A program made the position numbers and the translations under genes. The notes under the pieces are model-generated. The model did not search any database, was not told the origin of the DNA, and was given only the letters and a program-made list of their open reading frames with translations. A stretch of 44,612 bases of DNA, from positions 1 to 44,612 of the forward strand of contig JAFZKT010000066.1 of the NCBI GenBank assembly GCA_017553545.1, written 5' to 3'. How positions within the stretch are numbered: the stretch's first letter is position 1; every line of letters starts with the position of its first letter. This document shows positions 1-44,612 of this stretch, piece after piece. The stretch is from Bacteroidales bacterium. GTDB lineage: Bacteria; Bacteroidota; Bacteroidia; Bacteroidales; UBA932.

Positions 1-3000
1 ACATTGCCCCAGAACGACTTCACAGGCATATCTGCCCTACGATAGTTGTCCGTGAGCGTACAAGTGGGGAACGCCGTCCCGACAACAGCGCCGGAGCTCC
101 ATTTATTGGTGGCCAGGTCGCTGGCTGTCACTTCGCTGTTCCAGGCGGCGCAGTGATCCACCGTGACCGAAGCCACATTGATATTCCCGATAAGGCCTCC
201 TATACGGAACGAACCAACCGATGCACCGGATGTATAGCAATTGGAGATGGTTACACCATCCACGTCATTGATGTGCGCAACGAGGCCGCCACGCATCTGG
301 TTGCTGCCACTCACATTGCCCGTAGAGTAGCAATTCTGAATTGTAACGTTCAAATCGACACCGTCTCCTGAACTCCTGTTTATATAGCCGATAAACGCAG
401 ATGCATTTGACGCATTGGATGTCATATTCCCGCTGGCATAACAACGCTGGATGGAGATGTCTTTTCCCTGGTTAATCTGGCCAATAAAACTGCCGTTATA
501 ATAAGCCGACTCATTATTAACCGCCCCACTGGCATGACAGTGGATAATGCTGAGCGTGGTATCATCATCCGAATTGCTTATCAGGCCTATGAAACCACCA
601 TTGTTCTGTCCGACGCCGGTAACTGTTCCGCTGGCCGAGCAATCCGTCAGCGTTGTACTATGAGGAATAAGACCTGCAAAGCCGCCGTGGCTCCCGCCAC
701 CGGCTGTCACATTTCCCGAGGCGGAACAGCCGGTCATGGTTCCACCATGAATCTGGCCGACGAAACCGCCGTTATTCGTGCCTGAGAAAGTGCAGGTTGC
801 CGAACTGGAACAATTCGTGAAAACACCGGTCATACTCTGTCCGACAAAACCGCCGGATCCGGATTGACCTTCCACAGTACCGCTTGCCGTGCAATTGGAA
901 ATCGTGGGACTGTTCGTGTCGACATATCCGACAAAGCCACCGGTATAGTTATTACCCTTGACTGCGCCGTCAACCGAACAATGGTCAACAAGAGCGGAAG
1001 TACCGACAATATACCCGGCGAAACCGCCGATATGCTGCCCCTTAAGGTCACTCATATCGACATGGGCATCCGAGTACGTAACGGTTGCAGAATTATAACC
1101 CACAAAGCCACCCAGATGAAGGGGCTGGCCCAGAGTATTGGCGGTGGTCACTTTCACATAAGCAATGCTGTGATTGCCGGAATCGTCTTTTGTGATTGTG
1201 CCATAATTGACACCCACAAAGCCACCACTGTTAAGAAACTTATTTGATGCGGGAAGAGGAGTATTGACCGTGACCTTCTTCGTCGCCGTTCCAACCGTAC
1301 AACCCTTAACGGTTGCCGTTCCCAACTGACCGGCAAAACCACCTGCACGGGGATCATCGGTCTTGGTGGCCGTGATGGTTGCGTCTTCAACGCTGCAATT
1401 CGTGTAGATGGCATTATAATTCCACTGACGTCCCACAAAACCGCCTACCATCTGACCGGCAGCCGAAACAGTACCGGAAACAGAGCAATTGGTATACGTG
1501 GCCGCCTGGTAAGCCCCGCCGACAAAGCCGCCGACATTGTCGGCACTTCCCGTCACGCTGGCGGCAGCAGAGCAGGTGTCAAATGTGGCAACTTTTGCGG
1601 CATAACCGACAAAACCGCCGACACCACCATTACCGGTAACCGTTGATCCCTCAAGAACAGAACAACGGGTAAATACGGGATTCCCGTTGCTGAGGTATCC
1701 GATAAAGCCTCCGGCATAGTTGTTCGACGTACCGGTGCCCGATGCATGTGATACCGTTGCGTGGACGGAGCAATCCGTATAAGTTGATCCCTTACTGTCC
1801 TCGTAGGCAAAACCACCCACGGGTTTTTCAGTGTAATTAAGTGTTACAGTAGTTGTCCCTGAAACGTGACAATCGTTGAAAGTATTCGAGGCATTCGCGA
1901 CAATCCCGCCGAAGGCGCCGCAGCTGTTTGTACCAGAAATGGTGGAATTGGAAACGGTTACGCCGTCGCAATGACAAACGACACCGTTTGTACCAAGGTA
2001 GCCGGCAACAACGCCGCCAACCTTGGAATTGGACTGGATGGTGGCGCTGTCAAAGGTAACATCCTTTACAGTACCGTTCAGAACACCGGCAAAACTGGGA
2101 TAAGTGCTTCCCGTACTTTTTAAATGACTGACGGTATGATCCCTTCCGTCGAAATAAATCGCCTTGGTATAACCGGTACCGGTGTTCAGCGGAGTCCATT
2201 CCTCATTATCCAGATCCACGTCATCCACCATAGCGAAATACTTGGTCGCATCATCGGCCACTTCACTGTGCATCGCGACCATCTGGTGCTTGTCACCAAT
2301 CAGGTAAGGATTGGAGGAAGAACCGATGCTGGCGTTGGAAGCATTGGCGAAGGTCTCGATGTTGGCGCACTGGATACCCAGATACTGGAGGGAACCGCTG
2401 GCAATGGTGTTGTTCGCGGCAAACTCGCGGTAGGCCGAGTATTTGTCAGTGGCGTCGGCGCTCACCTGGAACTGCACAAGGATGTTAGGCAGGTTGATGG
2501 TGCCGGCAGGCAGGGTGGCATAAACATCCAGCTGATTGTCGGCGTCCAGGGCCGATGAGCCCAGCGTCACGGTGATGCGCTTGTTGCCCGTGGTGATCTC
2601 CTCCGGGAAAGTGAAGATGACCTTCTGTACGGAAGACTTGATGGCAGCCGGAAGGGCGGCCTTCAGTTCCAGGACAGAGGAACCCTCGTAGGTGGCGCTG
2701 TGAGCGGTGGCCCAGGTCTCGGTGAAGGAGAACGAGGCGTAGCTGTCTGCGCCGGTGAGGGACACTTCAAAGCCCAGATGGTCAATATTGCCATCGACGC
2801 TCTGCGTCTGATTCACATAATCAGAGACATTCGAATAAGAAATGTTGTAAGGGCCTGCACCGGGATTCGAACCGGTGAACTTGGCCGATTTACCATCCGC
2901 GCTGATGGTAGTGGGGTCGATGGTGAAGGTTTCACCGTTGACAAGGATCTCGTCGTCATCGTCCCATTCCACTTTGATGGGCTGCTTGACAGCATCCTGG

Positions 3001-3158
3001 GAAAGGGAAACCTTGGACTGCAATCCGTCCTCGGGGATGGAAGCGGTAATGGTTACCTGCTGTTTGGGGCTGCTCTTGTGACCGTTGTCCTTGGAGCAGG
3101 CGGCGGCGAGGGCCAGGACGGTCACCGCGGCGAGAAGGGTGTAAATGCTCTTTTTCAT
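1..3158 (-). CDS. GLUG-repeat surface lipoprotein with fimbrillin-like N-terminus (3' end beyond window)
   Basis: The frame is open from the ATG at 3158 to the left edge, so at least 1052 residues are present and the stop lies outside. The N-terminus MKKSIYTLLAAV...LAAAC is a lipoprotein signal with the lipid Cys near residue 21, followed by SKDNG, whose acidic residue could aid surface export. Residues ~30-275 form a beta-rich domain (VTITASIPEDG, WDDDDEILVNG) that resembles fimbrillin-type N-terminal domains. The rest is a long series of GLUG-like repeats (GGFVG...NCSATG). The last readable residues (AWNSEV, SSGAVVG, CTLTDNYRR) match the part of the 36762-39875 protein just before its NAGPA domain, so an enzyme domain may follow off-window. 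ATG 3158 is chosen because GGAGGAA lies 7 nt upstream; the alternative TTG at 3174 overlaps that site. The function is inferred as glycan or surface binding. The N-terminal third is nearly identical to that of the next gene. Confidence 0.85.
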   Translation of the reverse strand, partial: MKKSIYTLLAAVTVLALAAACSKDNGHKSSPKQQVTITASIPEDGLQSKVSLSQDAVKQPIKVEWDDDDEILVNGETFTIDPTTISADGKSAKFTGSNPGAGPYNISYSNVSDYVNQTQSVDGNIDHLGFEVSLTGADSYASFSFTETWATAHSATYEGSSVLELKAALPAAIKSSVQKVIFTFPEEITTGNKRITVTLGSSALDADNQLDVYATLPAGTINLPNILVQFQVSADATDKYSAYREFAANNTIASGSLQYLGIQCANIETFANASNASIGSSSNPYLIGDKHQMVAMHSEVADDATKYFAMVDDVDLDNEEWTPLNTGTGYTKAIYFDGRDHTVSHLKSTGSTYPSFAGVLNGTVKDVTFDSATIQSNSKVGGVVAGYLGTNGVVCHCDGVTVSNSTISGTNSCGAFGGIVANASNTFNDCHVSGTTTVTLNYTEKPVGGFAYEDSKGSTYTDCSVHATVSHASGTGTSNNYAGGFIGYLSNGNPVFTRCSVLEGSTVTGNGGVGGFVGYAAKVATFDTCSAAASVTGSADNVGGFVGGAYQAATYTNCSVSGTVSAAGQMVGGFVGRQWNYNAIYTNCSVEDATITATKTDDPRAGGFAGQLGTATVKGCTVGTATKKVTVNTPLPASNKFLNSGGFVGVNYGTITKDDSGNHSIAYVKVTTANTLGQPLHLGGFVGYNSATVTYSDAHVDMSDLKGQHIGGFAGYIVGTSALVDHCSVDGAVKGNNYTGGFVGYVDTNSPTISNCTASGTVEGQSGSGGFVGQSMTGVFTNCSSSATCTFSGTNNGGFVGQIHGGTMTGCSASGNVTAGGGSHGGFAGLIPHSTTLTDCSASGTVTGVGQNNGGFIGLISNSDDDTTLSIIHCHASGAVNNESAYYNGSFIGQINQGKDISIQRCYASGNMTSNASNASAFIGYINRSSGDGVDLNVTIQNCYSTGNVSGSNQMRGGLVAHINDVDGVTISNCYTSGASVGSFRIGGLIGNINVASVTVDHCAAWNSEVTASDLATNKWSSGAVVGTAFPTCTLTDNYRRADMPVKSFWGN

Positions 3159-3165
3159 ACTGTTT

Positions 3166-3172
3166 TTCCTCC
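3166..3172 (-). promoter_or_regulatory. Strong Shine-Dalgarno GGAGGAA for the GLUG gene at 3158
   Basis: GGAGGAA stands 7 nt before ATG 3158 on the minus strand. Strong Shine-Dalgarno sites are uncommon in Bacteroidales. It decides the start against the overlapping TTG, and it lies between the micro-ORF stop and the GLUG gene. Confidence 0.7.
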
Positions 3173-3177
3173 AAAGA

Positions 3178-3324
3178 TTAAAGTTCATCAATCAGCACGA
3201 TGACCGGCATGTCATTGAAAGCATTGTTGCCGCTTGCATCGGCAATGCTCTGCTCCATTTCCAAAAAGACGGTCTCCACCTCCGGTGAAGCGTAAGACTG
3301 TTTCTTAAGGTTTGAATACATCAT
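3178..3324 (-). CDS. Micro-ORF, 48 codons, first gene of the transcript leading off the left edge
   Basis: ATGATG at 3324/3321 opens a 48-codon frame that stops at 3178, 19 nt before the GLUG lipoprotein start. The product begins MMYSNLKKQSYASPEVETVF and ends NAFNDMPVIVLIDEL. It has no signal peptide or membrane segment and no family I recognise. The YASPEVETV core recurs in the micro-ORFs at 6672, 10625 and 36606, and the C-terminal half is almost the same as in the 6672 product. A good promoter lies 40 nt upstream. It could be a real small protein, a leader peptide for translational control of the GLUG gene, or a peptide precursor. Coding status is supported by recurrence and by amino-acid conservation between copies with differing DNA. 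Confidence 0.65.
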   Translation of the reverse strand: MMYSNLKKQSYASPEVETVFLEMEQSIADASGNNAFNDMPVIVLIDEL

Positions 3325-3363
3325 GAATACTATTGATTATTAAACATTTTTCATTTGAGCCCG

Positions 3364-3395
3364 CAAAGGTACAAATAAATTTGTATAAACGCAAA
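3364..3395 (-). promoter_or_regulatory. Bacteroides-type promoter for micro-ORF 3324 and GLUG gene 3158
   Basis: On the minus strand TTTG (3395-3392) is followed after 20 nt by TACCTTTG (3371-3364). This fits the known Bacteroidetes primary-sigma consensus TTTG-N19-21-TAnnTTTG. The -33 box sits inside the T-tract of the preceding terminator. Confidence 0.75.
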
Positions 3396-3432
3396 AACTC
3401 CCGGGCGGGGAGGTAATCTCCAGGCCCGGGAG
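3393..3432 (-). terminator. Rho-independent terminator of the leftward susCD operon
   Basis: Stem arms CTCCCGGGC (3432-3424) and GCCCGGGAG (3406-3398) pair perfectly. An inner GGAG/CTCC pairing is possible in the loop. TTTTT follows at 3397-3393. It lies 22 nt past the stop of the 6516-3454 gene. Confidence 0.85.
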
Positions 3433-3453
3433 TAAGAGAAAAACAGGGTGCTG

Positions 3454-6400
3454 TTACAGCAGTGTCGGGAGATCCGTAGCAGCGCCGGAAAGGTTCCAGA
3501 TGGTGGGATCCCAGTCTGTGCCGATCACGGAACCCGAACCCGAATGGAAGGTGGGGTAAGCGACCACTTCCGTCAAGCCGAAGTTGGTGTTGCGGCCGTG
3601 GTGATAATAGCCATAAGTAAGACCCTGGCGCTGAGGAATGGCTGCTGCCGTAGTGATGAAAGCGTGCTGCTCAATCACGTTGGCCGCGTTGCCGGGGCAA
3701 TCGTTGAAATTGGAGGCCAGCGTTTTGATTCTGTAGCAATAGTCGACCACCACCTTCGGGGAGTTGCCCTTGTTGGCATAACCGATGACCGCACCCAGAG
3801 GATAGTGCTGGTTGGAGTCTGTCACTGTGGATGTAATCGAAGGGCACCAAACCATACAGCGGGTGACGCTGAGGCCGTCTCTTTCCACCCAACCGACGAT
3901 GCCGCCAATGCCGCCGGCGTTGGTGCTGGTAACTGAACCGGCGTAATAGCAGTTCTCCAGCGTGGAAGTGCCGGCAAAGTGGTTCGACAGGAGACCGCCG
4001 GCGCGATTTTGAGCGGTCATATCGCCAGTTGCATAGCAGTTGGTGATGGTGAGGGAACCTGCTTCAGATTCTGTGGTTCTTCCCACATGGGTTCCCACAA
4101 AGCCACTGATCTGGTTACCGGTACCGACGATGGAACCGGTGGAATAACTCCTGGTAACCGAAACACTTTCACCGGGATCCTGACAGACACATCCCACAAA
4201 ACTTGCAGAATATGCATTACAGGTTACATTGCCCGTCGCATGGCTATGATCAATGGTGCCGTTTTCAATCTGACCCACAAGGCCGCCGGCACGGTTCTTT
4301 CCGGTAGCGGTTATATTCCCGCTTGCACTGCAATCGGTAATGGTGCCATCAACCACATAGCCCACCAGGCCGCCGGAATAGTGATTGGAAACAGTAACCG
4401 CAACGGAAGCGTGACAGTCGTTCAAGGTAGCATGGCTGGCAGTCACACTGCCGCCCTTGAGCATATATCCGGCGAAACCGCCCACATAACCGTAACCGGA
4501 AACAGCGCCGGACACCGTGCAATGCTCAATTATACCCAGTTGAGAGGCGGTCTCATTGTACAGATATCCCACGAAGCCGCCGATCTGGGCGCCGGCAGTG
4601 AGATTGGTCTGCGTGCTGGCGCTGCTGGAAAAGGACACAACGGCATCGGAATACTCGATGACACCGGTGTTGTAGCCCACGAAGCCACCCAGATGAAGTT
4701 CGGTGTTGGCAGCGGTGGCCGTGACGATATCCACATAAGCCGTGCAGTGGTTGTCACTATCGTCCTTGGTGATGAGACCGTAGTTGATGCCGGTGAAGCC
4801 GCCGCAGTTGAGGTTCTTCTTATTATTCACATTCTCCGCTGCCGGGAAGATAACTTTTACGTGCTGGCTGGAGGTGCCCACCGTGCAACCCTTCACCGTG
4901 TTTCTGGTGGAAAGCATCCCGGAGAAACCGCCGCCGCGGCCATAGTGCTGCTGGGCGGTGGTAAGGCCGGTCATATTGACGGTGGCGTTTGTAACGTGGC
5001 AGTCCGTGAAGGTGGAGGCGTAGTTCTCACTGCGCGCCACAATGCCGGCCGCATACGGCTTGTCGCCGGAAGTAATGGTGCCGCCGTCATAGTTACAGCC
5101 GCTCACCAGAACCTTTGCGTTGGCCCAGCCGATGAGACCGCCCACAGGGCCGCCGGTGACGTTGGTGTTGGTAATGTCGCAGTCGGTAATGGTTGCGAAC
5201 GTATCCGCCAGCGGGGCGGAATTGGAGGTGTCATTGATACCAATACGGCCGACGATGCCGCCTACCGCGCGGGTACCGTTGTTGGCCACGGTGCTGTTCT
5301 TCACGTCCACGTTGTTGATCACCGTATTGGGTTCAGTGATATAGGCCGCCAAAGCGCCGGCCACATAGGCGCCGATGTTGATGGAGCTGTGATCCAGCGT
5401 AAGGTTTCTCACCTCACCCACCAGAACATAGAACATATTGTCGTTCAGGCCGTAGATGGTCTTGTTGTTACCATCCAGATTTACGCCGCGGGTCCAGGTG
5501 TTGGAGCCGTTCTTGGTATTGTTCAGGTTCTTCCAGCTGGTCTTTCCGGAAACACCGCCGGTCCAGTCCACATCGTCCACCAGCTTGAAGTAATAGGTGA
5601 CGTCATCCGTGGTCATGGCGTCGTACATATAACTGAGCTGGTGCTTGTCACCAATCAGATAAGGATTGTCCACAGTACCGATGCCGGTATTTGACGCATT
5701 GGCAAAGCTCTCGATGTTGGCGCACTGGATACCCAGATACTGGAGGGAACCGCTGGCGATGGTGTTGTTCGCGGCGAACTCGCGGTAGGCCGAGTATTTG
5801 TCGTTTTCGCTGGCGCTCACCTGGAACTGCACCAGGATGTTGGGCAGGTTGATGGTGCCGGCAGGCAGGGTGGCATAGACATCCAGTTGATTGTCGGCGT
5901 CAAGGGCGGAATTGCCCAGCGTCACGTAAATGCGATGGTTATTCGGGGTAATCTCCTCCGGGAAGGTGAAGATGACCTTCTGTACGGAAGACTTGATGGC
6001 AGCCGGAAGGGCGGCCTTCAGTTCCAGCACAGAGGAGCCCTCATAGGTGGCACCGTGAGCGGTGGCCCAGGTCTCGGTGAAGGAGAACGAGGCGTAGCTG
6101 TCGGCGCCGGTGAGGGAGACTTCGAAGCCCAGGTGGTCAATACTGCCATCGGCGCTCTGCGTCTGATTCACATAATCAGAGACATTCGAATAGGAAATGT
6201 CATAGGGGCCCGCACCGGGATTCGAACCGGTAAACTTGGCCGATTTACCATCGGCGCTGATGGTGGTGGGGTCGATGGTGAAGGTTTCACCGTTGACGGT
6301 AATCACGTCATCGTCGTCCCATTCCACTTTGATGGGCTGTTTGACAGCATCCTGGGAAAGGGAAACCTTGGACTGTAATCCGTCCTCGGGGATGGAAGCG

Positions 6401-6516
6401 GTAATGGTTACCTGCTGTTTGCTGGTGCTGCTCTTGTGACCGTTGTCCTTGGAGCAGGCGGCGGCGAGGGCCAGGACGGCCACCGCGGCGAGAAGGGTGT
6501 AAATATTCTTTTTCAT
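3454..6516 (-). CDS. GLUG-repeat surface lipoprotein with fimbrillin-like N-terminus
   Basis: The 1020-aa product starts MKKNIYTLLAAVAVLALAAAC, a lipoprotein signal with Cys21. Residues ~30-275 are the fimbrillin-like domain (VTITASIPEDG, WDDDDVITVNG), then NPYLIGDKHQLSYMYD, a usual lead-in to GLUG arrays. At least ten GLUG-like units follow (GGLVGYVVDGTITDCSASG type) up to the closing WDPTIWNLSG...LPTLL. No enzyme domain is present. ATG 6516 is preferred to TTG 6531 because GGAGGAA lies 6 nt upstream. It follows a micro-ORF by 18 nt and is the last gene before the terminator at 3393-3432. It is probably a surface adhesin or glycan binder; GLUG repeats have no firmly known ligand. Confidence 0.88.
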   Translation of the reverse strand: MKKNIYTLLAAVAVLALAAACSKDNGHKSSTSKQQVTITASIPEDGLQSKVSLSQDAVKQPIKVEWDDDDVITVNGETFTIDPTTISADGKSAKFTGSNPGAGPYDISYSNVSDYVNQTQSADGSIDHLGFEVSLTGADSYASFSFTETWATAHGATYEGSSVLELKAALPAAIKSSVQKVIFTFPEEITPNNHRIYVTLGNSALDADNQLDVYATLPAGTINLPNILVQFQVSASENDKYSAYREFAANNTIASGSLQYLGIQCANIESFANASNTGIGTVDNPYLIGDKHQLSYMYDAMTTDDVTYYFKLVDDVDWTGGVSGKTSWKNLNNTKNGSNTWTRGVNLDGNNKTIYGLNDNMFYVLVGEVRNLTLDHSSINIGAYVAGALAAYITEPNTVINNVDVKNSTVANNGTRAVGGIVGRIGINDTSNSAPLADTFATITDCDITNTNVTGGPVGGLIGWANAKVLVSGCNYDGGTITSGDKPYAAGIVARSENYASTFTDCHVTNATVNMTGLTTAQQHYGRGGGFSGMLSTRNTVKGCTVGTSSQHVKVIFPAAENVNNKKNLNCGGFTGINYGLITKDDSDNHCTAYVDIVTATAANTELHLGGFVGYNTGVIEYSDAVVSFSSSASTQTNLTAGAQIGGFVGYLYNETASQLGIIEHCTVSGAVSGYGYVGGFAGYMLKGGSVTASHATLNDCHASVAVTVSNHYSGGLVGYVVDGTITDCSASGNITATGKNRAGGLVGQIENGTIDHSHATGNVTCNAYSASFVGCVCQDPGESVSVTRSYSTGSIVGTGNQISGFVGTHVGRTTESEAGSLTITNCYATGDMTAQNRAGGLLSNHFAGTSTLENCYYAGSVTSTNAGGIGGIVGWVERDGLSVTRCMVWCPSITSTVTDSNQHYPLGAVIGYANKGNSPKVVVDYCYRIKTLASNFNDCPGNAANVIEQHAFITTAAAIPQRQGLTYGYYHHGRNTNFGLTEVVAYPTFHSGSGSVIGTDWDPTIWNLSGAATDLPTLL

Positions 6517-6522
6517 ACTATT

Positions 6523-6529
6523 TTCCTCC
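6523..6529 (-). promoter_or_regulatory. Strong Shine-Dalgarno GGAGGAA for the GLUG gene at 6516
   Basis: GGAGGAA lies 6 nt before ATG 6516, in the 18-nt gap after the micro-ORF stop. The same heptamer occurs before the genes at 3158 and 36762. Confidence 0.7.
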
Positions 6530-6534
6530 AAAGA

Positions 6535-6672
6535 TTAAAGTTCATCGATCAGCACGACGACAGGCATATCATTAAAAGCCTCGTTACCGCTGACGTTGTC
6601 CATACAGGGCTCCGTTTCAAGAGCCAGCATCTCCACCTCGGGCGGAGCATAGTCAAGCAATTTTTTCTTCAT
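6535..6672 (-). CDS. Micro-ORF, 45 codons, between GLUG-SGNH and GLUG genes
   Basis: The frame runs from ATG 6672 to TAA 6535 and lies 11 nt after the stop of the GLUG-SGNH gene and 18 nt before the next GLUG gene. The product starts MKKKLLDYAPPEVEMLALE and ends EAFNDMPVVVLIDEL. It is charged and soluble-looking, with no signal peptide. The YAPPEVE motif and the C-terminal half match the micro-ORF at 3324. It is unrecognised; either a small protein or a translational leader. Confidence 0.65.
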   Translation of the reverse strand: MKKKLLDYAPPEVEMLALETEPCMDNVSGNEAFNDMPVVVLIDEL

Positions 6673-6683
6673 TACGTCAATAA

Positions 6684-9600
6684 TTATAATTCATCTGTCA
6701 TTATCACTGGTTCTAAATCCGTAATGGTGGAATTTCCCTCCACCGGTGCACCGGAGCCACTGTTGAGCAGCCCGTCGATGATGGGTTTCACAATGCCTTC
6801 CATCACCGTATAGGCCGCAGGGCCGGGATGGAGGTCATCGTAGAGTTTATAGCAGTCCTTGAGGCCGTGGTCGATGTCTTCCGGCACAACCGTATCGGAC
6901 GAATTCCGGGCTACCAGGGCGCTCCAATAGTCGCAGTAAGTGTAGCCGACGGTGGCATCGGCCAATGCCTTGATGCGCACGTTGAGCGGCTCGATGTACT
7001 GGGCTTTGCGGCCCACAGCGCCGTAATCCCTGTTATTGGGCGTGACGGAGCAAAGAATTACCTTGATGCCGTGAGCCTTCGCCTGGGCGGCCATATAGGC
7101 GATATTGTCGTAGATATCGTCGCCACTCACGCCCTGGGCTATGTCGTTGGTCCCGCCCATCAGCACGAACACGCGCGGATTCAGGGCCAGGACATCCTTT
7201 TCGAAGCGGTTGCGCATCTGCGTGGTGTTCTGTCCGCTGATGCCTTTGTCTATGTATCCGTTCCCGGAGAAGAAGCCGGGGTGGAAGTACGTGGTGATGG
7301 TGCTGCCGCTCAGGGACATATAGTCCGGGAGAGGAGTATTACCCAATGCACCGTGGGTCTGCTCAATAATCTTGGACTGGGCGTCCGAGCGTTTTATCCG
7401 CGCCCACTGCCAGGTGATGCTGTCGCCCATAAAGATGGCCTTGATGCGGGTACTGCCGGGAGTAAGGACCGGCTGAGAGCCATTGAGGTCCCAAACATCG
7501 GCCGACCAACTCTGGGCCGATGCCCGGGAGGAAACCGTGCCGGAAGTGCCGACGTAATTGTCCGTAAAGCTGGCGCCCACGGTATTGGTGGCAACGAAAG
7601 GAAGGGATGCGTTCCAGCCGATGCAATGGTCCACGACGGCCACCGGATTGGTGCCCTGCTGGCTGCAGATCCCCACGAAGGCGCCCAGGCTTTCGCCCGT
7701 ACCGGAAATGGAGCCCGCGCTGTAGCAGTTGAACAGATGCGCGTTGTAAAGGTTGGTGGCAAAACCGGCCACATACTTATAGTTCCCCCCTACGACGGAA
7801 GCCGTGGTATAGCAGTACTCCAGGTTTCCGTTATTGACGAAGGCCGAGAAACCGGCGCAGGAGTTCGCGTTCGCCGTTGCGCTGCCGCCGGAAACATAGC
7901 TGCGGGAAATGTCTCCATACTGCACGCCCACGAAACCGCCCGTATACTGGCCGCCGGACACGGAAGTATTCTGCACGTAGCAGTCCGTGACGGTGAGGTC
8001 ATTGGCGCCGGTGGAGTTGTAGCCCAGCTGGCCCACGAAACCGCCCGTGCGTCCGCCCGCAGGAACGCTCACACTAGCGTTCTGCACATAGCAGCCGACG
8101 AGGGAAACGCCCGTATGGACAAATCCCACGAAGCCGCCGCAGCCGGCACTGCTTCCGCTGGCCGAACTGGCAAGCGTGCCGCCGGCATAATGGCAGGCGG
8201 TGAAGGAGGCATTTTCTGCCTGTCCCACGAAACCGCCGGCATAGACGTATTCCGTATTGACATCGCCGGTGGCGCTGCAGCCCGTGAAAGCGGCTGCGCC
8301 GGAGGCATAGCCCACAAAGCCACCGGTCTTCTGGGTATTCCCCGTAACGGTGACCGAGGCGGCCGAAGAACAGTCTTTATAGGCGTCCGGAACATAGGCC
8401 CAGCCCACGAAACCGCCCACGCTGTTGGCCTTGGCGGTGACGGAACCTGTAACCGTGCAGCCCTGGTAATTGGAGCCGGCATAGAGGGTGCAACCCACGA
8501 AGCCGCCCACGTTCTGCATCGCGGACTGCGTGGCCGTCACCGCCGTTCCCGTCACTTCGCAGTCGATGAATGACAGCGCCTGGGCCACTCCGCCGGCAAA
8601 ACCACCGGTGTAGATGGAGCCGCTGCCTGCAGTATTGGTCTGGTTCACAGACACGTTCTGCACCTTGCACTCCTTGAAGATGGAGGGAACCTCATAGCCG
8701 CCGGAGATGCCGCCATAGCCCATAAAGCCGCCTAGGTGGTAGATACCCGAAACGGAGGAATTGGTCACGCGGCAGTTCTCATAGCCGGCCGATTTATCGT
8801 TGAATCCAACGAAACCGCCGGTTTCGGCCTTGCCGGAGATGCTCACATCGGGGCCTTCCACATAGCAGTCCTCGAAGGACGGTTTGTCGGAGGCGATGTA
8901 GCCGATGAAGCCGCCCACATAAACTCTCTGATCCGTGGTGACGTCCGCAGTGGCGGAGATGTTCATGGGACCGTCCACGTGACAGCCGTCGAACGTAGCG
9001 TTGGCCGTGGTGCAGCCCACAAAACCGCCCAGGCCCTGTTTCGCCGCAGGCGTAGTATTATAGGTAAGGGTTAAATTCTTGACATAACAATCCTCCAGTT
9101 TGGCGTTCTGAGCACGCACGATGGCGGTGAAACCGCCCATGTGGGAGGTGTTGGCCGCGATGGAGGTGTTTTCCACCGAACAGCCTTTCAGCGTGCCGGT
9201 GGTATTGATTTCGGCGGCAAAACCGCCCACCCAGTTTGAACTGCCGGAAACCGACGAGTTCTTCACATGGACATTGGTGCAGTTTCCCACCACGTTCGTG
9301 GTGCCGACGAAGCCGCCCACCACACCGATCTTGGAAGTGTGGTTGACGGTAGCCCCGTCGAAGGTCACGTCGTGGAGGAGTCCGTTCAGCACGCCGGTGA
9401 AGGAGGCGTAGTTGGCCCCCGTAGAAGTCAGGTGGGAGATGCTGTGGCCGTCTCCGTCAAAATCCATCGCCTTGTCGAAGGGGCTGGCCGCATTCAGCGG
9501 CGCCCAGTTGGTGATGGATGAAGCGTCAATGTCCTCCAGCAGGCGGAAATACTTGGTCTCCCCTGCCGCCAGCACGCCGCTGTTATGCATATTGTTCAGT

Positions 9601-10478
9601 TGCCGGGCGTTGGCGATGAGGTAAGGATTCCCCTGGGTGCCGTCACCCGCCACGAAGTCCTGCAGGGACAGCGTGAGGGCCGTAGCGTGCCCGCCGAAGG
9701 AGTTCATCTTCCCCTGCATAACGGTCTTGTCCCCGCTGATGGGAATCTGGAAGCCGTAAGCCTCATTGTCCGCATCCAGCGCGTAGACGGAAACCTTGGT
9801 GCCGTTAGGGAGCGGAATGTCCTCCCAGGGCAGCATAATGAAAGCCGTGAGTTTCTGGGCCGATGCACTCACATCCACCCCGCTCAGCGGCACGGTGTAG
9901 TTCTCCCCGCCCAGCATAATGCCGGCCTTGGTGAGAGACGTGACACCGGAAGGAAGCGTGGCCACCAGCTTCACGGCAGCGCCCTGTTTGAGGGTGCCGC
10001 CGTGAGTCTGGGCCCAACTGTCCTTAAAGGCGATTTCCTCGTAGGTGTCAACGCCGGAGAGGAGGGCGCGGAAACGAAGGTGGGCGGTGCTGCCGTTCCC
10101 CACCTGGGTGGGAGAGGTGACATCGGCCACGGCTTCGGCCACGCTCGCGTACGTGCCCGGATAAAGGATGTCAAAGGAGGAGCCAGCCACGGCAGGGCCG
10201 GTGAATTCGGCCACGTGGTCGGAGATGATGTTGGAGATGTTGTACACCGCCGAATTCTCTCCGGAAATCACGCGGATGCAATCCGTATCTTCCCAGGCTG
10301 TCTTCAGTTTCCCCTCTTCCTCGGTGAAACTCATTTTCGTGTACGGCTCTTCGGGGACGGCCACCCGGATGGTGACCATCCGGACGTTCCCCGAAACGGG
10401 ACCCGCCTCCTCCTTGACGCAAGACAAAACGCCAAGGAGGAGCAGGATGCTTCCCGCCAACAGTGCTGTCCTTTTCAT
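6684..10478 (-). CDS. GLUG lipoprotein fused to a C-terminal SGNH/GDSL esterase
   Basis: The 1264-aa product starts MKRTALLAGSILLLLGVLSC (lipid Cys20). Residues ~30-280 are a fimbrillin-like domain (VTIRVAVPEE, WEDTDCIRVISG) and ~290-1000 are GLUG-like repeats ending SADVWDLNGSQPVL. Residues ~1012-1235 are an SGNH hydrolase: GDSIT with nucleophile Ser1020, a GISGQN block, GGTND with Asn1111, and YDDLHPG with Asp1214/His1217. The family includes carbohydrate deacetylases and other esterases, so removal of acyl groups from a bound glycan is inferred. ATG 10478 is chosen over GTG 10484 because it begins the usual MKR signal. A micro-ORF lies 12 nt upstream and another 11 nt downstream, suggesting one transcript. 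Confidence 0.9.
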   Translation of the reverse strand: MKRTALLAGSILLLLGVLSCVKEEAGPVSGNVRMVTIRVAVPEEPYTKMSFTEEEGKLKTAWEDTDCIRVISGENSAVYNISNIISDHVAEFTGPAVAGSSFDILYPGTYASVAEAVADVTSPTQVGNGSTAHLRFRALLSGVDTYEEIAFKDSWAQTHGGTLKQGAAVKLVATLPSGVTSLTKAGIMLGGENYTVPLSGVDVSASAQKLTAFIMLPWEDIPLPNGTKVSVYALDADNEAYGFQIPISGDKTVMQGKMNSFGGHATALTLSLQDFVAGDGTQGNPYLIANARQLNNMHNSGVLAAGETKYFRLLEDIDASSITNWAPLNAASPFDKAMDFDGDGHSISHLTSTGANYASFTGVLNGLLHDVTFDGATVNHTSKIGVVGGFVGTTNVVGNCTNVHVKNSSVSGSSNWVGGFAAEINTTGTLKGCSVENTSIAANTSHMGGFTAIVRAQNAKLEDCYVKNLTLTYNTTPAAKQGLGGFVGCTTANATFDGCHVDGPMNISATADVTTDQRVYVGGFIGYIASDKPSFEDCYVEGPDVSISGKAETGGFVGFNDKSAGYENCRVTNSSVSGIYHLGGFMGYGGISGGYEVPSIFKECKVQNVSVNQTNTAGSGSIYTGGFAGGVAQALSFIDCEVTGTAVTATQSAMQNVGGFVGCTLYAGSNYQGCTVTGSVTAKANSVGGFVGWAYVPDAYKDCSSAASVTVTGNTQKTGGFVGYASGAAAFTGCSATGDVNTEYVYAGGFVGQAENASFTACHYAGGTLASSASGSSAGCGGFVGFVHTGVSLVGCYVQNASVSVPAGGRTGGFVGQLGYNSTGANDLTVTDCYVQNTSVSGGQYTGGFVGVQYGDISRSYVSGGSATANANSCAGFSAFVNNGNLEYCYTTASVVGGNYKYVAGFATNLYNAHLFNCYSAGSISGTGESLGAFVGICSQQGTNPVAVVDHCIGWNASLPFVATNTVGASFTDNYVGTSGTVSSRASAQSWSADVWDLNGSQPVLTPGSTRIKAIFMGDSITWQWARIKRSDAQSKIIEQTHGALGNTPLPDYMSLSGSTITTYFHPGFFSGNGYIDKGISGQNTTQMRNRFEKDVLALNPRVFVLMGGTNDIAQGVSGDDIYDNIAYMAAQAKAHGIKVILCSVTPNNRDYGAVGRKAQYIEPLNVRIKALADATVGYTYCDYWSALVARNSSDTVVPEDIDHGLKDCYKLYDDLHPGPAAYTVMEGIVKPIIDGLLNSGSGAPVEGNSTITDLEPVIMTDEL

Positions 10479-10490
10479 AGGCACAGTTAT

Positions 10491-10625
10491 TTAGCAAATA
10501 ACGTTCTCGTCGTAGTCCTCAATCTGGGAGGCGCCGGTCATCAGGTTCTCGGCCACGAGGGTCACCACCTCCACCAACGGGGCGGTATATTCCTGAACGG
10601 GATTGAACTTGTTATCGTATTTCAT
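10491..10625 (-). CDS. Micro-ORF, 44 codons, upstream of the GLUG-SGNH gene
   Basis: ATG 10625 to TAA 10491 encodes a product starting MKYDNKFNPVQEYTAPLVEV and ending EDYDENVIC. The YTAPLVEVVTL core parallels YASPEVETV and YAPPEVEML in the other micro-ORFs, but the C-terminus differs and ends in Cys. It lies 25 nt after the GLUG-NAGPA stop and 12 nt before the next start. No signal peptide or known domain is visible. An ATG 5 nt further upstream runs straight into a stop. It is unrecognised. Confidence 0.6.
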   Translation of the reverse strand: MKYDNKFNPVQEYTAPLVEVVTLVAENLMTGASQIEDYDENVIC

Positions 10626-10650
10626 TGCATTGGAATCTTTTAAGGTTCAA

Positions 10651-13600
10651 CTAGTTCTTGGGGATGATGCAGATGAACGAGTCACGGGCACGCTCGCCAA
10701 GATGGTCGTGGGCGTGGCCGGACTCCGTGCGGTTGTCGCAGGGATAGTTCACCACGTGGGTGGTGCTATGACCATAGCCATCCACCACCATGGTGGAGGA
10801 GCCGCCGCCGTCCAGGTTCAGCATGTACTTCGGACCGAAGGCGTTGGCGATGTGGCGCTCCAGCCAGTAGGCGCTGTAGCCGGAACCGTTATAGCTGCTG
10901 CTGTTTGAGTAGCGGCCGTCCACTACGATGAGCAGCAGGTGCGGCTTGTCGTCGTATTCCGGATAGGCGATGGCCACCGCAGTACGAGGATATAAGCCGG
11001 TCTGGTGCGTGGACGGATGCTCGGAGTTACCCGTGTCGCCAGGGAACATAGTGCTGCAACGATCCTTATAGGTTTGGCCGAAGCGGATGTAATTGGCATC
11101 CAGGATGGGGGCGCTGGAGACAAATGCAACTTCATTATCCGTTCCCTGTCTGTACCACACACGCTCCTGCTTGATGGTACGGTCGTAGGTATTGGCACCC
11201 GCATTAGTGGTACAACCGCCACCGTAACCGTCAAAGGCAATGCGCACACCCTGCTGGCCGTCGCAGTAGAAGGTCCCTTCGTTCTTCCAGTTTACAACGC
11301 CCGTATCGCCGATGGTATTATTGGGCATATAGGACTTCGGAGCACCGGTGGGATAGTTGGTCACCACTTCGCTGCCGGCCTTGATGTTATTCAGGACATT
11401 GTTATCCTTGCTGGCATCCGCTTTTTCCCAGGTGTAACCCATATTGGCCTTCAAAGCAATGGAGCCAAGCTCATAGCCGGCGTTGATGGTGGCGATGGCG
11501 CCTACGGCCTTATGTACCTGCGAAGCCACACAAGCGGGCGAACAATAGACCAGCTTCACCTCATAGTCGGTGTTGGCAAGATCGTAGTCAATCACATAAA
11601 GCGACTGATACTGTAAGCTGCCACCAGACTTCATCCACGTAGCGGAGACCTGGCCGGAGGCAGTGAAATACTTGACCGCGCCGTCGCCCGAAATATCGTA
11701 GTTGGACCAGGTAAGGCCATCCTGCGTGGCGGATTTGGCGCTACGGACGGAGTAAACACCCGGGAAGGAACGGGCAAGGGAAGAACCATAAGTCAGGGCC
11801 TGTACGGCAGGTTCGCCGCTTTCCGGCGTTTCACCGGCAGGTTCGGCCTCGACGGCGCCCGTGAGCACGGGAATGTCTCCGCTGAAGTCCCAGACGGTGC
11901 TGTCCCAACCCAGGCTCTGCGCGACGGTGGAAAGCCGGGTGCTGCTGGCCGCCTTGCCGTGGTAAGGATAGTAGTGCGTGTACTTGGTGCTGTTGGGGTT
12001 GGTAACGGACAGGGGACTGCTGGGAGAAGCGTTGTTCTGGTCGTACAGCGTAAACACGTCGGCATAGTCGCTGTAGGACAGGTTCGGATGGCGGCGGCAA
12101 TCCGTCAGGTAGTTATTAACGGATGTATAGGCTACCACGGCGCCGGAACTCCAGAAGTCACCGTTGGGGGTATCCTGCGTACGGGTGACAAAGGAAGTCT
12201 GCCAGGCGATGCAGCCCTTGATCACATTCTCAGGACTGGTGGTTAAAGGAGTCCCCGCCGTATTGTTGTCCAGGTTGCAATGACCGGCGATGCCGCCGCC
12301 GCAACGCAGGATATCCACAGTGGCCGTGGAATAGCAGTTGATAATCTGCGTTTCCGGACGCATAAGGCCGCCGGCGATACCGCCCGCACGCTGGTCGCCG
12401 TGCACCTCACCGGAGGTCCAGCAGTTGCGGATACGCGAGGCGTCGCCGAAGTCGATGCCGAAGAGACCGCCCACATAGGCTTCCTTAGTGGCAGTGACCA
12501 CTACATCGGCACTGCTGGAGTCGATATAGGCGAAGACCACGCGGCCGGCAAGTCCACCGGTACCGGAGGTACCCGAATCCACATTGCCGGTGTTGGGATT
12601 GACATAAGTCCTGGTCCTGGTGACGGTTCCCTGGACGTGGACATTCTGCACCACCGCTTTCTTGCCGGTGTAACCCACATAACCGGCCAGAATACCGGCG
12701 GGGCCGTAGTTACAGTTGATGGTGGCGTTGGTGAAGTTCACGTTCTTGCAGGTTCCGTAAAGCAGGCCGAAGAAAGAAGGCTTGCTGTCCGGCAGATGGA
12801 CTGCATCGGTCTCTGTGTTGGCGGGAGAGAACGAGCAGGAGAAATGGTCGATGGTGTGACCGTCGCCGTCGAAGTCAATAATATAGTCGTAAGGAGTCAC
12901 CGAGTTAAGAGGAAGCCAGGTATTGCTCTGCAGATAGGTCTGCATATCGATGTCCTTGATGAGCTTGAAGTACACGCGCTCCTCTTTCTTGAGCACGCCG
13001 TCCACATGCATATTGTCCAGGTGCTTGGCGCTGGCAATGAGGTAAGGATCTCCTTCCGTGCCGGTGCCGCCCGCGAAGAGCTGCGGGATCCATTTGTCCA
13101 CACCGGAAGTGCCGGTGGAAGTAGTACCGGTCTGAATCCGGTTCACCTTGCCGGCCTTGAGGGCGCCGGCGGTGTTCCCCAAACGGTGCTGGAGGGTATA
13201 ATAGTCTCCGCTCGCGTCCATCAGGCCAATCTTGATATACGAACGGGCTGCAAAGGCGATATCATCCCAACCGGCCTGCGCATAGACGGTAATCTGGTTG
13301 GAAGAAGGGGTAACCCCTGTCAGGTCCACGCTCACGGGATTCTCCAGGATGCCGGTGGTTCCGGCAGAGTTGCCGCCGAACTGGATCAGCGTCACCCAGG
13401 CGGGATTCGTCACGGCTGCAGGGATGGTGAGGACGAACTTCACGATGGCGCCCTTCTTGAGGGTGGCGCCGTGGTCTGAGGCCCAGTTGCTGTTGAAGAC
13501 TATATTGCCAAGGTCTGCCTTTGCCACGTTTTCCAACTTGGCGTTGAAGGTGAGGTGACTGGCGTTATTGTTCCCGTTCTGAACCAGATTGGGAACACCG

Positions 13601-13977
13601 GCTGCCGCCTCATTGAGGGAAGCGACGGTACCGGGAGCAACCACGTCGAAGGTGGTGCCGTTCACTACGGGACCCTCGAACTGAGCGGTCTTGTCCGTAA
13701 ACCCGGCCTTGATGGTGTAGAGCGCATTCTGCGCAGAATTGGCGTGGTTGAACACGCGGATGTTGTCGCCGTCGTGCCAGGCCAGCCTGAGGGTGGTCCC
13801 GTCAATGGTGAACCCGGCTTTGGACGGATCCTGGATTTCTCCGGGATTCTCCACATCTTCGCCGGTGGCGGTGATGGTGAACGTCGGAACCCCTTGCAGG
13901 GTGTCCTTTTCCTTGACACAGCCCATCACCGCCAGGGCGGCCAGGGCGACCGTCAACAATTGAAAAACTTTCTTCAT
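10651..13977 (-). CDS. GLUG lipoprotein fused to a C-terminal phosphodiester glycosidase (NAGPA/DUF2233)
   Basis: The 1108-aa product starts MKKVFQLLTVALAALAVMGC (Cys20). Residues ~30-290 are fimbrillin-like (FTITATGED, WHDGDNIRVFN), ~300-720 GLUG-like, closing with WDSTVWDFSGDIPVL. About the last 350 residues are a NAGPA/DUF2233 domain: INAGYE, RTAVAIAYPE, LLLIVVDGR and MLNLDGGGSSTMVV with DGGG at 1056-1059, then THVVNYPCDNR. The family includes the human mannose-6-phosphate uncovering enzyme, which removes GlcNAc from a GlcNAc-1-phosphodiester, so hydrolysis of a sugar-1-phosphodiester is expected; the substrate is unknown. It begins 19 nt after the stand-alone NAGPA gene. Unlike four other GLUG genes here, no micro-ORF precedes it. 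Confidence 0.9.
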   Translation of the reverse strand: MKKVFQLLTVALAALAVMGCVKEKDTLQGVPTFTITATGEDVENPGEIQDPSKAGFTIDGTTLRLAWHDGDNIRVFNHANSAQNALYTIKAGFTDKTAQFEGPVVNGTTFDVVAPGTVASLNEAAAGVPNLVQNGNNNASHLTFNAKLENVAKADLGNIVFNSNWASDHGATLKKGAIVKFVLTIPAAVTNPAWVTLIQFGGNSAGTTGILENPVSVDLTGVTPSSNQITVYAQAGWDDIAFAARSYIKIGLMDASGDYYTLQHRLGNTAGALKAGKVNRIQTGTTSTGTSGVDKWIPQLFAGGTGTEGDPYLIASAKHLDNMHVDGVLKKEERVYFKLIKDIDMQTYLQSNTWLPLNSVTPYDYIIDFDGDGHTIDHFSCSFSPANTETDAVHLPDSKPSFFGLLYGTCKNVNFTNATINCNYGPAGILAGYVGYTGKKAVVQNVHVQGTVTRTRTYVNPNTGNVDSGTSGTGGLAGRVVFAYIDSSSADVVVTATKEAYVGGLFGIDFGDASRIRNCWTSGEVHGDQRAGGIAGGLMRPETQIINCYSTATVDILRCGGGIAGHCNLDNNTAGTPLTTSPENVIKGCIAWQTSFVTRTQDTPNGDFWSSGAVVAYTSVNNYLTDCRRHPNLSYSDYADVFTLYDQNNASPSSPLSVTNPNSTKYTHYYPYHGKAASSTRLSTVAQSLGWDSTVWDFSGDIPVLTGAVEAEPAGETPESGEPAVQALTYGSSLARSFPGVYSVRSAKSATQDGLTWSNYDISGDGAVKYFTASGQVSATWMKSGGSLQYQSLYVIDYDLANTDYEVKLVYCSPACVASQVHKAVGAIATINAGYELGSIALKANMGYTWEKADASKDNNVLNNIKAGSEVVTNYPTGAPKSYMPNNTIGDTGVVNWKNEGTFYCDGQQGVRIAFDGYGGGCTTNAGANTYDRTIKQERVWYRQGTDNEVAFVSSAPILDANYIRFGQTYKDRCSTMFPGDTGNSEHPSTHQTGLYPRTAVAIAYPEYDDKPHLLLIVVDGRYSNSSSYNGSGYSAYWLERHIANAFGPKYMLNLDGGGSSTMVVDGYGHSTTHVVNYPCDNRTESGHAHDHLGERARDSFICIIPKN

Positions 13978-13996
13978 ACCCTATTATTATATATAC

Positions 13997-15145
13997 TTAC
14001 TGTTTTTTCACAACATAAAAGAACGTATCGCGGCCACGCTCACCGGCGTGGTCGGGCCCATTCGTTTCCTTGGGCGTGGTAACGGTTGCACCGGCGATGG
14101 TGGTTGAAGACTCGCTGGTGCGGTTGTCACAGGGATAGTTGACCACGTGAGTGGTGGGATCTCCCTGCCCCTTCACGCACATCGTGGAAGATCCGCCGCC
14201 GTCCAGGTTGATGGCATACTGCGGATTGAAGTATTTCACCAGGAAATCGGTGAGTTGGGCACAGGATATACCCCGCGCCACGCTGTTGCCGCGCCGGCCG
14301 TCCACCACGATGAAGAACACCTGTCCTTCCGCGGTCTGGGCAATGGCCGTACGGGGATTCGTGAGGGAGCCCTGATGTACGTAGGGATTCTCCGAATTAC
14401 TGGTTTTCCCGTCTTTGTCGGGGTATGCGCTGGCCGGATGCAGGGTGCAGAAATCCTCGCCCACGGGTTCATAGTCATCTATCAGCATAGGGGCGCTGGT
14501 GATGAAATTTTTCTCCGTGTTTGCCTTATAACCGTAAATGGTGCGCCATTCGCTCAGGGTCTTCCCCTTTCCGGTGAAGCGGATGCGTACGTCCTGATCC
14601 TGGTTCAGATACACGGCGGCCTCGCTCTTCCACTGCGGCACACCGGTGGTGCCGATGGTATTTGCACTGATCTGCGAATACGTGTTTCCGTTGAGTTGCA
14701 ACCAGAGGGCAGCCTTTTCATAGCCCGCATTGATGCTGGCGATGGCTCCGGTGGAGCTCATCACCCGGGACGCCGTAGAATTGGTGCTGTAATAGCCCAG
14801 TTTTACGGCATAGGCGGAATTCGACAAATCTATCTCCGTAACATAAATCCACTGGTTGGCGCCGGAGACGCTGTCATAGCCGTCGAAGTGGTAATAGATA
14901 ATCCCGGGTTCGATGGTGGTGATGGTCCAGCCGTTCCCGGACGTGGGACGGACCACCTTTCCACGGTTGGCCTCCCACGGTTTGGGGGTATTGTCATCCC
15001 CCGGGTCTTCTTCATCTCCTCCCCCCTGGTCCCCGCCGGGATTGACCGACGGGGGCGGAGGTACACTTGAGGAGGAGGGGTTCCCCTTGCCGCAGGAGAC
15101 CCACAGCAAGGAGAACACTACCATCCAAGTAATAATACGTTTCAT
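13997..15145 (-). CDS. Stand-alone phosphodiester glycosidase lipoprotein (NAGPA/DUF2233)
   Basis: The 382-aa product starts MKRIITWMVVFSLLWVSC (probable lipid Cys18), then a Ser/Pro/Gly/Asp-rich linker to about residue 60. The remainder is one NAGPA domain: INAGYEKAALWLQ, NPRTAIAQT, FFIVVDGRRGN and AINLDGGGSSTMCV with DGGG at 315-318, followed by THVVNYPCDNR. It is close in sequence to the C-terminal domain of the downstream GLUG-NAGPA protein (same PCDNR ending), so that fusion may derive from such a gene. It begins 2 nt after the stop of the upstream GLUG gene, with AAGG before the ATG, so translation is probably coupled. Expected role: cleaving sugar-1-phosphodiester bonds at the outer membrane. 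Confidence 0.9.
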   Translation of the reverse strand: MKRIITWMVVFSLLWVSCGKGNPSSSSVPPPPSVNPGGDQGGGDEEDPGDDNTPKPWEANRGKVVRPTSGNGWTITTIEPGIIYYHFDGYDSVSGANQWIYVTEIDLSNSAYAVKLGYYSTNSTASRVMSSTGAIASINAGYEKAALWLQLNGNTYSQISANTIGTTGVPQWKSEAAVYLNQDQDVRIRFTGKGKTLSEWRTIYGYKANTEKNFITSAPMLIDDYEPVGEDFCTLHPASAYPDKDGKTSNSENPYVHQGSLTNPRTAIAQTAEGQVFFIVVDGRRGNSVARGISCAQLTDFLVKYFNPQYAINLDGGGSSTMCVKGQGDPTTHVVNYPCDNRTSESSTTIAGATVTTPKETNGPDHAGERGRDTFFYVVKKQ

Positions 15146-15147
15146 CC

Positions 15148-17469
15148 TTATTTATTAAGTCTGATACCTCTGAGCGTAGCGGCGAAGTTCCAGATGGTGG
15201 GATCCCAACCCATAGCCGCAGCCTGGCTGGAGATGGTGCCGTCCACTCCGCAGTAATTTCCGCTCACGTCACCGCCGTCTTCCCAGGCGATGAAAGGAAG
15301 GGTGTCGCTCCAGCCGATGCAGGAGTTGATCTGGATGCCATCCAGGTCTTCCACCCAGGCGCCGAAGATACCCACAGGGTCTCCCGTGCTTGTAATGGCG
15401 CAGTCCGCATAGCAGTACTGGATGACGGTGTTGGCCTTCGCATAGGCGAAGAAGCCGCCGATACCGTCCCAGTCGCCGGGGATAGCCATGGTGGTGAAGC
15501 AGTTCCGGATAACGGCACCGTTCGTGAAGGCCGCAAAGCCTGCGGCGCCGACACCGTCGTCCGTCTTACCCGCACCCGTGGAGTTCAGCGTACCGCCGTC
15601 CACGTAGCACTGGTTGGTGGCCTGACCGTAGTCCACGCCCACGAAACCGGCGGAGTACAGACCCGCGTTGATGGTGACATCCTTCACATAGCACTTGGTG
15701 AAGCTGCTGCCGTTATCGATCTGGCCGATAAAGCCGCCCACGCGCTGGCCGTTCTCCATATTCAGGGTGGTACCCTGGACATAGCAGCCGGTGAAGGAGC
15801 TTCCCGGGTTCTTGTTGGCGTAGCCCACGAAGCCGCCGCTCTGGCAACTGCTGGTCTGGGTGGTGGTTACGGAAGGACCTGCATAGTAGCAGTCCACCAG
15901 GGTGCCCGTGTCCGTCTTACCCACGAAACCGGCCACGTTGATACCGGTGCCGGAAACGGTGGAGGTGGAGGAGCAGCGGGTGTAGGTGCCCTTTTCAATG
16001 TAGCCGGCGAAACCGCCCACAAACTGGGTACCGGAGACCGTAGCCTCCGCGGAGCAATCCGTGTAAGAACCGGCCTTCTGGGCACGGCCCACGAAGCCGC
16101 CCACGTGGAAGTTGGCGGTACCGGTGTGGTTCACGGTGGTGCCGATCACGTGGCAGTTCTCGAAGGTGGAGTTGTCGCTGCCTGTCTGGCCCACAAAGCC
16201 GCCGCAGGAAGTGGTGGCGGTAACGGTGGAATTCTTCACCGTCACATTCTTGGCCACACTGGGGATGAAGGCGTTGGACGTACCCATATAACCGGCCACC
16301 ACGCCGCTCTTGTTGTTGCCCGCATTGATGGAGGCGTTGTTGAACGTCACGTTCTGGAGCGTGCCGTACAGCACACCTGCGAAGGAGGCATAGCCGATGG
16401 GCTGGGTGATGGTGAGGTTGTTGATGGTGTGGCCCTGGCCGTCGAAGTGGATGTACTTCTTGTACGGTGCTGCATAGTTCAGCGGCACCCACTCGTAACC
16501 GGTGAGGTCGATGTCCGCGATGAGGACGTAGTAGGTGATCTGTTCATCCACCAGGTCTTCGTGTACGCACATCAGCTGCTTGGCGGTCTTGATCTGCCAG
16601 GGATTTTCCTCGGTGCCTTCACCGTCCGCGTAGCGGCTGGCGTTGGCCCACAGGGAGGCGTCTTCCACCTTGGCGTTGTTCACATAGCCGGGCTTGATGG
16701 CCTTGTTCACCGTGGGGGTGATATCGGCCACCCAGTTATAGTCGCCGGCGATGACGTTCACCACCAGATTGGTTCCGGCGGGAATGGCATCCTCGAACCA
16801 AGATGTGGTCATCCAGGCCTCGAAGGTATGGTCTGCACCCACGGTGCCTTCCATAATACCCAGGGACAGTTCCTCGGAGAGGGCGTCCTCTGCGTTACCG
16901 GTATGGAAGATGGCGTTGTTGGAGCGCAGGATCACGCGGTTCACCACCGTGGCCTCCGCGGGGAGGACCAGGGAGAAGTGCAGCACGCCGCACTGTTTGA
17001 ATTTCGCCGCTTCCGGGCTGAAGGCAAATTCCTTGTAGTCGGCCACGTCCTCCAGGAGGGCGAAGTACTGCAGGTGTTCCTTGCTGCCGTTGCCGGTCTG
17101 GACCTGGCCGTCCAGTTTGAGGGCGGCCATATCCGCGGCCGAGATGGCGGGATAGGAGATATTGTACTTCTCACCGGTGATTTCCTTACCCACGAAGGAA
17201 GCTTCCTTGGGGCCGAAACCGTTACGGATATCGAAGATGTTCAGCTTGTCACCGACGGCGACACCAATCTGGTCGCCGGCCGCCCAGTTCCAGTCGATGC
17301 CGGTGGCGGCATCGGCCGCAACCACCTTGGTGGCGTCGGTGCCGATGGTGGCACGGACCTCTACCAGGTTTTCCGGGGCGGGCACAAAGGACTGTTTTTC
17401 CTTGACACAGGAGAACAGCACGAAAGGAAGCGCAGCAATGCTGAGAAGAGTATAGATTCTTGTTTTCAT
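15148..17469 (-). CDS. GLUG-repeat surface lipoprotein
   Basis: The 773-aa product starts MKTRIYTLLSIAALPFVLFSC (Cys21). Residues ~30-270 form a fimbrillin-like domain of a different subtype (VEVRATIGTDATKV, WNWAAGDQIGVAVG). Then NPWQIKTAKQLMCVHEDL leads into GLUG-like repeats (GGFVGRAQKAGSYTDCSAEA type), ending near WDPTIWNFAATLRG. No catalytic domain is visible. It lies 12 nt after the DUF1735-GLUG gene and 2 nt before the NAGPA gene. A surface glycan-binding role is inferred from its place in the susCD operon. Confidence 0.88.
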   Translation of the reverse strand: MKTRIYTLLSIAALPFVLFSCVKEKQSFVPAPENLVEVRATIGTDATKVVAADAATGIDWNWAAGDQIGVAVGDKLNIFDIRNGFGPKEASFVGKEITGEKYNISYPAISAADMAALKLDGQVQTGNGSKEHLQYFALLEDVADYKEFAFSPEAAKFKQCGVLHFSLVLPAEATVVNRVILRSNNAIFHTGNAEDALSEELSLGIMEGTVGADHTFEAWMTTSWFEDAIPAGTNLVVNVIAGDYNWVADITPTVNKAIKPGYVNNAKVEDASLWANASRYADGEGTEENPWQIKTAKQLMCVHEDLVDEQITYYVLIADIDLTGYEWVPLNYAAPYKKYIHFDGQGHTINNLTITQPIGYASFAGVLYGTLQNVTFNNASINAGNNKSGVVAGYMGTSNAFIPSVAKNVTVKNSTVTATTSCGGFVGQTGSDNSTFENCHVIGTTVNHTGTANFHVGGFVGRAQKAGSYTDCSAEATVSGTQFVGGFAGYIEKGTYTRCSSTSTVSGTGINVAGFVGKTDTGTLVDCYYAGPSVTTTQTSSCQSGGFVGYANKNPGSSFTGCYVQGTTLNMENGQRVGGFIGQIDNGSSFTKCYVKDVTINAGLYSAGFVGVDYGQATNQCYVDGGTLNSTGAGKTDDGVGAAGFAAFTNGAVIRNCFTTMAIPGDWDGIGGFFAYAKANTVIQYCYADCAITSTGDPVGIFGAWVEDLDGIQINSCIGWSDTLPFIAWEDGGDVSGNYCGVDGTISSQAAAMGWDPTIWNFAATLRGIRLNK

Positions 17470-17481
17470 AGCTGTCTCTTA

Positions 17482-19338
17482 TTAAAGGTCATTGTTGTCG
17501 AAGCCGGGCAGCTGGCCGCCGGCGGTTACATCCGGCACAGGGCCCACCTGGGCGTCCGGGCGCAGGGTAGGGACATCACCGCTGAAATCCCAGATGTCGG
17601 CGCTCCATCCCAGGCTCTGGGCAGCTGCCGTAAGGGTGGTTGCCGTAGCGGCTGTGCCGTGATAGGGATAGTTGTGAGCGGCGCCATCCACGGGGATGGG
17701 AGACATCGGAATAGCGGGCGAACTGTTGGGCATATCGTACAGCGAGAAGGCGTCCGAATAGTCAAAGAAGATGTTGGTGTTGTAGGCCATCGCAGGATTG
17801 CGGAGGTTATTCGTCAGCGTGTTCTTGACAGCGCAATAGCCGACGACGGCGCCGCAGCTGTAGTGGCTCTTATCGCCCGCGGCGGGAGTGCCGGGGGTAT
17901 AAGTGAAGTCACTGCCGCTGCCGCTGAACTTGACGTTGGCGCGGATTTCCTCGTTCCAGGCGATGCAGTTCTCCACGATGTTACCGGGCTCCACGGTGGC
18001 GGGAAGGGCCGTCGCTTTGGCCAGGTAACCGGCGATACCGCCGATACCGAAGGAAGCCTCGATCTTGGCCGTAGAGTAGCAGTTGGCGATGCGGATGGGA
18101 ACGTTGGGGTCATCATCACCCACGGTGCCGCCCAGGATACCGCCAACGCGCTGGTTGCCGACGATGGTGCCGGTGGTCCAGCAGTCCACAATCTCAACCA
18201 CCTTGCCGCAATAACCGGCGAAACCGCCGACATTGTTCAGTTTGGACTTGACGACTACATCGGCCGAGCAGGCATACGCAGCGCCGGTGCCCATAAAGCC
18301 GAAGAAGCCGCCGGCACCGTACTTGGTGGATTTGGTGTGGTCCAGCGTACCCTGGATGTGCACACGGGCGCAGTCTCCGCGGATACCCTTGGTGGCATCC
18401 TGCAGGCCGCAGTAGCCGGCCAGGATACCGACGCGCGCGTCACTCTTCACATCCACATAGGCGTTGATGAATTTCACGTCGTGGCAGTAGCCGTTGAGCA
18501 CGCCGAAGAAGCTGGGATATTCCGCATAGTCGCAGTAGAAGTTGGAGATGGTGTGACCCTGACCGTCAAAGTCAATCCCCTTCGTGTAGGCGCCCAGGTT
18601 CAGCGGGACCCACTTCTTGGGAATGAACTGTCCGGGATTGTCGGGATCCTCCACATCGCTCGGGGGCATCACCGCCATATCGATGTCGTTCATCATCTTG
18701 AAGTAGACCTTTTCACCGGCGATGAGTTTTTCGCCCATGGCCACCATATCCTCCACGGTGCGGAGTTCATAGGGGAATTCCATGGAGCCGTCGCCGCCCA
18801 CAGGGCCTTCGATGGTCTGGAGGACCTTGATGAAACCGTAGGGCTGCTGGGCCAGTTCCCAGTTGTCCGTACCTTCCACCTTGTCCACCACCAGGGGCAG
18901 GACATAGAGCTGATCCATCTCAAGGCCGTTGGCCGTGATCTTGATCTTGGCATAAGTGGAAGTCTTGTTGAACCGGGCCATCATCATATTGTTGCTCACG
19001 AATTCGTAGGCCGATGAAGGCAGCAGTTCGGCGGGTTCCGTCGGATGGGCCGCATTGTACACTGCCAGTCCTTCGGGAGCCACCTTGAAGGAGATGTTGA
19101 GGGTTACGTCGGAAACGGAAGTCTCAAATGCGCAGACCTGCGCCTGGGCATTCTTGCTCTTTCCGGGAAGAACCTTGATGACGGTCTCCGCGTCCTGGAC
19201 GGCCGCATAGAACACGCCTCTCATCGTGGACTCCGTATTGCCGCCGTAGCCGGCATAGCTCTTTCCGTTTTCCTTTTCGCAGGAAGAGAGCAGCAAGGCG
19301 AGTCCGCACAAAAGAATGGAATATAATGTCTTTTTCAT
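17482..19338 (-). CDS. DUF1735-like + GLUG lipoprotein, probable surface glycan-binding protein
   Basis: The 618-aa product starts MKKTLYSILLCGLALLLSSC (Cys20). Residues ~40-165 show a DUF1735-like pattern (LAVYNAAHPTEPAELLPSSAY ..., YVLPLVVDKVEG), common in SusD-linked surface lipoproteins. Residues ~180-590 hold GLUG-like repeats (GGFAGYCGKVVEIVDCWTTG) and the closing WSADIWDFSGDVPTL. It is the third gene after susC and susD, with 12 nt to susD, which is where a glycan-binding lipoprotein usually sits. It is the counterpart of 31143-33128 in the other cluster. Confidence 0.87.
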   Translation of the reverse strand: MKKTLYSILLCGLALLLSSCEKENGKSYAGYGGNTESTMRGVFYAAVQDAETVIKVLPGKSKNAQAQVCAFETSVSDVTLNISFKVAPEGLAVYNAAHPTEPAELLPSSAYEFVSNNMMMARFNKTSTYAKIKITANGLEMDQLYVLPLVVDKVEGTDNWELAQQPYGFIKVLQTIEGPVGGDGSMEFPYELRTVEDMVAMGEKLIAGEKVYFKMMNDIDMAVMPPSDVEDPDNPGQFIPKKWVPLNLGAYTKGIDFDGQGHTISNFYCDYAEYPSFFGVLNGYCHDVKFINAYVDVKSDARVGILAGYCGLQDATKGIRGDCARVHIQGTLDHTKSTKYGAGGFFGFMGTGAAYACSADVVVKSKLNNVGGFAGYCGKVVEIVDCWTTGTIVGNQRVGGILGGTVGDDDPNVPIRIANCYSTAKIEASFGIGGIAGYLAKATALPATVEPGNIVENCIAWNEEIRANVKFSGSGSDFTYTPGTPAAGDKSHYSCGAVVGYCAVKNTLTNNLRNPAMAYNTNIFFDYSDAFSLYDMPNSSPAIPMSPIPVDGAAHNYPYHGTAATATTLTAAAQSLGWSADIWDFSGDVPTLRPDAQVGPVPDVTAGGQLPGFDNNDL

Positions 19339-19350
19339 AAGGCAGATTCA

Positions 19351-21168
19351 TTAGAAGGATAAACCGTCGTTCCAGCCGGGGTTCTGCTTGAGCGCGCCAC
19401 CGGTGAGGTTTCGCTCGGCCTTGGGGATGGGATAGAGATAATCCCTGTCCTCGGTCCAGGTGCGGAGGGTGTTGTGGTGCAGCGAGATGCAGCCCTTGGT
19501 ACCTTCGCTCAGGAAGATGTCGGAATCCAGCTTCTTGGTGATCTTGGCGCCGCCCACCTTGTTGTCGGAGTAGACTTCCAGGTCCAGGGAGCCGTTGCCG
19601 TCGATGTCATAGACACCCTCTGACGGGAGATAGATGCCGTAGAAGGGGCATTCGAAGAGTTTGCCTTCCTTCCAGCGCATCAGATCATAGTAGCGGTAGC
19701 CTTCCTGCGCCAGTTCGATGCCACGCTCGCGGCGGATTTCCAGGATGACGCCCTTGTTGGCATCGGCCAGGAGCACGGGGCTCTGGTAGCCGCCCCAGGT
19801 GTTCACCGGAGTGGTTCCGTCGTAATAGAGGAACGGGTCAGGATCCGCGTTGGCGGTGGCCATATTCAGCTTGGGCATTCCCACGCGGGCGCGGAGCTGG
19901 TTGATGGAAAGTTCCAGGTCGCTTTGGTCCAGGGTACCTGCCTCGGCCTTGGCCTCTGCGTAGTTGAGCATTACTTCGCCCAGACGGAAGAGGGTGAGGT
20001 CGATGTCTGAATAGGTGTCCTGGTCTGCGCTCATCAGGTACTTGTCCGGGTGATAGCCGGAGAAGGTGACCAGGAAGTCCGGAGAGGACACGGCGTCTTC
20101 ACCCACGCGCTTGTAGCCGGGGGTGCGGATACTCTGGGAAAGACGAGGGTCTCTGTTCTGCGTTTCCTCCGCAAAGACTTTCTTTTCCCAGTTCGCCTGG
20201 TCCGTGAAACGGGTGCCGTCCTTCATCAGGTAGCTGGCGGCCAGTTTCCTGGTCATGGAAGGGCAGCCGCGGGAACCGCCCGTCATCACAGCACCGGAAT
20301 AGTGGTACTTCTGATAGGCGATGTTGTAGTTCTGGGACAGGATTACCTCGTCCATCAGATCCGTAGCATTGTAGGTGTGGAACAGGTTGTAATAGCACTT
20401 GTTCACGCCGCCGTCCGTGTGCAGGCTGTAGCCGCCGGTCTGGATGAGTTCCAGGGAAACCGCGGCGCACTCGTCCAGATACCACTTGTAGTCGTGGGAA
20501 CCGGCCGGGATGGTGGCCAGGAACACGTCGCCGGCGTGGTACTTACGGAAAGTACCCTCGAACAGGCAGACGCGGGACTTGAGGGCCATCGCGCTCCACT
20601 TGGTCACTTCATAGACGTTCTTGGCGGTGGGCAGGTTCTCGATGGCGAAATCAAGGTCCGCCAGGATCTTGCCCATCACGAACTCGCGGTTGTCGCGGGG
20701 ACGGTTCAGGGCCTCTTTATCGGCCGAACCAACGGTGTGCTCGTACCACGGGACGTCGCCGAAGCGCTTTACCTTTTCGAAATAGATGTAGGCGCGGAAG
20801 AAACGGGCCAGGGCCTCGTACTTCGTGCGGACCGTAACATCCGGGCAGTTGTTCATATCCTCCAGGAGGGTGTTTACGTTGCGCAGGGCACCCCAGCTCC
20901 ATCCGCTCACGTCAACGGGGTCGCGGGTACCGGTTTCCTCCTTGGAAAGGTTGTTCTGGGTATAATGGTCGTCGTTGGCTTCATAGAGTTCTCCCGGATT
21001 GGGGAAGTTCCCGTAGAAGACGATGGAGAAAGCCCTCAGTTCGGCCTCGCTCTTGAAGAAAGCGGGCTCCGTGAGCCTGTCCTTGGGAACGGCGTCCAGA
21101 AGGTCGTCGCAGCCGGTGAAAGCGAACCCGGCAAGCATTAATGCGATAGGAAATAATATCTTTTTCAT
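19351..21168 (-). CDS. susD: SusD/RagB-family outer-membrane lipoprotein
   Basis: The 605-aa product starts MKKILFPIALMLAGFAFTGC (Cys20), then DDLLDAVPKDRLTEPAFF, the usual SusD opening. RFFRAYIYFEKVKRFGDVPWYE, RERGIELAQEGYRYYDLMRW and the ending LKQNPGW are typical of the family. SusD proteins cap the SusC channel and help deliver the glycan. ATG 21168 is chosen over the TTG 12 nt upstream, 12 nt after the susC stop. The product has the same length as the SusD at 29304-31121 and shares many blocks with it (FEGTFRKYHAGDVF), so the two are paralogues. Confidence 0.95.
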   Translation of the reverse strand: MKKILFPIALMLAGFAFTGCDDLLDAVPKDRLTEPAFFKSEAELRAFSIVFYGNFPNPGELYEANDDHYTQNNLSKEETGTRDPVDVSGWSWGALRNVNTLLEDMNNCPDVTVRTKYEALARFFRAYIYFEKVKRFGDVPWYEHTVGSADKEALNRPRDNREFVMGKILADLDFAIENLPTAKNVYEVTKWSAMALKSRVCLFEGTFRKYHAGDVFLATIPAGSHDYKWYLDECAAVSLELIQTGGYSLHTDGGVNKCYYNLFHTYNATDLMDEVILSQNYNIAYQKYHYSGAVMTGGSRGCPSMTRKLAASYLMKDGTRFTDQANWEKKVFAEETQNRDPRLSQSIRTPGYKRVGEDAVSSPDFLVTFSGYHPDKYLMSADQDTYSDIDLTLFRLGEVMLNYAEAKAEAGTLDQSDLELSINQLRARVGMPKLNMATANADPDPFLYYDGTTPVNTWGGYQSPVLLADANKGVILEIRRERGIELAQEGYRYYDLMRWKEGKLFECPFYGIYLPSEGVYDIDGNGSLDLEVYSDNKVGGAKITKKLDSDIFLSEGTKGCISLHHNTLRTWTEDRDYLYPIPKAERNLTGGALKQNPGWNDGLSF

Positions 21169-21180
21169 TGCTGGATTCAA

Positions 21181-24100
21181 TTAAAGGGTAATGTCAATGC
21201 CAAGGGTGAAGCTCTTCTGCCAAGGATACACACGGCCGGTACCGCCGGTCATGGCCATTTCGGGATCTACGTAGTCCCCGTGCAGGCCGGGAGCCCAGTA
21301 GAAGAGGTTTTCACCGGTAAAGAATACACGAAGTTTCTGCACGAAGATCTTCTTGGAGATATTCTCCGGCAGCGTGTAGCCGATGGTGAGGTTCTTCAGA
21401 CGAAGATAACCGATGTTCTGCAGGTAGCGGGTGTTGGCCACACCGAGGGGACGGTTGGCGTTCATGGACACATAGCCGTGAGGACGCGGATAGTACGCGT
21501 TCGGGTTTTCTTCGCTCCAGCAGTCGTTCAGGAAGTCGCGCGGGACAAAGGTCTGGTAGGCGCGGTCGTACAGGAACCAGAAGGAACGGAAGCCGGCTGC
21601 AGGATACCAGTCCATATGGCCGATACCCTGGAAGAAGACGGCCAGGTCGATGCCGTTCCAAGAGGCGTTCAGGTTGAGACCGTAATTGTAACGGGGTTTG
21701 CTGTTACCGATGATGGTCCAGTCTCCGCTGTCCCCTACTCTTTCAGAGCCCTTGTTGATGGCTTTGTCGCCGTCCAGGTCCACGAAACGCATTTCACCGG
21801 CGTAGAGGCCGTTGGGAGAAGTGCTGGATCTGGGGAAGATCTGGGTGTCGTTCACCAGGGTCTGGTCCACGTCGTAGGCGGCTGCTTCCGCATCCGTCGC
21901 GAACAGGCCGTCCACGGTATAGCCCCAGATGTCGCCGTACTTCTGGCCTACCCAGTAGGTCTTGGAGAAGAGGAAGTCCGGGTTGTTGAAACGGGTGATG
22001 TAGGACACATAATCGCTGAACACCAGGGAAGCGCCGTAGTTGAAGGGCTTGCCGGCCAGCTTGAAGGAATCCCTCCAGCCGATGGTGAATTCATAACCAT
22101 AGGTGCGGAGGTCGGCCGAGTTCTCCTGAGGAGTGGAAGCGCCGTACACGGCGGGCAGGGGTTCACCGGCGGTGAGCATGTCCTTGGTGTCACGGATGTA
22201 ACCTTCCGCGCTGAATTCCAGACGGTTCTGCAGGAAAGCCAGGTCCAGACCCAGGTTGCTCTGGACGGAACGTTCCCAGGTGAGGCCGGAGGAAACCGGA
22301 GCGGAAAGGCTGGCCTGAGGCAGGTTGCCGCCGCCCAGCAGGTAGTCCGACTTGCCGCTGGTGGAAACGGTGCGGATGGCGGGATAGTAGGCGCTCATCT
22401 GCTGGTTGCCCAACTGACCATAGGAGAAGCGGATCTTGGCGTTGTCCCACCAACCCCTCAGGGGTTTGAAGAAATCTTCTTCGGAGATTCTCCAACCAAT
22501 GGAGGCCGACGGGGAGAACACCCAGCGATGACCGCGGAGGAAGCGGGAAGAACCGTCATAACGGCCGTTCAGTTCCAGCAGGTACTTACCCTTGTAGTCA
22601 TAGTTGATACGGGTGAAGTAACCGGCGGTCTTGAGTTCGTTCTGGCCGCCGCTGGTTTCCATACGCTTGTAGCTCTGGCCGGCCTCGGGGTAATTCTCGG
22701 AGGGACCCACCAGGTTTTGGTCGTTCAGTTCCGTGGAATAGAGATTGTAGCCCTTCAGGCCCAGGTCCTTGATCCAGCGGGTTTCATAGTTGACACCGGC
22801 CATGATCTTGAAGTTGTGGGCTTCGGCGAAGGACTTCTCATAGGTAGCATACAGGTTATAGGCCTGATAGATGTTCTTGGTGGCGCTTTCCGACAGGGCG
22901 TCCACAAGGCCCTTGTCCGCGTTGATGACGGTTTCCACAATGCCGGGATACATCGAATACTGACCCACGGTGGCGCGGTTCAGGTAACCGCCGTAGCGGA
23001 ACGTGTAGGTGTAATCACCCTTGATGGTGAGACCCTTGAGGGGCGTGAGGGTGAAGTCCAGGGTTTCGCTGATGTTGTCTATGTCGTCCTGGTTGAAGTG
23101 GTCGCTGAAGATGCACATCAGCGCGCCGTCCATCAGGGTGTAGGTGGGAGCGTACTTGGTCTTGTACAGGTTGGTTCCGTCCGGGTTGAAGGCCGGATAG
23201 GAGGCCAGCGTGTGCACGGTGGTGTTGGCGAAGGTGCTGTTGATACCACCCTGACCGGGATAGAAGTACGAGCTCTTGAAATAACTGGTATTGGATCCGA
23301 TGCGCAGCCAGTCCGTTACGTCATAGGAGATCTTGGCGCGCAGGTTGATACGCTTGTAGTTGTCCGGGCGGTCCTTGAACATACCCTGTTCATAGGTGTA
23401 GCCTCCGGATACCAGATAGCTGAGGGCATCCGTTGCGCCGCTCATGGTAATCATGTGGCTGTAGGTGGGCTTGACGTCGTTGTACAGCACATGGTACCAG
23501 TCCGTGTTGGCATAATAGTTATACACATCCTGACCGTCCTGGCTGGTGATGGTCACCCAGGGGCGTTCCGGATTCTCCGTCACGTCATTGCGGCGGATCC
23601 ACAGTTCCTGCATATCCGCATCCGAGTAGTTGGCATACTTGGTGCCGGGGCTGTAACGGCTCCAGAACAGGTTGGTCATATAGACGTGGTCATAACCGCG
23701 GCTTTCGAAGTCCGTGCTGGTGGTGGGAGCGGTGAGGCCGAAGCGGCCGCTGTAGCTCACTTTGGCACGGCCGTCTTTCTCCTTGGAACCGTTCTTTGTG
23801 GTTACCAGGATGACGCCGGCAGAACCCTTAGCACCGTAGATGGCAGCCGCAGCCGCATCCTTGATGACGGAAATGTTGTCAACATCGGCCGGGTTCAGGT
23901 ACTGGAGGTCTCCCTCCACACCGTCAATGAGAACGAGGGGGGAACCGCCGTTTATGGAGTTCCAACCACGGATGTTCAGCGTGGCGGCCTGGCCGGGACG
24001 ACCGGAACCAGAGGTGACGTTGAGGCCGGGAACCGAACCCTGGAGCATGTGAGCCACATCCAGCGTGGTACGGTCTTTCAACGCCTCCGCCTTGAGGACG

Positions 24101-24459
24101 GATACGGCGCCGGTGAGGTTGGTCTTCTTGGTGGTACCGTAACCCACGGCCACGGCATCCTCCAGCACGAAGCTGTCCTCTTCCAGGGTGATGGTGATGT
24201 TTTTCCGCCCGTTAACGGGTTCCTGTTTGGTTGCATAGCCTAAGCAAGAAACCTCCAGGACAGCATTCGGACCCACGGTAATGCTGAATTTACCGTTGAA
24301 ATCCGTCACAGCGCTGGCTCCGTCGGCTTGGACCACAGCCCCGATCACGGGTCCCGTGGCGTCAAGCACGGTGCCGCTCACTGTCTGCTTTTGCGCAAAA
24401 GCGCATACTGTCATTCCCAGCAGGACTGACAGAACGGTGAACAGTTTTTTGTGAAACAT
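21181..24459 (-). CDS. susC: SusC/RagA-family TonB-dependent glycan transporter
   Basis: The 1092-aa product starts MFHKKLFTVLSVLLGMTVCAFAQ, a type I signal. Residues ~24-92 are a carboxypeptidase-regulatory-like beta domain (QTVSGTVLDATGPVIGAVVQ), ~105-230 the plug (GYGTTKKTNLTGAVSV, GWNSINGGSPLVLIDGVEG), and the rest the beta-barrel, ending YPWQKSFTLGIDITL. No STN domain is present, so signalling to an anti-sigma factor is not expected. The upstream in-frame start at 24543 would lie in the promoter; ATG 24459 begins a proper signal peptide. It is the first gene of the leftward operon. The N-terminal 90 residues are nearly the same as in the SusC at 26005. Confidence 0.96.
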   Translation of the reverse strand: MFHKKLFTVLSVLLGMTVCAFAQKQTVSGTVLDATGPVIGAVVQADGASAVTDFNGKFSITVGPNAVLEVSCLGYATKQEPVNGRKNITITLEEDSFVLEDAVAVGYGTTKKTNLTGAVSVLKAEALKDRTTLDVAHMLQGSVPGLNVTSGSGRPGQAATLNIRGWNSINGGSPLVLIDGVEGDLQYLNPADVDNISVIKDAAAAAIYGAKGSAGVILVTTKNGSKEKDGRAKVSYSGRFGLTAPTTSTDFESRGYDHVYMTNLFWSRYSPGTKYANYSDADMQELWIRRNDVTENPERPWVTITSQDGQDVYNYYANTDWYHVLYNDVKPTYSHMITMSGATDALSYLVSGGYTYEQGMFKDRPDNYKRINLRAKISYDVTDWLRIGSNTSYFKSSYFYPGQGGINSTFANTTVHTLASYPAFNPDGTNLYKTKYAPTYTLMDGALMCIFSDHFNQDDIDNISETLDFTLTPLKGLTIKGDYTYTFRYGGYLNRATVGQYSMYPGIVETVINADKGLVDALSESATKNIYQAYNLYATYEKSFAEAHNFKIMAGVNYETRWIKDLGLKGYNLYSTELNDQNLVGPSENYPEAGQSYKRMETSGGQNELKTAGYFTRINYDYKGKYLLELNGRYDGSSRFLRGHRWVFSPSASIGWRISEEDFFKPLRGWWDNAKIRFSYGQLGNQQMSAYYPAIRTVSTSGKSDYLLGGGNLPQASLSAPVSSGLTWERSVQSNLGLDLAFLQNRLEFSAEGYIRDTKDMLTAGEPLPAVYGASTPQENSADLRTYGYEFTIGWRDSFKLAGKPFNYGASLVFSDYVSYITRFNNPDFLFSKTYWVGQKYGDIWGYTVDGLFATDAEAAAYDVDQTLVNDTQIFPRSSTSPNGLYAGEMRFVDLDGDKAINKGSERVGDSGDWTIIGNSKPRYNYGLNLNASWNGIDLAVFFQGIGHMDWYPAAGFRSFWFLYDRAYQTFVPRDFLNDCWSEENPNAYYPRPHGYVSMNANRPLGVANTRYLQNIGYLRLKNLTIGYTLPENISKKIFVQKLRVFFTGENLFYWAPGLHGDYVDPEMAMTGGTGRVYPWQKSFTLGIDITL

Positions 24460-24513
24460 TGTTAATTGGTTTAGTAGTGTATATTTTGAGCAAATACTTG
24501 CATCATTAGGAGG

Positions 24514-24544
24514 CAAAGATAACTCTTTTGCGCGCGCAAACAAC
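24514..24544 (-). promoter_or_regulatory. Promoter of the leftward susC operon
   Basis: On the minus strand GTTG (24544-24541), 19 nt, then TATCTTTG (24521-24514). It matches the Bacteroidetes TTTG/TAnnTTTG pattern apart from one -33 base. A TTTG 4 nt closer gives only a 15-nt spacer. The leader to ATG 24459 is about 50 nt. Confidence 0.75.
24527..24540. promoter_or_regulatory. 14-bp perfect palindrome in the susC promoter spacer (possible operator)
   Basis: TTTGCGCGCGCAAA is its own reverse complement and fills most of the spacer between the -33 and -7 boxes. A related GCGCGC element lies at the same position in the rightward susC promoter. Operator function is inferred. Confidence 0.45.
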
Positions 24545-24554
24545 TAAATTATAC

Positions 24555-24591
24555 AAAAAAATGGCCGTTTACTGGAAAACGACCATTTTTT
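24555..24591 (-). terminator. Rho-independent terminator after the 25836-24631 lipoprotein gene
   Basis: Arms 24561-24570 and about 24575-24585 (ATGGCCGTTT against AAACGACCAT) pair fully if one G-U is allowed, flanked by A and T runs on both sides. It could work in both directions. On the minus strand seven T follow. It lies about 40 nt past the gene's stop. Confidence 0.8.
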
Positions 24592-24630
24592 GCAGATAAA
24601 TGACAGGGATTCCCCTCGCGTGATACCGCA

Positions 24631-25836
24631 CTATTTGCGGAGCTTCGCCAGGGACTTCTCCCCTGCCTCGCGGGCGCCGGAGACAACGGCCCTGGGCTGG
24701 GTGCGGCGCACGTAGTTGCGGGTGTGAACCGTGGTGATGTCTGCATCCACAGTGCCCTTGGTCTTGGCCATCGCAATCTGGTGATCCTCTTCGTCGAACA
24801 CCGGGACGGAGTCATGGAAGAAGTACCACAGGCTGTTCTTGTTGCTGTAGACGGCGTAGCGCATCGCATAGTAGTAAGGACGCCAGATGGTACCGTTGTT
24901 CAATTCGATTTCACTCTTGCCGCCGTTGAGCAGCGCATAGCCGCCGGAAGTATGTTCGGCATAGGCCACTTCCCAGCCTTCCCAGTCGTCCACGTTCTCG
25001 CCGTCGGTGGAAAGGTAAGTGCCCACGAACATAAAGTCCACATCGCCCAGGTTCTCATAATTCTCATAAGAAGCGATGAACTGGATGAAGAAGGACATGG
25101 TACCGTCGTCCATCAGGCGGGTTTCGATCCAGTCGTCGTCCTGGTTCATCTGGACGCTGCCGGCGCCCTGGCCGGCCTCCCAGCCGTCCACGCGGTAGAA
25201 GTAGTTGTTCTCGATGGGGCTCACCGTGATGTCGTAACCCACATAGCCGTTACTCACCATCCAGGTGCCCAGCCAGGAAATGTATTCGGCCGATGCCGCC
25301 TCTTCCTGGACCACCATCTGCGCCTTCGCGTAATTGTAGGTGGCCTTGCCGTTCCCGTCAATTTCAATGAGATAGGCGGTGTAGGTGTCGTGCACCAAAA
25401 TACCGGAGTAGAAGGTCTTGATGGTCTTGTTGAAGACCTCGTTCAGGTCCTTGAAGCTCACGTCCTGTTTCTTGGCCGATTGCAGCGTCCAGGCCACTTC
25501 CTCGTCGATGAGCGTTCTCACGCTGCCGTCGTAGAATTTCTCCAGGTCGGCGTCCGTCACGGTGCGCAGGATGAAGTAATTGTTGCCGGTGTAGTTGAAC
25601 TGGAACTCCTCCTCCATGCAGCCGTCGGCATCAACGAAAGTGCGGCCGCGGTAGAGAACGCTCCAATCCGTGCGTTCGGTGAGCGTCAACTGCGGCTGCT
25701 GGCCGCCTCCGCCGTTGTCACCACCGCCGTTATTGCCACCGCCGCCATGCGGACGGTAAGGATCGATGCGGGTTCCGCAACCCGCGATTATCATGGCCGC
25801 TATCGCCAGCCATGACAGGTAGCGCATAGTCTTCAT
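24631..25836 (-). CDS. Unrecognised lipoprotein between the two susCD clusters
   Basis: The 401-aa product starts MKTMRYLSWLAIAAMIIAGC (Cys20), then a Gly/Asn linker (residues ~30-48, HGGGGNNGGGDNGGGG) and a roughly 340-residue body rich in Tyr, Trp and acidic residues (YSGILVHDTYTAYLIEIDG, WEAGQGAGSVQMNQDDDW, WRPYYYAMRYAVYSNK). It ends with a basic tail (RNYVRRTQPRAVVSGAREAG). No repeats, GLUG unit or catalytic motif is recognised. It has its own -7 box and terminator and diverges from the rightward susC, so it is a single-gene transcript. The Gly-rich tether suggests surface display. No function is assigned. Confidence 0.8.
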   Translation of the reverse strand: MKTMRYLSWLAIAAMIIAGCGTRIDPYRPHGGGGNNGGGDNGGGGQQPQLTLTERTDWSVLYRGRTFVDADGCMEEEFQFNYTGNNYFILRTVTDADLEKFYDGSVRTLIDEEVAWTLQSAKKQDVSFKDLNEVFNKTIKTFYSGILVHDTYTAYLIEIDGNGKATYNYAKAQMVVQEEAASAEYISWLGTWMVSNGYVGYDITVSPIENNYFYRVDGWEAGQGAGSVQMNQDDDWIETRLMDDGTMSFFIQFIASYENYENLGDVDFMFVGTYLSTDGENVDDWEGWEVAYAEHTSGGYALLNGGKSEIELNNGTIWRPYYYAMRYAVYSNKNSLWYFFHDSVPVFDEEDHQIAMAKTKGTVDADITTVHTRNYVRRTQPRAVVSGAREAGEKSLAKLRK

Positions 25837-25860
25837 AACTCAAAAAAATTTACTCGAATG

Positions 25861-25868
25861 CAAAGGTA
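25861..25868 (-). promoter_or_regulatory. -7 box for the 25836 lipoprotein gene
   Basis: TACCTTTG on the minus strand, 24 nt upstream of ATG 25836, fits TAnnTTTG. No clear TTTG is found 19-21 nt upstream, only a T-rich stretch. Confidence 0.5.
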
Positions 25869-25915
25869 GCAAATATCCGGCCAAAAGAAAAATGAGGCCT
25901 TTTCCCCCTAATATA

Positions 25916-25947
25916 TTTGGTATTGAGCGCGCGAATGCGTATCTTTG
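25916..25947 (+). promoter_or_regulatory. Promoter of the rightward susC operon
   Basis: TTTG (25916-25919), 20 nt, then TATCTTTG (25940-25947): a full match to the Bacteroidetes consensus. The spacer contains GAGCGCGCGAA, whose GCGCGC core ends 7 nt before the -7 box. Confidence 0.8.
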
Positions 25948-25954
25948 GGGGTTA

Positions 25955-25968
25955 TAACTGTACAGTTA
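25955..25968. promoter_or_regulatory. 14-bp perfect palindrome at the predicted transcription start of the rightward susC
   Basis: TAACTGTACAGTTA equals its reverse complement and begins 7 nt after the -7 box, so it would cover the start site and early leader. It has no loop, so a protein-binding site is likelier than an RNA hairpin. Function is inferred. Confidence 0.45.
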
Positions 25969-26004
25969 GAACACCGGATAACAACTAATCCAATCATAAC
26001 TAAC

Positions 26005-29000
26005 ATGTTGCACAAAAAACTGTTCACCGCATTGGCACTCCTGCTGGGAGTGGCAATGAGCGCATTCGCGCAAAAGCAGACAGTGAGCGGCACCGTGCTG
26101 GATGCATCGGGTCCCGTCATCGGGGTCGTGGTCCAGGCCGACGGTGCCAGCGCCGTGACGGATGCAGACGGTAAATTCACCATCTCCGTCAGCCCCAACG
26201 CTGTTCTGGAATTCTCCTGCCTCGGTTATGAAACCGTGACGGAGCCCGTCAACGGACGGAAAAACATCACCGTCACCCTGAAAGATGACTCCCTCCTGCT
26301 GGAAGACGCCATCGTGGTGGGTTACGGCGTGCAGAAGAAAGAAAACCTCACCGGCGCGGTTTCCGTTGTAAACGCGGAATCCATCGCCAAGCGCTCCAGC
26401 GCAAACCTGGGCAGCATCCTGCAGGGTACCGTCCCGGGCCTCACCATCACAACGCCCACCGGTCGGCCCGGTGCCAGCGTGGACCTGAACATCCGCGGCT
26501 GGAACTCCATCAACAGCGGTTCCCCGCTGGTGCTGGTGGATGGCGTAGTTGGGTCCCTGGACCGCGTGAATCCCAGTGACGTGGAGAGCATCTCCGTGCT
26601 GAAGGACGCTTCCTCCGCCGCCGTGTACGGCGCCAAGGCAGCCTTCGGCGTGGTGCTGGTCACCACCAAGTCCGGCGGAGACAACGAAGGACGCGCCACG
26701 GTCACCTACAGTGGCCGCTGGGGCTGGTCCACGCCCACCACTTCCACGGATTGGGAAACCCGCGGCTACGATGTGGTGCGCACGGCCAACATCTTCTCCA
26801 AGAACTACAACGGTTCCACCACAATCAAATACACGGATGAAGATATGCAGGAGCTGTGGATCCGCCGTGGCGACGTGACGGAAAACCCCGCCCGCCCCTG
26901 GGTGGTGCTGGACGATGCCAACGACGGTTATAAGTACTATGCAAACACGGACTGGTGGCATTATTTCTTCACGGATGTCAAGCCCACGCAGAACCACGAC
27001 ATCTCCTTCCGCGGCGGCACCAAGACCATCAAGTATTACCTGAGCGCCAACTACAACCAGGAGCAGGGTATCTTCCGCATCAATCCGGATAAGTTCCGCA
27101 AGTACAACCTGCGCGCCCGCTTCTCCTTCGACGCGAAGCCCTGGCTGAACATCAGCAACAACACCGCGTTCTACACCTCCACGTACAATTATCCCGGCCT
27201 GGCGGACCAGTCGGACGCCTTCTACAAGTGCACGGCCGGTTATTTCTCCTATATGGTACCCGTAACGCCGGAAGGAACCTTCATTATCAAGGATAACTAC
27301 GGCGGCGGCGGTCAGACCATCCTGGGCAACCTGAACAACGAAAACTTCAAGAACCAGCAGCGCACCAGCAACCTGACAAACACCACGGAAATCACCGTCA
27401 AGCCCATCAAGCAGCTGGAAATCAAGGGGAACTACACCTATTCCCTGAACAATTACTCCCAGCTGAACCGTTCCGTGAACGGTGAATTCGCCGCCACCAC
27501 CCGGATGAAGACCACCATCCAGACCACCGGCGACAACGAGGACAAACTGAGCGAGCAGGCCCAGACCGTGGACCAGCATTCGGCCAACCTCTACGCCACC
27601 TACACGGATACCTTCGCGGATGCCCACCACCTGAAAGTGATGCTGGGCGGCCAGTATGAGTCCTATCGTCACAAGAAACTCTCCGCCACGGCCTACAACC
27701 TCCTTTCGGAGGACCTGAACGACCAGAATCTGGTGGGCACCTCCACCCTGAACGTGAGCGGCCCGGTTGTGGTGAACGACGTCCTCACCGGTGAAACCGC
27801 CACCGTCCAGTACGAATACAAGCGTTATACCACCGGCGGCGGTCAGAGCGAATATGCGCTGCTGGGTTTCTTCGGCCGTATCAACTATGACTACAAAGGC
27901 AAGTACCTGCTGGAGCTGAGCGGCCGCTATGACGGCACGTCCCGCTTCCCGCGCGGCCAGCGTTTCGGTTTCTTCCCTTCCGCCTCCCTGGGTTGGAGAA
28001 TCTCGGAAGAACCCTTCTGGGCTCCGCTGAAGAGCTGGTGGAACGACGCCAAGCTCCGCTTCTCCTACGGTAGCCTGGGCAACCAGCAGGTGGGCTATTA
28101 TGACTACATCCGTTCGGTCACTTTGGGCACGCAAGATTATCTGTTCGGCGGCGACAAGTCGGCCACTGCCACCTTCGGCGCTCCCGTGGCCGGCAACCTC
28201 ACCTGGGAAACCGTACAGCAGAAGAACCTGGGTCTGGACCTGGCCTTCCTGGACAACCGCATCACGTTCACCGGGGAAGCCTACATCCGCGACACCAAGA
28301 ATATGCTCACCACCGGAAAGGCCCTGCCTTCCGTGTACGGTGCATCGGCCCCCAAGACCAACAACGCGGACCTGCGCACCCTGGGCTATGAACTGGCCCT
28401 CACCTACCGCAACCGCTTCATGCTCCTGGGCAAGCCCTTCGAGTACAACGTGGGCGGTACGTTCAACGACTACATCGGCTACATCACCAAGTTCGACAAC
28501 CCCACCAAGGACCTGAGCACCTATTATGTAGGAATGCGCTACGGTGAAATCTGGGGCTATCTCACGGACGGATTCTTCGCTTCGGACGCCGAAGCGGCCG
28601 CCTATCCCGTGGACCAGAGTCCCATCAACACCATCATCGCCGGTAACGGCGGTCTGCGCGCCGGTGACCTGAAGTACAGGGACCTGGACGGTGACAACAT
28701 CATCAGCACCGGGGCCAACACCGTGGACAACTCCGGCGACCGCCGCATCATCGGCAACTCCCAGCCGCGTTACCAGTTCGGCGTAACGCTGGGCTTCAAC
28801 TGGAACGGGATTGACTTCTCCGCGTTCTTCCAGGGCGTGGGCCGTCAGGACTGGTATCCCAGCTCCGACGCCCGTTACTTCTGGGGCCTGTACGCCCGTC
28901 CTTTCTCCTCCTGGATCCAGAAAGACTTCCTGGCCCAGTGCTGGAGCGAGGAAAATCCGGACGCCTACTTCCCGCGTCCCCGCGCCTATATCGCCTTCGA

Positions 29001-29289
29001 CAGCAGCGGAAAACGTGCCCTGGCCGCCAAGAACGACCGTTACCTGCAGAACCTGGGCTACTGCCGTCTGAAGAACCTCACCGTGGGTTACACCCTGCCC
29101 CAGAAATGGACCAAGAAAGTGGAAATCGAGAGCGTACGCATGTACTTCTCCGGTGAAAACCTCTTCTACATCTCCCCCGGTCTCCACTGCGACTACATAG
29201 ATCCGGAAGCCGCCGCCAAGACCGCCGGCAAGTATCCCATCTATCCCTGGCAGAAGACCCTCACCTTCGGCATTGACATCACCTTCTAA
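26005..29289 (+). CDS. susC: SusC/RagA-family TonB-dependent glycan transporter
   Basis: The 1094-aa product starts MLHKKLFTALALLLGVAMSAFAQ (type I signal). Residues ~24-92 are the carboxypeptidase-regulatory-like domain (QTVSGTVLDASGPVIGVVVQ), ~105-230 the plug (GYGVQKKENLTGAVSV, GWNSINSGSPLVLVDGV), then the barrel ending YPWQKTLTFGIDITF. No STN domain is present. ATG 26005 is chosen; the in-frame TTG at 25945 falls in the -7 box. It heads the rightward operon, with susD 14 nt downstream. It is a clear paralogue of the SusC at 21181-24459, but the barrel regions differ, so the two may take different substrates or forms of one substrate. Confidence 0.96.
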   Translation: MLHKKLFTALALLLGVAMSAFAQKQTVSGTVLDASGPVIGVVVQADGASAVTDADGKFTISVSPNAVLEFSCLGYETVTEPVNGRKNITVTLKDDSLLLEDAIVVGYGVQKKENLTGAVSVVNAESIAKRSSANLGSILQGTVPGLTITTPTGRPGASVDLNIRGWNSINSGSPLVLVDGVVGSLDRVNPSDVESISVLKDASSAAVYGAKAAFGVVLVTTKSGGDNEGRATVTYSGRWGWSTPTTSTDWETRGYDVVRTANIFSKNYNGSTTIKYTDEDMQELWIRRGDVTENPARPWVVLDDANDGYKYYANTDWWHYFFTDVKPTQNHDISFRGGTKTIKYYLSANYNQEQGIFRINPDKFRKYNLRARFSFDAKPWLNISNNTAFYTSTYNYPGLADQSDAFYKCTAGYFSYMVPVTPEGTFIIKDNYGGGGQTILGNLNNENFKNQQRTSNLTNTTEITVKPIKQLEIKGNYTYSLNNYSQLNRSVNGEFAATTRMKTTIQTTGDNEDKLSEQAQTVDQHSANLYATYTDTFADAHHLKVMLGGQYESYRHKKLSATAYNLLSEDLNDQNLVGTSTLNVSGPVVVNDVLTGETATVQYEYKRYTTGGGQSEYALLGFFGRINYDYKGKYLLELSGRYDGTSRFPRGQRFGFFPSASLGWRISEEPFWAPLKSWWNDAKLRFSYGSLGNQQVGYYDYIRSVTLGTQDYLFGGDKSATATFGAPVAGNLTWETVQQKNLGLDLAFLDNRITFTGEAYIRDTKNMLTTGKALPSVYGASAPKTNNADLRTLGYELALTYRNRFMLLGKPFEYNVGGTFNDYIGYITKFDNPTKDLSTYYVGMRYGEIWGYLTDGFFASDAEAAAYPVDQSPINTIIAGNGGLRAGDLKYRDLDGDNIISTGANTVDNSGDRRIIGNSQPRYQFGVTLGFNWNGIDFSAFFQGVGRQDWYPSSDARYFWGLYARPFSSWIQKDFLAQCWSEENPDAYFPRPRAYIAFDSSGKRALAAKNDRYLQNLGYCRLKNLTVGYTLPQKWTKKVEIESVRMYFSGENLFYISPGLHCDYIDPEAAAKTAGKYPIYPWQKTLTFGIDITF

Positions 29290-29303
29290 AGACCACGCAG
29301 ATT

Positions 29304-31121
29304 ATGAAAACCATCAAATATATCGGTATCGTATTGGGCGCAGCCCTTTGCCTGGCCTCCTGCAGCAAAATCGAAGATATGCTGGACCGCTTCCCGCAGG
29401 ACAAACTCTCCCCGGAGACCTTCCTGGCCACGGAAACGGAAGTCAAGGCCTATACAAATACCTTCTACAAGGCCCTTCCCACCGGTTATTACAGCGACGG
29501 ACAGAGCGACGCAGTCACCGGCCGCATCCTCTCCGATGAGATGAAAGGCGCCCGCCAGATCGGTTCCGGCGACGGCAGCTGGTCCTGGAGCGCACTGCGC
29601 AACATCAACACCTTCCTGGAATATTCCGGAAACTGCAAGAATGAGGCGGTGCGGAACCAGTACATCGGCCTGGCCCGCTTCTTCCGCGCCTTCTTCTACT
29701 TCGAAAAGGTGAAGAAATTCGGCGACGTTCCGTGGTACGACCATACGCTGGGATCGGACGACCCTGACCTCTACAAACCCCGCGACAACCGTGACTATGT
29801 GATGCAGAAGATGCTCGAGGACATCAATTTCGCCATCGACAATCTTCCCTCCGGCCATTCGGACTACACCATCACCAAGTGGACCGCCCTGGCGCTGAAA
29901 TCCCGTTTCTGCCTGTTCGAGGGCACCTTCAGGAAATACCACGCCGGCGATGTATTCGTGCGGGATCTTCCGGCCGATGCCAAGCCCTATACCTATTATC
30001 TGGAGCAGGCCGCGGACGCCGCGTATAAGTTCATCACCACCAGTAACTACGGCATCTACGACGCTGAAGGTACGGACAAGAATTACATCGGCCTGTTCAC
30101 CAAGTACAATGTGTCCGAGGTGAACAAGGAAGTGATCCTGGGCCGGGACTACAACATCCAGTTCAACGTGTACCACACCGCCAACTCGGACTACCTCTCC
30201 TCCACCCTCAACACCTGGAGCGTCACCCGCAAGATTGTGGCCAGCTACCTGATGAAGGACGGCACCCGCTTCACGGACCAGCCCGGCTGGGAAACCATGG
30301 AATTCGTGCAGGAATGCCAGAACCGCGACCCCCGTCTGGCCCAGAGCATCCGCACCCCCGGTTACGTCCGGCTGGGCACGGACACCCACACGCCTCCCAC
30401 CTTCGACGCCACGCAGACCGGCTACTGCCCCATCAAGTACTTCATGGGTCCCGCCGACGATGAATACCAGAAGTCTTACTGCGACTTCATCCTCTTCCGC
30501 ACCGCGGAGGTGTACCTGAACTACGCCGAAGCCAAGGCCGAACTGGGCACCCTGGACCAGGGCGACATCAACATCTCCATCAAGCCGCTGCGCGACCGCG
30601 TGGGGATGCCCAACCTGATTCTGGCCGATGCCAACGCCCATCCGGATCCGTACCTGATGGCGGCCGCCACCGGATATCCGAAGGTGACGGGCACCAACCA
30701 GGGCGTCATCCTGGAAATCCGCCGCGAAAGGACCATCGAGCTCCTGGGCGAAGGTTTCCGCTACTATGACATGATGCGCTGGGCGGAAGGCAAGGCCTTC
30801 GAGCAGCCCCTCCAGGGCATGTACTTCTCCGGCCCCGGCAACTATGACCTGGACCAGGACGGTGAGATTGACGTTACGCTCTACGACACGGACACCAAAC
30901 CGGTAGATGCCGCCCCCAAGGCCTACAAGATTGGCAAGGAAGGCATCGACGGCCTGGTTCTCTCCAATGGGAACTCCGGCTGCGTGAACCGTTACGGGAA
31001 CATCGAACGTCACTGGAACGAGGAAAAGGATTATCTCTATCCCATTCCCGTGGAGGACCGCTCCCTCACCCAGGGCGCCCTCAAGCAGAACCCCGGCTGG
31101 GTAGATGCCCTTCCCTTCTAA
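29304..31121 (+). CDS. susD: SusD/RagB-family outer-membrane lipoprotein
   Basis: The 605-aa product starts MKTIKYIGIVLGAALCLASC (Cys20). ARFFRAFFYFEKVKKFGDVPWY, RRERTIELLGEGFRYYDMMRW and the ending LKQNPGWVDALPF are family signatures. It begins 14 nt after susC and partners that transporter in glycan uptake. It shares length and many blocks with the SusD at 19351-21168, consistent with duplication of a susCD unit. Confidence 0.95.
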   Translation: MKTIKYIGIVLGAALCLASCSKIEDMLDRFPQDKLSPETFLATETEVKAYTNTFYKALPTGYYSDGQSDAVTGRILSDEMKGARQIGSGDGSWSWSALRNINTFLEYSGNCKNEAVRNQYIGLARFFRAFFYFEKVKKFGDVPWYDHTLGSDDPDLYKPRDNRDYVMQKMLEDINFAIDNLPSGHSDYTITKWTALALKSRFCLFEGTFRKYHAGDVFVRDLPADAKPYTYYLEQAADAAYKFITTSNYGIYDAEGTDKNYIGLFTKYNVSEVNKEVILGRDYNIQFNVYHTANSDYLSSTLNTWSVTRKIVASYLMKDGTRFTDQPGWETMEFVQECQNRDPRLAQSIRTPGYVRLGTDTHTPPTFDATQTGYCPIKYFMGPADDEYQKSYCDFILFRTAEVYLNYAEAKAELGTLDQGDINISIKPLRDRVGMPNLILADANAHPDPYLMAAATGYPKVTGTNQGVILEIRRERTIELLGEGFRYYDMMRWAEGKAFEQPLQGMYFSGPGNYDLDQDGEIDVTLYDTDTKPVDAAPKAYKIGKEGIDGLVLSNGNSGCVNRYGNIERHWNEEKDYLYPIPVEDRSLTQGALKQNPGWVDALPF

Positions 31122-31142
31122 AAACCAATAATAACACGTAAT

Positions 31143-33128
31143 ATGAAAAAGCTTTTCACATTTGCATCCATCCTGCTCGCAGGTCTGTTCATCCTTTCCT
31201 GCGGCGGCAACAAGGAAAACGGCGGTGGCGGCAGCGCTACGCCCCAGCTGGGCGTAGCGGTCAATAACGCCCAGGCCGTCTATGAAGTGCCCAAGGGCGA
31301 AACCGCGTCCCTGGAACTGGTCGTAACGGCAGATCCCACTTCGCCGGAGGCCTACACCATCACCCTGGCGGCGAACCCCTCCCTGGTGACCGCCTACAAC
31401 GTCAAGAACGGGACGACTTACGCAGCCCTTCCGGCCGACGCCTTCTCCTTCCCGTCCAACCAGGTGATCCTGGTCCGCTACACCGCCAAATCTTCCGTCG
31501 CAACCCTTCGCATTGGCGGCGGCAGCTGCGAAATGGGTGTCACCTACCTGCTTCCCGTGGTGATTGACGGCGTGCAGGGCGGCACCAACTTCGAGGCCCC
31601 GGACGACAAAGCGGCCTACATCCTGTTCAAGACCGTCGCTCCCTCCATGCAGGGTTCCGGAACCGCTGCGGATCCTTACATCGTAGCCTCCGCCGAAGAC
31701 CTGGCCAAGGTGGACAACGTCCTGGAAGAAGGCAAGACCAAGTACTTCAAGCAGACCGCAGACATTGACTTCACGGGCGTCATCACGGAAGCGAATCCCT
31801 GGGTTCCCATCAATCCTTCCCTTGCAAAGGAAGGGGATGAAGTGGATCCCGCCCAGAGCAGAATGCTTGTCTATGACGGCAACAACAAGAAGATCAGCAA
31901 CTTCACCGCCGGCGGCCCCATCTTCGCCATGCTGGTGGGAAGCGTGAAGGACCTCACCATTGAGAATGCCCGCATTGACTGCGCCAAAAAGAACCTGGGC
32001 GGCGTCCTGGCAGCCTGCGTAGGCACCAAGGACACCGGCTCCAACGTGGTTCTGAAGAACGTGCACGTGAAGAATTCCTCCATCAACAACGACTATCAGC
32101 GCACCGGCGGCCTCATCGCCTGGCTGCAGGGCGGTATCGTGGAAAACTGCGACGCAGTCTGCACGGTGACCTCCACCAATCCGCAGGCCGGCGGCCTGAT
32201 TGGCCGTGTGGACCTGGGCGCCGTCAAGAACTGCTGGGCCAAGGGTAACGTTTCCGCCGGTTACTACAGTGGCGGCCTCATCGGATTTGCCGGTGATGTC
32301 ACCGTTCAGAACTGCCACGCCACCGGCAATGTGAGCCACTCCAGCGGCGGCAACTACTCCCGCGTGGGCGGCCTCATCGGCCAGATCGAGGGCAATTCCA
32401 CCATCGAAAAATCCTATGCCACGGGCAATATGGAGGGCACCGGCCATATGGGCGGCGGCTTCATCGGCGTAATTGGCAAAGACGGCATCACCGTGAACAT
32501 CGACCAGTGCTTCTCCACCGGCAACGTCACCATGCCTACCGAATCCGGCAACTGGGCCCACGTGGGCGGCTTTGTAGGCACCCTCAACTCTGAAGGCGGA
32601 AAACTGAACATCTCCAACTGCTATTCCACGGGCGCCATTGCCACCCGTCGTTACAGCGGCGGCTTCGTGGGTACCATCTTCTCCAAGCCCGCCACGCTGA
32701 ACATCACCAACAGCTACACCACCTCCGACATTAGCGGCGTAGCTGTCCGGGATGGCTGGAAGGCCGACGGAACGGCGTGCTCCGCTGCTGACATCGAGGC
32801 TGGTCTTGCCACCTACTTCCGTCACCGCGCCGGCCTGCTCATCGGTACGGTCGACAAATGGGGTGAAGGGAGTACCGTCATCTGCACGGGCTTCGTGGCC
32901 TGGAAGTCCGGTTTCTGGCACGATCCTGAAGCTACCGTTACCCAGGACAGTGACTGGGAATTCAGTTACATCAGCTACTACAACCCGGAATACGCCGTTG
33001 ACGTTGCCGGCAACTACTACGGCAATGAAGGCACCGTTTCCCAGCAGGCAACGGCCCTGGGCTGGGATACCGGCATCTGGGATCTGAGTGGAAATCTGCC
33101 TACTCTGAAAAACCTTATCTATGAATAA
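31143..33128 (+). CDS. DUF1735-like + GLUG lipoprotein, probable surface glycan-binding protein
   Basis: The 661-aa product starts MKKLFTFASILLAGLFILSC (Cys20), then a Gly-rich linker. Residues ~35-165 have a DUF1735-like pattern (LVTAYNVKNGTTYAALPADAF, YLLPVVIDGVQGG). Residues ~175-630 carry GLUG-like repeats (GGLIGRVDLGAVKNCWAKG, GGFVGTLNSEGG...NCYSTG) and the end is LGWDTGIWDLSGNLPTL. It is third in the operon after susC and susD, as in the other cluster. Its last 8 bases overlap the next start (ATGAATAA), so the two are probably translationally coupled. A surface-binding role is inferred. Confidence 0.88.
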   Translation: MKKLFTFASILLAGLFILSCGGNKENGGGGSATPQLGVAVNNAQAVYEVPKGETASLELVVTADPTSPEAYTITLAANPSLVTAYNVKNGTTYAALPADAFSFPSNQVILVRYTAKSSVATLRIGGGSCEMGVTYLLPVVIDGVQGGTNFEAPDDKAAYILFKTVAPSMQGSGTAADPYIVASAEDLAKVDNVLEEGKTKYFKQTADIDFTGVITEANPWVPINPSLAKEGDEVDPAQSRMLVYDGNNKKISNFTAGGPIFAMLVGSVKDLTIENARIDCAKKNLGGVLAACVGTKDTGSNVVLKNVHVKNSSINNDYQRTGGLIAWLQGGIVENCDAVCTVTSTNPQAGGLIGRVDLGAVKNCWAKGNVSAGYYSGGLIGFAGDVTVQNCHATGNVSHSSGGNYSRVGGLIGQIEGNSTIEKSYATGNMEGTGHMGGGFIGVIGKDGITVNIDQCFSTGNVTMPTESGNWAHVGGFVGTLNSEGGKLNISNCYSTGAIATRRYSGGFVGTIFSKPATLNITNSYTTSDISGVAVRDGWKADGTACSAADIEAGLATYFRHRAGLLIGTVDKWGEGSTVICTGFVAWKSGFWHDPEATVTQDSDWEFSYISYYNPEYAVDVAGNYYGNEGTVSQQATALGWDTGIWDLSGNLPTLKNLIYE

Positions 33129-34386
33129 GAAGTTTTTACTTCTGCTTATTCCCGTACTTGCCCTTGTCTCCGCCTGCGGCGGGAGCAAGGGTGACGACGG
33201 GACGCCCACACCCATTATTGAGCGTATTTCCACCGCCTTCTCCGACAATAAGGTGAAAGCCGGGCAGCCGGTCACCCTGTTCGGGCAGAACTTCAGCGCC
33301 AACGCTTCGGAAAACAAGGTTCTCTACGGCGTGGGGCTGGACGCGGTGGCCCTCCGCGTGAGCCAGGCATCGGCCACGCACGTGGTGTTCAACGCGCCGG
33401 ATGTGGACCAGAAGCAGCTCAACGTGCGGGTGGCCGTCAAGGGTAAGGAATCCAATTCCTTCACGCTTGTATACGCCGATCCAGACGATGACGAAGAACC
33501 TTGGAGCGACACACCCACGCTGGATTTCACCACGATGGGCGGAACCAAGGTAACGGTGGTCCCCGGCGTGGAGTTCACCGAATTCCACGGCACCTGGGAA
33601 AGCGAGCCCCGCAACATCACCATCGTGCGGACGCAGCTCAACGAGCATAACAAGCTGGGCATCTTCTTCAATTACCGCACGGCCGCTCCCGAAGGCTACC
33701 CTGCCGTGAAGGACGGAACGGATTACCGGGATTTGGACTACAAGTGCATCTATCTGGATGCCGTGGCCGGCACCAACGGCCCCATGGCCTGCTGCCAGTT
33801 CGTCCGGGTGAACGGAAAGGAGGAGAATGGTCCCACCGATACCAGCGAATGGATTGCCAACTGCGCCCTCACCATCGACGGCGACAAAGTGGACATCGTG
33901 AAAGTGACGGACAACTACAAAGCCAGAAGGCTCACCAATGCCGCCAACGGCAACATTGACGCGCCGGACAATACCCTCTCCGTGGGTTGTGCCGGACCGC
34001 TGCTGGTGTGGGAAGGCAAGGTGCAGCCTTATGCCGACGGCTGGTCCGCCCTGGACAAGGACAAATGGCTCACCAAGACGCATCCCCGTACCGCCATCGG
34101 CATTTCCAGCGACGGAAAGACGGTGGTCCAGGTGGCCGTGGACGGCCGATGGAACGTCGCCGTTGGTATGGAGACGAAGCTGCTTGGTAAGCTGATGAAA
34201 GGTCTTGGCTGCTACAAGGCGATGAACTTCGACGGCGGCGGCGGAACCGCCATGTGGGTCTACGGTTACGGGAACTCCCGCAACATCGTGAACCACGTGT
34301 GCGAAAACAGCAGCTGGAACGGAACAACCCTCCGTCCCACCGGCGCAGCCGTGTACATCAAGAGTGATCTGAAACCCAAGAACTGA
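33121..34386 (+). CDS. TIG-domain phosphodiester glycosidase lipoprotein (NAGPA/DUF2233)
   Basis: The 421-aa product starts MNKKFLLLLIPVLALVSAC (Cys19). Residues ~33-118 are an IPT/TIG beta-sandwich (VKAGQPVTLFGQNF, VVFNAPD), common in surface glycan-binding proteins. Residues ~135-421 are a NAGPA domain: EFHGTWESEPRNITIVRTQL, AVAGTNGPMACCQFVRVNG, CALTIDGDKVDIVKV, HPRTAIGISSDG, VQVAVDGRW and MNFDGGGGTAMWV (Asp371). It belongs with the 36762-39875 domain in a subtype with MNFDGGGG in place of LNLDGGGSST. It overlaps the previous gene by 8 bases and the next by one (TGATG). Binding plus cleavage of a sugar-phosphodiester is inferred. Confidence 0.9.
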   Translation: MNKKFLLLLIPVLALVSACGGSKGDDGTPTPIIERISTAFSDNKVKAGQPVTLFGQNFSANASENKVLYGVGLDAVALRVSQASATHVVFNAPDVDQKQLNVRVAVKGKESNSFTLVYADPDDDEEPWSDTPTLDFTTMGGTKVTVVPGVEFTEFHGTWESEPRNITIVRTQLNEHNKLGIFFNYRTAAPEGYPAVKDGTDYRDLDYKCIYLDAVAGTNGPMACCQFVRVNGKEENGPTDTSEWIANCALTIDGDKVDIVKVTDNYKARRLTNAANGNIDAPDNTLSVGCAGPLLVWEGKVQPYADGWSALDKDKWLTKTHPRTAIGISSDGKTVVQVAVDGRWNVAVGMETKLLGKLMKGLGCYKAMNFDGGGGTAMWVYGYGNSRNIVNHVCENSSWNGTTLRPTGAAVYIKSDLKPKN

Positions 34387-34757
34387 TGAAATTAGCCGGC
34401 GCAGTATCACTCCTTCTTTTAGCCCTGTCGTGCTCCTGCCTCCAAGGCGGGAGCACGGAAGGTGCTGAAACGCCGGAACAGGGCATCCTGCTGAAGCCCC
34501 TTAATATCAGCACGGCGGAAGACGGCACGGTCACGGTCCTTTATCGGCATACGGCCGAAGACTGTATGTGCACCTCCGAACCCCACATCGAAGGCCCGGA
34601 CCCGGAAGTCTGGACCGTTACGGTAAACGATTTTGACGCGCCCGTGGTTGGTGGCCGTTATTTTATCGGCGGCCTGGCGCACGAAGGCGAGAATACAATA
34701 GAAATACACGGAAGCGGGAATATTCCCCGCGTCCACCTGGTTACGAATAATCTATAA
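34386..34757 (+). CDS. Small unrecognised lipoprotein coupled to the TIG-NAGPA gene
   Basis: The 123-aa product starts MKLAGAVSLLLLALSCSC, with Cys16 or Cys18 as the likely lipid site. The ~100-residue mature part looks like one beta-sandwich (GTVTVLYRHTAEDCMCTSEP, WTVTVNDFDAPVVGGRYFIGG, NTIEIHGSGNIPRVHLV). A DCMC motif adds two Cys. No family is recognised. Its ATG overlaps the preceding stop in TGATG, and the next gene starts 13 nt later. Tight coupling suggests a partner of the TIG-NAGPA protein. Confidence 0.75.
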   Translation: MKLAGAVSLLLLALSCSCLQGGSTEGAETPEQGILLKPLNISTAEDGTVTVLYRHTAEDCMCTSEPHIEGPDPEVWTVTVNDFDAPVVGGRYFIGGLAHEGENTIEIHGSGNIPRVHLVTNNL

Positions 34758-34770
34758 TACCTAATATATT

Positions 34771-36585
34771 ATGTCCAAAAAATTCTTCAGCGCAGCCCTC
34801 GTTGCTGCAGCAACTCTTTTCCTGGCAGCCTCTTGCCAGAAGGGTGACGGCACCGTCGTCATCAACATCAAAGCGCAGATGCCCTCGGCCGAAATCGCCG
34901 GCCAGGTAAGCTCCGCCATTATCACTGCGGACAAAGACATCTTCGCGGAAGGTAACTCCATCGAGGTCGCAGACCCTGTGATTCAGGAAGACTTCGTGCA
35001 ACTGAGCGTCAAGGCCAAGGCGGCCGATGCCAAATCCCTCCTGGTGGTATTCAACACCCCGGAGGCTGAGCAAAAATGCTACAGCGCCTTCGTGGAACCG
35101 GCCGGAAAGACCGATATCGAGCTTGACGCCCGCTACACCAACTACAGCGCCGGCGCCCTGGACGACGGTTCCTTTGAGCATCCGTTTCTCATCGCCGACA
35201 AATACCAGATGCTGGCGATGCACGACGAACTCGTAAAGGACGATGTGAAGAGTTTCAAGATGGTGGCCGACGTTGACCTCTCCGGCATCAACTGGAAGCC
35301 GCTGAACAACGTGGACCTGACCGACGACGGCAAGGGCTACACCAAAGCCATCAACTTCGACGGCGACGGCCATACCATCTCCAACCTCACCAGCGAATGG
35401 GTTCTCTCTGAAGGCGATGTAGACCTTTACGCCTATCCCAGCTTCGCGGGTATCCTGGCCGGTCAGATCAACAACGTTACCTTCGACCACGCCACCATTA
35501 CCACCCTCGGCAGAGCCGGCGGTGTGGTAGCCGGATATCTGGGTCACGGAGACAGCGGCGTCACCGCCAACTGTTCCAACGTGGTTATCAAGAACTCCAC
35601 CGTGAATGCCGGGAACAAGTATGCCGGCATCTTCGCCGCAACGGCCAACCGGCTGGGCATCCTGTTCAACTGCGGCGCAGTCAAATCCAGCGTTACCTCC
35701 ACCACCGCCCGCGTCGGTGGTCTCATCGGTTCGCTGGGCCAGTTCAACGAGATTAAAGACTGCTATACGGAAGATGTGGAAGTAACTGCCGGCAGCTACT
35801 ATGCAGGCGGCCTCATTGGTGAAATGCAGTATGCTTCCGTTATTGATAACTGCCACGCTACCGGTAAAGTCACCAACAACGTCACCAACTACGCCCGCAG
35901 CGGCGGTCTCATCGGCCGTCTCCAGGGCGAACTGAAAAACAGTTATGCAGACTGTGAAATCGTGAGCAACAACGGTGCCGGTGGACAGTTCAACGGCGGC
36001 CTGGTGGGCGACATCGTGGAAGGCAAGACCGTCTCCATCACAGGTTGCCACGCGGCCGGCTCCATCACCGCCACCAACTATTTCGCCGGTGGTTTAATCG
36101 GCCTTGTGGAAAAGAACTCCGCCGTTACCATCGACAAGTGCTACACCACGGTTTCCATTGAGAACGGCTCCAAAGCAAAGGCTGCGGGCTTCATTTCTTC
36201 CATCGATACCGGTGTCAGCCTCACCATTTCCAACAGCTACGCCACCGGCACCGTCAACTGCGGCAATCCCGGCAGCGGCTTCATCGGCGCAACCAACGCC
36301 GGCACCCTGGCGCTCAATGTGACCAACTGCTACACCACCGCCGCCCTGCAGGGGACCAGCAATGGCGCGCTCATCGCGGATAGCCTGATGCCTGCCGCCA
36401 AAGTGAACTGCGCCGGTTACATCGCATGGTGGGCCGCCGGCAACCTGGTTGCCTCCGGCAACACCGGCATCACCGCTCCCGTTTCCTATGTGGGCAATGC
36501 GGGTACGCTGAGCGCCAAGGCTACGGAGTTTAACTGGGACACCAACATCTGGGATCTCAGCGGTGCTACTCCCGTCCTGAAATAA
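34771..36585 (+). CDS. GLUG-repeat surface lipoprotein
   Basis: The 604-aa product starts MSKKFFSAALVAAATLFLAASC (Cys22), then KGDGTVV. Residues ~28-125 form a beta domain distinct from the fimbrillin-like ones (VVINIKAQMPSAEIAGQV, LLVVFNTPEAEQKCYSAFV). HPFLIADKYQMLAMHDELV leads into GLUG-like repeats (GGLIGEMQYASVIDNCHATG, GGLIGRLQGELKNSYADCE) and the final NWDTNIWDLSGATPVLK. No enzyme domain is visible. It is followed 20 nt later by a micro-ORF. A surface-binding role is inferred. Confidence 0.88.
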   Translation: MSKKFFSAALVAAATLFLAASCQKGDGTVVINIKAQMPSAEIAGQVSSAIITADKDIFAEGNSIEVADPVIQEDFVQLSVKAKAADAKSLLVVFNTPEAEQKCYSAFVEPAGKTDIELDARYTNYSAGALDDGSFEHPFLIADKYQMLAMHDELVKDDVKSFKMVADVDLSGINWKPLNNVDLTDDGKGYTKAINFDGDGHTISNLTSEWVLSEGDVDLYAYPSFAGILAGQINNVTFDHATITTLGRAGGVVAGYLGHGDSGVTANCSNVVIKNSTVNAGNKYAGIFAATANRLGILFNCGAVKSSVTSTTARVGGLIGSLGQFNEIKDCYTEDVEVTAGSYYAGGLIGEMQYASVIDNCHATGKVTNNVTNYARSGGLIGRLQGELKNSYADCEIVSNNGAGGQFNGGLVGDIVEGKTVSITGCHAAGSITATNYFAGGLIGLVEKNSAVTIDKCYTTVSIENGSKAKAAGFISSIDTGVSLTISNSYATGTVNCGNPGSGFIGATNAGTLALNVTNCYTTAALQGTSNGALIADSLMPAAKVNCAGYIAWWAAGNLVASGNTGITAPVSYVGNAGTLSAKATEFNWDTNIWDLSGATPVLK

Positions 36586-36605
36586 TTCTTACCTTATTAT
36601 AAAAG

Positions 36606-36743
36606 ATGAAAAAGTATTACATTTCACCTGAGACCGAAACGGTCCGCCTCACCCTTGAGGCGCACATCCTGCAGGAAAGCGAGCCGCAAGGCACCATTCC
36701 TGGTACCATTCCCTCCAATCCCATCATCAACGAAAACTTTTAA
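36606..36743 (+). CDS. Micro-ORF, 45 codons, upstream of the GLUG-NAGPA gene
   Basis: ATG 36606 to TAA 36741-36743 encodes a product starting MKKYYISPETETVRLTLE and ending IPSNPIINENF, with a short internal duplication GTIPGTIP. The YISPETETVRL core matches the YASPEVETV pattern of the leftward micro-ORFs. It lies 20 nt after a GLUG gene and 18 nt before the start of the GLUG-NAGPA gene, the same gap as at 6535. No signal peptide or known family is seen. Confidence 0.65.
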   Translation: MKKYYISPETETVRLTLEAHILQESEPQGTIPGTIPSNPIINENF

Positions 36744-36748
36744 GCATT

Positions 36749-36755
36749 GGAGGAA
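36749..36755 (+). promoter_or_regulatory. Strong Shine-Dalgarno GGAGGAA for the GLUG-NAGPA gene at 36762
   Basis: GGAGGAA sits 6 nt before ATG 36762. It rules out the in-frame TTG at 36747, which it overlaps, as the start. Confidence 0.7.
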
Positions 36756-36761
36756 GAAACT

Positions 36762-39700
36762 ATGAAAAAGACTTTTAGACTTTTTGTTGCCCTGATGGCC
36801 GGCGCGGCTCTGCTCTCCTCCTGCGTGAAGGAAGCCAAGAACTTCGACGGCAACGCTCCTGTCACCATCCGTGTGAACATCCCTGAAGAAGGCCTCGCAA
36901 AAGTGGCCGTCAACCAGGACGCCAGCAACGTAACCGGCGGTATGAAAACCCTCTTTGAGGCCACCGACGTCATTACCGTCAAGAATGCGGCCAACGAGGC
37001 CCAGTCCGTGGATTTCGCCCTTCAGAGCGGCGCAGGTACCACCTCAGCCGAATTCAAGGCCGTGGGCGGCGCTTCCGCCCTTGCCGGTGCCACCAGCTAC
37101 AACATTTACCTCGTCAGCAACATGCCCTCCGGCTTCGACGAGCAGACGCAGGCCGCCGACAACAGTTCGGCGCACCTGGGCTTCTCGGTGAAACTCGCGG
37201 GCGTGAACACCTACGACGGCGCCACCTTCACATCGGCCTGGGCCAGCTCCAATGGCGGCGGCACCCTGGAGGCCTCTTCGGTGCTCCGTCTCCGCGCCAA
37301 TATGCCCAATGCCACCCGCGCCGACCAAGTGCAGAAGGTGACCATCAAGTCCACCTCGGACCTATTCGAAGGCCAGAAGGAAATGGTGATCAATATCACC
37401 TCACCCGGTGTCTCCGGCAGCAGCAAGGTGGTTACGGTGTTCGCTACGCTCCCGGCCGGTGACGTCATCCTCCCCTCAGGAACAGAACTCCTGTTCCAGT
37501 TCCAGTGCTCGGACGACGTGAACGACAAGTACACCGCCTACCGTAAGCTGAGCTCCGCGATGACCCTCACGGGAGGTACGGTCAACAGCTTCAACATCGA
37601 CTGCCCCAACATCCTTTCCTATGCAGGTAAGGACGACGACGGCAGCGAATCCAAGCCTTACCTCATCGGCGACCGTCATCAGCTGGACAAGATGCGCGAC
37701 GAACTGGTGAACGGCGTCCGCAAATACTTCAAGATGGTGGACGACGTGGACCTCACCGGCATCAACTGGGTGCCCGTGAGCCAGAACGCCGACGCCCAGG
37801 CAGACTTCAACGGAAACGGCCACACCATTAACAACCTGACCATTTCCAGCCCCACCGTCACCTACGTGGGCCTCTTCGGTCTGTTGTACGGACACGTCAA
37901 AAACCTGATTCTCGACGGTGCCAATATTGATGGCGGAGACAAACTCAGCGCATTCGTTATGGGCCGTACCGGTGCCAGTTCCTATGCGGCTGAATTCACC
38001 AACGTCACCGTCCGCAATTCCACGCTGACTGCAAACAACAACTACGTGGGCGGCCTGTGCGGCTATGTCAAGAAGAGCAACGGTATCACCAACTGCCATA
38101 TTATCGACTGCTCCATTACCAACACCAAAACCGGGGCCGCCAACCTTACCGGTGGCCTGGCGGGATGGATGGGGCCCAATGGCGGCTGCACCGTTTCGGA
38201 CTCCTCCGTTGACCGCTGCACCATCTCCGGCGGCGTAACCAATACCAACCAGTCCGGTCTCGGCGGTCTCTTCGGCCGTATTGAAGCCAGCGGCGTCGTC
38301 CTCACGCGTTGTCACGCAGCCGACGGTGTCATCGCCCCCGCCAATGCCAACAATGTGGGCGGCCTGGTGGGTGATATCGCTACAGGCACGGATATCGTCA
38401 TTCAGAAGTGCTATACCACCATTAAGATTCAGCGCGGTTATACCAATGCCGGCGGCCTGGTGGGCAGAATCAAGCCGGACACCGGTGTCACCATCGACCA
38501 CTGCTACTCCTCCAGTGAACTTTCCCTGAAGGGCGGTTACGGCGGCAAGGGCGGCCTGGTGGGTATCATCCTGAGCCCGAACGTGACGATGAAGGAAAGC
38601 ATCGCCTGGAACAGCTCCATCGGCGCAGGACATGCCACCGACGATGCCAGTTCCGGCGCCGTGGTAGGCGTTACCTGGCCTGTTTGCACCCTCACGAAGA
38701 ACTACCGCAAACCGGGAATCACGTACAACGGTTTTTACTGGGCGCCCAGCACCAACTGGGACCACGCGGACGTAAGCAGCACCAATAAGCTTATAGTGCT
38801 GGACACCAGCGATCCCGTGGAGAGCGAAGCGGACAACACAACCGCCACATCCATCACCCTGGACGGCAACAATCAGCCCACCGGTCAATACAACTGGGCC
38901 TACCACGGCCACAGGATTTCCAACGGCGCCGTTGTCTCTCCCGATGACACCTACGGCTGGGTATCCGACAAACAGGTGGGCGACATTACCGTTCCCACGG
39001 ACACTGACCCTGAGAACCCGTCTTACACCGGAAACAATGTCTGGAGCGCATGGTCCAGCGCCACAAAGCACACCATCGTCAGCGGTGTCCAGTATGCCAA
39101 CTTCCACGGCACCTGGCAGAGCAAGACGCGTGAAATCAACATCGTCATCACCGAAATCAACTCCCACAACAAGTTGAAGATCTACTACAACTATGTGGAG
39201 GACGGCAAGAAGTACCTGGATGAAAAGTGCAACCTGGTGACCAACGCCGTCGCCGGCACCAACGGCTCCATGACTTCCCAGTTCGTCCGCGTGGACGGCT
39301 CCGTGAAGAGATCCGCCGGTACCATGAGCGAATGGACCAACAACTGCGCCCTCACCATTGACGGCGACAAGGTGGACATCGTAAAGGTGGCCAGCAACTT
39401 CGAGGCCGCCACGCTGCCCAACAACACGGTGGCCTGCGCCGGTCCGCTGCTGGTATGGAAGGGTTACAAGCAACTTGCCACGGCCGAATGGAAGGCAGCC
39501 GACACCGACGCCTGGCTCACCACCACGCACCCGCGTACCGCCATCGGCGTTACCAAGGACGGCAAGGTGATTCAGGTGACTGTGGACGGCCGCTGGTCCG
39601 GAAGCGGCGCCCAGGCGGCCACGGGCATGTCCACCGATACGCTGGCCGAGCTGATGCTTGAACTGGGCTGCTACAAGGCCATGAACTTCGACGGCGGCGG

Positions 39701-39875
39701 CGGATCCCAAATGTGGGTTTATGGCTACGGTGACAAACACAACATCGTGAACCACCCCCACAACTCCTGGCCCACCTACGAAAGCAACTCCAACGAATAC
39801 TATTGGATCAAAGACAATGAGGCGGCCCGCCGCACCACCTGCTGCGCCGTCTATGTCCAGAGCGACCTGAAGTAG
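36762..39875 (+). CDS. GLUG lipoprotein fused to a C-terminal phosphodiester glycosidase (NAGPA/DUF2233)
   Basis: The 1037-aa product starts MKKTFRLFVALMAGAALLSSC (Cys21). Residues ~28-285 are a fimbrillin-like domain (VTIRVNIPEEGLAKV, FEATDVITVKN), ~295-700 GLUG-like repeats (GGLVGRIKPDTGVTIDHCYS), ~757-1037 a NAGPA domain: ANFHGTWQSKTREINIVITE, AVAGTNGSMTSQFVRVDG, HPRTAIGVTKDG, IQVTVDGRW and MNFDGGGGSQMWV (Met974, Asp977). This domain is close to that of 33121-34386, so one probably gave rise to the other. It is the last gene before the terminator at 39900. Expected role: holding a glycan and cutting sugar-1-phosphodiesters at the cell surface. Confidence 0.9.
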   Translation: MKKTFRLFVALMAGAALLSSCVKEAKNFDGNAPVTIRVNIPEEGLAKVAVNQDASNVTGGMKTLFEATDVITVKNAANEAQSVDFALQSGAGTTSAEFKAVGGASALAGATSYNIYLVSNMPSGFDEQTQAADNSSAHLGFSVKLAGVNTYDGATFTSAWASSNGGGTLEASSVLRLRANMPNATRADQVQKVTIKSTSDLFEGQKEMVINITSPGVSGSSKVVTVFATLPAGDVILPSGTELLFQFQCSDDVNDKYTAYRKLSSAMTLTGGTVNSFNIDCPNILSYAGKDDDGSESKPYLIGDRHQLDKMRDELVNGVRKYFKMVDDVDLTGINWVPVSQNADAQADFNGNGHTINNLTISSPTVTYVGLFGLLYGHVKNLILDGANIDGGDKLSAFVMGRTGASSYAAEFTNVTVRNSTLTANNNYVGGLCGYVKKSNGITNCHIIDCSITNTKTGAANLTGGLAGWMGPNGGCTVSDSSVDRCTISGGVTNTNQSGLGGLFGRIEASGVVLTRCHAADGVIAPANANNVGGLVGDIATGTDIVIQKCYTTIKIQRGYTNAGGLVGRIKPDTGVTIDHCYSSSELSLKGGYGGKGGLVGIILSPNVTMKESIAWNSSIGAGHATDDASSGAVVGVTWPVCTLTKNYRKPGITYNGFYWAPSTNWDHADVSSTNKLIVLDTSDPVESEADNTTATSITLDGNNQPTGQYNWAYHGHRISNGAVVSPDDTYGWVSDKQVGDITVPTDTDPENPSYTGNNVWSAWSSATKHTIVSGVQYANFHGTWQSKTREINIVITEINSHNKLKIYYNYVEDGKKYLDEKCNLVTNAVAGTNGSMTSQFVRVDGSVKRSAGTMSEWTNNCALTIDGDKVDIVKVASNFEAATLPNNTVACAGPLLVWKGYKQLATAEWKAADTDAWLTTTHPRTAIGVTKDGKVIQVTVDGRWSGSGAQAATGMSTDTLAELMLELGCYKAMNFDGGGGSQMWVYGYGDKHNIVNHPHNSWPTYESNSNEYYWIKDNEAARRTTCCAVYVQSDLK

Positions 39876-39899
39876 TTCTCACCTAATACACTCACTTAT

Positions 39900-39930
39900 C
39901 TCCCCGCCCCTTCCCCGGCGGGGAGATTTG
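39900..39930 (+). terminator. Terminator hairpin after the GLUG-NAGPA gene
   Basis: CTCCCCGCC (39900-39908) pairs perfectly with GGCGGGGAG (39917-39925) around an 8-nt loop. Only ATTTG follows, so the T-tract is weak and some read-through to 39966 is possible. Confidence 0.65.
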
Positions 39931-39958
39931 TATAATAGGGTAATAAGTTGTAACTTCG
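39927..39958 (+). promoter_or_regulatory. Promoter of the phosphatase-NAGPA / GH109 pair
   Basis: TTTG (39927-39930), 20 nt, then TAACTTCG (39951-39958), one base off TAnnTTTG. The -7 box ends only 7 nt before ATG 39966, so the leader would be a few bases at most. Confidence 0.6.
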
Positions 39959-39965
39959 TAGGGAT

Positions 39966-42029
39966 ATGAAAAAACTGATAACCACTCTCCTGTTATCCGT
40001 GTGCCTGACGGGCCTCTGCCTTGCGCAGAGCACAAGGAGCGCCGGATCTTTCTATGTCTATGACTATGAGCATCCCGCGGCCCTGACGGCGGCGCCGGAA
40101 GGCTATGAGCCCTTCTATATCAGCCATTTCGCCCGGCACGGCGCGCGCTACTGCACCAGCGAGTACGACGGACTCTATGAGATTCTGTCCAAAGCGGCGG
40201 CGGAAGGGGTTCTCACTGAACAGGGAAAGGCTTTCTTTGACCGTTACAAACCCTTTTACGGGAAGGTGAAGGACTGCAAGGGCAACCTGACGGGCGTTGG
40301 GAAAGCGCAGCACCGCGCCATCGCGGAGCATATGTACGCGCGTTTCCCGCAGGTATTTGAGGGCCCTACGCACGTGGAAGCCGTTTCCACGGAAGCGGCC
40401 CGCGTGATCATGAGCATGTGGTCCTGCCTGAACGGCCTCACGGCGCTGGACAGGGACCTGTCCGTTTCGGCCGATGCCTCCGCAAAATACGCCTCCTGGC
40501 TGCAGCCGAATCTTTCTTCCAATCCCTACTATAACAAGAAGGCTTTCGCCTACGGGAAGACCGCAAACGACGCCGCAGCAGAGTATTTCCGCCAGGTTGT
40601 CCCCTGCAAGGAGATTGTGGAACGCTTCTTCACTTCGGAGGATGCCCTGAAAGACTTGAACGCTTCGTCGCAGCGGTTTTTGGACCTGCTGCACTCCGTG
40701 GTGGTGAGCACCTGGTGCCTGGATGAAGACCGCGGCTGTTTCGACGACGTCCTGTCCCCGGAGGAGAGCGAGGCCCTCTGGAAGGGCATGTCCACCGGGT
40801 TCACCCTGTATTCCGGCCACTATGAGGGGTCGGAATGCCGGTGGCAAGATTATGTGACGGGCTTCACCATTCGGCAAATTATTGAATCGGCCGATGCAGA
40901 CATCGCCTCCGGCAAGACGCAACTGCGCCTTCGTTTCGGGCACGACGCCGCCCTGGCTCCCCTGCTCGCCGCGCTGGATGTGAACAGCTATGGCCGGGTG
41001 TCTTCCACCTTCGATGAGGCCCGGGAGATTTACCCCAGCTACGCGGTTCCCATGGGCTGCTCCCTGCAGCTGGTGTTTTACCGGAACGCCGACGGAGATA
41101 TCCTCTTGAAGGCGCTGGTGAACGAATCAGAGGCCACCCTGCCGCTGGAGCCCGTGAGCGGCCCCTATTACCGCTGGAGTGATTTCAAGGAGTATTTTCT
41201 GCCCCGCGTCTATGCCTCTTATTATAATGTAAAGGCTTATGAGCCGCTGGCCGTGCTGAAAGCAACGGATTGGGGATGGAAGCCGGTGGAAAACTCCAAG
41301 GTGGAAGCCGGCGGCGCCACGCTGAAAGTGTTCGGCGGCACACAGACCGTTTCCCTGATTCGCTTCCCCATGAAAGACCACGCCGTTTCCGTTGTCTCCG
41401 CACCGGGCGCCAAAGCCGGCGTTACCAGTCAGTTGGCAGTCCAGAATAAGGCCCTGGCAGCCGTCAACGGCAGTTTCTTCGACGGAGACAACATGCCCAT
41501 CACCTATCTGAAAGACGAAGGGCGCGTGGTGAGTAAGCGCGTGGACGGTGAGGCGAATCTGTTCAACGGCATGTTCCGGATCAAAGATAAGAAGGGCCGT
41601 TTCGTGGATATTACCGTCGTGGATTCTTTGAGTACGGCTGCGGCGGCTAAGGGCTGGCGGGAGGCCATCGTCTCCGGCCCCGTGCTTTTAAACGAGGGAC
41701 AGCCCGTCTATTATCAGAACGATGGCAGCCGCACCTATCGGCGTTTCTATCGCCGCAGGCATCCGCGTACCCTGCTGGGCTATACGCAGGACGGCTGGAT
41801 GTATTTCATCGTGGTGGACGGCCGCTTCCCCCTGGCCGACGGCATGAACGTCTTCGAAATGCAGGTCCTCTGCCAGTCCCTGGGGCTGTATGAAGCGTTG
41901 AACCTGGATGGCGGCGGGTCCGCCACTATGTGGGCCAGCGGCCTGGGAGTGCTGAATCACCCCTACGACAACCAGGTCTTCGACCACGAGGGCGAACGCG
42001 TGGTTCCCAATGCAATTATCGTTAAATAA
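39966..42029 (+). CDS. Histidine acid phosphatase fused to a phosphodiester glycosidase (NAGPA/DUF2233)
   Basis: The 687-aa product has a type I signal (MKKLITTLLLSVCLTGLCLA). Residues ~45-420 are a clade-2 histidine phosphatase: FARHGARYC with catalytic His58, and LRFGHDAAL with His326-Asp327 as the proton donor motif; inositol-phosphate phosphatases of gut Bacteroides belong to this clade. Residues ~445-687 are a NAGPA domain: AAVNGSFFDGD (499-509), RHPRTLLGYT, FIVVDGR (614-620) and LNLDGGGSATM (646-656). Both active sites look complete, so this is a likely two-step enzyme: open a sugar-1-phosphodiester, then remove the exposed phosphate. It has its own promoter and ends 1 base before the GH109 gene. 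The substrate is unknown. Confidence 0.92.
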   Translation: MKKLITTLLLSVCLTGLCLAQSTRSAGSFYVYDYEHPAALTAAPEGYEPFYISHFARHGARYCTSEYDGLYEILSKAAAEGVLTEQGKAFFDRYKPFYGKVKDCKGNLTGVGKAQHRAIAEHMYARFPQVFEGPTHVEAVSTEAARVIMSMWSCLNGLTALDRDLSVSADASAKYASWLQPNLSSNPYYNKKAFAYGKTANDAAAEYFRQVVPCKEIVERFFTSEDALKDLNASSQRFLDLLHSVVVSTWCLDEDRGCFDDVLSPEESEALWKGMSTGFTLYSGHYEGSECRWQDYVTGFTIRQIIESADADIASGKTQLRLRFGHDAALAPLLAALDVNSYGRVSSTFDEAREIYPSYAVPMGCSLQLVFYRNADGDILLKALVNESEATLPLEPVSGPYYRWSDFKEYFLPRVYASYYNVKAYEPLAVLKATDWGWKPVENSKVEAGGATLKVFGGTQTVSLIRFPMKDHAVSVVSAPGAKAGVTSQLAVQNKALAAVNGSFFDGDNMPITYLKDEGRVVSKRVDGEANLFNGMFRIKDKKGRFVDITVVDSLSTAAAAKGWREAIVSGPVLLNEGQPVYYQNDGSRTYRRFYRRRHPRTLLGYTQDGWMYFIVVDGRFPLADGMNVFEMQVLCQSLGLYEALNLDGGGSATMWASGLGVLNHPYDNQVFDHEGERVVPNAIIVK

Positions 42030-42030
42030 T

Positions 42031-43401
42031 ATGAGAAGATTCTTCACCCTTGCCGTTTTGGCACTGGCGTTTGTCGCCTGCTCCCAGGAGCAAATCATCC
42101 GTGTTCCCGTTCCGGCACGTCCAGCCGGACAGAAAGATGTGATTGGCCTTACCGCTCCCCCGCTGGATACCGTCCGGATTGGCGTAGTGGGTATCGGCAT
42201 GAGGGGCTATCACGCCCTGCGCGTCCTTCCCGCCGTTCCCGGCGCGAAGATTACCGCCATCTGCGACCTGCGGGAAGAAGCCGTCAAGAAAGGCCAGGAA
42301 CGTCTGGCTTCGGAAGGCCAGCCGTTCGCACAGGAATACTACGGAGAAGAAGAATCCTGGAAGGGCCTTTGCGAGCAGGAGGATGTGGACCTGGTGTACA
42401 TCTGCACGGACTGGCTGCATCACGCCCCCATCGCCCTCTATGCCATGGATCAGGGCAAGCACGTTGCCATCGAGGTTCCCGCCGCCCTGAATATGGACGA
42501 AATCTGGGCCCTCATCAACAAGGCCGAAGAAAAACGCCTCCACTGCATGATGCTGGAGAATTGCGTTTATGATTTCTTTGAACTTTCCTGCCTCCAGATG
42601 GCGCAGGACGGCATGTTCGGGGAAGTGCTCCACGCCGAGGGCGCCTATCATCACGACCTTAACGCCTTCTGGCACGAGTACTGGAACAACTGGCGGCTGG
42701 ACTATAATAGCAAGAACCGGGGAGATAATTATCCCACGCACGGCATCGGCCCCATCTGCCAGGTGCTGAATATCCACCGCGGAGACAGGATGGAACGCCT
42801 GGTGTCCATGGATACCAAGGTGTGCAACGGTCCCAAGATGATGAAGTTCTATGCCGGGAAGGAATGTCCGGACTTCGCCCAGGGAGATGAGACCAACACC
42901 CTCATCCGGACTGCCGGCGGCAAAACCATGCTCATCCAGCATGACGTGATGACACCGCGCCCCTACGACCGCCTGTATCAGCTGGTGGGCTCCGACGGCT
43001 ATGCCGGAAAGTATCCTGTGCAGCAGCTCTGCTTCAATCAGGAAATGCCGGAAGAAGTGGATGCCGAACATCTTCCGTTGGAAAAGATTTTCACGGGAGA
43101 CGAACTCAAGGCATTGATGGACGAGCATCGGCCCGCCATACTCACGGAAGAACTGGAAGCCCGCGCCAAGCAGGTAGGCGGGCACGGCGGCATGGACTTC
43201 ACTATGAACTACCGCCTCATCTACTGCCTCCGCAATGGCCTGCCGCTGGATATGGACGTATATGACCTGGCCGAATGGTGCTGCATTGCGCCGCTCTCCC
43301 GCCTGTCCCTTGAAAACGGCAACATGCCGGTGGAAGTCCCTGACTTCACCCGCGGCGCCTGGAACAAGGTCCAGGGCTACAAACACGCCCTGGCAGATTA
43401 A
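42031..43401 (+). CDS. GH109-type NAD-dependent alpha-N-acetylgalactosaminidase (Gfo/Idh/MocA fold), lipoprotein
   Basis: The 456-aa product starts MRRFFTLAVLALAFVAC (Cys17). Residues ~48-170 are a Rossmann NAD-binding domain (VRIGVVGIGMRGYHAL with GIGMRG at 54-59; KHVAIEVPAALNMDE). The C-terminal part has blocks typical of GH109: YPTHGIGPICQVLNIHRGDRM and GGHGGMDFTMNYRLIYCLRN, then LPLDMDVYD. GH109 enzymes use NAD+ to cleave alpha-GalNAc. ATG 42031 is chosen over ATG 42010, which lies inside the previous gene and before the signal peptide. It is one base after the phosphatase-NAGPA stop and so co-transcribed. A related oxidoreductase-like activity cannot be excluded. Confidence 0.88.
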   Translation: MRRFFTLAVLALAFVACSQEQIIRVPVPARPAGQKDVIGLTAPPLDTVRIGVVGIGMRGYHALRVLPAVPGAKITAICDLREEAVKKGQERLASEGQPFAQEYYGEEESWKGLCEQEDVDLVYICTDWLHHAPIALYAMDQGKHVAIEVPAALNMDEIWALINKAEEKRLHCMMLENCVYDFFELSCLQMAQDGMFGEVLHAEGAYHHDLNAFWHEYWNNWRLDYNSKNRGDNYPTHGIGPICQVLNIHRGDRMERLVSMDTKVCNGPKMMKFYAGKECPDFAQGDETNTLIRTAGGKTMLIQHDVMTPRPYDRLYQLVGSDGYAGKYPVQQLCFNQEMPEEVDAEHLPLEKIFTGDELKALMDEHRPAILTEELEARAKQVGGHGGMDFTMNYRLIYCLRNGLPLDMDVYDLAEWCCIAPLSRLSLENGNMPVEVPDFTRGAWNKVQGYKHALAD

Positions 43402-43418
43402 TCTGTAGCCGCCCCTGC

Positions 43419-43522
43419 GTGGTAGTAACTTATTGATTATCAGATATATCCTTACAATCGATGGGGCGAAAACACCCCATCGATTTTGCATATTATGGTG
43501 ATTATCAAATAGTTACCACCAC
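43419..43522. repeat. Imperfect 24-bp inverted repeat enclosing the GH109 terminator
   Basis: Arms 43419-43442 and 43499-43522 match at 20 of 24 positions when one is reverse-complemented (GTGGTAGTAAC against GTTACCACCAC at the outer ends). The 56-nt middle carries the terminator hairpin. It could be a long RNA stem or the ends of a small mobile repeat. Confidence 0.6.
43456..43488 (+). terminator. Rho-independent terminator after the GH109 gene
   Basis: AATCGATGGGG (43456-43466) pairs perfectly with CCCCATCGATT (43475-43485) around an 8-nt loop, and TTTT overlaps the stem end. It lies 54 nt past the stop. Confidence 0.85.
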
Positions 43523-43776
43523 GGCCACTGTTGTGAGAGGTATGCGGGAGGAAGGGATGGGCCGGAGTGAATGGGCGGAAACGGCTCCGTGCGTGGGTCT
43601 CGCGGAGGGAGCGGTGCCGCGCAAGCGGCAGGACGGAGTTTGTTCGACGACGTTATGGGCGCGGCCGCAGGCCACGGCCATAAAAGGAGGAGTTAGGACG
43701 TCCAGCGACCGGGTGAGCGCCGTTTCCAACCACTGAACGGAGGCCCGCCCTTCCTCCCGTACAAAGCCTTATCGCT
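43523..43776. other. Gene-free GC-rich stretch with hairpins
   Basis: No reading frame here looks real: the longest have arbitrary composition and no start signal. It contains a 6-bp hairpin with a GCAA tetraloop (43615-43630, TGCCGC/GCGGCA), a possible CTCC..GCG/CGC..GGAG stem just before it, and the palindrome GGACGTCC. It could be a non-coding repeat or RNA; nothing more can be said from the sequence alone. Confidence 0.4.
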
Positions 43777-43895
43777 GGCGCAGGTGGACCGTTGTTTTGG
43801 CGCAGGTGCAAAAACAGTCGGGGTTCCTGCGCCAACAGAATGCACAGAATGCAAATTCGCGGCGCAGGTGCAGGCACTTTCATCACACCTGCGCC
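43777..43895. repeat. Cluster of GGCGCAGGTG repeats in both orientations
   Basis: GGCGCAGGTG occurs at 43777-43786, 43799-43808 and 43861-43870. Its inverse occurs at 43826-43833 (CCTGCGCC, extended to CCTGCGCCAA) and 43886-43895 (CACCTGCGCC). Two forward-inverse pairs could form hairpins. Spacing is irregular, so it is not a CRISPR; it resembles a palindromic intergenic repeat. Confidence 0.65.
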
Positions 43896-43941
43896 ATTTG
43901 CAGGGGGTACCTGCTCCAGCGGGGCCAAGTACCTGCACCAA

Positions 43942-43972
43942 GAAAAAGACCGGCCCCGGAAGGGGTCGGTCT
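43942..43972 (-). terminator. Rho-independent terminator downstream of rpoC
   Basis: Arms 43962-43972 and 43947-43957 pair over 11 bp (one G-U in the plus-strand reading) around a 4-nt loop. On the minus strand TTTTTC follows. It lies 90 nt past the rpoC stop. Confidence 0.8.
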
Positions 43973-43978
43973 GAGAGA

Positions 43979-44003
43979 GATTCTTCGCTGCGCTCAGAAT
44001 GAC
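43979..44003. repeat. Short dispersed repeat (TTCGCTGCGCTCAGAATGAC type)
   Basis: The sequence contains the imperfect palindrome TTCGCTGCGCTCAGAA and matches a motif I know to recur between genes in many unrelated bacteria, often seen as the spurious peptide CHSERSEES or its reverse VILSAAKNLS. It lies between the rpoC stop and its terminator. Confidence 0.6.
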
Positions 44004-44061
44004 AAGGGACACACTCATAATAAGGAGAGGCCCTCTTGCACCGAGTGAGGCGCAGGGCGCG

Positions 44062-44612
<551 letters not shown>

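What the first reader, a model, noticed from the sequence alone, without database searches (positions are those of the whole stretch)
3454..43401. Divergent twin susCD loci with five phosphodiester-glycosidase (NAGPA) domains
Seen: two susCD pairs diverge from one centre, and NAGPA domains with the DGGG motif occur in five proteins (10651, 13997, 33121, 36762, 39966 genes). Most glycan loci are built around ordinary glycoside hydrolases; here only a GH109-like gene is present. Known: NAGPA/DUF2233 enzymes cleave sugar-1-phosphodiesters, as in the human uncovering enzyme. Inference: the locus harvests a phosphodiester-bearing glycan such as yeast phosphomannan, a phospho-linked capsule or teichoic polymer, or host phosphoglycans.
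Basis: partly seen in the sequence, partly recalled or inferred. Interest (0 to 1): 0.85.

Follow-up and report, generated by a model that had tools for sequence, protein, structure and literature searches.

The report
Twin loci for phospho-linked glycans
A gut bacterium, probably from a ruminant, carries two back-to-back nutrient-uptake gene clusters rich in enzymes predicted to cut sugars off phosphate bridges, plus a fused enzyme predicted to remove the phosphate afterwards, which suggests an undescribed way of eating phosphate-linked glycans.

Summary
Two paralogous SusCD pairs diverge at about 25 kb, and five proteins carry NAGPA (PF09992) domains above Pfam's cut-off. The leftward cluster runs off the contig; contig C2, whose end overlaps the window's by 382 nt (98.95%), carries a second HAP-NAGPA fusion with an Exo_endo_phos gene beside it. 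Fusions occur in at least 22 of 101 genomes of the genus, in both domain orders, and are not one clade for either domain. None showed up in the other 392 order-level or 384 phylum-level genomes screened (two candidates scored per genome). Invariant residues of both domains are kept. Unfused NAGPAs mostly look like lipoproteins, fusions mostly do not. Best reading: PULs that open sugar-1-phosphodiesters, then strip the exposed phosphate. It works like the mannose-6-phosphate uncovering step followed by a phosphatase, but for food. The substrate (wall or capsular glycopolymer, phosphomannan, protist phosphoglycan) is unresolved and no activity has been tested. Ten full-text searches listed no description of such loci, but the listings were capped.

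The parts
3..3191 (-). GLUG-repeat lipoprotein, cut by the contig end (PUL-A); its 3' part appears to lie on contig C2
   Evidence: PF07581 E=8.8e-30; lipobox AAAC; overlap with C2
3454..6531 (-). GLUG-repeat lipoprotein, paralogue of the previous gene
   Evidence: PF07581 E=5.8e-19; 45% identical to W01
6684..10484 (-). GLUG-repeat lipoprotein with C-terminal SGNH/GDSL esterase domain
   Evidence: PF13472 E=1.3e-19, PF07581 E=1.9e-13
10651..13977 (-). GLUG-like lipoprotein with C-terminal NAGPA domain
   Evidence: PF09992 47.6 bits; GLUG-like part by similarity only; 3ohg E=1.6e-4
13997..15145 (-). stand-alone NAGPA lipoprotein
   Evidence: PF09992 80.4 bits
15148..17469 (-). GLUG-repeat lipoprotein
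   Evidence: PF07581 E=3e-11
17482..19338 (-). BT_3987-like N (DUF1735) lipoprotein with GLUG-like part (by similarity), possible surface glycan-binding protein
   Evidence: PF08522 E=1.3e-10
19351..21180 (-). SusD1
   Evidence: PF07980 E=3.1e-44
21181..24543 (-). SusC1 (first ATG inside the ORF at about 24459)
   Evidence: TIGR04056 818 bits
24631..25836 (-). lipoprotein of unknown family between the two SusC genes; homologue (62%) in L026
   Evidence: no Pfam or NCBIfam match
25945..29289 (+). SusC2 (first ATG inside the ORF at about 26005)
   Evidence: TIGR04056 862 bits
29304..31121 (+). SusD2
   Evidence: PF07980 E=2.5e-47
31143..33128 (+). BT_3987-like N + GLUG lipoprotein, possible surface glycan-binding protein
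   Evidence: PF08522 and PF07581; PDB 3n6z E=2e-11
33121..34386 (+). TIG + NAGPA lipoprotein
   Evidence: PF09992 86.2 bits, PF01833; 3ohg E=1.3e-11
34386..34757 (+). small lipoprotein; homologues in L044, L047 and L050; that of L044 has a weak Glyco_hydro_2_N match below cut-off
34771..36585 (+). GLUG-repeat lipoprotein
   Evidence: PF07581 E=4.2e-8
36747..39875 (+). GLUG-like lipoprotein with C-terminal NAGPA domain (ATG at about 36762)
   Evidence: PF09992 97.7 bits; GLUG-like part by similarity only
39966..42029 (+). histidine acid phosphatase (HD type) fused to NAGPA; N-terminal signal-like stretch without lipobox, so probably periplasmic
   Evidence: PF00328 40.1 bits and PF09992 128.3 bits; 7r5y E=2.1e-50; NAGPA enzyme 6pku E=1.2e-9; residues; signal
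42010..43401 (+). GH109-like lipoprotein (alpha-N-acetylgalactosaminidase family)
   Evidence: PF21252 E=8.9e-35; 6t2b E=3.7e-81 with GGHGGMDF kept

Best explanation
The window holds two divergent, paralogous polysaccharide-utilisation loci for a glycan that contains sugar-1-phosphodiester links. Surface lipoproteins (NAGPA alone, TIG-NAGPA and GLUG-NAGPA) meet the polymer on the cell surface with the help of GLUG and BT_3987-type proteins. They hydrolyse the sugar-P bond of sugar-1-P-O-R, freeing the sugar and leaving a phosphomonoester on R. SusCD import the pieces. In the periplasm the HAP-NAGPA fusion takes off remaining phosphodiester-linked sugars and strips the exposed phosphate, so the chain becomes ordinary sugar. 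An SGNH esterase, Exo_endo_phos and GH109 remove other decorations. Shown: gene content, domain identity, kept invariant residues, fusion in two orders, recurring neighbours. Inferred: catalysis on phosphodiesters, the order of steps, the compartments (from signal sequences), the binding role of the GLUG and BT_3987-type proteins, and that the sugar is an N-acetylhexosamine. The polymer is not identified.
For: All five NAGPA domains pass Pfam's cut-off; the fused one matches the solved NAGPA enzyme 6pku at E=1.2e-9 with the N, R, D, N and D positions aligned. N501, D618, N646 and D648 are kept in 80 of 81 related domains and R601 in 81 of 81. The HAP half keeps R57, H58, R61, R146, H326 and D327 in 45-46 of 46, the one miss a cut sequence. 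There are 32 distinct HAP/NAGPA fusions, 27 in one order and 5 in the other. One clade of fusions is rejected in the NAGPA tree (p-AU 5e-17) and the HAP tree (p-AU 1.3e-5). Exo_endo_phos abuts or overlaps the PUL-A-type fusion gene in 6 loci, including contig C2. The same HAP domain is fused to GDPD in L089, L091 and L093, to calcineurin-like phosphoesterase in L074 and L082 and to GH92 in L077. HexNAc enzymes stand with it: NAGLU fused to HAP in L031, GH20 and a GH2 with a glucosaminidase Ig domain in L023, GH109 in the window. Of listed NAGPA matches, 21 of 150 lie within 10 kb of a listed HAP match against 2.8 expected. Lipobox by a home-made rule: 50 of 57 unfused NAGPA proteins, 2 of 31 fused.
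Against: No biochemistry or expression data. Among the solved NAGPA-family chains matched, only 6pku, 6pky, 6pki and 6pkg bear an activity name; 3ohg, 6ozd, 6u11 and 5h3k do not. The HAP domain in this genus is also fused to GH2, GH106 and BNR proteins, so NAGPA is one partner of several. Repeated fission of an old fusion could explain part of the tree pattern, though not the swapped order. The co-location test used truncated lists (150 and 149 matches) and ignored relatedness. 32 of 58 fetched NAGPA loci had no SusC/SusD hit in the stretch held, partly because stretches were short; but in G016 the PUL-B-type genes have an OEP gene, not SusCD, upstream (L044), and other fusions lie beside housekeeping-like genes. 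The join to C2 is 98.95%, not exact, and an apparent toxin-antitoxin pair lies between the cut GLUG gene and Exo_endo_phos. Three of the six Exo_endo_phos loci (L005, L006, L073) are near copies.
Confidence: 0.6

Rival explanations
1. Yeast or fungal phosphomannan is the target: NAGPA removes Man-1-P caps from mannan side chains and HAP removes the phosphate, in cooperation with a separate alpha-mannan PUL of the same genome.
For: The own genome carries GH92, GH76 and SusD within about 6 kb on contig C12; HAP is fused to GH92 in L077. That a bacterial glycosidase can uncap such phosphodiesters is recalled (Tiels et al. 2012, seen here only as a title in the reference list of PMC12024695; its GH92 family is recalled).
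Against: No GH76 or GH92 match among the window proteins scanned. The C12 cluster has no NAGPA match. Among fusion neighbours scanned, HexNAc enzymes and a GH106, not mannosidases, were found.
Confidence: 0.2
2. Gram-positive wall or capsular glycopolymers are the target. NAGPA would cut GlcNAc-1-P-6-hexose links such as the teichoic-acid linkage unit (chemistry recalled), SGNH would remove ester groups, GDPD and Exo_endo_phos relatives would work on the polyol-phosphate part.
For: GDPD fused to the same HAP domain in L089, L091 and L093 and beside a fusion in L060; Exo_endo_phos beside fusions; HexNAc enzymes; NAGPA joined to a TelC domain and sometimes an NlpC/P60 peptidase in Bacillota proteins, and to calcineurin-like phosphoesterase surface proteins (passages of PMC12419801 and PMC11188070).
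Against: No GDPD or peptidoglycan-enzyme match among the window proteins scanned.
Confidence: 0.3
3. Phytate or phosphate scavenging: the fused phosphatase is a MINPP-like phytase and NAGPA is an incidental domain.
For: After 7r5y the best solved relatives are MINPP chains such as 5cu7 (E=8e-27); phytate is a plausible substrate in a ruminant gut (own knowledge).
Against: The HAE tripeptide that marks MINPP (PMC3969271 passages) is HD in 46 of 46. It does not explain five NAGPA proteins, SusCD or GLUG proteins. The fusions are not one clade and come in both orders.
Confidence: 0.1
4. NAGPA and GLUG proteins form an adhesive or self-glycan-remodelling surface system, and the SusCD pairs import something else.
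For: GLUG or GLUG-like proteins are numerous, and the 31143 protein matches a putative IgA1 protease structure, 3n6z. Several fusions in relatives stand outside SusCD clusters.
Against: From susC to the last NAGPA gene the gaps are -8 to 161 nt in both clusters. The NAGPA domains keep their invariant residues. The susC-susD-BT_3987-NAGPA order recurs in other genomes.
Confidence: 0.1

Closest known systems
Mannose-6-phosphate uncovering enzyme, NAGPA (6pku, 6pky; species not shown by the call, animal by recall)
   Same: Same family by sequence (E=1.2e-9), with N, R, D, N and D positions and the DGGG motif aligned; would perform the same chemistry, removing a sugar from a sugar-1-P-hexose diester.
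   Different: Bacterial, secreted, in nutrient-uptake loci, joined to GLUG-like or TIG domains or to a phosphatase; a proposed catabolic rather than sorting role.
DUF2233 protein of PDB 3ohg (Bacteroides ovatus BACOVA_00430, recalled)
   Same: Nearest solved chain for the 33121 and 10651 NAGPA domains (E=1.3e-11 and 1.6e-4).
   Different: Listed as uncharacterised; its locus was not examined here.
NAGPA joined to calcineurin-like phosphoesterase or TelC domains in bacterial surface or toxin proteins (PMC11188070, PMC12419801; passages seen)
   Same: NAGPA combined with another phospho-active or wall-active enzyme on one secreted protein.
   Different: Different partner superfamily; no SusCD import is described in the passages seen; roles proposed there are sporulation matrix or conflict.
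MINPP (BtMinpp, BT_4744; PMC3969271 passages seen)
   Same: Histidine phosphatase branch 2 by sequence (MINPP chains E about 1e-26).
   Different: HD in place of HAE; RHGARYC in place of RHGxRxP; fused to NAGPA.
Yeast alpha-mannan PULs of Bacteroides (recalled; GH76/GH92)
   Same: SusCD-based harvest of a glycan that can carry phosphodiesters.
   Different: Built around GH76/GH92; neither was found in the window.

Membership tests
Sus-type polysaccharide utilisation locus | adjacent SusC and SusD homologues | tested here: met
   two pairs
Sus-type polysaccharide utilisation locus | co-directional lipoproteins and degradative enzymes | tested here: met
   lipoboxes and domains
Sus-type polysaccharide utilisation locus | induction by and growth on a glycan | not testable with these tools
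   no culture data
NAGPA / DUF2233 phosphodiester glycosidase family | score above the Pfam cut-off and the family's invariant N, R, D, N, D residues (catalytic role inferred) | tested here: met
NAGPA / DUF2233 phosphodiester glycosidase family | hydrolysis of sugar-1-phosphodiesters | not testable with these tools
   needs assay
Histidine acid phosphatase (branch 2, HD type) | RHGxR nucleophile motif, second Arg (recalled), HD proton-donor motif | tested here: met
   R57 H58 R61 R146 H326 D327; motif roles from PMC3969271 passages
MINPP | HAE tripeptide in place of HD | tested here: not met
   HD in 46 of 46; definition from PMC3969271 passages
GH109 | GH109 C-terminal domain, close solved GH109 relative, GGHGGMD signature (signature recalled) | tested here: met
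Yeast alpha-mannan PUL | GH76 and GH92 in the locus | tested here: not met
   no match in the window proteins scanned; present on contig C12

The most novel reading that the evidence does not exclude
A previously undescribed catabolic 'uncover then dephosphorylate' system: Bacteroidales of the ruminant gut use expanded surface NAGPAs and a bifunctional periplasmic HAP-NAGPA enzyme, arisen more than once and in both domain orders, to eat phosphodiester-linked glycans. The HAP domain acts as a hub that has been joined to NAGPA, GDPD, calcineurin-like phosphoesterase, NAGLU, GH92, GH106 and GH2 partners, marking a hidden class of phospho-glycan-degrading enzymes.
Probability: 0.45. Interest if true: 0.78.

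Novelty: new variant of a known kind. Interest (0 to 1): 0.62.

Why it matters
Gut glycan degradation is usually read from glycoside hydrolases and lyases, so loci built on phosphodiester chemistry are easily overlooked. If right, this gives a route by which gut bacteria use phosphate-bridged glycans of microbes, fungi or protists. It supplies candidate uncovering enzymes, some already fused to a phosphatase, for glycan analysis or for lysosomal-enzyme glyco-engineering. It also makes it possible to ask directly which phosphodiester glycans are eaten in the gut.

Tried and rejected
MINPP/phytase filing was rejected on the HAE test. Fission of one old fusion was considered; it cannot explain the swapped domain order but is not excluded for the rest. 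A wider distribution of the fusion was looked for and not found: with the 12-row fusion profile A4, 393 genomes of the order and 385 of the phylum (own genome included in each; the draws overlap in part) gave full-length matches at E <= 1e-60 only in the own genome. Only two candidates per genome were scored, so rare or distant fusions may be missed. Ten full-text searches listed no paper on NAGPA-bearing SusCD loci. Their listings were capped (for instance 20 of 38, 12 of 264 and 15 of 1,165 papers shown), and the library lacks most subscription papers, including the two NAGPA structure papers looked up. Promoter-like and terminator-like sites in the centre were no more numerous than in shuffles, although one terminator-like stem of 15 pairs lies at 24591-24556. 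No tRNA in the window. Repeats found mostly reflect paralogous genes.
Full report
Setting. The window is G000:C66:1-44612 of a 1.76 Mb MAG (80.5% complete, 4.5% contamination). Its origin is not named. A search of named genome assemblies with the 39966 protein gave 15 loci; seven titles name a yak, sheep, goat or water-buffalo gut site, and five bear RUG codes (rumen, by recall). A ruminant gut origin of the window is therefore likely but not shown. The end of rpoC lies at the right edge. In L026 the same rpoC neighbourhood carries the PUL-A SusCD genes and an unfused HAP.

Observation. Two divergent SusCD pairs and five NAGPA proteins are confirmed. SusC1/SusC2 and SusD1/SusD2 are paralogues at 53% and 49% identity. 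I call the leftward cluster PUL-A and the rightward one PUL-B. PUL-A runs SusC, SusD, BT_3987-type, GLUG, NAGPA, GLUG-NAGPA, GLUG-SGNH, GLUG, GLUG, and then leaves the window. PUL-B runs SusC, SusD, BT_3987-GLUG, TIG-NAGPA, a small lipoprotein, GLUG, GLUG-NAGPA, HAP-NAGPA, GH109.

Beyond the window. The right end of contig C2 overlaps the window's first 382 nt at 98.95%, so the join is likely but not exact. C2 carries the end of the cut GLUG gene, then an apparent toxin-antitoxin pair (by eye), an Exo_endo_phos lipoprotein (PF03372 E=1.4e-20) and, 2 nt further on, a 704-aa HAP-NAGPA fusion. If the join is right, each of the twin clusters has one fusion at or near its distal end. A third SusCD cluster on contig C74 has NAGPA matches at four places and a separate HAP gene. 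Of 11 SusD matches in the genome, four (two on C66, one each on C74 and C82) have a NAGPA match within 5 kb. The genome also has one GH92/GH76/SusD cluster on C12.

The fusion. The 39966 protein matches histidine acid phosphatase 7r5y (E=2.1e-50) over residues 24-411, and its C-terminal part matches the solved NAGPA enzyme 6pku (E=1.2e-9). Invariant residues of both halves are kept: R57, H58, R61, R146, H326 and D327 in 45-46 of 46 HAP domains; N501, D618, N646 and D648 in 80 of 81 and R601 in 81 of 81 NAGPA domains. The proton-donor motif is HD in 46 of 46, not the HAE that marks MINPP (passages of PMC3969271). The catalytic role of the NAGPA residues is inferred from their invariance.

Distribution. 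After removal of five loci that repeat the same contig, 32 fused proteins were in hand: 27 HAP-NAGPA and 5 NAGPA-HAP. They occur in at least 22 of the 101 genus genomes examined: 20 seen in fetched stretches and two more, G089 and G017, by Pfam matches in one frame. Only part of the NAGPA loci were fetched, so this is a lower bound. G000, G016, G028, G060 and G073 have both a PUL-A-type and a PUL-B-type fusion; in the last four they lie on different contigs. In G073 and G028 both types have SusCD beside them; in G016 the PUL-B-type genes do not, an OEP gene lying upstream instead; in G060 the contigs end too soon to tell. With profile A4 only the own genome gave full-length matches among 393 order-level and 385 phylum-level genomes, two candidates scored per genome. 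In the family-level search with the window protein (299 genomes, at most three candidates scored, capped list), the listed near-full-length matches (G000, G290, G016, G073, G374, G350, G072) are all in the window's genus.

Repeated origin. In trees of 81 NAGPA and 46 HAP domains the three architecture labels need 6 and 8 changes. Forcing all fusions into one clade is rejected: p-AU 5e-17 for NAGPA and 1.3e-5 for HAP (43 rows, three very divergent HAP rows dropped). These are quick trees with some long branches, and the groups were named after the sequences were seen. The two domain orders by themselves point to at least two joining events.

Neighbours. Exo_endo_phos abuts or overlaps PUL-A-type fusions in L037, L051, L006, L073, L005 and L072 (L005, L006 and L073 are near copies) and abuts a NAGPA gene in L009; in L067 and L063 a weaker relative lies about 5 kb away. 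GDPD stands beside a fusion in L060, GH106 beside one in L057. In the same genus the HAP domain is fused to GDPD (L089, L091, L093), calcineurin-like phosphoesterase (L074, L082), NAGLU (L031), BNR (L028), GH92 (L077), GH106 (L080) and a LacZ-type GH2 (L075). This cuts both ways: it fits a phospho-glycan role for the phosphatase, but NAGPA is not its only partner. Some neighbours fit no glycan story (RecJ in L022, an ABC transporter in L024, SIR2 in L057, an S41 peptidase in L072, lactate dehydrogenase, enolase-superfamily and beta-lactamase-like genes in L054, cyclophilin in L055). Of 58 fetched NAGPA-bearing loci, 26 also held a SusC or SusD homologue and 32 did not in the stretch held.

Compartments. 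With a home-made lipobox rule, 50 of 57 unfused NAGPA proteins and 2 of 31 fusions score as lipoproteins; three proteins cut at their 5' ends were left out. All 31 fusions have a hydrophobic N-terminal stretch; in the two flagged ones a signal-peptidase-I-like end (CLAQ, SAQ) follows the cysteine. This suggests surface NAGPAs and periplasmic fusions.

Mechanism. NAGPA would free the sugar from sugar-1-P-O-R and expose a phosphomonoester, which the HAP would remove. This order of events is inferred from the chemistry of the families, not shown. NAGLU, GH20, GH2 and GH109 genes nearby suggest that N-acetylhexosamine is involved, but this is weak. Wall or capsular glycopolymers, phosphomannan and protist phosphoglycans all remain open.

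Literature. Seen: listings of 10 searches; passages of PMC12419801, PMC12024695, PMC11188070 and PMC3969271. Not seen: the structure papers of Das et al. 2013 and Gorelik et al. 2020 (not held). No listing showed a report of NAGPA-bearing SusCD loci or of HAP-NAGPA fusions; the listings were capped.

Verdict. A real, recurring and apparently undescribed variant of a PUL built on phosphodiester chemistry.

Noticed in passing
window 3178-3324(-), 6535-6672(-), 10491-10625(-), 36606-36743(+): Small ORFs of 44-48 aa with a shared pattern (Y..P..E...L..E....S) lie directly upstream of GLUG or GLUG-like genes; similar ones precede such genes in L042, L014 and L008. The four window peptides have no Pfam or NCBIfam match.
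   Followed up: partly
L037 about 2950-3800 (contig C2, minus strand): An apparent Phd/RelE-type toxin-antitoxin pair lies between the cut GLUG gene and the Exo_endo_phos gene (by eye in the translation).
   Followed up: no
L074, L075, L077, L080, L082, L089, L091, L093, L031, L028: The histidine acid phosphatase domain is fused to many different partners in this genus (calcineurin-like phosphoesterase, GH2, GH92, GH106, GDPD, NAGLU, BNR), which deserves its own survey.
   Followed up: partly
L026 1-13876: Next to rpoC another MAG has the PUL-A SusCD genes with a DUF6377 protein and an unfused HAP 62% identical to the window's, without the PUL-B SusCD.
   Followed up: partly
G000 C12 25838-31858 (L094): The own genome has a GH92/GH76/SusCD cluster like an alpha-mannan PUL.
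   Followed up: partly
window 24631-25836: Lipoprotein without any family match, sitting between the two divergent SusC genes; homologue in L026.
   Followed up: no
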